Shown piece after piece: positions 1 to 64,000 of a stretch of DNA of 64,000 bases (position 1 is the first letter of the stretch; the number at the start of each line of letters is the position of its first letter). Below the pieces are notes generated by a model. It searched no databases, was not told where the DNA came from, and worked only from the letters and a program-made list of their open reading frames with translations. The position numbers were made by a program, and so were the translations under genes. The stretch is from Letharia columbiana. Its lineage: Eukaryota > Ascomycota > Lecanoromycetes > Lecanorales > Parmeliaceae. The DNA lies in NCBI RefSeq assembly GCF_014066305.1, contig NW_023501037.1, positions 1,054,501 to 1,118,500 on the forward strand, written 5' to 3'.

Positions 1-325
1 TCTCCTATCAACCGCCCGCCACATTCCCACTTCGCTCCGAGAACTCGCCCTCCTGTCAGACGAGCTCCTCTTCCTGGCCGGTAGCACTACCGTGACTTCG
101 GCTTGGTATACCAACCGTGCCGCACTTGCTGCGATATACGCTGGTGCGGAGCTGTTCATGACGCAGGACAAGTCCGAAGGGTTTGCAGAGACGGAGGAGT
201 TCTTGACGCGGAGACTGGAGGAGGGTGAGAAGGTACGCGGCGGGCTCGATATGGTCGGAAAGTGGGTGGGCATGCAGGCGGGAGGGTTGGTGGATGGGTT
301 GAGGAGCAAAGGTGTCTGGATATAG
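1..325 (+). CDS. COQ9: Ubiquinone biosynthesis protein COQ9, C-terminal part
   Basis: The gene runs in from the left edge and only its last 107 or so codons are present, in the frame starting at base 2, ending at TAG 323-325. The visible protein carries the conserved COQ9 C-terminus: a segment beginning IPTSLRELALLSDELLFLAG, then SAWYTNRAALAAIYAGAELF and a closing helix with FAETEEFLTRRLEEGEKV. COQ9 is a mitochondrial matrix, TetR-like-fold lipid-binding protein that presents quinone intermediates to Coq7 in coenzyme Q synthesis (family knowledge). The start and mitochondrial presequence lie outside the window. Another coenzyme Q gene, COQ1, lies 31 kb away; the two are not obviously linked in regulation. 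Confidence 0.9.
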   Translation, partial: LLSTARHIPTSLRELALLSDELLFLAGSTTVTSAWYTNRAALAAIYAGAELFMTQDKSEGFAETEEFLTRRLEEGEKVRGGLDMVGKWVGMQAGGLVDGLRSKGVWI

Positions 326-502
326 GAGTGGGAAAGACGCAATCGGCTGGAGTTGGCCGTGGATTTTGGGCTATGCTGTACAAATAGCCTCTGCAGCAAC
401 GGGTATTGTACAGAGGGAGATTGTTAGGGCTCAGTACTCGAATTCGATTATGCTGGCTGTAAAAATTGCATGCCGCCAACATGCCTTGTCGCTCTCCGGC
501 TC

Positions 503-1975
503 TCATTCTTCACTCTCCGCTTCATCAACCATTACAGCTTCTCTTTCAGCCATCTCGCTCAGAATCCTCGCAAAGAGGTTGCGCACCCTCCTCCACCCCT
601 CCACAGTCGCTCTCATAGCCCACCACTCCTTCACCACCGGTCCAAAAAATCCCCGCTGTCCCATCCGTCTCTGCTTGGCTATCCCCTTAATCAGAGCAGT
701 TGTCACCCCGTTGCTCTCGATGCCCTGATTGAGCATCTCCTCTATCATGTCGGCCATTCCATGCAAGTCAGAGTATTGCATCCACTTATGATAGAGTATT
801 TCATTGTAAATGTCAGTGGACACACCGAGGACGGTTGAGATGGGTCCGCGCCGTTTGATCGTAGAGAGTACGTGTGGCGCGTAGAAGGATGTGGGATGCT
901 TTCTGCGCATGAGCCGGAGAGCGTTAAGGCAGTACTCAGCGTAGTTCCTATGTAGGATCGAGAGGAGGTTATCGATCGGAATTGCTTTTGTTTGGGTTAA
1001 CTTGGTGCCTGAAGTCTCTGTTTCGGTGAGGTCTCTCTTCGTAAGCTTGACGTCTGTAATGGCTTTCCCCTCTGCTTCTGCTTTGCGGACCTTCGCTGCG
1101 TGCAAGGCCTTCACTTTCTTCGCCTTCTCCACGAATTTGGTGTGCTCATCCAGATGCGTGATTAGACTGAAGACCTCCTTTTCAAGGACTTGCCAAATCT
1201 CCACATCACTATTTGCGCTGTCAAGCATACCCATCACCAGGGTTCTGTGATCGTCACAGGCTACTTCAAGCTTCGCCCGCTCCTCTTCAGTTTCGACCTC
1301 GTTCCCCAGCGTAGTGCCATTGGCTAATTTCAGGCGTTTCCAATCTCTCCCACTGAGCGCTTGATCTTGGTCACGAACCAGGATGTCGATTGCTCGCTGT
1401 CTCGGCATACCGGCGAGAAGAAGACTTTTGGCGGCACTGTTCGCAGCCTGTTCTTCTTGCATTCGCAGCTGCCTGATTGCATTTTCGAAGATGCTATTCA
1501 GATCCACGTTAGGGTCGTATCCCCTGGTTAGCTCGTCTTGGTCTAGAATGTCTTCTTCATCTGGCTCCGGGGTCGCGGGCTGTGAGGCGTCCTTCATAAG
1601 TTTATTGAAGACTGCTTGTTCGGTTGCTGTCACGGTTGAAGGCCGCGAAAATTGATCTGGCTTTTGAGGCTCGGTATGTGAGAGAGTATCGGGGATTTGG
1701 CTGTGATGGGGATCAACAAAGACAATCGGGTCGGTATTGGGGCGCCGGATTTTGTCAGCATAGGCCTGCCCCCGAGATGTGAAACAAAAGGTGCGCCTGC
1801 GTCTATCATTGTTGTGGACTGCGTGAAATGGTCTTGCTGACTTGGGCTCCGAGAGGAGTGTTCGAGTCTGATAGAGAAAAGGAAGCAGGGAGCTTGATTG
1901 GACACGAATGTGAACAGGGAATGAAGAAATCAGATGGCTGCTCAATGACATTCTGCTCAATAGCAATTTCCTCAT
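503..1975 (-). CDS. Mtf2-like mitochondrial protein
   Basis: Single-exon gene of 490 codons. I place the start at the first in-frame ATG (1975, protein MRKLLLSRMSLSS...); the frame is open further upstream but only through a TTG. The first 40 residues are rich in R, S and L with no acids, as expected of a mitochondrial presequence. The C-terminal 150 residues match the fungal Mtf2-like domain: an alanine/leucine-rich helix (YCLNALRLMRRKHPTSFYAP), then RRGPISTVLGVSTDIYNEIL, then a C-terminal GFFGPVVKEWWAMRATVEGW. Yeast Mtf2/Nam1 works in mitochondrial mRNA processing and translation; the same role here is inferred. It is divergent from CMR1 and the two share about 270 bp of promoter. It converges on COQ9. 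Confidence 0.8.
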   Translation of the reverse strand: MRKLLLSRMSLSSHLISSFPVHIRVQSSSLLPFLYQTRTLLSEPKSARPFHAVHNNDRRRRTFCFTSRGQAYADKIRRPNTDPIVFVDPHHSQIPDTLSHTEPQKPDQFSRPSTVTATEQAVFNKLMKDASQPATPEPDEEDILDQDELTRGYDPNVDLNSIFENAIRQLRMQEEQAANSAAKSLLLAGMPRQRAIDILVRDQDQALSGRDWKRLKLANGTTLGNEVETEEERAKLEVACDDHRTLVMGMLDSANSDVEIWQVLEKEVFSLITHLDEHTKFVEKAKKVKALHAAKVRKAEAEGKAITDVKLTKRDLTETETSGTKLTQTKAIPIDNLLSILHRNYAEYCLNALRLMRRKHPTSFYAPHVLSTIKRRGPISTVLGVSTDIYNEILYHKWMQYSDLHGMADMIEEMLNQGIESNGVTTALIKGIAKQRRMGQRGFFGPVVKEWWAMRATVEGWRRVRNLFARILSEMAEREAVMVDEAESEE

Positions 1976-2245
1976 CTGCTGAACAGGCTTTGGTGCTGGA
2001 GACAGTACTGTAGTCAATATCTACACCTTGGCCGCACATTTTTGCTAGGGCTGAAGTAGACTAGACTAGCGCGTCGCGGATCTGCGTAATTGATCGCGAT
2101 TCCGCCACGCGCTCAGAACATCGCTTTTGGAGCATGCAGAGTAGTACACCGGTAGGCTTCTAAGACAGGTGATCACCTTACTCCCTTTCTCATCTGAACC
2201 TGCACCCGATCCATTCTGGACAGCCATTGGGCTCCAAGATTCACG

Positions 2246-3872
2246 ATGGCGCCCGAACTCAGCGAGTACGAGCAACAGCGACAAGCAAACATCGCCCAGC
2301 GAGACAAACTCCTCAAGCAACTCGCCCTTGACGCCGGCCAGGCCGGACTCGGGCCTCAAAAGCCAGCGCCCAAAGCAAACAAAAGCGGCGCTACTCACAA
2401 GAGAAAGGGCCCCGTCAAGCGCGTCAAAGTCGAAGACGCTGGGCCAAGAAGAACATCATCGCGCCTACAAGGATTGACCGCCGACAGCGAAGTAGCCAAG
2501 CGGAAAGCCGAGGATGAACATGTTGCGACACAAGAAGCTGCGAGGGCAAAGAGACAGCGAAATTCAGGGGAATTGAATTTAAGTGATGTGGTGGTAGGAG
2601 GGAGAGATTGGGATAAGAGCGAGAATTTTTTGGTGGATGTTGTTTCGAGGGGTGCCAACCCCAATGAGCGGACATTTGGAGACAGCGAAGTTAGAGAGAC
2701 TACAGACAAGGAACTTAGATCGCTGAGAGAACAGATGAGTGGTTTGGAGCTATATGATGGTTTCGAACCCAACCGTATAAAGATAACGCCTGAACGTATA
2801 TACTCGCTGGGCTTCCATCCGACAACAGACAAACAACTGGTCTTCGCAGGCGACAAGATGGGCAATTTGGGCATCTTTGATGCCTCGCAGACATCCGAGT
2901 CAGTCAAAGCCGAAGATGGCGTCAAGAAAGAAGCAGACGAAGAGGAGGAAGACGACCCAGACCCAGCAATTACATCCTTCCATTGCCACACCCGCACAAT
3001 CTCCTCCTTCCAATTCTCCCACGCCAACCCCTCACACCTCTATACCTGCTCCTACGACTCCTCTCTCCGTCTTCTCGACCTCACAAAATCCAAGTCCACC
3101 GAAATCTATGCGCCCTCGGACTCCTTGCTCGACGAGCCCCTTTCAGGGGTAGAAATGGACCCAACGGCTCCACATATGCTGTACTTCTCCCGACTCGATG
3201 GCCACGTAGGAAGAACGGATACTCGAGCGCCAGGAACGACAGACATATTCCAGCTTTCGGAGAAGAAGATCGGAGGCTTCTCCCTCAACCCTGCAAACCC
3301 TCACTTCATAGCTACAGCCTCACTGGACCGCTATGTGAGGATTTGGGACCTGCGGAAACTGAGCGGAAAGGCGTCGAGGCAGCTTCCAGCTTTGATCGGG
3401 GAGCACGAAAGCAGACTCAGTGTCAGCCACGCGGCGTTCAATTCGGCAGGACAAGTCGCAACGGCGAGTTATGACGACACGGTCAAGATTCACACCTTTG
3501 AAGGTATGGGTTCATGGAATCCTGGGCACAAGATATCGGATGACGAGATGGCACCTTCATCAATAATTCGACACAACAACCAGACGGGCAGATGGGTGAC
3601 CATGTCAGTACTTTCCGCTCTCCCCTAGGATTGACAAGCTGACAGAAAGCAGTCTCCGAGCCCAATGGCAGCTCCACCCACCCAATTCGATCCCTCGCTT
3701 CTGCATTGGCAACATGAACCGCTTCGTCGACATCTACACCGCAAACGGAGACCAGCTGGCGCAGCTAGGCGGCGAAGGCATCACTGCGGTGCCTTCTGTG
3801 GCACAGTTTCATCCCACGGAGCAATGGGTCGCTGCTGGGACTGCGAGTGGGAAGTTGTGCTTGTGGACGTGA
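2246..3872 (+). CDS. CMR1: DNA damage-binding WD40 protein CMR1
   Basis: Two exons, 2246-3603 and 3653-3872, joined over a 49 bp intron (donor GTCAGT, acceptor GAAAGCAG), give 525 residues. Without splicing the frame stops at 3628 and loses the last blade. The N-terminus is a charged coil ([20 protein letters not shown]) followed by basic patches. From about residue 180 there are WD repeats, for example [18 protein letters not shown] and [13 protein letters not shown]. Exon 2 gives the hallmark Cmr1 ending, with [20 protein letters not shown] and a final [11 protein letters not shown]. Cmr1 (WDR76 in animals) binds UV-damaged DNA and collects in intranuclear quality-control sites under replication stress (family knowledge). 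An acidic insert (EEEEDDPDP) sits between blades. Length and architecture are normal for the family. Confidence 0.93.
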
Positions 3873-4090
3873 TGCTTTGAGCGAAGTGTTAGCAGTGGAC
3901 CGGGAACGGCGTGTAAAAACGGGCATTGGGCAGCGCTTTGTACATTTAGGGTGGAGCATCGGGTCATGAATCTCATGCAGCGCTCTGCACACATGGAGCC
4001 GATCATTTCCGCATGATCCTCGAGAACTTCCTCCCGAGTGCCCTCCAAAACCCCCTTTTCACCTTCTGTGGCTGCTCGAGACTCGGTACC

Positions 4091-4780
4091 TTATCCTGTC
4101 AACATGTCAGCGGCTCCCCTCCACCGTTCACCTTTTCCGGATCCGCCTACCTCTCGCTCCGCCAACTCTTGATTCACCACATTCACCTGCTTCGCGAGGT
4201 ACTCGACGTGGCGATCCCGCTTCGCCAAGTCGTATTTGACCGCGTCCATCTGCTCCCCGAGCTGCTCGATGGTCCGATCTCGCTTCGCCAAGTCCTGTTT
4301 GACCACATCCATCTGCCCCACGAGCTGCTTCATCTCCTGCTCAGACGCGTGCTTGTCTTGCGCGATGCCGTACTGGAGCTGTGTGGCGTCGTCGAGCCTG
4401 TACCGCGGCTGCGTGACCGGTCTGACCACTGCCAGTCCTCTGTTATGCTCGTGGAGGAGGTAGTCTTCGATTTTCGCTTCCCATTCGGTGCTCTTGGCAT
4501 CTGCTTGCCATTGGTGAAAGTCTCTGCACAGAGTATTCCGGGCCAACGAGTAGAGTGCCGCTAGGGTAACCTGCGACGGGTGCATTTCCGACATGGCTTT
4601 CAGGCGCTCGACGGCCGTGGCTCTCTGGAAAGTGTCGAATTGTTCAGTGTTGAAGCGCCATTTGCAACGTGATCCCGTAGAAACAGCAAAGCCGACGCAC
4701 GTGGAGTACGGAGAACTCGGATCGACATCGAGGACTCTGTAGGGATCCCACAAGTCCCTGCTCGAGCTGACTGAAGCCAT
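4091..4780 (-). CDS. Uncharacterised protein with three tandem coiled-coil repeats
   Basis: 229 codons from ATG 4780; the frame upstream has no ATG. An A/T-rich TATATA stretch lies at about 4865-4872, roughly 85 bp upstream. The N-terminal half contains a Cys-containing segment (STCVGFAVSTGSRCKWRF, then a leucine-rich helix and LCRDFHQW) that resembles the N-terminal region seen in many fungal proteins of unknown function. Residues 152-210 are three tandem 21-residue units of the type QLxxQMDxVKxDLAKRDRxxE, that is three heptads each, predicting a parallel coiled coil. At DNA level this is a 63 bp repeat (about 4151-4327). The C-terminal tail is short and glycine-rich. No enzyme motif is seen and no function is assigned. 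Copy-number variation of the repeat between strains would be plausible. Confidence 0.6.
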   Translation of the reverse strand: MASVSSSRDLWDPYRVLDVDPSSPYSTCVGFAVSTGSRCKWRFNTEQFDTFQRATAVERLKAMSEMHPSQVTLAALYSLARNTLCRDFHQWQADAKSTEWEAKIEDYLLHEHNRGLAVVRPVTQPRYRLDDATQLQYGIAQDKHASEQEMKQLVGQMDVVKQDLAKRDRTIEQLGEQMDAVKYDLAKRDRHVEYLAKQVNVVNQELAEREVGGSGKGERWRGAADMLTG

Positions 4781-5902
4781 GATAACGAGATGGAAAAGTA
4801 GATTTGAAGTATTTGTAGCAAAGTATGAATCTAAAACCGAATGGTTTGCGAATGCGCTGGACAGGATATATAAGACCAAGAACCGAGGATATACTTAGCT
4901 AAGAGCCCGCACTAATCGAGAAGCGAGGCGGAGTCTCGCTTTTCGGAAAATAACTATCGAGATACCACCCTCGAGTGAGTGCTACCAAAGTTGATTGTGA
5001 ACCGCATTCGACCGCCCAGCACGTGTCTGTAGGGGGTGGGATGTTACTTGAGATAGGAGGGTGGTATTCCAAGAAGTGTGTGATTGAATGGGTGGGATTC
5101 CGGATATGTGCTGCTTGCATTCGCTACGATCGAACGCCAAGCCTATCAGAAACGGAGAGAAGTGAGGCACAGTGCATAAGACGGCACACTCACCGGAGAA
5201 ATGCGCAGCATTGAGGCGCAATTCCATATCGGAATGCCAAATAGAGTTGAAATGAAAGCAAAACCATTCCTACCGAAGCACTGCGAAGCCATAAAAATGT
5301 ACCTTGCAAGGCTCTCTCCGAAACGCATGAAGTTCTAGACTTACAGGGACGATGCGACGCCATCAATGAATACTATTCAGGCCCCCCCCTGAGTCGTGCC
5401 TCCCACTCAAGGGGCCCAGATGGAGTCAAGAAATCATGGGTCAGCTGCAGTAGGAGTGTTCAACCATGATGACACAGTGATTTCCAGGGTCAGCACAATC
5501 TTAAAGCGTCCATGACATGATACGTGTCTGCCTAGACAGGAGCTGTCTATTGCGAGGCGTCCCCAAGCTGTATCTACATACCTCGCAAGGCTACCTGCTG
5601 GATTTGTCTCAGAAGATGATCCTTACTTTCCCTGCCTCCACGACTTATGAGCATATGTCCAACCTGACGTGCGTTCGATCTGTTCCAATGCCCTTTTCAA
5701 GCGAAGCTTCTTAGTATAGTACAACGATTTCGTGTCAGGCAACGATGCTTGGGTGTTGTCATATCTCTCTTGACAAACAGTGGTGGTCTTTGCAACGCTG
5801 ACCTTGGAGATGATCTTCTCGTGGGTGACTTTGCGCGTGGTTTGACCAGCCCAGGGAGAAGAATCCTGGAAAGATATTGGACCGTAACCTTCTGGTGAGT
5901 AA
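4781..5902. other. Intergenic stretch, no supported gene
   Basis: About 1.1 kb between the coiled-coil gene and the 3' end of dim-2. A short inverted repeat (AAGCGAG / CTCGCTT) occurs near 4922-4943. An eight-C run is at about 5384-5391. Only short open frames are present; one reverse frame at 5146-5328 could splice with a downstream piece, but nothing recognisable is encoded. The part next to 5902 is probably dim-2 3' UTR. Confidence 0.5.
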
Positions 5903-8900
5903 TCAGTATAGATACGTTGTGCCGCTGTCGTCATCCTCGAAACAATAGGGTTTCAGTCTCGAAGTTCCAATGGCGCCGTTGGTGCCACCCCTGGATTGTT
6001 CAAATCCGGTCTGGCAGGCCTTGACTGAGCGGATGTACTTCGATGGCTGATATTCCAGAGTCGTTACAGAATGGTGATCCCGGTTTGTCAATGGCTCCAC
6101 TATCGTATCAGATATGGCAGATACAAGCTCTCTAGGAGAGGTAAGAGCGGCGGTAATTTTGTTCAGCATATTTTGAGCAGACCATCCATTGCGAGCGGCT
6201 TCTCCAGAGGCTGCCACTATACTCTTCTGATCGTTGTCCACGCCACTGGCGGAGTCTTTGGAGGCGACGTTGGCTCGGACGGCTGGGTGCTCCTGTCTTG
6301 CCGTGTTGGCCAGCCATGCTGTCCGCAGAGAGGCGCCTAAACCCAACGCCACGGGACGAGCTACGCTATTCCCTACGATCTTCCACTGCTCAGAGGGTGA
6401 ACCTATAAGGACCTCATAGTCGGGAAAACCCTGCGCTCGGCGTGCTTCCATTATCGTCAGCAAACGGTGGTCATCCCAATGCAGACAATCACCACCTGCA
6501 CCGTCATCAGGCCTGGGCTCTGTCATTACCGTGGGCATCAACGCATTTCGTCTCACTCGTTGCCAAGACTTTGAATCATGTCTCGATCGAATCTTCTCGT
6601 CCCATTTGAATGAATCGATCTGCGCCTGAGGCATATAGCCTTGCCTGAAAGCCTTGACGAAAGAGCAGCCACTGGGGAAGCGAGGAACACATGAAACGCG
6701 CACCCAGCTAAGGATAGGCAGACTCCTGCTCATACGGTGATCGGGGAAAGGTATGCAGCTTGTGCGAGCGTCAGTTGCTGGTAGATCTTTCGTGGCTTCT
6801 GCTGACGTGACGTAGTCAAATGGTGTTCGATTTCTGGTTCGCGAAGCGGTGGGCACGCCATTTGCCGTCTTTCCCAAGCTTCCACCCCAGACTCCATCTG
6901 GGTGTGAATGTGTTTGTGCAGGCTCTAGTAAAGGCGTCAAGCCTGGAGCTGCAATAGTGATGATGATCCTGCTTCGTTTCTGGGGAGAACCAAAACTCCA
7001 AGCGTCCCTATATTACAATGTCGCCGTCAGTATTGCCTATTTGAGGAGGTATATCGAGCCTTGAAACAGGTTTCGAGAGTAAAAAGTCCGGAGACATTTT
7101 TCATGACTCAAGGTTTGCTCCAAAAGGGGAAATATGGGCTCCGAAAATACGCACAGGCAGGAAGTTCGAACTTGGTACCCCATGCCCACTAGGCAGCAGA
7201 CCACCTGTGCTAGCACGCTGTGTTTCTCATCGCCAAGAGCCATGCCTTTCACGTTCTCCATGAGAGCATATTTGGGACGGTAGAAGTCTATGAAGGCAAG
7301 CACCGAAGCCACCATAGACTCGTTGAGCAAACCACCTGTACATTTCGGAGTCAGCATGACTTCTTTGAGGCAAATTTCTTGAGTCGTAAGACAGCTCTCG
7401 TTAGTAACAGAGTATGAGTCTTTTGCTCTCAAAATATGTCTATCGACTCAAGTCACAGGATCGATTCGGAAGACAATGCTCCGAAGAGTGCACTTACTTT
7501 CATTGCCTTTGTTCGGATTTGCCAGAGAGTATCCTTGACAAGGACTGCCAGCACATATCACTTCGACCTCTCCAAATTGAGCTATCAAGTTTCCCCCCTT
7601 TCCCTCCAATGCTTGACTCAGATAATGATTCACTGATCCCCGGAATAGCTTAGTCTGATTCTGAGTCGGCAGGTTGGCTTTGTAAGTGTGGATCGCTTGG
7701 TTGTACCAATCCACCGCCCAATCAAAACGAACAGCACCACCCTCTTCGAGCCCACGACCGAAGTTTCCTCCACCACAGAACATATCCAAGCCCCGCATTC
7801 TCGGCTGAGGTGGAGCCGACGTGGGATCCCAGCCCTGTCTCAGGAAAGATGGCGACGGGGTTTGTAAAGATTCTAGGCCAGATCCGGAAGTCTGCAGATC
7901 TTGAGATATAATGTAATAGAAATCCGAGGCACCTTGACGATCGTAGGGACTGGGTATTCTTTGCTCTTCTTTTTCCGCTTCTGAGTAAAACCGAACTTGG
8001 CATTGTCTGTGGACGTACGCAACAGGAATGACCTCAGACCGGTCGGTCAGAACCAGTTCGTTTGGATCAGCATCATTGCACCCGTAGTCTCTCTTCCTGC
8101 GCAACAGTCGTACGACTCTGATTTTCCCGTCAAGACCGTCTGGATTGTGCTCGATAAGTACCACCGGTTCCAAATTCTTGCCCAACCGTCTCAGGCTCGA
8201 CGCCACAAGCAAAGTATCTCCAACACAGTATTCAGGTGTTTCATTTACTTTGTGGCATCCACATCGGAAGTGTGAATCTTGCAGTGTGATCCAGGCACCG
8301 TCACCTTCGACGTATCGTTGACGACAAAAAAATTCTGTGGATGGACTCTCTGGCCCACCGAAGGTAACTTGCGGTTTACGGATGACTTCGCTGGCAAGTA
8401 CTAGAGGATCCCCACAATTGCAGTGATCACCCAGAAACAGTTCTTGTGAGTACGGATAAAACATCTTCAGACACGTGGTGTCTCCAGGACGGTAAAACCA
8501 AAGCAAGCCCAAAGCTTGGCCTTCGTCGGTGTCTGAAATGCATTGCACATAGCCTTAATGATTTCGGAGTCAGCATGACTCTTCCGGGGGGGGGTTCTGA
8601 GTCGCAAAACATGTCTTAGAAGCAGAGAACTCTTGAGGCTTGTCTGACGACTCATAAGACAGCATAAATGGGGAAGAATTGCCTCGGAAAGTATAACGTA
8701 CCAAAGTACTCTGCGTCATCGGTCCTCCAAGCGCTATTGTCGTCCTTCGGAATAGCCACCACGTCTCCGATACTGACGCGTATGGGCTGGCCTCTAGCCT
8801 TCATACCACTTGAACTCGGGCACAATGGAATACGCACTTCTAGCTTCTGAACTGCAGGACTGACCTTTGTGTGATTGGTATTTGATTGTTTCTCGCGATG

Positions 8901-10378
8901 AATGAGAGAGGTGGATGAAGATTGGCAATAGAGAAACTTTGCCCAGGGGAGACTCTCGAAACATTTGAATACATACGGCGTGACCTTGAAGTTTTCGGAG
9001 TCAGTACTGCTTCTTTGAGATCAAAGGGAGTCACAAGATGATATCCACAAGTTGACGTTCTTGAAATATCTCTCAAAACTCAAATTGGGATACAAATTGA
9101 GAAGGAATCGCTCCGAAATGTAGACGTACGGTAGTCTTGCGTCTTGAGACGAACTCCTCTCTTGCCGTCAAAGTGGCAAACATATCCTTGATTGTGGTGT
9201 GTTCCACCTGTTTTGGTATCGCACGTAAAATCCTAGGGTGTATCTCCTCCCATATTGCGTGCTTCTCATACTTTTGATCGACCTGGGCAGCTTGGAAGTA
9301 TAGGAAATTGGCATGGGCCGTAACAACGCGTCGAAAATCCCGATCCGCATATTGCTCGAGCCAACGACGAACACATCTGTCAGTGGGGTAGAGATTTTGG
9401 AGCCACTCATAGAAACGATGACGAAAATCGAATAAGGCAACCCTTTGGTGAGTGTGAAGATATTCAACAAGATGCTTGGCAAGATCTGCCATCCATAAGA
9501 ATGGCTCATGATACCGTTTGTACTCCGCTGCAGGGTATGTCAGACGATACCAGACATTGGGCCTCGTGCCTTCAATTGATTGTATCCAGATGTAGGGGCC
9601 CACCGTAGAGTGTTCCGGTTCTTCGTATCCTCCTATGGACAAGGTTTCGAAGGGAACTTTTTGAACGTATCTCTGCTTACCAGCGTAGCAGATAACGCCG
9701 TCAAGGTAGAAGTGTTTGACTGCGTGTTCGTTGATCTCGTGAAGTGACACCAATTCATTTGCGAAAGGGAATTCAGTGGCGCTGCTCTTGTTGTGACGGT
9801 AAGGCTTGTGGGGACGGTAGATGACAAATTTTCGAAGGTCTGCTTCGACAAAAGCATTGCCATTTGTGTCTGTATCGTTGTCGTCCTGTTCCTCCTCTTT
9901 GACCTGCCCACAATCTTAGCTTTCGAAGAGAGTGTGCTGAATTCGTCCCTTTCAACCTACTAAGATGTCTTGCAAGACGCTCTTCTCAGAGTACCTTGGG
10001 ACCGATGGGACATGGCCGCTGTATGCTGTTCTGGGGAATACAAAGTGGGGTGGTCGAACACCAGTCATCCGCACCTCGCTCTTTTTCTCCTTGGACCAAA
10101 TGGGGTCATCCTCATCTGGTACATCGCCAATGACATCTTTAGCTCTCACGGGATGCTCGTCATCTTCTGAATTAGACCTCTTTCGTTTTCGTAGATTTCG
10201 ACTTGAGTGCCGTGAAGAGTCAGAAGGATGGAAGATTTGAGGGGCGGTTGAGGGAAGAATGCGGGGAGGCTTGGCGGCGGAACCTATCAAAAGCAGTCAG
10301 GGTTTCGAATCTACGCATGATGTTCATACACATCTGAAGGTAAATTTCATTACCACTTGACAGGCGTAGAGTTGTCAT
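5903..10378 (-). CDS. dim-2: DIM-2-type DNA (cytosine-5) methyltransferase
   Basis: Seven exons: 10354-10378, 9961-10283, 9903-9130, 8984-8702, 8553-7498, 7335-7155, 7007-5903; 1248 residues. The start ATG is in a 25 bp first exon (protein MTTLRLSSGS...). Residues about 117-374 form the replication-foci-like domain (YIWIQSIEGTRPNVWYRL; PFLWMADLAKHLVEYLHTH). BAH-like segments span about 435-680. The catalytic domain is complete: motif I DMFCGGGNFGRG (725-736), motif IV GSPCQGYS with catalytic Cys about 807, motif VI ENV (847-849), motif VIII QKRSR (890-894), motif X VGNSVARP (about 1092). In Neurospora DIM-2 is directed by HP1 to H3K9me3 chromatin and methylates repeats mutated by RIP (family knowledge). 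No RIP-type stop codons interrupt this copy. Four of the six introns (147, 162, 148 and 145 bp) are repeat-like ILE introns; the other two are 57 and 70 bp. The N-terminal exon joins are the least certain. Confidence 0.93.
7008..7154 (-). repeat. ILE-type intron (dim-2 intron 6)
   Basis: 147 bp intron read on the minus strand, donor GTGCGT, acceptor AATATAG, joining CT|G before the DAWSFGSPQ motif. Its 5' part (ATTTTCGGAGCCCATATTTC) and central blocks (CCTTGAGTCATG ... ACTCTCGAAACCTGTTTCAAGG) match the introns at 12426-12573 and 18213-18357. The end contains a GCAATACTGAC branch-like block. Confidence 0.75.
7336..7497 (-). repeat. ILE-type intron (dim-2 intron 5)
   Basis: 162 bp intron on the minus strand, donor GTAAGT, acceptor GTACAG, lying between the PCQ exon and the ENV exon. 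It starts with GTAAGTGCACTCTTCGGAGC and ends with CATGCTGACTCCGAAATGTA. It shares ACGACTCAA and the TGCTGACTCC block with the MFS intron at 61597-61743. Confidence 0.8.
8554..8701 (-). repeat. ILE-type intron (dim-2 intron 4)
   Basis: 148 bp intron on the minus strand, donor GTACGT, acceptor CATTAAG. It aligns from end to end with the MFS intron at 60309-60459, sharing for example CTGTCTTATG, GTCGTCAGACAAG, GAGTTCTCTGCT, GCGACTCAGA and ATGCTGACTCCGAAATCAT. An ordinary pair of introns in unrelated genes would not align. Confidence 0.9.
8985..9129 (-). repeat. ILE-type intron (dim-2 intron 3)
   Basis: 145 bp intron on the minus strand, donor GTACGT, acceptor CTTCAAG. It carries CATTTCGGAGCGATTCCTTC near the 5' end and AGTACTGACTCCGAAAACTT at the 3' end, so TTTCGGAG and CTCCGAAA are perfectly complementary across the intron. 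Confidence 0.8.
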
Positions 10379-11177
10379 AATAGTTCGACTACCAATCTAT
10401 CAATCCCTTACTCAAAAGAACCCTGGGAGGCGCGGCGTGAAATGAAAGCCAATTGCGCTGTGAATGCCATGAATTGCGTTCAGCCGTAGAAACCTATCTT
10501 TCAAGAAACATGCATACCAAACACACAAGATGCGTTGCAGGAGTCGTCAATGGGTGTGTGTATTGCAGAAATCGTTGACTAGAGAATAATGTTATGTTCA
10601 CTTTTTCGTGACTCGTGAATATAATTCGAGGAGACGCGTTGGCGGCGTGTTCGCCAAGCCGCATGACGCTAACCCCCTCATAGATGTTTCGTTCAAAACT
10701 TCTCAACACGCACAGAGGCATTGAGTCAGCGTCTCAGTGCGAGCTCGAAAGATCGTATTTCTCGTAGCATCAAGGATGATGGACCGCTACTTCAGCCTCT
10801 CCACGGGGATGAAGCATTGCCAGGGCGTCTCTCCCCAACAAGTACCGGTTTTCATTAAATCAGGATGCTCAGGATGCATTTGGCCACTGTTGTGTCCAGT
10901 GAAGAGTAACACCAGATCGGCACATTTCACAAGAATTCAAGGATCTTTCGCAGAGAGGTGAGAGCCGAGCTGAGGTAGCTAGATTGTATGCACTATCTAT
11001 ATGAGAAGCAAACGTGACTGAATCAACTGCATCTGCAGAGGGGGTAGTCGCGGTCGAATTCAGGAATCGCTCAGACAGAATCCTTGGAAGCAGAAATCTC
11101 ATGTTCCTCTATCTCATAACATCTTTGACTGGTGCACTTAGCTGATTCCTTGTTGACATACCTTCTTCCCTCTCCCC
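10379..11177. other. Intergenic, nothing recognised
   Basis: About 800 bp between the dim-2 start and the 3' end of the F-box gene. It should hold the dim-2 promoter and F-box 3' UTR. No RNA gene, repeat or convincing open frame was seen. Confidence 0.5.
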
Positions 11178-13295
11178 TCAAGGCGCGTTATGCGCATCTT
11201 TCGAGAAATTTAAGATATCACTCTCCGGTTCAATGAACTGGACCATTCTCCACATTGTCTTCACCGCCAACATCTCCGCCTTGCCAAAAGGGTCGACCTT
11301 CAATCCCCGCACAAAAGGGAGCTGCTTCAACTTGAGAATGGATTCACCGTCAGGGGAAGTCTTTCCATTAGCGCCAAAGGCAACGACGGCGAGCAAAGAA
11401 CGGTGACCGAGGCCCCAACCCTGCTCCTTGGAATGGGCGTCGCTGGCTTCGAGTATCTGTTGTGCTAGTCGCTGTAGAGCATGCTCGTAGAGGTCGTACC
11501 ATTCATATTTCAGCTTGTAGTTGCGGCTGATGAAGGAGCTTCGAGTGGTTGGCCAGGAGTGGAGATTGAGTGTAATTAGATGGCGTAGTTTTTTCAGGCA
11601 CCGCTAGTTCACTGTTTCAGTATGGGCACTGCAACATTCTGCCAGCATGGCTTACTTGAGCTTGTTTGAATTCAGAGCTTGGATGAGCATCCGAAACAGA
11701 CGTATCAGGAAATGTAATCCCAAGCTGGCGAAGCTCAGTGCACGCTGTGCAAATCTCATCCAATTGCTCGCTCTCGTACCTCATCAGGTTTGACACTGGA
11801 TCTCGGCTTCGAACACCTAAGAGTCGCAGGGTCTTCCCATGGTGCGCTATCGCTGTGGGGTTGGGCAATCCACTGAAGCCCATGATATCTACATGCAAAA
11901 CCTCCAATCCACTCATGGCCTCGAGTAGTCCGTCGAAGGCCTCAAGAGCATGTGTCACGCTCGTCTCTTCGCTATGGAACCAACGGATTTTCTTCAACTT
12001 GGTGGGGCGCAGAAGCGGCTTGCTCATCTGAGCGAACACAGTGTCTGCACCCCCGCATCCATTAATAAGCAGGGATTCCAGGGCGCTGAATTTGATGAAT
12101 TTCATAAAAGTATCAGCAGCATACCGCAAGTCGATGTCTTCTATGCTGAGTTTCTTGAGAATCATCGGAGTGCACGTCTCGAAAGGCATCATGTGGCTAA
12201 AGACCGTCCTCGTGAGGAGACCTGGGCGGGTGCTTGAGTCTTCTAGATCACCATGAATTTCCCCAGAATACGCAAAACCAGAGGAAAGTTCTAGCTCGTT
12301 AAACTTTGTCTGGGTTTCCACAACTTTTTGACAGGCGTTTAATCGATCGACGGTGTCAGGGTAGAAATGCAGGCTCGCGGCTCCTTCCAAACTTGTGAAA
12401 AGACCGGGATTCTTTTCGAGCTCCGCTGGGTTATGTTATCAGAGTTAGTTTTGCCTGCTCGTTGGGGGTATATAGAGCCTTGGAACATGTCTAGACAGTA
12501 ATTAATCCCAAGGCATGTCTCAACACTAAGCGTTCAACTTGAAAAGCGAAATAGGAACTCCGAAGATACGTACGCATGAAGTTCCGATCGACTGGTTCGA
12601 TTTCGACTGCTTTCAGCCGCTTTTGCTTCTTCATCAGTAGTACCCAATTGTCCATTGAGAAAGGCTCCCATTCCTGCCAACTATGTAGACTATTAGCTTG
12701 ATAAAAGCTAGAGAATGTATACTTGTTCCAAGCCTTCCAGGCAGCGAGATGGATTCTCCATAATATGTGTTTCGACGAATTTGCAGAAAGTGGAAGGCTA
12801 CTCACCTAAATTTCTCAAGAATATCATTCGGCAAGAAATCCAGAAGCAACCTGACAGTAAATTGAGCCTGTCTCGCGGCACCCACAATGTCTTCAATCTG
12901 TGCATCTTCTTCATCTTCAGAAGAGTCATCAGAGTTCACATGGATATCCAGAGCTGGAATTGGCGTCTTCTCAAGCTGCAGGTAGACTTTCCTAATATGC
13001 TGAATGCCCGGATTTGATCGACTCAGTAGACCGGAGACTCTGATGTCTTTGTGGCCGCCGATGAAAAGCACTACTTTTCGATACAGCGGTGGAGTAGCGA
13101 TGTCTCGTAGTCGCTTACTTGTCAGGCATAGTGACTTGAGATCTTCCGGCCGTGTGATCTGCAACGACGTTATGAACATTGGTCTAGATAACGGTTCAAA
13201 AGAGATGTGCAGTGGAGGCTTCTTACGTAGCCGAGAATAATGTTCTTCTTGACGTCGAGCGGGACATCGTTGAAGTGGATAGGCTTAGAGTCCAT
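11178..13295 (-). CDS. F-box domain protein with leucine-rich C-terminal region
   Basis: Five exons: 13295-13227, 13158-12806, 12680-12574, 12425-11656, 11603-11178; 574 residues. Joining exons 1 and 2 gives a fungal F-box: DVPLDVKKNIILGY then ITRPEDLKSLCLTSKRLRDI and ATPPLYRKVVLF. The middle and C-terminal parts have spaced leucine-rich strands (LKKLSIEDIDLRYA, SGLEVLHVDIMGFSG, LRLLGVRSR, LRQLGITFP) that look like irregular LRRs. This architecture is typical of substrate receptors of SCF ubiquitin ligases; the substrate is unknown. Intron 3 (12426-12573, 148 bp) is ILE-type. The other introns are 68, 125 and 52 bp. The 52 bp last intron avoids an early stop at 11617 and adds 141 residues that keep the leucine-rich pattern, so I favour it. 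Confidence 0.75.
12426..12573 (-). repeat. ILE-type intron (F-box gene intron 3)
   Basis: 148 bp intron on the minus strand, donor GTACGTATCTTCGGAGTTCC, branch-like CTAAC and acceptor AACCCAG. It shares GTTGAGACATG, TAGACATGTTCCAAGGCTC and TATATACC blocks with the introns at 7008-7154 and 18213-18357. CCTTGG and CCAAGG could form a central stem. Confidence 0.75.
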
Positions 13296-13949
13296 CTTTA
13301 ATCAAAGGAAACAACACAAGAAGATGACGCCGTGTGCAAAATGCTCGAATGTGGATATGGAGCATATGCGTAACACGATGATGATCCCCTCCTAGAATAA
13401 CGCTTCGAGTTTTAAATTGATGGGGAAAAGCAGCAGACTAGGACTTGACTTGTATATTCAATTGTTTATATATTCCAGGCACAGTTTTAGACAGGTAGAA
13501 AGATACTTCGCTGATGTTGAGAGGTTAATGAAGGAACGAAAGGGGAAAAAAAGCAGGATGCAGCTTGGGCTAGTCAACGTTGGGACGAGTGCAGCGGTGA
13601 GGCTGAAGTCACCAGCTTTCCGCAGCCTCACCTCTTTCACACAACTGTTCGACCTCAAGACAGATACATTCGTTGCTCAGGGTGATAAATGAGCGCCAAT
13701 GGTTAGAGAAGGGACTGCACTTTTGCTTCGGATTTTGAAATACGCAGTTGAAGTGACGCTTGGCTTAGCAGATAATGGGCGTATGGCATGATTCGCTATA
13801 GTAGTAATGTATAGACTGTAATGTACCACGATTCGAGAAAGCAGATGGAGTACACATCCCTCAAAGCGCTCTACGTTATCAATGTCGAGCCTGTGGTTCC
13901 TCCAACACCAGTGCTAAACTAATACATGCTTTCATACGTTAAATAATAA
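13296..13949. other. Intergenic, nothing recognised
   Basis: About 650 bp between the F-box start and the VAC14 stop. It is presumably promoter plus VAC14 3' UTR. No structure stands out. Confidence 0.5.
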
Positions 13950-16900
13950 TCACTTCTTGCCTTTCCTTCCCGCGACTCCACCAGCAAACCTCCCAAGGTT
14001 CCCCAGACTCGACTTCGGCTTGTGCAAAGGACCACTGGGAGGTGCAGGTCTCTGCGAAGCAGTTCCTGCACTGGACGGTCTTAACGCCTGCTTTGGTACA
14101 TCAGGCAGTGTCTTGTCCTTGACTTCTGCAACCGTAGTATTATTAGCGGATGTGCCATCCTCTACCTGGTTTTGCAGTCGATGCGCTCTCCTAGCCTTCT
14201 CCTGCACGCTTCTAAACTTTTCAAGCAATTCAGTCCACCTGATGGCGGCTTCTTCTCTGGGCTTGAGTCTGTTTGGGCGGTCGAAGGTTGCGCCGGGCGT
14301 TTGAGGAGCGCTACCAAACTTAGCCTCGGTGCTCTTCTGTCGGACGTGAGATACGTACGTGCGTGGCGCGATGTGAAGGTAGCCTATAGCGCTAACGCTA
14401 TTCAAGCGATTCTTCAGCGCTGCGAATGCAGAGGATTGAGGGAGTAGCATGAGTAGCCCGTAGAGACACTTGTAAAGATGCGGGTACCTTTCTGGTTCTA
14501 GGAGCTGTAGACGGAGGTCTAGTCTCAAGTTAGCGATGCTCTCCCAACCTCCAGATGATGCACGCACACGTAAAAACGGGCGACTCGAGCAGCTGCACCA
14601 ACTTGTCGATCTGGATAAGCATATTGACAGTCATCTCCAACTCCGCACTGTTTAGGTCAGCTGTAGCTAGTGCCAGATCATCAAAGCGGCCTACAAGATC
14701 TGGAGTAAATTGTAAGCCTGCTCATATGCTTGTGCAAGTAAACATAGCGAGAAGGTCGCTACCGCATTGTGGCACCAAGACCTGAACAAAGCGACGAAGA
14801 AGACTTGTCCATCTTTCGTCTCAAGAATCCGCAATCTCTTCCGCAGTTCGGCCAGCTCTGGCGCCGTGATAAGGTTGTTATTGAGATTCTGAACCATGAT
14901 ACTTGCAAACTCGACGTCCTCATCCTTCTCTAAACAGTCGGCCAAAGTCCGATATATCCTTTCTGCGCTCAAGCTCACGCATAGTTGGCGAATTATCAGG
15001 TTGCCTCTTGTCTCAAGAAGTCTTCTGTCAGTGCAGAAAAGCTGCAGGAGGTTGACCATGAAGGATGTGAAGTAGCCATCTTCGCTATTCTTTGATATCT
15101 GAGACAGCAGTTGTAAGTCGCGGGTGACAACAGCTTCTGCAGGATCTGACAATGTCTTCAGGAGAGCTGGGAACGTGCCGTCATTGGTGGCGAGAACCTT
15201 GCGAGGAGCCCTCCGATGTAGCATGATCAGCCAAGCCAAAGCAGCAACCCTAGTGGCTTCGTGTTCGTTCAGGAAGTGCAATGTGAGAGCACCCACGGCG
15301 GCTGTATAGTCAAGGTCAGTGACCGGTCTTGGTGGTGGAGGTGATGTAGATGTTGGAGGCGTTGACACTGTTGCCTCTTCATCCTTCTTGGCCTCAGCTT
15401 CTCCTTCAACCCCCTGTGGTAGTTTCGGCGTTGGCGTCGAAGCACGCCTCGTTTTATTGTCGGCTTCCTTAGCGGCTTCTTTTATGGTGGTTGTTGGGTC
15501 CTTCATAACGCCAGTCGGAATACGAGATGGTGGTAGTGGCCGAGCCTCTTCTGGGATACCCTCATCCGGTAAAGACGCAATATGATCCATCAAGGAATTG
15601 TTTACTCGATTCGCAGCTTGTCGCACGAGGTCCGCCCCACTAGCCATTGCAGGTAGCACCTGCGAAAGAAGTCGAGGAACAAATGCTAGGATGTCCTCTG
15701 GATTTATCTCGAAAAAGCTGTCGATCCAGCGTAGAGCGGTAAGCTGTATTTCTTCTTCTGCACTCAAGAGTCAGTCGAACAGCAGAAGGACAACAGTGGG
15801 GTTCATACCTGATGAAGAGTCCAGAAAAGCCACGAGAATCTCTAAGATCTTAGAATGATCAACTTGGACATCTTGCCCCGGTACCCAGTCGCCATCTTCG
15901 TGACCACTTTTCTCATCCTGGCCTCCCCCAAAGTCACCATCCACGATATCCGACTTCTCATTAGGTGTACTCCTGTCAGTGCGTATACTAGCACTATCAC
16001 TTGAGTTGGATTGTTTAGCCTGGTCATCACTGTCTCCCTTTCGGCTTTCAGCTATTCCTCGTTTGATTCTAGCGATCTTCTTTATTTCGTTCAAAAACCT
16101 TTCGAGCGTTCCTTGTGTTGCAACATGTACATCTCTGTTGGGGTCGCTGAGGAACTGGAACAAGCCTCCTAGAAACGCTGGTAGATAATGGACAAGCTCC
16201 AGATCTGGGATGGTATCCAGTAGAGTGACCCATGATACTAGAAAAGTACGAGTGAACGGATTGATGACGTGAATGCGCTCTTGTAGCAGTGGTATGAATT
16301 TGGCGAGTGAGAAGGCCGTAAGAAGGTCAAGGGATGAGGCCTTATCAGAATCCTTGCTTGGGCGAGGACTTGAGACGGCTTCATCGGGAGATTGTAAGAC
16401 AGAGACGTAGGTCGAGGCAGATTCAGAGACTATATCTTTGACCAGCCGATCAAGCAATTCCGCACCGTTTTTCACAGACAATTCCGAGTCCGCAGCAAGC
16501 TTTATGAATTTCAGTATGTGCTAGCTTGCAGGTTTGCGTAACTGCCTACCTTACAAAGGGCATCAAAAACATCGTTGAAGAATAGTAGTATTTCTCCTTT
16601 TGCAACCTTAGCAATATTGTACATGCTCTCACACGCGTAGTATCGGACCCTCGCATCTTGGTCGGTGAAACAGGCGAGGACTGGCGGAACAATCGACTTG
16701 AGGTAGCGAGCAACATCGTCCTATTTCCGTGTCAGACTTGCTCATCGTTGACCAGAGCACGGCTGGACTTACAGAGCCTAGTGCGATTGAAGCTGCAGCA
16801 AGGCCAATCAATCCCCCATTCCTGGCGTGCGGCTGATGGACTGCATAGGCATAGTCATGGCAGAGCTGCTCAACAATCTTGCCAATTCTCTCGTACTCCT

Positions 16901-17055
16901 TGTTTGCACTTGCTTCTCGAACGATCCTTTCTAGGCTGGAGGCTCGTAAGCAGTGTGACGTCTAAAGAGGGTCGCGCGAGGACAGACTCAAGAGCACCTT
17001 GCTTCCTTTTGTCATAGAGCTTGTCGTTAAGCAGACGCTGCACAGCGGGATCCAT
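13950..17055 (-). CDS. VAC14: VAC14, scaffold of the PI(3,5)P2 kinase complex
   Basis: Seven exons: 17055-16988, 16935-16773, 16720-16550, 16499-15809, 15757-14695, 14647-14570, 14523-13950; 935 residues. All six introns are ordinary (46-52 bp). The N-terminus MDPAVQRLLNDKLYDKRKQ and the HEAT-type helices (YAVHQPHARNGGLIGLAAAS; CFTDQDARVRYYACESMYNI) are diagnostic of Vac14. The C-terminal Fig4-binding region includes NLLQIFAELEMTVNMLIQ, LVQLLESPVFT and LYKCLYGLLMLLPQSSAFAA. Vac14 scaffolds Fab1 kinase and Fig4 phosphatase on the vacuole membrane to control PI(3,5)P2 (family knowledge). Between the HEAT block and the Fig4 domain there is a Ser/Thr/Pro-rich linker. After the domain comes a basic tail ending AGRKGKK. 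The last intron's acceptor (CTTGAG) is set by reading frame, with a nearby CTAG as the alternative. Confidence 0.94.
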
Positions 17056-17574
17056 CGTACGAAAAGAGCCAGCTATCGAAACATCGTTGAGTGCGTAGGA
17101 GAACCCCAATGGGTATTGGCTCAGAAGCCTGATGTTCACATAAAAACCTTGGAATACCGCTATTAAAAGAGGAAAAAGATTTGCTTAAGCCGTGAGATCG
17201 CAATGCAATACCAAAGCCAGCCCACAAAATATCAACATGAAGAGAAGTAGAAGAAACAATCACTGTGCAGTGTGCACCAAGGGAACGAGGTAAACATATA
17301 GGGCACCAACCCTACTTAATTACCTAGCTGGGTCACAATCTCCTTTACCTCTAGGCGCCTACATCTACATGTTGAAGTTATGGTACTTTGCAACAGAAAT
17401 GAAGAAGTACATTGTGGTTGATCATTACCACCTCCCAGGTAAAATGACTAGATGGTGGATAGCATCCTTGAGACTGAAACCTTTGTCACGCCCTGGAGTG
17501 TCCTTTAGGCTCACACGAACCTCTATGTAAAGTAGATTTGATAGCAGGATGAGCACACACGCTGATCGCATCAT
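17056..17574. other. Intergenic, nothing recognised
   Basis: About 520 bp between the VAC14 start and the stop of the one-TM gene. It should carry the VAC14 promoter; no further feature was seen. Confidence 0.45.
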
Positions 17575-19177
17575 CTATCTTTGTTCTCTTGACCTTTTCA
17601 ATGTTCTCGGTCTATGAAACCCATGTTCATGGTCATTCCCACTTCCTAGATCACGACCGCCACAATGTTTTGACCTCCCACTTTCTCCCAACCTTCTCGT
17701 GGTCACTTGGCTCACACTTTCCTTCGGAGATTTTAAGCAGTTTCCCGCCTTGCTTTCTTCTCTCTCCTCGGATGCCAAGCTAGTCACACGACTGTAAGGC
17801 AACGGCACGTCTTTGGCGGATCTCACTTCAGTGATTGGTATCAAATTTGACCACCGAGCCGTCTTTCCGTGGGAAGATGCATGCGAAGCTTTCGACTTCC
17901 CGGAGTCAGCCACCGAAATCTTAGTGACGCTTGGAGGGCTGGTCACACCCTCGACATGGCTCCGGGTAGCTGAGCGGGAGAAGTGATGCGAACGCTCTGA
18001 CTGCGAAAGCAGATCGTCAATATATGAGCGCGGCAGTGGCGAAGCAGCAATTGCATGATGAAAGGATTTGCTGCTAGCCCGAGAGAATTCGCGTACGTGA
18101 CTGTCCTTGTCTGCTTGAATTGGGTCGTAGGTGACTGGTGCTTCGATGGTTCTGGTGGTGACTCTCTTTTGCTGCTCAACGCGAGGGGTTTCAATTTGGC
18201 TTTCGGTCATGGCTGGATTACAGTTTCGCAGTCAGTCTCGCCTAGTTGAGAGGATATATGGAGCCTGAAACATGTTCCGAGAGTAAGTCTCCCAGGACAT
18301 GTCTCAAGACTGAAGATCTGGTTCAAAAGAGGGAATATTGAATTCGACAACACGTACCATAGGCTACAACAGCCCCTGCTGTAGCTCCTAGGACGGTTCC
18401 AATGATTGCCTTGGTTTTGATATCGTCATCTTTCGGGGTTGATTCTGGCCTGACGCGAGTGACGACCGCGGCTGGTGACGTCATAATTTGATTGACGACC
18501 ACCTTAGGAGGCTCTCGTTCTGCATGCCGAGCTTTGGAGTGTGGTGCTTGGACTGTCGATCTTGGAGCTTCGTCAGCTATGCTGTCTGCCACATCTTTCG
18601 TCCATGCTAAGACGCGGTCCTTTTCCGAAATGCGTGTTCCGTCCCTTTCGTTTGGTCCATCTTGATACATGACTCTGCTGAAGCTGTCGACGGATTGCGT
18701 CGAAGTGAGAGTAGTCTGTGTTGTTCCTGATGTGGAGTGAAATTCGAGAAGACCGCGTTTGAGGCTTGAGTCCTGAGGCTTACTTTTGAGACGACAGAGA
18801 GACTGAGCACCCTAGAACGAAGGCTTTTCGAAGCTTCGCTTTTTGCTCTGGTAACAGATATTGAGCTTTGCCGGGTATGGCCTAGGTAATACCAGGTCTT
18901 CAGGCTGTGATGTGTTGTAGTACGGTCCAGGCTTCGCGATCGTTGGAACAAGCTAGCGGGATGTAAGCAGATGTGAGGTGCTCAATCCGGGGTTCGGAAA
19001 AGTTATCAGAGTCAAATAAATGATGCAAATCTCTTACGTCTTAGCATCGATGACGAGCCTGTCGATCTCATCTTTCTGAAGTATACCTCTCAATCTGCTT
19101 AAAACCCTAAGGAGGAAGGTACTAACGATATGATGTCGGTACCTGACAGCTGCCCAAGTCACCTTGATTCGTGCCAT
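17575..19177 (-). CDS. Serine-rich protein with one predicted membrane segment
   Basis: Uncharacterised multi-exon gene. Likely exons are 19177-19127 (MARIKVTWAAVRYRHHI), 19075-19038 (KDEIDRLVIDAKT), 18952 to about 18790, about 18790 to 18358, and 18212-17575. The exon from about 18790 to 18358 encodes SFSRVMYQDGPNERDGTRIS, KDRVLAWTKDVADSIA, then a glycine/alanine membrane segment (IIGTVLGATAGAVVAYAMT) that is completed across the 145 bp ILE-type intron. The C-terminal exon is Ser/Arg-rich and low-complexity. Frames do not join cleanly near 18790: the frame of exon 3 and that of the next exon differ, so an unrecognised short intron or an indel lies there. The family looks like a conserved filamentous-fungal protein of unknown role; no function is proposed. 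Confidence 0.55.
18213..18357 (-). repeat. ILE-type intron (one-TM gene)
   Basis: 145 bp intron on the minus strand, donor GTACGT, acceptor TAATCCAG. It shares ATATTCCCTCTTTTGAACC, CTTGAGACATGTCC, TTACTCTCGGAACATGTTTC and GGCTCCATATATCCT blocks with the introns at 7008-7154 and 12426-12573. Confidence 0.8.
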
Positions 19178-19926
19178 GCAATTCGAGCGAGGCGTAGGTG
19201 CCTGAACGCTCCACCGTGGGGAAGCCACGTAGAGAACATGCAACTAAACTCGTGGGATGAAACGGAAGCCTTCGGCGCCAGATATGTTACCAATGAGAGG
19301 CCGCCATAAAATTGATCAAAGTTGCTTGCTTATAAATTAGCGAAGGTAAGGTACATGTAATTTTGGAATACATCGGCAATTAATAAGAGCGGAATCCCAG
19401 ACGCGGAGAAGCTCTTGTACCAGGCAACGTCTCAAACTTGTGCTGTCTTCGTTTAATATCTCGGCGCGTGGTGCAGGCATAAGGGAGAAAGCAAGTGTTT
19501 ATTTGTTTGATCTTGCTCGGTGAGCGCAGCTTGAGTGTTCGGTCCCACGTATAACCTCCGACCATTACTTGCTATGAACGGCAACAAGTAGGGCTTATGC
19601 AAGAGATCTCGGAATAAGGTCGCTATGTATGAACGGAAAAGAGAATGTGCAGCAGTTGAATGCTGCACGGGCGCAAAGGCGCCTTGAGCCTGTTGAACCC
19701 GATGTTCTTGTTGCAAAAACAGAGCCAGTCCAATAGTCTCAACGCAACAAAGTAACGATCCACGAGTGAGCTTTGATGTTGGTATCGCAGCTTTCATGGA
19801 TGCCACACAATGAACCTTTCTTTCCGTTATGAGCTTTGCCAGCCAAAAGCCTTTGGTGCTGCACGCAGAACCAACAAGAGCCGTAGCAGAATCCTCGCTG
19901 GCGGAGGGGCATACTCACCTTGGTAG
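19178..19926. other. Intergenic, nothing recognised
   Basis: About 750 bp between the one-TM gene and the EMG1 stop. Short frames only; likely promoter and EMG1 3' UTR. Confidence 0.45.
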
Positions 19927-20838
19927 CTAGACGATGTTCCACACGTCTTCCACAGCATTGCAGAACTTGCCACATGCTACGCTAGCGCTCAAGCTGTAAT
20001 TGCTGATGCTGATAGCGTCATCCTTGTACATATCTGCAAAATCGTCCTTGCCTTTAGCCATGGCACCGACGAAGACGCAAACGCTTTGATTGGGGCCTAT
20101 GTCTTCGATGTAGTCTTTGACCCGAACGACTTCAGCATCGTAACTGAGGGTGACCTTTCGGCAGTTGGGCGGAAGGTGGTCCGTGATGGGGTTCTTGATG
20201 ACTTTGAGTAGCTTCTCTTGTGAATTGGTAGAGCGAATGGAGAGCCGATGTAAAAGCTGTACCATGAGACCGGCAAAGCGCTTGAAGGTACGAGGAATTC
20301 GGACTGTGGGGCTGACTTCGATGAGGACACCTTTTGCGGTGTGGATGTAAATCTGTAGCTTTCCAGCCTTGTTCACTGGCGAATCAAGCAACGTAAGAAG
20401 GCACTAGGGGAGACTCAGTATCAACCAGACGGATGTTGAATGCGTTCTGGTAGATAAAGCAAACCTGATGCGTGATATCCGGCCGTGCGTCGCTGATATC
20501 TCGGTTCATCTTTCGCATAACTCCGATATGCTCGTCGCTGTTTAGCAGGGAGTATTTCTCGTCTCGCATATTCCCCGACCGTCCACCGTGTGATGCTTTG
20601 TATGTCTCTAGACTCGCATTGGACAGGACGACCACGAGTCTTTGGGTGTCTTTATCATTGGCGGCGATAGGGACGTGCTGCTCGGCGACAAGCTGTGGAA
20701 GTGCGGGTGGTGGACATGACTGCGTTCCTAGACAGCAGCTGGTGAGCACAGGATCCTAGTGATGGCTTCCCACGCAGCAGTCGTCGAAAACCATAACAGC
20801 TTACTTGGTCTCTTCCTTGATATCTCTTCGGGAGCCAT
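19927..20838 (-). CDS. EMG1: 18S rRNA pseudouridine methyltransferase EMG1/NEP1
   Basis: Three exons, 20838-20805, 20727-20465 and 20403-19927, with introns of 77 and 61 bp; 257 residues. The first exon is only 34 bp ([11 protein letters not shown]) and is needed to supply an ATG. The protein is a textbook Nep1: [38 protein letters not shown] then [40 protein letters not shown] and [20 protein letters not shown]. Nep1 is a SPOUT methyltransferase that N1-methylates a pseudouridine in helix 35 of 18S rRNA and is needed for 40S assembly (family knowledge). The knot region with [12 protein letters not shown] and the [15 protein letters not shown] stretch are intact. Confidence 0.96.
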
Positions 20839-23231
20839 CTCTCTCCTCGGATCAAAAGATAGATTTGGCAGCAGAACGCAAGAGCTCGAATTTTTGAGAA
20901 TAGATAGAAAGTGGAGAATTTACAACATTGAGATGAATGCAACGAGGAGGATGATTAGTTGGCAAGCAAGAAATTGGCTGTAGCACTTTGTCATATAGGA
21001 TCATAGACTGTCGGCTGTGTACTTGGCACCTTCTGAATGAAGGATTTCATGTGCCCCAAAAGGCAGGTTGGGTCAGATTTTGGTTGAGCCGGATCGCGGG
21101 CGTTAAATCCGCACACATGTCCGAGATTCTCTGTGGTGTGTGGGAGATACCCGTGGATAAAAAAGTCATCCACGGGGACTATACTTGCTCACAGCTTGCG
21201 GTAGCATTCATATCATGGGCAAATGCCTCCAATAAAATCGCATAAAACTTTCCATGGAGAACGTCGTCGCCTACATACACCCCGTCGCCGCCTATGAAAC
21301 CCACGCTAATGCAGCACTACTATTGGAGGCTATACCGAGTTGATTTCTTTCGGTTTGTATTTGTGACCGAGGCGAGGCCTTTCATTTGACCATATCTTCC
21401 ACCTTTACACAAATTAACGTCTCCCTTAGCACACATCCCCCTTCTGCTTTCAGTTATTCTCCTTTGAATTCTTGTTCTCAAGCAGCTGTTCCAAAAACAG
21501 AGGCCAAATGTTCCATCGCTTGCCATAGTGGCAAGAATTAGGATAACATTTCTGTCACATCGTCTCATCAACGATCATGAGAACTCAACGAGGTCATAGG
21601 GTACGTGATCAAGAAGACCGTGAGGTCAAGCGACAGTGAATTTTGTGTGCAGGATGGTGGGCTGCCAGCCGGGGCAATGATTTGATTGACGGTGCCACAG
21701 GAAATACGGGGGATGACGAAGGTGGTAGAAAGGGGTTGAGGAAGTAGCATAAGTAGTAGTAGCAGTTGATGTCTATACTCATGGAGAACATGTATTATTC
21801 CTGGGCAAGACGTTTTCTTCATGAGAAGGTGTATGCTACTTGACGATTCATTGCGTATGAGATGAGTGCTACAGTACAATGACTAAGTTTACGAGAAGTC
21901 CCCATGGATAATTATTCTATCCGTGGGTGAGACATGGTGTCCATGGATAATATACCCTATCCATCGATGAATGACATGCAACATATGCTATCTATAACCA
22001 TCAAGAGTCCAAACCATGCTCCATGCAACAGACGTAATTCGAATATCACATCTCATATATGGGTTTTGATTGCAGCTCAACAGGATACTTTGTCCCGTAT
22101 CGCCGTAGCCAAGTCGGCGCCTCCTCTTATCACTTCGCTATTTTGATTACTATTCCCCTAGTACTTCCTCTTCAAGCACTCCGATGGCCTCAAGGACACA
22201 GTATCCTGCTTCACGAATGTCGATCGAGAGACCGGAACCTCTAGCATGCCACGTGGAAGATTTGTTCGCGCTTGAACAGGTACAAGCTTGTAACCCTTTT
22301 GAAATTTTCTCCCTCGCGAGATTGCTTTCGGCCCCGGCTCCTCGATAGTGGTTGTGGACAAGCTAACATCCTTGACTACATCTATCTGGGATGTCCACTG
22401 GCGAGTCGAGGTCCTCTTCAAGTGGGATCATGGTCCTAGGTCATCAAAATCGGCATCTCGGTCTGTTGGACGCTATGCTCAAACGTGTCTGTCTATGCGA
22501 GTAAAGCATTCTTGGACTTTCTTAACCTTGCTCTTCCCGTAGCCTCCAATGATCGTAGCAAACCTAATACATGTCATGTACCTCTGCTGTGGGACCGCCC
22601 TTGATTACTGAGCGTTCCGCGCCTACTGGCTTTGTTGAGCGAAGGTCCTAGTGGTTTGATCAGCTCGCTGCTTATGACAAAGAGCTCAAAGTCGGGAGGT
22701 AGAAAAGGTGCTTGGAATAAAGCTGGCTATTAGTGTTGTTGGGGGTATTTAGTTCGTATTAGGTTCGATTCCTAATGGCGCTGGTACAATGGTGTTGCGG
22801 TGCTTCTTTATTTTCTATTAGCTGTATGGTATGTATGAAGGGCAGGAAGAGACATTGACAAGGCTCTGATGGAAGCATAGCAGGATGCTTCCTCACTACC
22901 TCAATCCTCTAGCAGCCTTGTACGAGTTACCTAGGTACCTCAGGTAATGGAGATCTGGTGGATCATTGAGTGTCTGTACTCTAGCTCGTCACGCTCGTCT
23001 ACGAGTAGAAACCTTAGCGGCGGCTCTGCGGGACGATCTTTGTGCCCCGCTATGTCGATTTCTGAGACAGAAGCCTATCCTCATCTCCTCTTTCTCTACC
23101 TACTTGCCTAAGTCTCTGACTTTTGTGTATTCGTAGGATCAGGTTTATATGATCTTGCCCTTCGCTTTTTCGCCTTTGAGTTCAGCTTTCTGGCTATTGA
23201 GACGTCCCTGCTACGACTCCTCGCTACCACA
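20839..23231. other. 2.4 kb gene-poor stretch with palindromes
   Basis: No gene could be supported. Three related imperfect palindromes with CCC(A/G)TGGATA arms lie at 21151-21177, 21901-21927 and 21940-21967. A perfect tRNA-like T-arm (ATTAGG TTCGATT CCTAAT) is at 22758-22776 but lacks a matching acceptor or anticodon arm. A reverse frame at 22158-22421 (87 codons) has no recognised similarity. The right end should hold the TAF12 promoter. Confidence 0.5.
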
Positions 23232-25117
23232 ATGGACAACCCAAACCCCAACGCCGCTCAACAGGGTAACAGTCTCCCTCCAATTACTAGCTTGATCAGA
23301 CCCGAGCAAATACCCAAACTTCCACACTTTCCCGAGCATCAAAAGGAGAAATACATTGAAGGCATCAGAAAACTATGGGACACTATCGATACAACCTCCA
23401 TAGGTTCGGAGCCATATCAAACCGCATATAAAAAGCTCATCGAGGTTACCCTCAATATCAAAGCAAAAATCAACAAAACAAGACAGGATGCTATGGCATT
23501 GCAGGCTGCGAATGGTGGTCAGCAAAGCGCCGCTCGGCCCACGAGCTCTGGGCAGCAGGTTCCACTACCGGACGCTCGATTACCGGCGCAACACATGCAA
23601 GCTGGAATTCAACCACAGACTCAAGGACCATTCTCTGAGAAGGTAATCCAGAAAGTCAGGGAGCTTGATATTCAAGCGCCACCCCAGGTTATCGCAACTG
23701 AAGGTCCAGAACGTGCAAAGCAGTGGGTGAAAGACACACAGAATAAGTACGCACAACAATTAAAGACACTCGAGGAGGCGTTGAAGAAGCTCGGAGATAT
23801 CAAGCAAATCTTTGCTCGAGGACAAAATTCAGATAGGCCTCTCAACGAGCAAGAGGTGCGAGGGCTTCAAGGTCAGCAGACTCAGGTGGAGCAAATCCAG
23901 AAACAATCGAGAGAGCAAATAACACAGTTCGTGAACTCGCAAAGAGCGCTGAAAGATCGACAAGTGCAAGGCAAGCCTACCAATCCTGACAACAACGCCT
24001 TCGACCAATCGCGCGCATCAAATGCTCAGCCGGTGAAACAAGAGCCTAATCAAGGCATGGGAGGTCTACCTCAAGTATCCCAAGAATCTCTAGGCCAACC
24101 ACACACAGTAAGCTCCGCCCTTGATGCTGCCAGAAATCAACCCCACCCAGGCCCTGCCTCTGCAATGAGTCCGCAGAACAATGGGCAGCCATCACGACCA
24201 CCAGTGAATCAGCTGCCGATTGCACGCCCTCAGCCTAACCAGATGCCAAATCCAATCGCACATCCACCTCTGAACATTAATACCAACTCTCGGCCCCCAG
24301 AAAAGCAAGACAACTCACCACACGCCGCACCTCCACATTCATCAGCTATGCCATCTAACGCACAAGAGCCCGTCCCGCTTTCTCATCAAGCTGCTATGGA
24401 GCAAGCACGATCGTACTCTCACCCAAACATCCAGCAATCTACACCTGTCGCCACACATGGTCACCCTACTCATGATCAACGAAACCAGCGCGACCCTCAA
24501 AACAATCATGCTAAGATGCCCATCCCTAAAGACCTCAACCTTCAGCCCACCCAGCCGGTGTCCATGGGCCCATCGAGGCCCACTTTGACTAACGGCCCCG
24601 TTGCAATGGGCCCCATGGGTCAGCCAGCTATTCAGAGGCATCCTGGTTATGTGCTCGAGGGTGAAGGGGAAAGAGTACTTAGCAAGAAGAAGCTGGAGGA
24701 GCTGGTCAGGCAGGTCACTGGTGGCACAGGAGGTGAAGGTGAGGAGGGTGAAGGGTTGACCGCTGAAGTTGAAGAGGTGAGGCCTGCTTCGATACATTCA
24801 CTATCACTATAGCTTCACTTTAGCTTTCTTCTTTCCGGCTCATGCTAATGCCAAATTAGACACTTCTCCAGGTTGCTGATGACTTCGTCGATCAAGTCAT
24901 TGTCGCCGCCTGCCGCCTTGCAAAACTCCGCCAGTCTTCAACCCTCGAACTCCGCGACCTCCAGCTCATTCTCGAGCGCAACTATAACATCCGCGTGCCT
25001 GGCTACGCTTCCGACGAGTTGCGTACTGTCAAGAAAACACAGCCTACTCCGGGTTGGGCTCAGAAGTTGAGTGCCGTTCAAGCTGCTAAAGTTACTGGGG
25101 GCAAGGGGGATTTGTGA
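23232..25117 (+). CDS. TAF12: TFIID/SAGA subunit TAF12
   Basis: Two exons, 23232-24776 and 24872-25117, with a 95 bp intron (GTGAGG ... TTCTCCAG); 596 residues. The intron splits the histone fold: exon 1 ends ...[15 protein letters not shown]...VEE and exon 2 continues [40 protein letters not shown]. Unspliced, the frame would stop at 24812 and lose most of the fold. The N-terminal 450 residues are Q/P/N-rich and low-complexity, with a folded patch at residues 20-75 ([20 protein letters not shown]). TAF12 pairs with TAF4 in TFIID and with Ada1 in SAGA through an H2B-like fold (family knowledge). The long glutamine-rich N-terminus is usual for filamentous fungi. Confidence 0.93.
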
Positions 25118-26310
25118 GACGAGAATTACATCAAGGCAGGCTTTACTTTGCATGTGGCAATGCAAGCCGAATTTGGCGTTCTAAAGGAGTAAGGGCACTA
25201 AAGGCGCATATTGACGCTGCATGATACCAGGTGCTGAGAGGACAACATGGAAGATGTCACGCATTTTCACAAAGTGAGAAAATTTGCTGGGAAGGTCCCG
25301 ACAGCTCAGCGAGATATCGATAGGTTCCAGGTGCTTTCCTGACCTGCCTTGAAGGACGTCTGTCAAAATCGTTGCGCTTGATTGACTGTCTTGACTGCAT
25401 ATTGAAACACCAACGAGTCAATTCTGTGCGCATGCGAGAAATCAATAATCTCCGTGTTTACAAAGCTCGGATGGATATCCAGGTTTCCTGAATAACGTCG
25501 AGTGCGCTAAGGCTGCGGTGAATTTCCTTCCTTTCTTGGTGAGATTCTTTCTCGTTTTATTCGGCTTCTGACCCTGAGAGGGCGAATGTGAGGATAACAA
25601 AAGATGCGGCCGTCGCAACGCTCGAATACTTTTGAATGTTCGCATTTGCGGAAGCAACAGCAAAATCAAATCTAGGCAAGTGATTGCGCTATAGGTATGT
25701 GCACACATCTTTGATTTGGGCTATTGAGGAGGCTGGTGTCCGAAGGGAGTCCAGCAAACTTTGGAGAGCTCATGGGGTGGCTCGTGGCGGGAGGGAACTC
25801 TGAAAACGTTGGAGAGCTTATGGACGCTTCTTGCTATGAGCGGTCATTACTAACAGAAGAATTGCAAAAGTGATATTCCAAGATTGATCAACGTAACTCA
25901 ATGCCCACAGATCGCAACAGCCTGCTGTCTCTCTGAGAAGACTGTGAATCTTGTTGACCAGGTAGCTCTACTACAGAAGACGCCGCGTTAACGTGTTCTC
26001 TCCAATTTTTCCGTGCCGTCTGTTTCAGCTCGAAAATACAGGGGAGACTCACTTTCGAAGCCAGGCATCTTCATGGTATAGCGGACTCGATGCCTAATAC
26101 ATCATCCTTTATGTACCAATACTTTGGCTCAGCGCGGCCAAGGATTAGCGTGCAACTGCGTTTCCGTTTTGCTATTCAGCAATATTGAAAAAGCAACAGC
26201 CCGAGTCGCTGCGATTGACGGCATCCTCTCGAGAAGTAATCGGCGCCGAAGGATGGTCATGGGACATTACATGGTTCCTTGTAGGTAAGCATCGACACAG
26301 CAAATGTGCT
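25118..26310. other. Intergenic between convergent TAF12 and SPC34
   Basis: About 1.2 kb with no supported gene. A short direct repeat, TTGGAGAGCT(C/T)ATGG, occurs near 25764 and 25811. The remainder shows only short random frames and presumably the two 3' UTRs. Confidence 0.45.
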
Positions 26311-27184
26311 TCACCTCAATAATCCCCCTAGGTCTCGCTCCATCCCTTTGACCCGATCCTCCAGCTGGCGTTTCTTCTTCTCAAGCTCTCGAATCTCGTC
26401 GTCTTCTCTTCTTATGTCTTCTTCGGTGACATGTATTTCCCCCTGGCCCTCAGCAGCATTCGCATCCTCTTCCTCTAGAGCTTCGTCGTCGCCGTCATCA
26501 AAGTCTTCATCACCATCATTGTGCTTGTTCATCTTTGCCAATTGCGCCATCTGTCTGGACACTTTCGATTCGTATCGAGCGATAGAGGAGTTGAGTTGTT
26601 CGTAGCGGGAGCGCAGAGATACGATCCTCTCAGCGGCCCCAGCTATTGGACTAGAAAAATATCAGCTTTGGATGATTTCCAAGTCTAAAGGGGACGTACT
26701 AGACAGAGCATAATTTCTCCGCTCCCTTGAGCAAGAGGTTCACGTCGATTTCTCCCCGCTCTTTGCCTTCCTTTGCGCCCTCTTTCCGTATTTGCTCTCC
26801 TAATTCACCTCCTAGAAGTGTAGCTACTGCTGATCTCGGCTTCTGACTCCTCATTAAACCGTTGCCATTTCCGTAACGATCCCCAGTGCCGTTCATGCCA
26901 TGGACTGTGCTACGGCGAGCAAGACTTGCAGCGGAAGGATGTGAGCCTCGTTCAGGCTCGGCAAGTGTAAATAAAGCTCGTTCATGTGCTTCAGTGTCCC
27001 GAATTAGAGCTGTAATATCATGGGAATGTAGTAAGGCATTGGTGAAGATCTTGGGTGTAGGAAATCTACAATAGGTGCATTAGCTCGCAATTGTGCGTGG
27101 AGTCTCCCCTGAGACTTACGGAAGCTCTGCAATTGCGACAGAAGACAACGAGATCTGCTCCAGATGAGTCTCCAGGAGCGTCAT
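26311..27184 (-). CDS. SPC34: DASH complex subunit SPC34
   Basis: Three exons, 27184-27120, 27065-26700 and 26650-26311, introns 54 and 49 bp; 256 residues. Splicing gives MTLLETHLEQISLSSVAIAE, LPFPTPKIFTNALLHSHDIT and ALIRDTEAHERALFTL, the conserved Spc34 N-terminus, followed by SAVATLLGGELGEQI and VNLLLKGAEKLCSVYPI. The C-terminal third is an acidic stretch (DEDFDDGDDEALEEED) and a coiled coil (DDEIRELEKKKRQLEDRVK). Spc34 is part of the Dam1/DASH ring that couples kinetochores to microtubules (family knowledge). The gene is divergent from RPN3, sharing about 535 bp. Confidence 0.92.
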
Positions 27185-27719
27185 TGTCTATCAATGTCCT
27201 CAAAGGCAGAGTGATGATGGGTGTTGTCTTTCTTGCTGTTTCTGATCACGCGCTTCGGCCACTCGATGTCGTGTATGTAAATTGCATCATAACAGCAGTA
27301 TTTCTTGTCCTCAAGTAATCAACGTAATAGGCAGGATCACGACCGAGCACGACTCAGCATCTCAGATCATCCTCTCCAAGTTCACTACTACATTCCTGGG
27401 TCTGGATCTTTTTTCTTTCTCATTCACTCAATCAAGATTGTGCTTAGATTTCAGACACTGTGATTCGCGCTGGGTGAAGTGATTTATTCTTAGGCGCGGC
27501 CGACTGAGCTTCACCTCTCCGCTCCCTAACCACCAGGTGCAACCTTCTACAACTCGATCCTCTCGTATCGGTGTTTTTCTGTGACTTCTTCTCCAACACC
27601 GAATACTCTAGCCTTACTCAATTCTACACACAAGAAGATCAACAGCTACACAACACTAAAGCTCTGGTGTCGCATTCGCCCCTCGGTGTTCATCACCTAA
27701 GCTTTTCGGCTTTTCCACC
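27185..27719. promoter_or_regulatory. Bidirectional promoter region SPC34/RPN3
   Basis: 535 bp between two divergent starts. It holds pyrimidine-rich tracts just upstream of RPN3 (CTTTTCGGCTTTTCCACC before the ATG), as is common for fungal housekeeping promoters. No specific proteasome-associated control element (GGTGGCAAA) was found by eye. Confidence 0.4.
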
Positions 27720-29787
27720 ATGCCGGGCGAGAGACGGAACCTCAGGTCCACCAAAGACACTTCATCATCTACAAACGGCGAGGAACCACGATCAAATTCC
27801 CAAAGCTCCAGCTCCAACAAGGATCAGCCAGTGCCCACCACCAGAGCAACGTCATCAAAAGGCAAGACCTTACCTACGAAGAAGGCTTCGGGAAAGGAGG
27901 GAGCTGAGGACAAGCCACATACAAATGGGACGGAGCCGGTGGAGAATGGCATCAACGGGACTGAAGATGTTGATATGGTAGATGACGGGTCCGAAAAGGT
28001 CAAAGTAGGGACAAATAAAGAGGGCGAGGACGAGATGACCTTGGTTGTGCCACCGCCGAAGAGCTCAAAGCTGTCAGGAGAGCCTAACAAAGATGAAGAG
28101 GGTGATGTTGCAATGGAGAACACCAATAAGAGCGATAACATTAGCTCTGAGCTCGATCCTAGAGCTAAAGCTGTTGCAGGTAAGTGTTAAAGTGCAATTA
28201 TATCGGTTCTTGTCACATTGTGTGCAAGATCATGATGATAAGCTAACCAGATTATTCCAGACGTCAAAGCAAACTTCGCATTGTTAGAACGCGCTGTTGC
28301 GCAGTTCGATGCCCGTTTCACTTTACGAGTCCTTCGGTCTATCTCATCTATTCGGAAACACCTGGCGCCAGATCTTCTCGCCCAAGTCATTACAGAAACT
28401 TACACCTCAACAAGCTCTGTTGCAAAGACCCTTTTGGCTGCTTTAGGAAAAGAAGATGCGTCGTTCGAGGGCCCAGATGCACTTTCAGAAATGGACATCG
28501 ACACACAGACAAAGGACAAGCCCCAAACCACAAGCAAGTCAACCACTCTCCCGAAAGACGTCCTCCCAGAGGTGGACACTTATCTATCAATCCTTGTCCA
28601 AATTCATCTCTATGATACTAAAGCGACCGAATTCGGGGCCAAATTCTCCAGCAACCTCGTGGAGAGACTTCGCTCCCTGAACCGTCGTACTCTAGATGCC
28701 TTGTCTTCCCGGGTTTACTATTACTACTCTCTCTTCTTTGAGCAGCTTGCCCCACTACCTCCTTCGCCTATGGCATCCGCTGTGTCCATCCGCCCCCATT
28801 TGCTGGCCGCACTTCGAACCTCGGTTTTACGGAAGGACCAAGACACCCGCGCTACCGTTACTACCCTTTTACTACGAAATTACCTATCAACATCTCACAT
28901 TACTCAAGCCGATCTGCTAATATCGCACTCTGAATTTCCTGCAGCTGCCTCGAACAACCAAATCGCTCGATACCTCTACTATCTTGGCCGGATACGGGCA
29001 ATTCAACTGTCATACACCGAGGCCCATGAGCATTTAGTTGGCGCTACTCGCAAGTCACCCGCAACACCAAGTGCAGGTGGCTTCTACCAGGCGGCTTCAA
29101 AGTTGTTGGTCGTAGTTGAGCTCCTTATGGGAGACATTCCAGACCGAGCCATATTCCGCCAACCGAGTCTCGAGCATGCCATGGAGCCTTACTTGAGCCT
29201 TGTCCAGGCCGTACGTGTTGGCAAGATTGAAGGATTTCTCAACGTTGTCCAGACACATAATGCTTTGTTCAGACGCGACGGTACCTATACTCTGATCCTT
29301 CGTTTGCGCCAAAATGTCATCAAAACTGGAATCCGTATGATGTCTCTGTCGTACGCCAAGATCTCATTGCGGGACATCTGCTTGAAGCTAGACCTGGAGA
29401 GCGAGCAATCGGCAGAGTATATTGTGGCCAAAGCAATCCGAGATGGGGTCATTGAGGCTTCCATCGACCATGAGCATGGTTTCATGAAAAGCAAGGAGCT
29501 TGGCGATGTCTATGCTACCCGTGAGCCTGGCGAAGCCTTCCACGACAGAATTAGAGCGTGCCTCGGTCTGCATGATGAAAGCGTAAAGGTAGGTTGAACT
29601 CGCACGTGTGCCGTGTCTGAGTGAACAGCTGACATGAATCCAGGCAATGCGGTATCCTATGAACCAACATCGACTGGAGTTGAAGAACGCTCAAGAAGCT
29701 CGTGAGCGCGAGAGAGAGTTAGCAAAGGACATTGTCGAAGGCGAGATGGATGACGATGACGCCAGTGGAGACTTCGAAGGAATGTGA
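27720..29787 (+). CDS. RPN3: 26S proteasome lid subunit RPN3
   Basis: Three exons, 27720-28179, 28261-29588 and 29644-29787, introns 81 and 55 bp; 643 residues. The N-terminal 150 residues are Ser/Thr/Lys-rich and disordered. The body shows the Rpn3 helical repeats (NFALLERAVAQFDARFTLRV, RTLDALSSRVYYYYSLFFEQ) and a C-terminal PCI domain (LRLRQNVIKTGIRMMSLSYA; DLESEQSAEYIVAKAIRDGV). Exon 3 supplies AMRYPMNQHRLELKNAQEAR and an acidic end. Rpn3 (PSMD3) is a structural lid subunit that helps dock Rpn11 and binds Rpn12 (family knowledge); the gene for Rpn12 is also in this window, at 45.3 kb. Confidence 0.95.
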
Positions 29788-30253
29788 AGACTCGAAAGTC
29801 AGGACAACTGTCCATCACCAGACACTGATCATTTGCATTGGAAGATTTGCGAGAGCTTAGGCGGTTCACCCCTGTGTTACTACCTATCTGAGGTCTTCGA
29901 GGTATCACCCTTTTAGCAGCATTTGGCGCCAGCGAGTTTAAGTACTCGCATGGGCTTTAATCACCCCTTGTGTACTTCACATACCCATGCTCTGGTGGCA
30001 CTACCACGGCGCACCACCGCAGCATACAAATAGAAGTCTCAATAGCATTTTTTAAACCCTGTTTCTCTCACAGAAAGTTCATTCATTCTTGTAGCCACGG
30101 TTCGAATGCCTACTTTCATCTTAGTAGTGGACTTCGAGGTAGCAAAGTCCTTCTGCCAAACAACACCTTTACATTGCCGTCCGGTAGTTTTACCTGAGCC
30201 ATGCTCATTTACAAGGATAGCTTTTCCCGCGAAATGCAGGTGTCGTAGCTACC
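29788..30253. other. Intergenic RPN3 to AVO2
   Basis: About 465 bp, with RPN3 3' UTR and the AVO2 promoter and leader. Nothing else was seen. Confidence 0.45.
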
Positions 30254-31244
30254 ATGTGAGTCCGTCATTCCAAACATACTCACCAGCTCGATCCTAACAA
30301 ACCGGAGGGTTGACGTCTCCATCCGCATCCGCCGAGCCATCCACCTCGAAGACCTCACCCTTCTTCAACGCATCATCAAGAACAATCCCGAGAGCCTGCA
30401 GAACCCGGATTTCGCAGACAATGGCAACACCTCGCTCCACCTAGCTGCGCAACTGGGACTATTGGATATAGCCGTGAGCAAGCCAAACCGTCTCGCGCGT
30501 CTTTGCTTGAGCGGTGGTAGGAGCAAATTCCCTAATGATGGGGCCAGGAGTTCCTCATAGACGCCGGTCACGAAGACGACGGTATCAGCAAGAATGCCAA
30601 CTGGGACACCCCGCTCTTGCTCGCGGTGGAAACATCGGAGGCCGTAGCCACGCTCCTAGCGATGAGGTTTCCGCGCTGTGTCCCGTGGAAGAACAAGCAG
30701 GGCGCTGACTCTGTATGGCCCCTTCCCCGTCCCCCGTCCCCCACATCCTATCTTCCTCTGCGCTATCGCCCTCTTCTCGGACCCCCGCTGACACCAGGCT
30801 CTCTGCCTGCAGCTGATGCTCACCTCCCGCACCCCGCACACCGCCCTGCTGACCCACCTCCTCACGCTTTCCCCCTCCCCGACCTCCCCCCTTGCCTCCA
30901 CGGACACGTCGGGCAACACACCCCTGCACTACGCCTCCGCGTACGGGCAGCTCAAATCCATCCGCACGCTCCTCGAACACGGCGCCGATGCCGCGGCGCG
31001 TAATGCTTGGAGTTGGACGCCTGTCAGTTACAGCGCGAGTGTGCAGGCGGAGGTGTATTTTAAGGGGTTGGTGAATGCGGCGGAGAGGGAGAGGGAGGGG
31101 ATGGCCACGGTTACTGGAGCGAGGAGCAGGGGTGGCAGTGGGCCGAAGATGGTGAGGATGGTTAGTGCGGAGGAGGGAGAGGAGTTTGAGAGAATGAGAA
31201 GGAGTGGCGAGAGTGGAAGGGTAAGAGCTGGTAGTGGCGGCTGA
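30254..31244 (+). CDS. AVO2: Ankyrin-repeat protein, AVO2-like TORC2 subunit
   Basis: Proposed exons are 30254-30255, 30308-30473, 30548-30712 and 30813-31244; 254 residues. The body is certain: SIRIRRAIHLEDLTLLQRII, NNPESLQNPDFADNGNTSLH, then ankyrin repeats (HEDDGISKNANWDTPLLLAV; NTPLHYASAYGQLKSIRTLL) and WSWTPVSYSASVQAEVYFKG. This order and the C-terminal motif match fungal Avo2. The start is unusual: no ATG precedes the first repeat within exon 2, but splicing AT|GTGAGT to CCGGAG|G, with a CTAAC branch site just upstream, creates an ATG split by a 52 bp intron. Avo2 is a non-essential TORC2 component at the plasma membrane in yeast (family knowledge). The sequence is GC-rich toward the 3' end. 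Confidence 0.8.
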
Positions 31245-31413
31245 ATAGATAGAAAGCTGGTGAAAGCTTTTATCCAGAAGCGACAATGCTAGGGTATATT
31301 CTATGGTCTCTATATGAGTAGCGGATACAACACCGAAGTATATTTACAATGAAGCCCAGAGATGGCTGCTGTGAAGATGCGTTTATGTGTACACCCCTTG
31401 GAAAGCTCCGGCA

Positions 31414-32784
31414 TCATTTCCTTCTCTTCATCGTCTTCACGCACATCTCTAGCAGCCCTTCCTTGGCCTCCGAGTCCGGGAATCTGGAGATAGCATAAGC
31501 AGCTTTATCGGCATAATCCTGCGCCAATGCCCGGGTCTGTTCCAGACCGTCACTGCGCGCTACCAGGTCCCTCGCCATTTGCACGTCTCCGTCTACAGCG
31601 AACTTTCGTCCAACGAGGACGCCTAGCTGCTGGTTGTCTCTCCAGGCGAAAAGCAAAGGCGCGGTTGCTAAACCGAGCTCCAGATCTGCCCCGGCGGGTT
31701 TTCCGAGAGATTCGCTGGTGGTCGTGTAGTCGAGCATGTCGTCGACGAGCTGGAAGGCTAAACCCAGGTTCTTGCCATACGAGTAGGCTGCTTCTACCGT
31801 TTCTGGGGAGTTCTGGCCGAGCAATGCAGCTGCTCGACAGGATTTGCTAATTAGACTTGCCGATTTGAGGTAAGTCTTTTGGATGTAGTACGAAAGGGTG
31901 TCCTCTGTCCACGTGGGGTTTGTTTCATCCAAAGCAGTATTTTTCAATTGCATGAATTCCCCTTCAACGAGGTTCGCTATCACGGTGGCCAAGAGTTCAA
32001 TCACCTCCGCGTCCCTGAGTCTCGCTAACGCCACTGAAGCTCTCCCTAGAAGAAAGTCCCCTGCTAGGACCGCCATCTTGTTCCCAAAGGACACATTCGC
32101 CGAGGGCAAAGATCTCCGGACGATAGAATTGTCAATCACGTCATCGTGGAGCAATGAAGCAGTGTGTATAAGCTCCGTTATCTCTGCTAGCCGTCTCTGT
32201 GAGGGAAGTATATCGGAGCCTTCTGAATTATACGCGGCCTCGATTGAGGCAGCAGAGAGCGGATCATTAGACGGAGAGGACGGATTGACATCTGAAAGGA
32301 CCGCAGGAGGTGAGATTGGGCTATCAATCGTAGATGCCGTAGGTATAGAGGGGTGCCGTGATGCTCTGGGTGTGAAAGCAGTCGCTTGGGACATTAGGAG
32401 AACGAGCAAAGGTCGTATATGTTTCCCTTCGGAGTGAGTGTAGTATTTCGCCACTGTATCTAGCATTGGATGCCCGGATCCCAGCAACTGCTGTATGTTT
32501 TTTGTGAGGAACTTCAGCTCTTTCCCTACAATCCGGAGAGGATCCACCGAAACTCCTGCAAGCCGGGGATCTGTCTTGGGAGTTCCATTGAGCACGTGTT
32601 GGGCAGCTGACACCGCCTGCGCCAATGTTGATTGATGTCGTCGACGCGCTGGGGGGTATTGTGTCGTCGAACACAGACTTCTCGTCAAGTCACCGCTTTT
32701 GCGGAGACATCCAGAGCATATGTATGGTCTCCATTGCGGTGTACTTCTCTGACTTTTGAAGAGAGACTGCAAGCGACCTTTCAT
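31414..32784 (-). CDS. COQ1: Polyprenyl diphosphate synthase COQ1
   Basis: Single exon, 456 residues, starting at the only in-frame ATG (32784); the frame is open 36 codons further but begins with GTG. The N-terminus (MKGRLQSLFKSQRS...) is basic and hydroxylated, fitting a mitochondrial targeting peptide. Trans-prenyltransferase motifs are intact: the first Asp-rich motif LLHDDVID (DDxxD at 214-218) and the second LVDDMLDYT (DDxxD at 348-352), plus GKHIRPLLVLL. A Ser/Pro-rich insert of about 55 residues precedes the first motif, as in other fungal Coq1 proteins. It makes the polyprenyl tail of coenzyme Q (family knowledge). It is divergent from the VMA12-like gene across an extreme AT-rich tract. 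Confidence 0.95.
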   Translation of the reverse strand: MKGRLQSLFKSQRSTPQWRPYICSGCLRKSGDLTRSLCSTTQYPPARRRHQSTLAQAVSAAQHVLNGTPKTDPRLAGVSVDPLRIVGKELKFLTKNIQQLLGSGHPMLDTVAKYYTHSEGKHIRPLLVLLMSQATAFTPRASRHPSIPTASTIDSPISPPAVLSDVNPSSPSNDPLSAASIEAAYNSEGSDILPSQRRLAEITELIHTASLLHDDVIDNSIVRRSLPSANVSFGNKMAVLAGDFLLGRASVALARLRDAEVIELLATVIANLVEGEFMQLKNTALDETNPTWTEDTLSYYIQKTYLKSASLISKSCRAAALLGQNSPETVEAAYSYGKNLGLAFQLVDDMLDYTTTSESLGKPAGADLELGLATAPLLFAWRDNQQLGVLVGRKFAVDGDVQMARDLVARSDGLEQTRALAQDYADKAAYAISRFPDSEAKEGLLEMCVKTMKRRK

Positions 32785-32904
32785 GCTCAACAACGAGGCC
32801 AAATCAACCCATATAGAAGAGGGATTAACCGTTGGGAGCTCAACTTCTATTTGGAAACTATGACAAGATGTAAATTTGGGATAGCGGCACACCGATACTT
32901 TATA

Positions 32905-33070
32905 ATACGCTCGAAATTTTTTTTATTAAAATATATTTCAATATTTATTATTTTTTAAAATAAAATAAAAAAATTTTTTTAGTTGTTTTTGTTTTAATTT
33001 AAGTATTAATTTATAGTTTTTATTTTTTTTATGTGTTGTTTTAATAATTTAATTTTTGTTTTTTTATGTA
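32905..33070. other. Extremely AT-rich island
   Basis: About 165 bp with almost no G or C (long A and T runs, TTTAATTTAAG-type sequence) set sharply inside DNA of roughly 50% GC. It lies in the shared promoter of COQ1 and the VMA12-like gene. There are no direct repeats at its borders by eye and no open frame of note. It could be a RIP-degraded remnant, a nuclear insertion of mitochondrial DNA, or a nucleosome-depleted promoter tract. Confidence 0.7.
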
Positions 33071-33198
33071 AATGGGACAGCGGCCCGACTTTCGCCGAGA
33101 GTCCGATTTTGGCGGAAGAATCTCCACGACCATTCACCAAATTTACCTAGATTGTTGCTCATCAACGGAAATATCATCTATTACAGTAACGATGCATA

Positions 33199-34076
33199 AT
33201 GGTCCGCCTGACTATAACGCCCGCTATCCTACGGGCGCTCGAAGAGCTCCAAGATAGAGGCCAGATTCCAGAGGCTCTTGGCGGAGCCTCTGAGCCCTCG
33301 CTTGACCAGCCTGCTACAGGCAATCCTATCACCCATGGACAAATCATCGCAGTTTCGAAGACCTTGAAGGAAATCAAGACAGATGCAACCAATGAAAAAT
33401 TCGATACCCAGGTCTCATACCATCTGGATGACCTCTTGCGAGGGTCCAAAGTCTACGTCGAACCGCCAAAGCCTAAAGCTGAGCCTGTAAATTGTACCTA
33501 TCTCCAACTCCACTATGCAGTCTCACTGATTCGCAATAGAGCTCAGAGTACAAAGCCTTAATGGCCCGTCTTCGAAGAGAAGAGGAGGATCGAGCCTACG
33601 AGCGCATGGTCAACCCTCCTCTGCGTACAGAAACTTTCTCACAACGCTTTCCCAACTCTTCCCACGCAGCGCTCTTCCCCACATCGCAGGCGGACATTGG
33701 CGAGGACGATGAAGTCTCCTATGCAGACATCAATCGACAGATGACGCTGATCATCAACATACTGATCTCCATCGTTGCGTGTAGTGTCGCTATCTGGCTA
33801 GCTGCGCGCCATTGGAGTACGCCCACCAGGCTTGGCTTGAGCATGGGCGGCAGCGGGATGATTGGTATTGCGGAAGTCGTGGTGTATGCGGGATATCTGC
33901 GGCGGATCAAGGAGGCTCGTGAGAACGGGAAGAAGGATGTAGAAGTCAAAGAAATAATTAATACTTGGATCATTGGTGGGGGAGATGAAAAGGCTGATCG
34001 TGACGAATCTATTTTGCTTGGTTCAGAGGCGTCAAAAAACGACGAATTACGAAGGAGAAAGGCTACTCCCAAATAG
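33199..34076 (+). CDS. V-ATPase assembly factor, VMA12/TMEM199 family
   Basis: Two exons, 33199-33486 and 33540-34076, with a 53 bp intron (GTAAAT ... CAATAG); 274 residues. The cytosolic N-terminal domain holds the family motif YKALMARLRREEEDRAYERM, which is created by the splice, and NPPL after it. Two hydrophobic segments follow: LIINILISIVACSVAIWLAA and MGGSGMIGIAEVVVYAGYL. The C-terminal tail is charged. Vma12 acts with Vma21 and Vma22 in the ER to assemble the V0 sector (family knowledge). Length is slightly above yeast Vma12 (215). Confidence 0.87.
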
Positions 34077-34311
34077 TACCCAAAATGAAAGGCTAGATCT
34101 AATTGATCTCGTTCGCGCCAGTTTCGGAGCAGATATGTTTACTGCCAATTGGCTTGGGCTTCAGCGATGTATTCCACAGGAGCACGATATGGATAAGGCC
34201 AAGCAGTTGAGTCTTGCAGGAATTAAAGTAATTCGATATACGATTTTGGCTGTAAGCCTCGGGTACGTTTAAGGCTAAAAATCATCATGATACACGCATA
34301 GAGCCGATTAT

Positions 34312-35486
34312 TCAGGAACACTTCACCGCAGGCACAAGGTCTCTTCCGCCTCTGCTCCTAGCACAATCCGCACCTGCTGTGAGCGCCTTGTTTTTATTCA
34401 ATTCCCATTCCTCACACGACACATCCATCTCCACCTCCCCATCCTCTGCCGCGCTCGGAATTCTTTCACTCTGCAATCGCTTCATACTAACGCTCTTGTT
34501 GCCCCTGACAAGGTACGCAATACTGTGCCTTGGGGAATCAGCCTGCGCACCTGGGGCGTAGGTAACTCGGTGCATATTGCTCCGCAGGATCCCACCGGAC
34601 CACTCAACAAGCGCATCGCCAATATTGATGATGGCGCAATTGGGTGCCGGCCGAATGTATCGCCAGGCGGCTTCGTCCGTGGGGTCACTGCCTGGCGTCA
34701 AGATTTGTAGCCCGCCCACTATGCTGCAGAGGAAGGTGATGGCGCCCAAGTCTGTATGCCGGAGTAGCGAGGTGCGGCGGTTTGAGAGAGGTTGAGGGGG
34801 GTAGCGGATCATGCGCACCAAGGTACCGGAGCTGCGCTCTTGACTTACTAAGGATGCCAGAGTCCCACGCTGTAGTCCTAACCCTGCGTCGAGAATGGAC
34901 AGGATTTGGGTGAGGATGCTATGGGCATGGCGTAGGAAACATTCGATGGTCGAGCGGTGGGATTCGATGGCGTCAGGATGCGGGAGACTAGACATGTTGC
35001 CGATGATGTCGTCCTGGGCAAGTGCGTAGAACTCGCAGCGGTCGGGTGCGCCGGTGTCCGTCTTCATTATGCCAATATCCTTCCACCTAGACAGCTATTA
35101 GTAATTCGGTCTCAACCGAGGACCTCTGCAGTTTGCCTCTCTATGCCAAGGGAGGATTCTGGATTCAATAGAGTCGAGGTCACGCACCCGGTGAATTTCC
35201 CTTTGGAAGCATCCTGTGCATATCTAGTTTTCTCCTCAATCTCAAGGTCGAAAACGTTGTTGCTCATATCGAACATCGCATCAACTTCACTTATCATGTT
35301 GTCGCCGATCTCTTCACCGCCCATTTCGAGAAGGAAGAATCCTGTTGTGCGGCATGTTTCGAATACTTCATGGGCGTATACAGAATCGCCAGAGAATAGT
35401 CTTGAAAGGGAGAACTTGGGTACGTCTGCGGTGGAAACATCTTTTGGAAAGGGGGGTAGAGCGTCGAACAATCTTTGGGAGACCAT
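34312..35486 (-). CDS. 2-oxoglutarate/Fe(II) dioxygenase (isopenicillin N synthase-like)
   Basis: Two exons, 35486-35188 and 35086-34312, intron 101 bp; 357 residues. The N-terminal DIOX_N-type region (VPKFSLSRLFSGD, FETCRTTGFFLLEMGGEE) precedes the double-stranded beta-helix. The metal site is visible: HTD in LLRHTDLGAITFL, and the distal His in SNMHRVTYAP, followed by the 2OG-binding Arg/Ser pair (RHSIAYLV). Such enzymes hydroxylate or desaturate small molecules, and fungal paralogues occur both in secondary metabolism and as orphan genes. There are no biosynthetic neighbours here, so the substrate is unknown. An extra upstream exon cannot be excluded. Confidence 0.88.
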
Positions 35487-37603
35487 GATGACAAAGGCAC
35501 CCAACTGATGGTTTTTTTGGACTTTGGACTGTGAAGGCCCGGAAAAGAGGGGGTGAGAAATAGGCCATCTAATATAATGGCAGCACACAGAATGAAAGGG
35601 CTCCGAATTGGGGCGGAATATTTCCTTTCGTATGCATGAGACCTTTGAACGGGTGATAGCACGAGGGCCAATTGGAAGGCAAGGTTGCGCTATGTCCGCT
35701 TACCACCGAGATCATGTGCATAACCCATACGTACCACTGGGAAGCCGGCCTTCACATTGGCTTAAAGAAGCATCCAGCGTTCGAAATGCAACATACACCG
35801 CTGGAAACATGCCATGTGTTCACACTCAGTCATGCACATCAATCCGGCTCTCCACACCCGCGAATATTCTTGACCCACACCTCATCAACATATCATCTCA
35901 CAGGATATGACGCAAGCTTCTGAAATACAGGCTCGGAGACAGTCAAATAAGAAACTGAACGGTATGCCTGACGAAACGAGAAGGATTCACAGGTCTAGTA
36001 TGAGCCTGGACACGCCCAACAATAAAGCCCGAGATGCTTTCGTTGGCGCAGGGCTTCGTGTAGCTGAAATCATTAAAGACAGAGAGCAGTAAACCTCAAC
36101 AGCTTCTGTGCAGAGAATTCACGGCCCGAGACCTGGCCTTCCTTCAAGGCGTCACTCGCTCCTGCAGATGAATTCAATTCGACAGGCCTGCAGCCACGGC
36201 TTCCAAACTTCCTTGTAAGCTGTTGAAGAAGCATGATATGGCGCCATTCGATGCAATCGACCAACCTTGTAGCTTTCTGAATGCTGCTCAAAACACACGC
36301 TGCTATTTAAGCCTGATAGCCAGAATGTATGGCCGAGATGATCAGTGCACTTACAGCCCAAAGGTGAAATACCCCCGCAACAGAAATAATCGGAGTTTCA
36401 GTCCTACATGGACATCTTTTAGTCGTGCAAAGAGGGCCAAGATGCTAGCAATGAGACCCCACTTCCACTTACAAGCACTCCATGGTCACGTCGGCGTTCA
36501 CCGGAGAAGAGAATATCGCTAACAGAAGGTAAGACTTTGCTCGTCTTTTTGACATACCACTGCTCGTAACGATGGGTGGCCTCGGAATGTCATTCGTACG
36601 GATGGAAGACTACCATGATCGATGGCATCGACCATGGGCTGGACAGGACGAAGGGTGAAAAGCTCGGATATTCTACCTAGCAATCACACGACCGTTCAGC
36701 TACTTGGCCACTCCAAAACCCCTGAGCCATGGTGGGGGCGTTCACGGTTCTGACGTCTCATGGCAAACCATCGAGTAACAATTACTCGATGAGATAAGCT
36801 AGCGGCACCCACGGGCAGAATAACGTCGAAACTCAATCGACGCAGGTCCAAACAAGCTGTGTTCTTCGGCAGGTGTCCTGGGTAAACACTGTCCTTATAG
36901 AATGCATTCCTGGAGGCTGACGGGTCAAATCTATCGAATATTTTCTACGAGTACCTATCTTAAAGTAGGGTAGTGGGGTGCTGGACACCCTAAAGTAAAA
37001 GTAAAGTGCCATCGCGCACGGATCTCGCTTAGCGGCTAGTTATCAAGCGCCGCATTCCGATATCCCTGTAGTCAGTAGTGTATGTTTTGCAGCGAGGGAC
37101 AAAGAAGCTTCCGGTCACGGCTCCGAAGTCATTACTCGATAATATCGCTGCGATAAGCCAAACAGATCCAACGATCGAGTAACGGAAACTTCAATATGTC
37201 TAGTCTCACCCTTATAAACCCAACAGGGTCTCTGGGATCCGTCTCTCCCGGGGCAGATCGGAGACTCCCACAGGGAGCGGTGGAGTTGCATGAAACGATA
37301 AGAAGGGTCGAGGTACCCCATAAAGAGCAATTGTCGTTCCTGCATATTCACTCCAATACCTTTGTGCACCTGAGGTACTGCTGCTCTCTCCATGCTTACT
37401 CAGATTCATGCATGAATCTTTTCCCGCTGTTCATTCTACAACATTATCTAGTTGATAAGCTTTGTCCTCCTCTCCACCATTTCATGTTACACTGAAAGGA
37501 CAACCAGACTGTCTGTACCTCCAAGTCTAAGATAGATTGAGGCACTACGGCCCTCGTCGAAGGAACCATAAGCTCTCTCTTGGCTACATATCATACCGCA
37601 ATC
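35487..37603. other. 2.1 kb gene-poor stretch
   Basis: No gene is supported. The right half contains the inverted-repeat region described separately (36769-37183) and a TAGGGTAGTGGGG...ACACCCTA-type inverted motif at about 36966-36994. The last 400 bp should include the allantoinase promoter. Confidence 0.5.
36769..37183. repeat. Inverted-repeat region, possible MITE remnant
   Basis: A perfect 10 bp palindrome arm pair CATCGAGTAA/TTACTCGATG with a 3 bp loop lies at 36769-36791. GATAAGCTAGCGGCA (36793-36807) is matched in inverted, imperfect form by TAGCGGCTAGTTATC (37030-37044), giving an element of about 250 bp with 15 bp ends. ATTACTCGAT (37131-37140) and ATCGAGTAAC (37174-37183) recur to the right. 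No transposase is encoded. A short non-autonomous DNA element is one explanation. Confidence 0.4.
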
Positions 37604-39115
37604 ATGTCAACAGCACAGCATCCTCCAATAACTGTCCTCACCTCCTCTCGAGCCATTGTGTCAGGCGAAATGACTGCTGCCACAATAGTTGTCTCTCTCA
37701 GCACTGGCAAAATTACCTCAGTCTTCCACTCGGTACTTCCACCTTCAAGCTTCCCTGCTGAAACACCTTACACCGACTATTCTCCCCATGTTCTGCTGCC
37801 CGGACTCGTCGACGCGCATGTTCATCTCAACGAGCCTGGACGGACAGAATGGGAGGGATTCTGGACAGGCACTCAGGCCGCTGCATCTGGAGGAGTCACC
37901 ACGGTCATCGATATGCCGTTGAACGCCATACCACCGACAACAACTGTACACGGGCTGAGAGAGAAAGTGAAAGCTGCCGAAGGACAATGCTGGGTCGATG
38001 TCGGCTTCTATGGCGGCATCATCCCAGGCAACGTTCAAGAGTTGAAACCTCTGATCCAGTACGGTGTGAGAGGTTTCAAGGGTTTCCTGATCGATAGCGG
38101 AGTTGAAGAATTCCCAGCTGTCTCGTCGACTGATATTGCCGAAGCCATGGCAGAATTGGCAGACGAGCCCACAACGTTGATGTTCCATGCCGAGATGATT
38201 CCTCCAATCGCAGATTCGGTGGGCGACAACGTTCAATGGTCATTACCACCACTGGCACCAATCGGTCCTCTGAATGAATACAAGACGTTCCTTGCCTCGC
38301 GCCCAACCTCATTCGAAACTTACGCCATTTCCGAAATTCTCTCTCTTGCACTTCTTGCCCCAAACCTCCCTCTCCACATTGTCCATCTCTCGGCTATCGA
38401 AGCCATCCCGCTGCTCCGCGAAGCCCGAACAGCCGGTATCAAAATCACAGCAGAAACATGCTTCCATTACCTGACTCTAGCATCGGAGAAGATACAGGAC
38501 GGTGACACAAGACACAAATGCTGTCCACCCATACGCACGCAATCAAACCAAGATGGGCTATGGGATGAACTCCTTTGGGAAGACGACGGTGTAATCAAGA
38601 CCATAGTATCAGACCACTCACCATGCACACCTGAGCTCAAGCTCCTTCCACCTTCCATTGCTGGCAATCAGCTACCGACACCACCCTCGGAAGATGACAA
38701 AGAAATGGGCAATTTTTTCTCGGCATGGGGCGGCGTCTCGTCCGTTGGTCTTGGGCTCCCCCTCCTTTGGACTTCTGCCTATCAGAACAATCGCAAGATC
38801 GCACCAGAGGACATAGCACGCTGGTGCTGCGCCAACACAGCTTTGCAAGTAGGGCTCGAGAAGAGCAAGGGGCAACTGGCTGTGGGATTCGATGGCGACG
38901 TTTGTGTTTTTGATGATGAAGCGGAATGGGTCGTTGGTGAGGGTGGCGAGGGCATGTTGTGGCGGAATAAGGTGAGTGCGTACGCTGGGAAGAACATGAA
39001 AGGGTGTGTAAAGGAGACATGGGTAAGAGGGCGGAAAGTATATGAAAGAGGAAGAGGGTTCGTGGAGAGGAAGCCCGGAGGTAAGCTGTTGTTGGAGAAA
39101 AGGGTCAAAGCTTAG
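37604..39115 (+). CDS. DAL1: Allantoinase
   Basis: Single exon; 503 residues from ATG 37604. The frame is open 8 codons upstream but without ATG. It is a cyclic amidohydrolase with all metal ligands visible: DAHVHLNEPG (two His), the carboxylated Lys in GVRGFKGFL, His in LMFHAE, His in PLHIVHLSA, and Asp in VSDHSPC. The FHYLTLASEKI and KCCPPIR segments are typical of allantoinase rather than dihydropyrimidinase. It hydrolyses allantoin to allantoate in purine catabolism (family knowledge). No other allantoin pathway gene is adjacent. Expression would be expected under nitrogen limitation; I did not identify specific GATA sites. Confidence 0.95.
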   Translation: MSTAQHPPITVLTSSRAIVSGEMTAATIVVSLSTGKITSVFHSVLPPSSFPAETPYTDYSPHVLLPGLVDAHVHLNEPGRTEWEGFWTGTQAAASGGVTTVIDMPLNAIPPTTTVHGLREKVKAAEGQCWVDVGFYGGIIPGNVQELKPLIQYGVRGFKGFLIDSGVEEFPAVSSTDIAEAMAELADEPTTLMFHAEMIPPIADSVGDNVQWSLPPLAPIGPLNEYKTFLASRPTSFETYAISEILSLALLAPNLPLHIVHLSAIEAIPLLREARTAGIKITAETCFHYLTLASEKIQDGDTRHKCCPPIRTQSNQDGLWDELLWEDDGVIKTIVSDHSPCTPELKLLPPSIAGNQLPTPPSEDDKEMGNFFSAWGGVSSVGLGLPLLWTSAYQNNRKIAPEDIARWCCANTALQVGLEKSKGQLAVGFDGDVCVFDDEAEWVVGEGGEGMLWRNKVSAYAGKNMKGCVKETWVRGRKVYERGRGFVERKPGGKLLLEKRVKA

Positions 39116-39718
39116 GCGTCGGCGAGTCACAGATGGTTCAAGACTCTGGCTTAACAAACCAAATCTCCAGGAAGCTTGAGGAGCGCTGCATTTGGACCTT
39201 AGGAGCGGCAAAAGCGTGAATATTTGATCTTCGAGCGATTTCGATCCCACATCTTCGGGGTTTTGTCTCTTCATCTGGGTACAAGTAGTGCCGGCATTTA
39301 CAAAAGAGCATTGTCATGTGAGATTTTTTAAGCTATGTCTTCTGCTGTTCTTCCAACTCTGCAATAATGGAGGTAGCATATAATGCTAGATGCTCTCGGA
39401 CAAATTGGGAAAGAAGTACCTTTTGGTGATACCACGGGTCAAAAGTTCCCATGCCTTTGAGCGACTATGACGACAAGTCTCAATAGCGAATGACCTCTTC
39501 CTGCTATCTGCTGACGCTCAAAAAGACCAGATGCTAGACCATGCTGCAGTCAGCGACATAATATCCGAATCATTCCGTGCAAAGCGGCCCACACATCTAT
39601 CCTATCATAGGAGGGTTCAGGCCGCGGTCATTGGTCCTTGCAAAATCTATGCAACCAGCTCTCTGGCCCCCGAAATGGTTCTTTGCTTGGTAACCTGCGT
39701 AGCGATCGTTTTCCGGCC
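39116..39718. other. Intergenic between convergent genes
   Basis: About 600 bp of 3' flanks between allantoinase and the F-box-like gene; nothing recognised. Confidence 0.45.
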
Positions 39719-40656
39719 TCAGGTGACCTGGACAGAAGTTTAGCCGATGACGCTTGGTGAGGTAGTCTTAAGTCCATCCGGTGACTTACCTGGGAACAAG
39801 CCTGATGCTGTTGCCGAACGGTCTTCAAGTATCGATTGAGATCCACCTTTGCTGCGCGCTCCTGTGCCGAAAGGCTTGTCTGACGGCAGATATCTCGGAG
39901 AGGACAATGCACGGTCGCTGACTCCTTTCCTAAGAAAACCGCACATTCAACTGTCTCTGGCAGTCTGGCCAATGCTGTTAGACAGTCACGCTTCTCTTCC
40001 CAGTCTCCATGCTCAATCGGATCATGCCATAATAGCTTCAGTGTCCGCAGGTTTGGCGCCCGGAGTAATGTTTCGCAGATGAAATTTAACAACTTGCAGT
40101 TGACCTCGAGACGAATACGGTCCTCTGATGTCCAGACAGATGTCTTATTGACAGTATGGAACATAACACCCACGGAGATATTCTGAATGAATCGAAATTC
40201 TGGTTGACTGCGAAATGCTCGCAAAGATGCATAACTAGCAGTCTCTGGATCTATTCTGGCTTTCAAAGAATTGAAACTGATGTGCCATGTGGTATCTCTA
40301 TAGAGAATATCCCGCGCTTCGAAATAGACTTGACGACTGACAGTCAGAATCTTAGTGTGACATTTCCTCAGGCAGTAAACATTGCAATTCTTGTCGTCTT
40401 GGACAAGATGGTATATAGGTAATAAAGTGTTGTGTTCGGCAAGGTTGGAGGTGAAATAGTGACAGTAGATTTCTCGTCGTAATTCGAGGGGTAGCGAAAG
40501 TAGGCAGGATTGGCCTGTCTCTTCATGGTATGTTTGTACAGTCGATGACATTCCGTGTCGAATTTTGGCAGGAGAGTCTTTGGTGATCAAGGCACTCACG
40601 GAACAGTGCCCTGTAACATAAGGCTCAGCTCCTGGCTGAGAGCGTTCCGTACCCAT
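39719..40656 (-). CDS. F-box-like fungal protein of unknown function
   Basis: Starts at ATG 40656. The N-terminal part has an F-box-like helix (CLLSLPLELRREIYCHYF) followed by a pattern common in fungal uncharacterised proteins: LPIYHLVQDDKN, then LTVSRQVYFEARDILYRDTT. A middle LRTLKLLWHDPIEHGD segment follows. The 3' end is ambiguous. Either the frame runs unspliced to 39628 (342 residues), or a 62 bp intron (39728-39789, donor GTAAGT, CTAAAC branch, acceptor GTCCAG) is removed and the protein ends two codons later, at 39719 (291 residues). I prefer the spliced form because the splice signals are strong and the unspliced tail is compositionally random. No substrate or role can be given. Confidence 0.65.
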
Positions 40657-40910
40657 GGTGTATTTGCACAATCCGTATGTCTTTAAGAGACTTGCGTGTC
40701 ACCGCCGTGTCTACTTATATTTACAGCCGAGGAGCGGCCTTTTCTTTATCCCCGCCCGAAGTTCAGCCAGTAGGGTCTCGCTAAGCCTCCAATCAACACC
40801 CCCTGACCCCCTCGTTCTCATGCTCAGTTTTCAATTGAAAATCTCTTCACTTTAACTACCCGGATCATCAACACTACGACTCTCCAACACAGTAAACATC
40901 GAAAGTGGAA

Positions 40911-43728
40911 ATGGTCAGTTTAAGAGCTTCTCGATCGCGCGTTGACATGGGTCAGCAGTCATCTCAGCCTCAATTTCCACCGGCAGAAGCGTCTGCTATG
41001 AAGGACCAAAGGAAGAGCAAGGGCAAGAGGGGCAAGTCAAGGAAGGGCAAAAGAAAGAGCGCTGAGATGGAAAGAACCATTGATCAAGAGGAAGAAAGCG
41101 CACTTGCTTTGATGCATATGAGGGAGGCTCCGATTCATGATAGAATGGGCCCGTACTACGATGACAAGCAAGCAGCTTCAGCGCAGCTCATGGCCGAAAG
41201 TTCCCCATTTCGCCCTTCTACAGATCCCTACCTTGATGATGCAGAGCCTGTACGGAAATCCAAGAGTCGCGAGACAAACAATAAGCGGCGCATAAAGAAG
41301 CGAGGTCGGACTGATGTCTTCGAAGTTGCTGGCAATGAGGAGCGCTTCAAAGAAGCGGAGCAGTACCCGGACCTCCTATCCACCCCCCCAAGGCAGATTG
41401 ACCGCTCCTTACCATCACCATATCGTCCGAACATCCCTCCGGCGAATGTCCTTGATGAAGTTCCTACTGACGACGATGATGTCGCTGCATATGAGGAATA
41501 CGCAAAGGACACCGCAAGTGCTGATCCGCCTGGTATCCCAGACCTTGATATGTTCAGCTTCTCGCAACAGCCACCGAACGCTTTTGACCAAGACAAGGTT
41601 GGAGAAGGCATGCATGCAACCTGTCACCTACCTACAAGTATGTATGCCTTGCCTCAGACCGCTGAGAAGCAAAAAAAAAAGAAGCGCAAGAGGCGCACGG
41701 ACGATGAGGAAGATAACCAGCAAATTTTTGCGCAAGGACAAGGTCAGCATATCCCACATTTTGATTTCGAAGTATTCAATGGCTTTCTCGAAATTGGAAA
41801 TGAGCTCCGCTAATCTGTTGCACGAACATGAAGGCGATAACATGCCCATTGATCCTCAATTACACAGCATAAATGTTCATCCACCTTCGGCCGACTTGAG
41901 CAATTCTAACGACGAAGATCTCAACAACTCGCAGAAGAATGGGGGAGATTCTGGCAAGCATGACTCTTCGCGATCACGCAAACGTAGACGACTGGAAGAG
42001 CTGCAAGGCGCTAACACTACCGATCTACCGTACATGAGTCCTTATGCATTCCAACAAGACCAAGTAGACAGTCAAGACCAGATCCTGCCTGGATTTGAAG
42101 ATATGCAAAGACAATTATCGCCTGTGCTCGGCTCCCCTTTCCCGGATAGTGCTGCTGACGGAGATCCTGATTACTCAGACGATGGAGTGCAAGCCAAGAA
42201 GAGCGCTCATCGCAAGAAAAAGGGCGAAACGAAAAGAGCTAGACTCAAGAAGGAGCGTGAAGGTAGCCGAAAAGGCGATGAGGTTGAGCGCCCAGTGAAA
42301 GACAAAGCGGAGAACGGTGGCGCGTTTTCAGCTGCGGAGGGCTTAAAGTTGGATGCCTTTCGTGACAATCATTGCGAAGCCAACGACATGACCACTTGGC
42401 AATTCAATAACTTGATTCAAACTCCAATGCGAGGGAATGCTCAAGTCACAGCGCTCTTCAACGAGATCCATGACATCCTGGCCTATCGTCCCCGGATGTC
42501 CGTTCAGAAATTCTGTAGACGTCGATTCCATAACTTCTCACGCGGGGCGTGGAATGCAGAAGATGATGAGATGCTAAAGCAAGCGGTTGCAGAGAAAGGT
42601 AAAGCATGGAAGGTGGTTGGCGATTCGTTGGGCCGCATGCCCGAAGACTGCCGGGATCGATGGCGAAACTACCTCGTCAACTCGGAACACCGCAACCGAG
42701 AGCAATGGACAGATGCGGAAGTTGTGAACCTGTGCACAGCAATACTTGAATGTATGCAGCTTATGAGAGAGGACCGGATGCGCGCCAGAAAGGGGGTGGG
42801 AGATGGGCCTGAGTCTGGGACCGAATCGGATCAAGAGGTTGAAGACATGAAACACATCAATTGGCAGTCTGTCAGCGATCGTATGGGCGAACATGGTGGG
42901 GGAAGATCAAGGTTACAATGCAGCTTCAAGTGGGGTCAGCTGAAGAAGCGGGAGCAAGCAGACTACCTGAAAGCCATCAAGGAATCACGAGAGATCGAAA
43001 AGAAGAAGTCTACACCAGGAAAGAATCCTTGGAGGATGATATTGGCTTCCAAGAAGGTTGTCAACATGAAGCTTGGAGATATACATGCTTTCCTGCAGGC
43101 AGTTTTGGATAGTGATGTTCCTGAAGAGGGAAACATTCCATGGAAATCCCTTGGAGATGACGAGTTCCGAGCCACATGGACTTCCACTGATAAGAAAGCT
43201 GCGTGGTCAAGACTCAAGGAGCAAGTACCGGGATCTGAATCAATGGATTACCGCAGCGTAGCGAACGAAATGCTTTCCCGGGTAATGAACGGAGGCGCGG
43301 CTGCACTCAATGAGAGATGGGACCCTCAATTGCATGGAGATGTGAGCGTGAAGGCTAGGAAGAAGAGGAAAACTAGCAAGAAAAAGGACAAGGGAAAGGG
43401 GAGGGAAGAGATTGAGCCAACGAATCGCTATCTGCAGAGGAGCAACGAATTCGTTTACAACAGCGATGACGTGGACGGAGATGCTGGAGAGCGGACAGGG
43501 CTGGGTGGTTTCGAGCCGCAGGGCTATAATCGTTACAACGGCCTACCGATGGCTGAATGTGAGGATAGCGGGTTGAATTCGAGTGATAGGGCTGGGTGGA
43601 TTACTGCTAACGACAAGGACGATATTTTCAACGATCGAAGGAACGTAGATGGGAATCTACCCATGGCAGATGGAGACGTGAGCCCAGAACTCGCAGGCCG
43701 AGTGCAAATGCTCAACGCCTACGCCTAA
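40911..43728 (+). CDS. Reb1-like Myb/SANT DNA-binding protein
   Basis: Two exons, 40911-41742 and 41834-43728, intron 91 bp; 908 residues. Starts are possible at 40911 or 40947 (MGQQSSQ). The first 400 residues are charged and low-complexity with basic clusters (KGKRGKSRKGKRKS; a ten-A run encodes part of KQKKKKRKRR). The C-terminal half holds the DNA-binding region: RMSVQKFCRRRFHNFSRGAW, a SANT repeat (AWNAEDDEMLKQAVAEKGKA ... DCRDRWRNYLV) and a second, longer repeat (REQWTDAEVVNLCTAIL ... RSRLQCSFKWGQLKK). The order matches Reb1/TTF-1 proteins, which terminate Pol I transcription and act as general regulatory factors (family knowledge). The same role here is inferred. The intron is set by frame and by the weak donor GTCAGC. 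Confidence 0.82.
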
Positions 43729-44085
43729 GGTTATTTTCAAAAGTGGAGGAACAGCTTCGTTAAGTCTGTCTGATGGTTATGGAGGCCATTGCTCAGTGAA
43801 CATGCTCGAATACGTATCCCGTCAGCTTGAATATCAGAAAAGAAGCTCAACAGCAGAAACAGATTCTAGTTCAGGATCAGTTGGAATGCTTTCACAGGGC
43901 AAGAATCAGATATTTCTGAGCGATCTAAAACATCTCGCAAAGCCTTCATAGAGCCATCGTTTCCCGCCGACCATCCACGCATGAGCCCCTCGCGAGCACG
44001 TAACAATATCATACCCGTAGTGGGTATCCCTGAAGCCCGCCCGCCCGCCCACGCCGTCCGCGAGCCCTCGTCCATCACGCACGCC
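43729..44085. other. Intergenic, nothing recognised
   Basis: About 360 bp of convergent 3' flanks between the Reb1-like gene and the small conserved gene. Confidence 0.4.
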
Positions 44086-44425
44086 TCAATTCGAAAACTT
44101 GGCGGGCATCTTCTTCCTATCGCGCCACGCACACACCGAGGATCAGCACGGCAACGACGACGACGACGACGACCGCCGTCCTCCGCGCGGACGACCGAGT
44201 CCCCGGCGGGGGAACACGAACTCACCCGGTGACCTTCTCCACCATCTTCCGGACGAAGTCGGTGATCTTCTCGTTCATGGCGCGGTTCCGGTTCGGGTCC
44301 GCGAAGCGCTCCCCGCCGAACTTCTTCTCCGCGGCGTCGAGGCCCTTGTCCAGGTAGTCGCGGTCGTCGGCGACGCCGGCACCGCCGGTGCTGGGTGCGG
44401 GTGCGGGTGCGGATGCGGGATCCAT
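44086..44425 (-). CDS. Small conserved fungal protein (76 aa)
   Basis: Two exons, 44425-44226 and 44116-44086, intron 109 bp (donor GTGAGT, acceptor GCGATAG). The product starts MDPASAPAPAPS and continues DYLDKGLDAAEKKFGGERF, then NEKITDFVRKMVEKVTG and, after splicing, KKMPAKFSN. The spliced end restores the conserved GKKxPxKFSN tail of this common fungal family; unspliced, the protein ends at KVTG. It is a short, amphipathic, mostly helical and highly charged protein without known function. The intron is GC-rich and includes a GAC/GTC trinucleotide run (about 44155-44172). Confidence 0.78.
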
Positions 44426-44723
44426 GGTGGGTGAGGGGGGAGGATTAGGGTCGATGGGATGGAGGCTGTTGATTGTCTGGGAGTTTTGGGTGGGGTGCCG
44501 GCAATGTTTGAGGGAGCGAGGGAGGTGGGTGGTTCGAGTTCAGGTTCTGCGGGAAAGGTCGGCGGGTTGCGGTCATTAGTAGTGGGTTTTTATCTGATCG
44601 TGTGACCGGAATGAGAAGCAGTGGTGGTGGGGTTTTCGCTCTGATAACGATTTTGGGTTTAGATTAACTTTCTACTAGACTCAAGCGAACACCTTTCGAG
44701 CATTCTCATGGCTATATTCCCGC

Positions 44724-44933
44724 GTGGGCTGTGAATCCCACTCCTTTCAACAGATCATCGGAACAAGTTTTTACAAGCAAAAGATTGCCCGATTGATGAC
44801 TGGTAATTGGAATAATCCCAATCCATATCGCAGGGTAGAAGACTATGGTAGGATAGGAGAATACGGCAGAATAAGAAAATATTGTAAGATAGGAGAGTAT
44901 GGTACAGTAAGGTACATTGTTATCCCAGGGTAA
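44724..44933 (+). other. Short frame with hexapeptide repeats over an 18 bp tandem repeat
   Basis: Four degenerate 18 bp units run at 44844-44915, of the form TATGGTAGGATAGGAGAA. They lie in an open frame of 69 codons and encode YGRIGE, YGRIRK, YCKIGE, YGTVRY. It sits between the small gene at 44425 and RPN12. No similarity was recognised. It may be a small gene or simply a minisatellite in the intergenic region. Confidence 0.3.
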
Positions 44934-45340
44934 AAGAGTAAGGTGGGGTTCAGGATAGATCTCACCTAGGTCACTTGAGCGGCTACGCGTGCGAAGCCAG
45001 ATGACGCTTTCCTACATATTGGAAGCTTGCCCATACTTGACTTCTACACGACCATTGGTTTTCTGTGAAAGAATCGAAAAGATAACGAAAAGTCAGTGTC
45101 AATAAAGAGTCAATAGAGAGCTAATAGTTAGCGACGACGCCTTGGCCTGTCTAACTCAAATAGTACCTAAAGTAAAGTATGATCACGTGGATCGGACGTC
45201 TTTCCGCCGCGCTTCGGGCCGGCTTTCGACCGGCGATTATCGCGCTACGCTCAATCCTCTCAACAGCGTCGCCCAGGGCCTCAGCTTTTCATCAAAGCCA
45301 GCGTCTCACCGTCGCCCAAGCCCGCGCCGCACCTCCCACA

Positions 45341-46230
45341 ATGTCCACCACCGAGCTGAGCACCACGCTCACTCAGCTCCAATCCTCACCCCCCCCTTCG
45401 TCACAGAAGATCGCCTCCCTCCTCTCGACCGCCAAACGACAACTCCTCCACCTCGACGCCCTCCTGCCCGCCCCGAGCACATCGCCACACCTCCTGCACC
45501 TCGCCCGCACGACGCTCGAAACCGGCGCGCTGTTCTCCATCCGCCTCCAAGATCCCGACGCCTTCACGCGCTACTTCCAGCAGCTCCTCCCCTTCTACGA
45601 GCTCCCGCCCTCGAGCTTCAAGCCCGCCGGGGACGGCCAGCGCAGCAAAGTGACGGGCCTGTACCTCCTGCTCCTGCTGACCAAGGGGGACTACGCCGGC
45701 TTCCACACGGTGCTGGAGGGGCTGGAGGTGGAGATGGGCGGGAGGGCGGGTGCGGGACTCGAGGAGGACAGGTTCATCGGGTATCCGGTCAAGTTGGAAC
45801 GGTGGCTGATGGAGGGGAGCTACGATCGCGTGTGGGGAGCGACGAAGCGGGAAGGGGTGCCGGGGGAGGAGTTTGGGGTGTTCAGCGAGGTGGGTGGTCC
45901 CCTCTGCTTCGCTCGGTCGGATGCGGTTGCTGACGGTTGATCATCGGTTAGGTCCTCGTCGGCACTATCCGCTCGGAGATCGCATCGTGCTCGGAAAAAG
46001 CTTACCCGTCCCTTCCCATCGCCAACGCGAAGAATCTGCTTTTTCTGGAGAGCGAAGGCAGCGTGGTGGAGTTTGCCCGGGGCAGGGACTGGGTGGTGCA
46101 GGATGGGCGGATATACTTCCCGTTGCAGCAGGGAGAGGGTGTGAGGAGTGAGAAGGAGATCCTGGTGGCGAGCGGACAGGTCATTGAGAACGCGATCGGC
46201 TATGCTAGGGAGCTGGAGACTATCGTCTAG
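45341..46230 (+). CDS. RPN12: 26S proteasome lid subunit RPN12
   Basis: Two exons, 45341-45889 and 45952-46230, intron 62 bp; 275 residues. The protein has the PSMD8/Csn8 fold: FSIRLQDPDAFTRYFQQLLP, VTGLYLLLLLTKGDYAGFHT, IGYPVKLERWLMEGSYDRVW, then after the intron VLVGTIRSEIASCSEKAYPS and IANAKNLLFLESEGSVVEF. The C-terminal IENAIGYARELETIV closes the winged helix. Rpn12 joins last in lid assembly and triggers lid-base docking (family knowledge). An in-frame ATG at 45179 would add 54 residues that resemble a mitochondrial presequence; the usual start is MSTTELSTTL. The gene is strongly GC-rich at its 5' end. Confidence 0.93.
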
Positions 46231-46625
46231 ACAGTCTGAAGAAATTAGAAGCATCAAGCCTGGCGTTCCATCCCCGCTAGACGTGCGATTCCCCGTGAGG
46301 TTCAAACCCATATGGCCGTAGCCACGAGGAATTATCATTGGAAGAGAAACTTCTAAGCGAGTTTCGGGTTTTGCATCTATTTGCCACCTAAAGGCTGGTG
46401 TCTGCTCCTCTCGCCACGAGGAGCCGTCTCCATTGCAACATCATGAGGGAGCGAGTGCAAAGGTTGCAGATCAGTCACAAAGGATCATGAACGCGATACA
46501 TAGTTACCAGTTTTCTAAAAACGAGTATAGCAACATGCTGTATATGGGGTATCCGCGGCTTACGCAATGACGCTCAAAATGCTTGCACCAAAGCCATGAC
46601 CAGCGTGACATGTATCGTGCCACCT
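46231..46625. other. Intergenic, nothing recognised
   Basis: About 395 bp between the convergent RPN12 and DUF1917 genes; 3' flanks only. Confidence 0.4.
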
Positions 46626-47540
46626 TCATCCAGCCTTTTCCTTCTTCTCAGCCAGCACGTCTTTCGAGGAGAACAGACTCGCCTTGACCCCCCAATCATT
46701 CTTGCTCTCGATCCCGAGGTACGTGAACGCGTCCGCCTTGTAGTAGATAGCCCTCTCCTCGCCCATTGGCCCTGGCCCCTTCCCCTTCACCAACCCCATA
46801 CCGACCAGTCTCTCAAGCACCCTCCTCACATCCGCCCCGTCCGAGAAATCTTCCGTGTAGATGCAGATCAGCCTCGGCGTCACGTTCCCCGACCCGTCAT
46901 CCGTGGCGACCTTGGCCGCACGCCCAAGCTCCCCGGCCGCGGTGGCCGTGGCGACGAGAGACCAGACCCTGTCGACGTCGGCCGCCATCGGAAAGAGCAT
47001 CCATTTCCCGGACGGACATGCCTTTTCTTTCGCAGCGGCGTAGAGGTCCGCCTCCGCTTGCTTGCGCAGTGGTGTCAATTTGCGGCCGATGGTGCTCTTC
47101 GCTTTGCCAGCCATTGAGGCTTCGATGCCGGATCTTGTGGCTTCGAAGTCTTCGAGGATGCCTCGACCTCTTTCCATGAACCCTGCTCGGTCTTCATCGG
47201 TGGGCCGTGATTTGGAGCGCGGGTTCGCTATGTAGATCCAAGGGCCGCAGTTGTCTGCATGTGTGGCGCGAGGAGGTAGGCGCGACAGGAAAGAGGTAAC
47301 AGTCTCTGATAGCTGGCGGCCGGCGGAGTCGCCCTCATACATGTTGTAGAGCTTCTTCGGCGCGAGAGCAGAGCTAGAGGCATGAGCCACTGTGATGGCA
47401 GCGATGACGGCGAGTTCGCTGTTGTGAGTAGCCCAGTAACGTGAGGGGTCAAAAGTTGCTGCACGGTCTTCGAGCTCGGTACGGAGTTGTACGTCCCCTA
47501 GCTTTTTCTTAATGGAAGGATCGATCGAGGTCTTCACCAT
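46626..47540 (-). CDS. DUF1917/Bles03-like protein
   Basis: Single exon, 304 residues. The middle and C-terminal regions match the Bles03/C11orf68 family: CGPWIYIANP, CPSGKWMLFPMAADVDRVWS, TAAGELGRAAKVATDDGSG, PRLICIYTEDFSDGADVRRV and LERLVGMGLVKGKGPG. The fold resembles eIF4E, but no biochemical function is established that I can rely on. The protein lacks membrane segments or signals. It is divergent from DPH7, with about 280 bp between starts. Confidence 0.8.
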   Translation of the reverse strand: MVKTSIDPSIKKKLGDVQLRTELEDRAATFDPSRYWATHNSELAVIAAITVAHASSSALAPKKLYNMYEGDSAGRQLSETVTSFLSRLPPRATHADNCGPWIYIANPRSKSRPTDEDRAGFMERGRGILEDFEATRSGIEASMAGKAKSTIGRKLTPLRKQAEADLYAAAKEKACPSGKWMLFPMAADVDRVWSLVATATAAGELGRAAKVATDDGSGNVTPRLICIYTEDFSDGADVRRVLERLVGMGLVKGKGPGPMGEERAIYYKADAFTYLGIESKNDWGVKASLFSSKDVLAEKKEKAG

Positions 47541-47822
47541 GGAAAGAACGGACCATAGAAGCTCGAATCGTCTGAAAGGGAACCACCACCCACATCTTCC
47601 TCACCATCGTCAGGCATCTTTTTAACAGATTTTCGATTACATGGTAATAGAGCAACTTTTAGCTTCATTCGTCAGGCCAGATACTTTACCTTTGCCTTTC
47701 ATCGACGCGAAAGGCTCGAGGCTCGGCTATTTACCGCCGCTAGTTCGTCGTAGCCCTAACGATATTGTTACTTCGCCGGGATGCTACCCTTGGATGCGGG
47801 ACGTCACTCCTCCTTCTCGGTG

Positions 47823-49337
47823 ATGGATGGCAGTGACACAGCGGATGACGCCCCGCCTATCTCCTCTGATTACAGCATCATACTGGACTTGCCGCCAAGT
47901 TGCGTAGAGTTTTCACCCTCACATCCAGACTGTTTTGTAGTTGGCACGTACTACTTGAAGCCCGAATCAGGGGCCAGCCATACAACATCTATACAACAGG
48001 AGGATGACCAAATCGAACCGCCAGCGCAGGATCGCAGGGGTAGTCTGATGTTGTTTAATTTGACAGACGAACGACTGTGAGTGCTGACCATGGAACGCGG
48101 CAATATTTCTGGGGATAAGCCCCACAAGATGTGCAGAGAATACTCAGCGATTATTTCTTTTGCGTCCACCAATGATGTGTACGAGCAGGATTTGGCTCAG
48201 TGTCAGGGGTCAAGTCCCTTGGAAACGGTAGGCTGATTTGGGAAACAGAGCACTTCGCCACAACGTGCACCTTGATTATGCGATCCTTGACCTTCACTTC
48301 ACGCCATTCAGGAAAGGTATATTCGCAATTGCCACGAGCTTAGGGACGGTTTGCCTATGCACCATGAATATTCAGGGGACCGGTCCCATAGAAATCGTCA
48401 ACACGTATGAGATCTTTCCTATCTCCTCACTCGTATTGTCTCTCGCCTGGAACCGCGAACTGTCCCATTCAGACACAATAGCGGCATCTTCTTCCGATGG
48501 TCGAATTGCAATATTCGATTCAAAGTACCAGCCTCCCATGACTTACACAAAGACCGAAGCACATTCCCTCGAAGCATGGACACTCGCATGGACGTCTAAA
48601 GGAGCAGAGGATGACTTACGCCCAGAATTGTACTCAGGAGGGGATGATTCCGTTCTATGTAGGCACGGTCTATCCGTTCGCCCCGTCAGCGGAAGCCTCG
48701 ATGAGGGTAACATACCCTCCCATGGATACGATTTTCAGGCGCCTTTCCGCGATACGAAAATCCATATGGCAGGAGTGACTGCGATATTGCCATTGCAACC
48801 TGTTTTTCATGGGGAACAGATCCTTCTGACTGGCAGCTATGATGAATACGTTCGAGTCCTAATGCCTATTGACGGATATAGCAGGCCAAAGATTCTGGCG
48901 GAAGAGAGACTAGGAGGAGGGGTATGGAGGCTGAAAATTCTCGATTTCGAGGCGCCAGACCGTGGCAGGGGTACGTTAATATCTGGACAAACCTCTGGTT
49001 CATACCAAGAAGCCCAGTTTTAACCCAGCATCCGTCCTATGGCTGAGGTCTTTTACCTTGAATAGGTGGCGCTGACTCCGAATCTCCTATAGGTCCAGTA
49101 TTTAGGGTACTGGCTAGTTGCATGCATGCTGGTGCAAAGATTCTGGAGGTTCGACGATCAGACGGTGGAAAGTGGCTCATCAGTGTCCTAGCAAAGTTTG
49201 TGGAGCATGAAAGTATGAATTATGCCAGCGACGGTCGCCCAAGATATGGTGGACGGGGAGTGGAGGGTTTCATCGTCGTTTCCACAAGCTTCTATGACAA
49301 GAGGCTCTGCGTGTGGAAGACCAAAGTCTGCTCATGA
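47823..49337 (+). CDS. DPH7: Diphthine methylesterase DPH7 (WD40)
   Basis: Three exons, 47823-48076, 48249-48970 and 49093-49337, introns 172 and 122 bp; 406 residues. An in-frame ATG at 47781 is an alternative start. The N-terminus is SIILDLPPSCVEFSPSHPDC, followed by WD blades (LDYAILDLHFTPFRKG; NRELSHSDTIAASSSDGRIA; PELYSGGDDSVL). The signature GSYDEYVRVL and LGGGVWRLKILDFE precede the intron, and exon 3 reads PVFRVLASCMHAGAKILEV and YDKRLCVWKT. DPH7/Rrt2 demethylates diphthine on eEF2 before the final amidation step of diphthamide synthesis (family knowledge). Intron 2 ends in the ILE-like block CGCTGACTCCGAAT. Intron 1 contains a possible extra exon whose use would meet a stop. Confidence 0.88.
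48971..49092 (+). repeat. Probable decayed ILE-type intron (DPH7 intron 2)
   Basis: 122 bp intron, donor GTACGTTA, acceptor TCCTATAG. Its 3' end GGCGCTGACTCCGAATCT matches the ILE 3' signature, and the 5' GTACGTTA matches the dim-2 and MFS pair. The middle is shortened and divergent. Confidence 0.5.
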
Positions 49338-49669
49338 AAAGAGTGACAATGGGTACCAGTCCACAAGCTGACATATAGAATCGGGTCGAGGCCCACAAGT
49401 CTGTCAAAGGTTCGGATAGAGAACTTATTTGCCCAACATTACTTTTGGTGGTCGTTTGCCTATAGGTCTGTCAATTTTAGCCTTTGAATTGCAATTGGCC
49501 CTTCTGGACGGTTTTCAATCCAGTCAAAAATTCCCTGATAGCTGCACATTCGTTCTGATGGGTAGCACCCAAAGTGCTGCAGTTTGTTTGGAAATGGCCA
49601 ACATCCTCCATTGACCAGCTCCACTGCGGCACATCCGGTACTTTTCACTGTTCTGCGAATCAGCTCTGG
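49338..49669. other. Intergenic, nothing recognised
   Basis: About 330 bp of convergent 3' flanks between DPH7 and RMI1. Confidence 0.4.
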
Positions 49670-50365
49670 TCATTCTGAACCCCGTGTTTCATGCTCAGTC
49701 GCCTCGATAGCAGCCTTCAATTCCGCCTTCCTGCCCTCCTTCCATGCCTTATGCAGCTCTTCAATCTTGCCTCCCAACACCGTAACCGTGGTAGGCTCCA
49801 GCAGCACAGCCCCTCTCGCTACCAGTGTATTTTTTAGTATCATCTTACAGCCAATGCTCATGCCCAGCCCCACTCCCTCTAGTCCCTTCAGCTCAATCCC
49901 ATACACCCGTCTCCCTGCCGCATCTTGAAGCAACAGTTTATGCGGTCCACCACCTTTCTGAACTGTTGCTCCTGCACTGTCATCCTCCACTGTAGCAGCC
50001 ACGCGAATGATTTCCCTCCCCTTGGTGCCCTCTCCCCTTTCCAGCGCTTCGATTGCTTCAATCTGCTCCCAGCGACTCTTGCTCATGTCCTCGACTGCCA
50101 ACACTTGCACAGCGATTGAGCCACCGAGGCGACGCTCTTTGAGATTGACATTATGCACGTCTTGCGGGAAGCAGGTTGAAGGGGTGGTGGTGAGAGATTG
50201 TGTGATGTCGGAGGCTAGCAGACGGAAACATGCCGTTTGTGTCAGAGCTGGGAAGGGCGTGGTGGGCCGTTGGGTTGTTAGGAAGGCGGAGAGCCATGTG
50301 GGGTTTGGCGTGAGAGATTTTGTAGCTGTGAGTTGGGCGGATATTTGGGCTGCTGGGTCTGACAT
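49670..50365 (-). CDS. RMI1: RecQ-mediated genome instability protein RMI1
   Basis: Single exon, 231 residues. The N-terminal helical part (WLSAFLTTQRPTTPFPALTQ) and the OB-fold core (GSIAVQVLAVEDMSKSRWEQ; HKLLLQDAAGRRVYGIELKG; MSIGCKMILKNTLVARGAVL; TVTVLGGKIEELHKAWKE) match fungal Rmi1. Rmi1 binds Top3 and stimulates dissolution of double Holliday junctions with the RecQ helicase Sgs1/BLM (family knowledge). Length is close to yeast Rmi1 (241). It is divergent from VPS51 with 299 bp between starts. Confidence 0.9.
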   Translation of the reverse strand: MSDPAAQISAQLTATKSLTPNPTWLSAFLTTQRPTTPFPALTQTACFRLLASDITQSLTTTPSTCFPQDVHNVNLKERRLGGSIAVQVLAVEDMSKSRWEQIEAIEALERGEGTKGREIIRVAATVEDDSAGATVQKGGGPHKLLLQDAAGRRVYGIELKGLEGVGLGMSIGCKMILKNTLVARGAVLLEPTTVTVLGGKIEELHKAWKEGRKAELKAAIEATEHETRGSE

Positions 50366-50664
50366 CGTACTTGGTCTTCAATAAGGGGTTTGTGCTTCAC
50401 TGCTGAATGTATTACTAAGCACTACGATTGATGGTCAGATCATCAGAATCTCCATGAGACCTCCGCATGAGGACCATGCTATCTCCTCTGCTAATCCATT
50501 CTATTCAGAGTTCTGATACCGAAATGAAGACGACCATAACGCTAGCAAACAAAAGCCCTAATTAAGCGAACGACCGCGCTTGTCGCGCCTCTGCTGGCAC
50601 TCAAAAAGTTCCCGATCCTTGCCCGCAGGCTGCGTGGTCCACTGTTCAACATTACTCCTCCACA

Positions 50665-51411
50665 ATGGCAACAGTCACTTCCCCACGCCCTTCCAACCCC
50701 TCCGGCTCCCTCGCCAGCACGCCCACCACATCCCGCACCACCTCCCCGGCCCCAACCCGCCGCCAACACCGCGCCGCTCTCCGCGACTACTACAATCTCA
50801 AAACCGCCGCCCCCAACGAAGCACCCTCGAACTCCCACGCCTCGGAACCGGATTCCCCATCCAGCGAGCTCGACGCCTCGGACTTCGACGCGGACGCGTA
50901 CGTGAAGTCCGTCCTTGCAGGGCATGGGTTGGAAGGGGTGCTCAGGGTCGAGGCGGGCTTGGTCAATGAGATCAAAGGGCTAGATGGGGAGAGGAAAGCG
51001 TTGGTGTATGACAATTATTCGAAGTTGATCACGGCGACGGACACGATTAGGAGGATGCGGGATAATATGGACCCGTTGACGCCGACGACCAGTACGCTGA
51101 GTCCGGCTGTCGCGCATATTGCGGAGACGGCGAGGGGGCTGGTTGCGAGGGCAGGGAACGGAAATGGTGGAAAGGAGGCAGATGGTGGGGAGGAAAGAAG
51201 AGAGGTGGAGAAGGTGAGAAGTAGGCAGAGGGATACAGTGAGGTGGGTGTTGGGCACGCCGAGGAGGCTGGGGTTGATGATTGATGACGGGAGGGTGGAG
51301 GATGCGAAAAGGGATTGGGGGGAGATACAGGGGATACTACGGAGATGGCGAGATGTAGCTGGCGTTGAAGAATTGAGAGATGCATGTGAAAAGACCATGA
51401 GCAAAGTCTGA
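50665..51411 (+). CDS. VPS51: GARP/EARP tethering subunit VPS51
   Basis: Single exon, 248 residues. After a Ser/Thr/Pro-rich start comes the conserved region RRQHRAALRDYYNLKTAA, DASDFDADAYVKSVLAGHG, LEGVLRVEAGLVNEIKGLDG and ERKALVYDNYSKLITATDTI, which defines the Vps51/Vps67 N-terminus. The tail is coiled and polar. Vps51 links the GARP complex to the SNARE Tlg1 for endosome-to-Golgi transport (family knowledge). It is the short fungal form; animal Vps51 is much longer. Local GC content is high. Confidence 0.93.
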   Translation: MATVTSPRPSNPSGSLASTPTTSRTTSPAPTRRQHRAALRDYYNLKTAAPNEAPSNSHASEPDSPSSELDASDFDADAYVKSVLAGHGLEGVLRVEAGLVNEIKGLDGERKALVYDNYSKLITATDTIRRMRDNMDPLTPTTSTLSPAVAHIAETARGLVARAGNGNGGKEADGGEERREVEKVRSRQRDTVRWVLGTPRRLGLMIDDGRVEDAKRDWGEIQGILRRWRDVAGVEELRDACEKTMSKV

Positions 51412-51588
51412 ACAAGTCAAGTCCAGAGGAAGAGAATCTTGGCATTGAGTCCGGAGTTCGATGCATCCAATCCCTCGGATTGCGCCTCTCACAACGTAGT
51501 AGGTCTCCCGGAATATTCTATGTGTCTAACGCCGGAAATGCTGAACATCATCATAACCATCACATCATCTAATCATACACCATTACCT

Positions 51589-54500
51589 TCAGATAAGGGC
51601 TTCCCACCCCTGAGCAGTCCAAGGGGCAACCATGACAGCTCTCTGTGCATCATCGAGCCTCGTTGTTCCCGAGTAAGCCTTGGAAAGGTCATGTGCATCA
51701 AGATTACCTCCAGGTGGACAAGCTTTGGTTGCTGTAAGCACAGCCATTGTTGCAGGATAGCTTTCTTTTGAAAGACCAGCCAGCTGTGCCCAGCCGTGGG
51801 GCTGTGAAGGTGCAAGCATAGTGGTGGTGGTTGCTTGCGACATCTCTGACGCGTCTTGCCCTTCCTCACCAGGGAAAAGCGCGGAAATAGTCGTCAGTAG
51901 CTCGGCGACTTTGCTTTGCTCCTGGACAGTCAAGGAGTCTCGGGTTCGCAGTCCTTCTAGATCCACAGTCACGGCTTCAATGGTATCTCGGTCATCGTCT
52001 AGAACAGCAATGACACCGAGGAGAATGATGGCGCCTGAGTGACCAGGGTGGTTCTCTACGCAATCAAATAACTGCTCTCGAGCAACGCTCCGTTCTTTGT
52101 CGCCGCCTTTCGCCCATAGTACTTGTGCCAGAAGACATACTATGTCGGGATTACCTTGCGTCTCTTCCAAAGCGCTTCGGAACATGCTGATAGCTTGGTC
52201 CATCATCCCTTGATAGTAGTAGGCTAAACCAGCTGTCATATGCGCCGAGAGTCGGACTTTTTGACGAGCCTCGTTCTTCACATATTCTTCTTCGGAGAGG
52301 TTAAGAGCTGCCTCTGCATTCTCGGCCGCAGCCTCAAACTCTCGCTCTGCTAATTGAGCTCGACTCAGATCTGCTTTTGCTAGCGCGAAGGGCATGAGAA
52401 GGACTGGAGATTCTGACGTCTCGTACTTCGCTTCAAGGGTTGAAGCGACCTGGTCGAGTGTAGCTGCTGCGTCGCCGAAGTCGCCGACTCGCTCAGCGAA
52501 TAGGGACGAGAGATGCTGGAAAGCGGAATCCGCAGGAACTTGAGAGCGTAATTGATGGAGAGCGAACAGAGGCTGAATCGCGCTTGTCGTGCTGCTTGTT
52601 GGAGATAAGAGGAGATGATCGAATATGGACATAGCGAATTGTCGCTTGATCATGGGAGAGGACGAATCCGCTATCTCAAAAGCGTGGGTGAACAAATATC
52701 GAGCTTCGTTGACTTCTCCAACGTGCATGGCCAACAGACCTTGCCCAAGCCATGCTTGAGCATAATCGGGATCGGAAGACTGTGCTCGTGTGTAAGCGTC
52801 ATTAGCAAGCTGAATGTCATTCTGTATCAGATACAGTGTTCCCAGATTCGTCCAGACTCTTGCAATCTTATCATTGAGGTAAAGGCTGCGAACAAACGAA
52901 TGCTGGGAGACTTTCGGGTTGAGTTCGCTTGTCACTATGCCAAGAGAGTTCCAGAACTCAGCGTTACCAGCTTCGAGCTCGATCGCTCTTTTGAACGCCT
53001 GTACAGATGCTTTGAGATATTTCAGTAGCTTCTTCTTGGACTCCGTCGTAGGCCCGCCCTGACTGCATACGTGCGCGCGATGCTCTGTCCAGCCGAGGTT
53101 ATACCACGCAACAGCTCTGGCATGAATGTCATTCGCACAAGCGTGAATTGCACGTTTCTGTGCCAATATCGCTGCGCTTATGCTCAACTGGAGAGAAGGT
53201 GTCTGCTGGTCGGGTTGTGTCAAAGTCTGCAACGTCTTATCACTGATTCCATCTATCTCTGCCAGAACGGTGTACACCTCAAGATTGATGTCGGCCTTCA
53301 GAAGCGATAGCAAGACTTGAGTCGGGAGCCTTGAACCGTACGCTGATGCATAGGTATATATGGCGCAGGCGTCAGCAACTGCTTTCCAAAGGTTGAAAGC
53401 TTCGTGATGTTCTTTTGCAACGATCGTAGCAACACTTATTGCTTCGCTCGCAGCATCTGCTGCACGGCCGAAGAAGCCAAGTTCAATGTTGTGCCAAGCG
53501 CCTTCAACGAGACTTTGCAAAAGGGCAATAGAGACTCCGAATTCGGCAGGTCTATATTTCAAGACCTCTTGATATCCAGCAATGGCATCATCATACTGGC
53601 CCAACTCTCGCTTCACGTTTGCGAGCATGTACTTCGAAAACCAATTATCCTTGACACTACTGTCTTTGGAAGTCTCAAGTTTTTGGGCGTGTTCGAAAGC
53701 CTTGGTGGCCGCAATGTAACGCCCCGAGTTATGGTAGCTTTCGCCGAGACCTACCCAGCAATGGTAGTTGTTGGGAGAAGATCGTAGTGCTGACTGAAAA
53801 GAGACGATACTTTTTGGGTAGTCCTGGTTGTTGAGCTGAACAACTCCTAGAGCTGCAAAAGGCCAGCTGACTCCTTTCTTTTTCGACCCAGGAGCCGCTC
53901 TGACTTTGCCAGAATCCACCACTCGCTGGGCGACGACCTCAACTACGTCCCATTCGCCTGATTTGGCAAATGCTTGAGCAAGGCGCTCCGCGGCCTCGAC
54001 TTCAGATGATGAGAGCTCAAAAGCTTTTTGGAAACATTTTCGAGCACGCTTCTTGTCTCTCCCGTAGTCGGCATAATATATGCCAAGTATTGTGTAGGCA
54101 GGCGCATAGTTCAAGTCTGCTTGCAGCGAAGCAAGAAACCGAGCGTATGCCCCTTCACGATTTTTGCGCGCCTTGCTAGAAGTTTCCCTGTTCCAGATGC
54201 ACATACCCATCCGATACAGCGTTTGAGATCGTAGCAATTTTGCTCGTGTGTCAGAACCTTCCATATCTGGAAGGCAATCCTCGAGCTCATGCAGGCTCGT
54301 CTCGCTGTCGCCATTCAGGGCTTTGCACCAGGCCGCCTCGGCTTTTATCTTAGGTTCAGAATTTCGCTTCAAAGCACGGTCGAAAAATTCGATGGCTTTG
54401 ACGTACTCCTCCTGTTCTTCGAGTATCAAACCGATCCCGATCAGTGCAGAACTCTCGGTAGGTTTGTGGTGGAGTACCTTCTCAAACAGCTCCATTGCTT

Positions 54501-55907
54501 CTGGGTGATGCCGCGGCGGCTGAAATTGGACCAATGCTGTGGCCAGAATAGTTCTTATTGCATCGAACGAATTTCCTAGGGCAAGGCCAGACATGCCAGA
54601 TTCATTCAAAATACACTGCAGCCCTTGTCTTGCTGTGGCCGCAGCGCTCTCATATTCTTCGAGATGTAAGTACATGAGCCCCATAATACGGCGTGCTAGG
54701 ATTGACGATGAGCTCTCTTCCATGCCTTCAGTCATGAGGATGAGCCTGTTCTCTCCGGACAATGGAGAACTGTGTTCACTCTCCTCGTTCTGCTCTTGGG
54801 CGGGACCTGTCAATTTCGGAAACGGAGAAATGTCGCTATCGAAGAAGCCTCTCAATAGCTTGCTTAGCCCGCTATCTGGAAACAGTGCAATGAACTCTCT
54901 GAGTAATCCAGCATCCATCTCCTCAATGTATGTGGCATCTCTCCACTCCAGATCGATTGTCCAGGCAAGCAGGAATTGGTGCTTCAGGATAACCAACCCT
55001 TGCGCCATCTTCTGGACTTGCTTCCTTTTCGCTTCCTTCTTCGCCGTCGGTAGGGCGATGAGGGTATCGTATGCATGCTGGAGGAGTTTCTCCTCGCATT
55101 GACGTCGGATCTTGTCATCGTGGGTCCAGTCGATAATATTTTCGTACAGAGACTCCAGCAGACTGTTCTCCAACACCTCTCTCTTAACCTCTGAAGTGAC
55201 TTGGTCGATCTTAGCTCCAAGACGCGTCCGCCGTTGCCCAATTTCAGTGTTGATCTTCTCCTTTTCTTCCGCTTCTACTATATCTGCGATATTGGAATAT
55301 GTGAAAGCTGGTTGGGGAATTTGACCTTCGAGGTAGTCATACAGAGTAGTGGTGGGCAGTAGAACCTCCAAAGAATGTTTGTATTGTGCCCTAGAACCGT
55401 ACTTTTTGGCATTTTCTGTGTACTTTTGCACGACTGTTTGACACCGTATCTTGTCATTCCTAATACCGCAACTTCATCAGCCACAATATCCCGTCACTCA
55501 ACGTACAAAATCTTGCCCCACATACTCGTTCATGTGTATCTCCGCTAATCGAGTCGCAGCATCATGATATCTGTCAAGCTTCTTGCCAGCTTGCTTATCG
55601 TAAAGACCCACTAGCCCTTGCCATGCTAAAGCGTCTTTGTCTTTTAATCCAATGGCAATTTTGTAAGCTTCTTCGGAATCTTCATTCTGATCCAGCTTTT
55701 CGAGCGCTCGGCCTAGGAATACATTGCTAGAGACGGCAGAGTCAGTCTCACCACTGATAAAATAGGCACAATAAGTAGGAATGTATACGCATGGTAGTTA
55801 TTTGAATCCGTCCTCAGCACCGTCTTGGCTTGATCAATTGCATCCTGATACTTGTTCGCATCCAAAGCAGCTTTTGCAGCTTTGAGAGCTGCTTTTGTAC
55901 CGGACAT
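51589..55907 (-). CDS. SKI3: Superkiller TPR protein SKI3
   Basis: Three exons, 55907-55789, 55726-55526 and 55459-51589, introns 62 and 66 bp; 1396 residues. It begins MSGTKAALKAAKAALDANKY with the first TPR (AIDQAKTVLRTDSNNYHA), and TPRs continue throughout, for example NVFLGRALEKLDQNEDSEEA, WPFAALGVVQLNNQDYPKSI and RVWTNLGTLYLIQNDIQLAN. The C-terminal SAHMTAGLAYYYQGMMDQAI and final QRAVMVAPWTAQGWEALI agree with fungal Ski3. Ski3 scaffolds Ski2 helicase and Ski8 and couples them to the cytoplasmic exosome for 3'-5' mRNA decay (family knowledge). The length is close to yeast Ski3 (1432). Confidence 0.95.
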
Positions 55908-56319
55908 GCTGTAAGAGTACGGTCACTTTGGTGTCTGCATCAGATGGCATGACTGCCAAGGACATCAATCTGTAGATGATAATCTATGGCTGTGACTGAC
56001 CACTGACAAAGCTCCTAGATTTTAGAACGCAAAGGTTTGTTTGCTCGACAGCTCTTTCCGGCACGGGAGATCTGCTACTTGTATGTATGTATGCGTCATT
56101 TGCCGCTCATCTGCCATCATCAACTTTTCCTTTTCGAATTCCGGACAGTAGACTCGCTTATAGGAGGGGAGTTCGATGCATCAACAGTAGAACTGGGTTC
56201 TGTGTTTGTGTTGTTGCAAACTTCAAGTCAAATGGGACGACGAGTCAGCACTCAAACGCTCCCACTCACGCTTCCTGTCTCTAGGGTCTCCCCGGCCTCC
56301 TCGGCCACTGCAATTGTTC
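55908..56319. promoter_or_regulatory. Divergent promoter region SKI3/EGH1
   Basis: 412 bp between two divergent starts, pyrimidine-rich near EGH1. In-frame codons run upstream of the EGH1 ATG as far as 56206 but start with GTG, so they are not used as coding here. Confidence 0.35.
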
Positions 56320-58726
56320 ATGGCGCCCCTACGACTTAGGATAGAGGGGCGAACGTTTCGCGACAGTGAGAACAGAGAGGTTACGCTGCGTGGTATCAAT
56401 GTAGCTGGAGACGCCAAATTCCCAAGGAACCCTGATTTACCCTCGAACAATCCCGACAGGTTCTATGAAGGAGACGAAGTATCCTTTGTTGGCAGACCGT
56501 TTTCCATCGACGAGGCACATACCCATTTCTCACGACTGAAAAGATGGGGTTACAATTTAATTCGTTACGTATTCACTTGGGAAGCCATTGAGCATGCCGG
56601 ACCCGGGAAATATGATGAGGAGTGGGTGCAGCATACCATTGAGGTTTTGAGACTGGCAAAGGGATACGGCTTCTACATATTCATGGATCCTCATCAAGAT
56701 GTCTGGTCACGATTCACTGGTGGTTCTGGTGCACCCATCTGGACAATATACGCAATGGGACTCAATCCACGGGCATTTCCTTCGACCCAAGCAGCTTGGG
56801 TACAAAATACGTACTCTGATCCTGCCAAATATCCGAAAATGATATGGGCAACAAATTATACGCGGTTGGCGTGTCAAGTCATCTTCACCATGTTCTTTGG
56901 AGGAAAAGACTTCACCCCAAAGGCCATCATCGATGGGAAAAACATCCAAGACTACTTGCAGGATCACTTTGTCGAAGCGTGTCGTCACCTTGCTCTGAGA
57001 ATACAGGAAGCAGGAGATATCGAGAACGATGTGGTTATTGGTTGGGAGAGTATGAACGAGCCGAATCGAGGTCTCATTGGCTGGCAGGATGTTTCGGTCA
57101 TCCCCGAAGACCAGAAATTACAAAAAGGGCCTTCGCCGACTGCATGGCAAGCAATGTTGACTGGTTCTGGTAGAGCATACGAAATGGATGTTTGGGACTT
57201 TGGTGGTTTGGGACCGTACAAATCCGGCACTGAATTAGTGGACCCCAAAGGAGAATCGGCTTGGCTATCAGCAGACTATGATGACTCAAGGTACGGTTGG
57301 AAGAGGGATCCAGGGTGGAAATTGGGAGAATGTATCTGGGCACAGCATGGGATTTGGGACCCATTAAACGATCAATTGCTGAAGAAAGATTACTTCGCAA
57401 GGCAGCCGAAGAGCGGCAGGAAAATCGACTATGAATTTTTCACAAACAACTACTTCATGTCATACTATCGAAGACACCGGAAAGCCATCACAAGCGTACA
57501 TGAAAATGCTATAATGTTCTGTCAACCACCCGTCCTCGAGATACCCCCTTCAATCAAAGGCACAGATGACGACGACCTAAACATGGTCTTTGCTCCTCAT
57601 TTCTACGACGGCATTACTCTGATGATGAAGAAATGGTGAGTGCAAGCGGTCTCAATCGAACAGACCTAGCTGATTTATATTGGCAGGAATCGATACTGGA
57701 ATGTCGATGTTTTCGGAATCCTGCGAGGAAAATATCTGTCACCAGCATTTGCTGTCAAAGTAGGCGAGACAGCAATAAGGAATTGCTTCAGAGATCAGCT
57801 CTCTGGCATCAGGAAAGAAGGAATGGAATATATGGGAAACCATCCTTGCATCTTCACGGAAATTGGTATACCGTATGACATGGACAATAAGTACGCTTAC
57901 AAAACCGGTGACTACTCGAGTCAGTCATCCGCCATGGATGCAAATCATTTCGCACTAGAAGGTTGCGGCTGCAATGGCTATGCTTTATGGCTATACATGG
58001 CTTCGGTAAGCTGAAATCTTGTAGTAAGCCTCACACAATGGCTGACGACACCAGAATAACCACGAATGGGGCGACCTTTGGAATGGCGAAGACCTTTCCA
58101 TTTTCTCACTCGACGACAAACCTCTACCGCTCCATCCCGAACCCAATTCGGAAGTACCAGGTCCGACCCCCAACGCTTCTACTGTCTCTGTTGACAGGAA
58201 TTCGCCTGCCTTTTCCGAAAGCCGCTCGACTGATGCATCCCCTGTCATTCCAGAAACCCTGAAGAACAAGCTCTCAACCCCTTCCATCTCGTCACAGAAA
58301 TCAAACACACCATCAGAAATTGGTAGTACGCCCGGCTTCCGTGCTGCCGAGGCATACGTGCGCCCTAGTCCAATAGCTACTGTCGGAAATGTCACCTCCT
58401 CTGGCTTTGATCTGCGTAACGCAACATTCACCTTCTCGCTTGAATGCAAGACAGCTGCTACGGAGGAAGTACCCACAGAAGTCTTCCTACCCGAATTTCA
58501 TTTCCCTCGTGACAACACCACAGTTGAAGTTACTAGCGGCAAATGGACGATCAGTGTCGACGAGAAGTACGGTGGTCTGATCCAAAGTCTGAGATGGTAC
58601 CATGGTGTGGGTAAGCAGAGCGTGACTGTCAAAGGGGTGAGAAGACGGCAGGGTATGGCATTGAGGAAGGAGGAAGAAGAAGGTTATTATGAGCAATGCA
58701 GGCAGAGAGGCTGTAGCATGATGTGA
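56320..58726 (+). CDS. EGH1: Ergosteryl-beta-glucosidase/glucocerebrosidase, GH5 (EGH1)
   Basis: Three exons, 56320-57635, 57687-58005 and 58055-58726, introns 51 and 49 bp; 768 residues. It opens with the GH5 strand FRDSENREVTLRGINVAGDA. The acid/base Glu lies in IGWESMNEPNRG and the nucleophile Glu in PCIFTEIGIPYDM. Other conserved parts are YGFYIFMDPHQDVWSRFTGG, FAPHFYDGITLM and YALWLYMAS|NNHEWGDLWNGED. A Ser/Thr-rich insert precedes the C-terminal beta domain. Size and layout match the Egh1/EGCrP2 subfamily, intracellular enzymes that degrade ergosteryl-glucoside and related sphingolipid glucosides (family knowledge). There is no signal peptide. Confidence 0.93.
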
Positions 58727-59218
58727 ACATCTTTCTTGTGGATCCAGCGATCAATGACACGCGAGCATTGTACCAATCTACTCAGCGGGGCTGCATTCTT
58801 TGTTTGACTCAATTTATTTAGTATTCAGCAAGACCTGAGGTCACGAATCCTATGTCGATGCGTTCGGAGGTGAATTAGCCCCAGACTTGTGCATACAGGG
58901 CTCAATCGGCTTCATAGATCCCAGGTATTTCCATAGCTTCAAGGGCTCATGCCCAAACATTGTGCATTCTATGACATTTGTTTCCCCAAAAAATCAGTCT
59001 CAGGACGTAGAGACCATGATCGATTCGACTTGTGAGATAGTAAACACTTAAATCGTAAATCGTTGCTGTTCTACAATTCCGTAGAGTAGCCTGTGTTCGA
59101 TTCCATATCCGGAGACCTTGAGTCACACTCCATTATTTTAACCTGAGGCCTGTCCGACCCTCATCGCTTAGATCATTACCATTACCATCACCAATACTCC
59201 TCACGTCAATCAATCTTC
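58727..59218. other. Intergenic, nothing recognised
   Basis: About 490 bp of convergent 3' flanks. A CATTACCATTACCATCACCAAT tract occurs just downstream of the small glycine-rich gene. Confidence 0.4.
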
Positions 59219-59488
59219 TCAAACCCAGAATCCTTTCTTTCCCTTGCCAGCATCCTCGACCCCATCTCCTACGCTCTTGGCCCCTCCCTCCACGCCATTC
59301 CCTACAGCCTCCAGCGCGTCTCCGACCGGTTTTCCCGCGCTTCCCGTTACACCGGTAACGGTTTGCCCGACGCCTCGGCCTGCGGCCCCGACGATGCCTC
59401 CAGCTGTCTTGGCCACTCCAGAGACTCCGTTTCCCAAGGTCGAGGTGACGAAGCCAATTGGGTTGTTGCTGTCGTTTGAGGTAGGCAT
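59219..59488 (-). CDS. Small glycine-rich protein
   Basis: Single exon, 89 residues from ATG 59488. It is glycine/alanine/valine-rich with a repeating GxxVGxAxxG-like pattern: IGFVTSTLGNGVSGVAKTAG, then GAAGRGVGQTVTGVTGSAGK, then GDALEAVGNGVEGGAKSVGD. Similar short proteins are widespread in filamentous ascomycetes; a role is unknown. The pattern suggests an amphipathic or membrane-associated helix. There is no signal peptide. Confidence 0.65.
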   Translation of the reverse strand: MPTSNDSNNPIGFVTSTLGNGVSGVAKTAGGIVGAAGRGVGQTVTGVTGSAGKPVGDALEAVGNGVEGGAKSVGDGVEDAGKGKKGFWV

Positions 59489-60005
59489 TCCGTTTGGACT
59501 TGCTCCGCGCGTGATAGTACTATAGCTGAACGATTGCTGATGTGAATGATATCTGTGGCTCTTAACTGGTCGAAATGGTCGTTATCACTAGCCTGCTACC
59601 GTGGAAAAGAAAAGAAAGAGCGGGGTCTGTTGCCTAGGGTACAGCTGCCGTGCTCGGCTAGCCTCGGATATAGGAATCATTCCGCTGGTCTTGGCATCAA
59701 CGTGGATGGGCCGAAGGCCGTTAACAGACTTCAGGCAGAATTGTGCTCAACGCTAGGGCAGCTCAGTAATATTAATACAATGGACATGCCTCATATTTCC
59801 TCCTTTGTTTCGCCTGTTCGAGGGTGTTCTGACCGTGAAAGGACCATTGGGCTGATAGAGCTAGGGAAAGGGTGAGAGGAAGATTCGTTGCACCTGGCCA
59901 TTTAATCTCGTTCATTGATCTTTGGATGTCTTGTCTTGCTTAATCCTGTCATGCTATTAGATCTTGCCTCTTTCTATTGGCTGCACTATTCCTTCGCTCT
60001 TTGCA
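59489..60005. promoter_or_regulatory. Divergent promoter region
   Basis: 517 bp between the small glycine-rich gene and the MFS gene. No specific regulatory element was recognised. Confidence 0.35.
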
Positions 60006-62550
60006 ATGCCGTCAATCGGTGAAGAGAAAGGCTCCACCAAGTCCATTCGCTCAAGTTCTCCATCAAGCCATTTGACAGAGCGGCCTGTCTCCGTGCATGA
60101 CCATGAAGATCAAGAGAAGGTCGTGGCATTAGGGTCCTTGCCATTGTCTCCGAGACCCAGCTTTTCCAACAAGGCTGCCTCGATAGCCACTAATGGCACG
60201 AACAACCCAGATTATGAGGTAGATTGGGATGATGAAATTGATCCCAAGAATCCAAGGAACTGGTCAATTTGGTACAAGGGTTTCACTATATTCTCGATCT
60301 CATGGTCCGTACGTTATAACTTTCTTGAGGCAGTTCTACCTCATTCATGCTGTCTTATGGGTCGTCAGACAAGTCTCGAGAGTTCTCTGCTCGTAAAGGA
60401 CAGGTCTCGCGACTCAGAGTTCCTCCTGAAAGAGTAATGCTGACTCCGAAATCATCAAGACATGGTGCATCGTTGTGTATTCCACATCCTACACTACAGG
60501 CTTGGCAGAGATGCAACACGATTTCCACATTTCTTCTGAGCCTGTTGTAACCTTAGGAGTGACTTCCTACCGTGAGTTGAGGAGAGCAATTGCGAGTCCC
60601 AATGGTGAGAGCTGACTGTGCGACTAGTGATTGGCATTGCTGTAGGGTCTATGATCCTCGCACCGATTTCCGAAATGTATGGACGTCGACCAGTATATAT
60701 AGCTAGCATGCTACTTTTCACCATACTAATCATACCATGCGGACTCGCGACCTCTTTGCCAGAAGTCATCATTGTACGTTTCTTTGGGGCCGTGGCGGGG
60801 TCTGCCATGATCGCCAACAGCCCGGGTACCGTTAGTGACATCGTGAACGATGACTATCGAGCATTGGCTTTTTCAATCTGGTCAATAGGTCCACTCAACG
60901 GACCAACCTTTGGTCCTATAATTGGAGGGTTTTCTACGCAGTACAGCAGACCTCATTGCTTACAAGAAAGCTAGAGAATCTTCTGACAAGTGCACAGGTA
61001 TCTTGGCTGGAGATGGACCAATTGGATTGTTATGATCATTTCTGGAGTTGCCTTCATCTTCATGTGTATGCTGAAGGAGACTTACGCGCCGGCCCTACTA
61101 CAGAAGAAGGCTAAGCTTCGCCGAAAGGAGCAGGATGATGACCGGTACTGGTCTCGCTATGATAACAAGATCAAGTTTTGGCCGCTCTTGAAAGTCAACC
61201 TCAGCCGGCCATTTATTATGGTGTTTACAGAGCCTGTAAGAACCCTTTTGAAGTAATTGTCTCCCCTTCTATTCTTTCTTTTGAGTCTCAGCATATGCTG
61301 CAGAAGCAAAAGCCGATTTTTCCATTTCAAGGCTCCTCTGACTTGTCCTGTAACTTTAAACACGTCTTGAAGTGGCAATGCTGACTCGAACTGGTGTAGA
61401 TCTGGTCCGCCTCCCGTCAATGCTTCACATTTGAGGGACTGAATCTGACAGATCCGCAGCATATTTTGGGATGTATACATAGCGATCATCTACGGCATTC
61501 TATACCTCTGCTTCGTCGCCTATCCTATCGTTTTCACTGGTGTCCGCGGATGGTCCGCTGGTATATCCGGGCTTGCGTTTACCGGCCTGGCTGTAGGTAA
61601 GCTACTTTTCCGAGCCTCTCTTTCCTGATCTGGGCAGGGCATGGAGTTGCAAGACATGATCCGGGAATATTTGACTCTTGAAACCTGCTTTACGACTCAA
61701 AGACTTCCTTTACATGGAAATGCTGACTCCAAAATCTCGATAGGGTGTTTTCTAGTCATTGGTACAGAGCCACTGCTTCGAAGAATGATCAACTCTCACA
61801 AGAAAGACCCTGAGACTGGCAAAGTACCGCCTGAAGCCATGGTCAGTGTCGTCTGTATCGCTGCTGTTTTGGTTCCTGTCGGAGAATTGTGGTTTGCTTG
61901 GACCTGCGTGCCTCCGGTACATTGGATCTGGCCTATCTTGGCAGGTATACCTTTCGGCGCAGGAAATACCGCAGTCTTCATATACGCATCGAATTACCTT
62001 GCTCATAGTTATGGCAGTAAGCTACACCAATCGCATTTGAATAACTCAACGCTGATGGGATCTTTGCAGTCTACGCCGCCTCAGCGATGGCTGGGAACTC
62101 GGTCATTCGATCTCTCCTAGGTGGCACGTTACCGCTCGCGGGACCAGCATGTAAGGACACCCAAAAAAACCTTCTCATCAGCACCATGCATTAATGCTTC
62201 GTGATAATGTCTGGTTCTGCAACGCTCTTGTGTCCCAACGGACTCTCAGATGTCTCGTTGTACCGGTTTTCAGTCCCCAAAGACAATACTGACATAAGAA
62301 TTCTCTAGTGTACGCGAAACTGAATCCCCATTGGGCCGGAACTTTGTTGGGCCTGATCCAGGTAGCCATTATACCCATCCCTGTATATTTCTACAGGTAC
62401 GGACATAAGATTAGGATGAAGAGTGCTCTCATTCAGAGTATGCAGCAGGACAAAGAAAAGTTGGAGAGCAAGCGAAGGAGTGGCGTCCGCGCTGCCAAAT
62501 TAGAGAAAGTGGAGGATGATATCGCGAAGGTTTATTCGAAAACCGTATAA
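60006..62550 (+). CDS. MFS drug/polyamine exporter (DHA1 family)
   Basis: Eight exons: 60006-60308, 60460-60571, 60628-60940, 60998-61252, 61460-61596, 61744-62016, 62070-62150, 62309-62550; 571 residues. The cytosolic N-terminus ends in the DHA1 hallmark [17 protein letters not shown]. Twelve TM helices follow. Recognisable parts are [20 protein letters not shown], then [14 protein letters not shown] (motif A), [32 protein letters not shown], and in the C-half [20 protein letters not shown] and IFVYASN-like [14 protein letters not shown]. The TM pattern resembles Flu1/Tpo1-type exporters; the substrate is unknown. Introns 1 (151 bp), 4 (207 bp), 5 (147 bp) and 7 (158 bp) are long and mostly ILE-like; 2, 3 and 6 are 53-57 bp. 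Exon 4 to 5 uses an acceptor 60 bp beyond an ILE-type AG, as required by frame. Confidence 0.88.
60309..60459 (+). repeat. ILE-type intron (MFS intron 1)
   Basis: 151 bp intron, donor GTACGTTATAAC, acceptor CATCAAG. It aligns over its whole length with dim-2 intron 4 (8554-8701) at roughly 80-85% identity by eye, with both splice boundaries coinciding. The 3' end is AATGCTGACTCCGAAATCAT. Confidence 0.9.
61253..61399 (+). repeat. ILE-like segment inside MFS intron 4
   Basis: 147 bp from donor GTAATT to an AG at 61399, ending GGCAATGCTGACTCGAACTG and GTGTAG. Its length equals that of a typical ILE. Splicing at 61399 would run into a stop, so the frame requires the AG at 61459, after a further 60 bp with its own CTGAC. 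Confidence 0.55.
61597..61743 (+). repeat. ILE-type intron (MFS intron 5)
   Basis: 147 bp intron, donor GTAAGC, acceptor CTCGATAG. It contains ATTTGACTCTTGAAACC, TTTACGACTCAAAGAC and GAAATGCTGACTCCAAAATC, like dim-2 introns 3 and 5. Confidence 0.8.
62151..62308 (+). repeat. Possible decayed ILE-type intron (MFS intron 7)
   Basis: 158 bp intron, donor GTAAGG, acceptor TTCTCTAG, with CAAAGACAATACTGACATAAG near the 3' end. Length fits, but sequence similarity to the others is weak. Confidence 0.35.
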
Positions 62551-62624
62551 TGACTAAGCTTTACCTGGGTATAATAGGGAGCTGCAATCAAACCCTCCGC
62601 CCCGAAATGACTAAGAAATACATC

Positions 62625-63014
62625 TTAATTCACAACATCTTCCTCCCTCTTTTTCTTATCCTTCGCCATCGCCTCCCTCTCCTCCTCCTTTGTCAATCCC
62701 TCCGCGTGCCCCTTATCCCCTCTCAACCCCTTCAACCACTTCCTCAGCTTCCCAGATATCATCTTCTCCTCCCTGGCTGCTTGCAGGGCGTGGAATTTGG
62801 CATTTGGGTCTTCGCCGCGTGCAATGGCAACTTGTCGCTCCTTGTTCCAGTTGTCAAAATAGGCAGTATGATGATCGGCTTTAGGGGAGGAGTAGCTACC
62901 GCCGTCCTCCATGCCGTAGGAGTTGGGGTGAGCTTTGTCGGCCGGTGGGCCGAGGTCGATTCGAGCTGTGGGAAGGAGGCCCGATGAGGGGGTGCGTTTG
63001 GTTGAGGCGGTCAT
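62625..63014 (-). CDS. Small conserved hydrophilic protein (129 aa)
   Basis: Single exon, 129 residues from ATG 63014. It begins MTASTKRTPSSGLLPTARID and has a tyrosine/glycine segment (HPNSYGMEDGGSYSSPKADH) followed by YFDNWNKERQVAIARGEDPN and a charged helix ending EEEREAMAKDKKKREEDVVN. No membrane segment or signal was seen. It looks like a real, conserved fungal small protein by its even codon use and ordered composition, but I do not know a function. It converges on the MFS gene, with 74 bp between stops. Confidence 0.55.
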   Translation of the reverse strand: MTASTKRTPSSGLLPTARIDLGPPADKAHPNSYGMEDGGSYSSPKADHHTAYFDNWNKERQVAIARGEDPNAKFHALQAAREEKMISGKLRKWLKGLRGDKGHAEGLTKEEEREAMAKDKKKREEDVVN

Positions 63015-63842
63015 GGTGATATGTTTCGCGGGTAGTGAGCTGATGGTGTTTTAAATGGAGGACAAAGATTGTGTGATTTGAGGGTTGATTCAGGAGGTAT
63101 AAGTGTTTTTGTAACGGCGGAGTCTCTAAAATTGATGAAAGTACGTGGTTATACAAGAATCTAGAGATGCAATGCTAATGTGAGATCATCTGCTTTTCTT
63201 TTACTTGTCTATCTCGGAGTGTGTGGAAAAATGCCTCATATCGTCCAACAGTACTTATTGGCTAAAAAAATAGTTGTAGATAAAGTTAGCATCAGATTTG
63301 TACAGCCTCAGAAAACGGCCATTCCGGTTGATCTTCCCAAGCTCGGCAAAACATAGCATAGCTAACACCGGGTTCCACAATGTGATGTTTGAGAAGAGGG
63401 AGATTAGTTTACTGCAAACCAATCTTTAGGTGTGCACAATGTGATTGATGCTTAGACAATAGGCAGCTCTTGTTGAAGCGGCCAGGCTCGCTAAAGTTAT
63501 GCGGTTCCTGGTAAGATGCATGACGTAACAAACGCTAGATTAGAGTACACTAAGGTACCATGGATTTCGGCAAGCTACCCCAGGTTCTGAGCTCGGACCG
63601 ATCCAACTGGAAGTTCTTCAGATCCATTATTGCATTGTTTCCCTTCTCTGTTGTTGACACGCGAGGCCTGCTATCGTATATCAGGTAAGTTGATCATGCG
63701 CGTTAGATGCCTGTCATTACGGAAGAAGAAGCTTGGCGCTTGGCGGTACTGACTAGTCAGTATATAAACAGCGCGACGCCATTTACTCGGTCAATCGCGC
63801 TCACCCAGAGCTCGCTTCGTCCAACCTAACTTCACCTTCAAC
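63015..63842. promoter_or_regulatory. Intergenic with strong TATA box and palindrome at right end
   Basis: About 830 bp. At 63748-63761 is a perfect 14 bp palindrome, ACTGACTAGTCAGT, directly followed by TATATAAACA (63761-63770), about 80 bp before the ATG at 63843. The palindrome contains TGACTAGTCA, resembling bZIP (AP-1/Yap1-type) half sites. The rest shows nothing recognised. Confidence 0.5.
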
Positions 63843-64000
63843 ATGGCCGGCACTAGGCGATCCACGCGACAAGCCGCGACGAAGCCCAATCCCAGCGAAG
63901 CATCTTCAAAGAGCAAGCCCGCAGCTGCCGCAGGCACCAAGCGCAAAGCGGAATCTGAAGCCCCTGCGAAAGGCAAGCGCGAAAAGAAGGGGGCCAAGAA
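63843..64000 (+). CDS. Basic protein, N-terminal part only
   Basis: ATG 63843 opens a frame that runs off the right edge, 52 codons visible. The sequence starts MAGTRRSTRQAATKPNPSEA and continues as a Lys/Ala/Ser-rich, low-complexity, disordered region with likely nuclear localisation signals (GTKRKAE, GKREKKG). Nuclear DOT5-type peroxiredoxins of filamentous fungi can have such N-termini, but other nuclear proteins do too, so I do not assign it. The strong TATA box just upstream fits an inducible gene. Confidence 0.6.
   Translation, partial: MAGTRRSTRQAATKPNPSEASSKSKPAAAAGTKRKAESEAPAKGKREKKGAK

Follow-up and report, generated by a model that had tools for sequence, protein, structure and literature searches.

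Introner-like elements of Dothideomycetes were reportedly described by van der Burgt in 2012. Fulvia fulva, Dothistroma septosporum and Zymoseptoria tritici are among the species that host them (Collemare 2015, PMC4457414). According to the available parts of the relevant papers, the fungal elements integrate seamlessly, lie on the coding strand, bring their own splice sites and leave no target duplication (PMC4457414, PMC3443670, PMC8469720). In the portion of the literature accessible to us, fungal elements of this kind are described for Dothideomycetes and for Alternaria and, as stwintrons and introns derived from them, for Xylariales. The authors of the Xylariales study favour, in the text available, an RNA intermediate that enters at a break in the DNA (Fekete 2025, PMC12403724). 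DNA-transposon introners, found in Micromonas and others, are treated in a separate survey (Gozashti 2022, PMC9860276), in the accessible part of which ascomycete introner families figure as outliers having neither inverted repeats nor target duplications. A literature search with most subscription journals outside it returned no report of introner-like elements in Lecanoromycetes.

The stretch of DNA analysed in this work, hereafter the window, spans 64 kb of a 52.2 Mb genome, which belongs probably to a lichen-forming Lecanoromycete. The class is suggested by protein comparison: within the best 120 aconitase matches, those carrying an organism name come from lichen fungi, among them Alectoria fallacina (a metagenome-assembled genome, 89%), Caloplaca, Gyalolechia, Hypocenomyce, Psora and Lecanora, and the five names checked for their classification all belong to Lecanoromycetes. 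Two putative introns of the window, hosted by a dim-2-like DNA methyltransferase gene and by an MFS transporter gene, respectively, are probably copies of a fungal introner-like element, i.e., spliceosomal introns which would have been copied into the exons of many genes, plausibly through RNA. This assignment draws on sequence comparisons within the window and across the genome. The element families found resemble those of Dothideomycetes, as far as the latter are described in the available text, in being made of high-copy similar spliceosomal introns residing in unrelated genes, in the coexistence of several families in one genome, in the decay toward ordinary introns (PMC4457414), and in the stable folds predicted for the consensus sequences and the seamless integration (PMC8469720, PMC3443670). 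They differ in the class of the host, here probably Lecanoromycetes, the two sets having been compared by description. The features shared with Xylariales stwintrons, on the accessible part of the report, are the seamless insertion, the coding-strand orientation, the absence of a target duplication and the occurrence of closely similar copies in unrelated genes; unlike stwintrons, the elements described here are single introns, not nested ones (PMC12403724). As with the DNA-transposon introners, many similar introns populate one genome, and near-terminal inverted repeats are found in the consensuses of one family, called B. In contrast to what the available text reports for those introners, target-site duplications and co-opted splice sites are missing here, and the elements lie in coding-strand frames (PMC9860276).

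Two similar introns in unrelated genes

The introns at 8554-8701 (GTACGTTATA..AATCATTAAG on the minus strand) and at 60309-60459 (GTACGTTATA..AATCATCAAG on the plus strand) are 82.9% identical by BLASTN over 152 columns, from GT to AG. The E value against the window is about 4e-37, and, trivial matches aside, the 64 kb contain no stronger self-match. Beyond the borders of the introns the resemblance is lost: the flanking exons cannot be aligned, and the host proteins are unrelated. A sequence-only reading of the window had anticipated the resemblance, placing the identity by eye at roughly 80-85%, with no homology between either the flanks or the hosts, and its coordinates proved right to the base. 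The same data bear on the notion that segmental duplication produced the pair. Duplicated stretches do harbour some family members, as the loci L077 and L078, which have common flanks, and C9:671317 and C145:1433, which have identical family A 3' ends. For the window pair, the unlike flanks and the unrelated host proteins refute such an origin, to which we assign next to no probability. In the same window, an overlapping direct repeat was noticed (4152-4266 and 4215-4329, 115 bases, 77% identity, offset 63).

Four introns were placed in dim-2 between 9906 and 5903 (9129-8985, 8701-8554, 7497-7336 and 7154-7008), the second of which, numbered intron 4 in the sequence-only reading, is the member of the pair. 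Their removal leaves one open frame, encoding a DIM-2-like protein with DNA_methylase (E 1e-37), DUF7893 and BAH (E 1e-9) domains; at 8701-8554 the exons join as EYF|GYVQC. The junctions were compared with 120 homologues listed, of 275 found, scoring any gap within 6 residues. Among the matches listed are those of Lecanora helva, Psora crenata and Psora testacea, at 54-56% identity, and others reaching up to 84%. The 8701-8554 junction is ungapped in 120 of the 120 homologues compared, the 9129-8985 junction in 99 (gaps are found nearby in the other 21), the 7497-7336 junction in 116 (4 with gaps), and the 7154-7008 junction in 117, the remaining 3 not covering the site.

The intron at 60309-60459 is the first in the part of the MFS coding region read, and its removal yields SWS|TWC. 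The MFS_1 Pfam match starts at residue 80, just past the junction at 78|79, and support for this junction therefore rests on genome comparison instead. Searching the genome with the MFS protein gave 55 matches in total, three of which correspond to the gene itself, matched exon by exon. At least five paralogues (contigs C4, C7, C32, C81 and C87) are stop-free and uninterrupted through the intron position, the matches starting no later than residue 5 and reaching at least residue 167. Uninterrupted paralogues are hard to reconcile with the hypothesis that gene conversion has homogenised old introns located at different places, with no new insertion. Matching ends and unlike flanks are also expected from conversion, but whole introns should have been converted exactly to their ends at dozens of places, and the base preference seen in the flanking exon sequence (see below) would not ensue. 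We regard this hypothesis as very improbable.

Families of related elements in the genome

A genome search with the MFS intron returned 61 candidates. All the 40 that were scored match the query, and 31 of them cover it end to end (1-151), the dim-2 intron of the pair being recovered again as a full-length match. The last 23 bases of the MFS intron, with up to 3 mismatches, recur at 78 places, 35 of which are forward and 43 reverse; the reversed pattern is found at none genome-wide. Pattern counts vary with the number of mismatches allowed, and are to be taken as minima where decayed copies are concerned. Family A is represented here by 45 copies from fetched loci, which start at the first model position and score at least 60; matches lacking the 5' end or scoring below 60 were left out, and for five of the copies kept, the 3' end was fixed manually at the closest AG. 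The consensus is 147 nt long, with the donor GTACGT, the branch site GCTGAC and the acceptor AAG. The donor is conserved in 34 and the acceptor in 40 of the 45 copies. AAG acceptors are unusual among fungal introns; in family B the acceptor is mostly CAG or TAG. Family A elements inhabit genes of different families and have unlike flanks. This holds also for the closest pair, whose members are 97.3% identical, to be compared with the 98-99% of active Dothideomycetes families in the published accounts available.

Family B was reached via introns that neighbour family A elements in the fetched loci. It has a length of 155 nt, against 147 nt in A, starts with GTACGTACATTTCGGAG and ends with CTGACTCCGAAATNTGCGYAG; 30 copies were read. 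Family B is more diverged than A, the median pairwise identity being 66% (33 rows) versus 82% (41 rows). The 3' pattern of the family is found at 127 places with up to 2 mismatches, the 5' pattern at 88 with up to 1, and the corresponding reversed controls at none genome-wide. The two families are related, since the family B profile also detects the two family A copies of the window (E 1.6e-14 and 1.5e-9). Close pairs are found in both families (96.8% identity in B), which indicates that both have been copied recently, the larger recent expansion being that of A. A third type, C, is present in a few copies. Altogether the elements form a decay series, from pairs at 97% to barely recognisable relatives, some of which reside within dim-2 and MFS themselves.

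The three profiles detect in the window seven dim-2 and MFS introns and three weaker candidates (Table 1), and find no match at E 0.05 in the reversed window. The matches of profile A at 8701-8554 and 60309-60459 and that of profile C at 9129-8985 are such by construction, these introns having served as seeds. At 12426-12573, a family A match at 4e-4 falls on the opposite strand, as expected of self-complementary elements.

Table 1. Introner-like elements and candidate relatives in the 64 kb window
Position	Strand	Element	Length (nt)	Location or ends	Profile matches (E)
8554..8701	-	family A introner-like element (probable)	148	dim-2-like DNA methyltransferase gene, phase 1	
60309..60459	+	family A introner-like element (probable)	151	MFS transporter gene, phase 0	
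8985..9129	-	related element, type C	145	dim-2 intron, phase 0	A 1e-3; B 1.6e-12
7336..7497	-	related element, diverged type B	162	dim-2 intron, phase 1	A 1e-11; B 6e-23
7008..7154	-	related element, strongly decayed type B	147	dim-2 intron	A 8e-6; B 1e-14
61597..61743	+	related element, decayed type B	147	MFS intron, ends set by eye	B 6e-17 (61603-61737)
61236..61399	+	related element, strongly decayed	164	MFS intron, ends set by eye	B 2e-10 (61246-61389)
18213..18357	-	candidate decayed relative	145	GTACGTG..TCCAG	C 4e-9; B 2.5e-7
48971..49092	+	candidate decayed relative	122	GTACGTTAA..CTATAG	B 2.6e-4 (49021-49082 only)
12426..12573	-	weak candidate relative	148	GTACGTATCTTCGGAG..ACCCAG	4.8e-3 and 6.6e-3

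The claim of the sequence-only reading that the intron itself has been copied is supported, as the genome has many copies residing in different gene families between unlike flanks. Its comparison to introner-like elements agrees with the copy number, the presence of own splice signals, the seamless entry, the coding-strand orientation, the decay and the lack of a target duplication. The picture of two introns only has to be enlarged: the two are indeed copies, but at least two related families exist, and further introns of both genes belong with them.

A few observations are worth recording apart. At locus L054 (around genome C12:521400), the family A profile matches three or more stretches of one strand within about 600 bases; this gene, too, thus seems to have been repeatedly hit. 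Longer variants, which have the ends of family B and additional sequence in the middle, and which could be nested introns, are found at L066 (1236-1453, minus strand) and L072 (1329-1545, plus strand), where they measure 217-218 nt, and the first element of L135 is also of this sort. An Rfam scan at E 0.1, run on the MFS copy only (window 60200-60560), gave no match.

Insertion sites and host frames

When the element is removed, a coding-strand frame of at least 100 codons runs across the junction in 40 of the 45 family A copies. The coding-strand frame is longer than that of the opposite strand in 41 copies (the medians are 203 and 84 codons, respectively). The exceptions are L007, L021, L031 and L071, and all of these but L021 have another related intron nearby on the same strand. 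Pfam analysis was carried out on 20 of the 45 host products. Matches at E 1e-5 or better were obtained for 19, and the best domain covers the junction in 12 of the 20, including L006, which falls just under the curated cut-off.

No target-site duplication was detected in the 45 copies, for lengths 1-8 and offsets -12 to 11. Family A sites show a base preference. Among 20 exon positions tested, C is found at -2 in 26 of the 45 copies (p 2e-5) and at +2 in 27 (p 1e-6), and in no case is the element preceded by AG. Codon composition does not account for the preference, because C occurs at each of the two positions in 24 of 40 copies, against the 11.1 expected on that ground. In family A copies not previously used, C at -2 recurs in 5 of 6 (p 0.007, a small set). 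The +2 position was discarded as a site preference, since C is present in only 2 of 9 unused copies, one duplicated pair included. Family B sites (n=30) have C at -2 in 9 cases, and thus lack the preference of family A; G is found at -1 in 14 and A or G at +1 in 25. The bias seen in family A contrasts with Xylariales, for which the authors report none in the text available (PMC12403724).

A [D1,2] stwintron structure of the elements was also considered and rejected, as it needs, before the internal donor, a G that is part of the split outer donor, and G occupies -1 in only 10 of the 45 family A copies. Among the 40 copies with a clear frame, insertions are in phase 1 in 24, in phase 2 in 9 and in phase 0 in 7. 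The family A consensus (147 = 3 x 49 nt) has two stop-free frames, a condition reached by 1.2% of shuffles and noticed post hoc. Selection for readable elements was dismissed, because the 24 of 40 insertions in phase 1 meet a closed frame, and the length of family B elements is not a multiple of three.

In two instances introns abut directly, the AG of the first being followed by the GT of the second with no exon base in between. These joints, at L058 (C29:218909/218910) and L135 (C34:217475/217476), involve related introns of different subtypes. Of the 5 matches to a pattern for abutting joints, these 2 proved genuine.

Predicted folds and the route of spread

The family A consensus is predicted to fold at -47.8 kcal/mol (z -6.3), and none of 200 shuffles folds as well. 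In the predicted helix the bases following the donor pair with those just before the branch site, and the last 20 bases stay unpaired. The folds predicted for the window copies have z values of -1.6 and -1.8, with 12 and 10 of 200 shuffles as good, and fold quality drops with divergence from the consensus over 41 family A copies (Spearman -0.35, p 0.026). The predicted fold of the family B consensus (30 copies) reaches -60.8 kcal/mol (z -6.9 versus mononucleotide shuffles). Five B subfamily consensuses reach -65.1, -63.6, -65.4, -61.4 and -42.3 kcal/mol (z -9.0, -6.0, -8.1, -6.7 and -3.5, in the same order), and each of them folds more stably than its members do on average. The pattern suggests that the predicted fold may be a property of the copying source, which would be lost by decay after insertion.

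In all the five B subfamily consensuses, most of the first 20 bases can pair with the last 20, whereby the terminal Gs remain unpaired. The near-terminal inverted repeat would form a stem of about 16-19 positions, donor bases included, and bring the terminal Gs side by side. In the predicted joining of the terminal Gs, and in having a symmetry that is weaker in diverged members, family B elements are like the Xylariales NTIRE elements, as far as described in the accessible text; the stem spans 10 positions in NTIRE-10 (PMC12403724). Family B also departs, by the inverted repeats of its consensuses, from the ascomycete outliers of the introner survey, as these appear in its available part (PMC9860276). 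In family A the terminal inverted repeat is weak, and the best fold does not use a terminal stem.

RNAalifold gave no consensus structure over 41 family A copies, and one of 3 pairs over 33 B copies. In the latter, 83.3% of the cells of the near-terminal stem are paired, a value falling to 20-50% when the stem is slid by 1-3 columns. Shuffling the partners gives 83.4%, and hence no covariation is seen in this stem. A tally of 55 pairs in the B subfamilies counted 6 compensatory, 21 one-sided and 46 broken cells; it relies on five consensuses drawn from 28 of the 33 copies, which were sorted into groups by eye with 5 omitted, and takes its structure from subfamily B1, toward which it is biased.

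The main rival interpretation is a DNA element leaving no target duplication. The elements would be non-autonomous DNA transposons, i.e., MITE-like introners with inverted repeats, mobilized by an enzyme that makes no target duplication and prefers certain sites. The near-terminal repeat of family B fits this scheme, as does the preference of family A for C at -2, joined in the main set by one at +2, but the larger recent expansion is that of family A, whose best fold has no terminal stem, and target-site duplications were not found. Moreover, free insertion should also produce extragenic copies and copies in the other orientation, while 40 of 45 lie in coding-strand frames. All considered, we deem a DNA transposon unlikely.

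Spread through an RNA intermediate is, in our view, most likely. Once excised, the intron RNA, kept in a hairpin fold, may enter the DNA of a transcribed gene either by reverse splicing or by ligation into a break. The inserted RNA would be copied to DNA, and the new copy would then be spliced, and decay as any other intron does. The terminal stem seems not strictly needed, since family A has expanded though its best fold lacks one, at variance with Xylariales stwintrons as presented in the text available (PMC12403724). The site preference of family A is at odds with simple break repair, which would not predict it. One may go further, and hypothesize that hairpin introns make up a large share of the introns of this genome, and choose their sites of entry, family A by C at -2, while two family B copies sit directly at the 3' end of another such intron. 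We consider this rather unlikely. If true, it would point to guided or splice-junction-linked RNA insertion and not to random break repair, and would imply that an intron closed by an inner helix can do without self-complementary ends.

The new elements of the picture are the lineage, the sequences, the decayed relatives within the same genes and the preference of family A for C at -2. The origin of new spliceosomal introns is a long-open question, and introner-like elements offer one of the rare opportunities to watch the process. Pasting which is exact and scarless, and involves many genes, shows that new introns can come from the copying of old ones. A further lineage, probably lichen-forming, which hosts two related families of different age, makes it possible to compare which of the common features matter. 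The larger recent expansion of a family having no terminal stem in its best fold bears on the role of terminal symmetry as copying engine. In turn, the site preference of family A provides a first handle on how the insertion site gets chosen.
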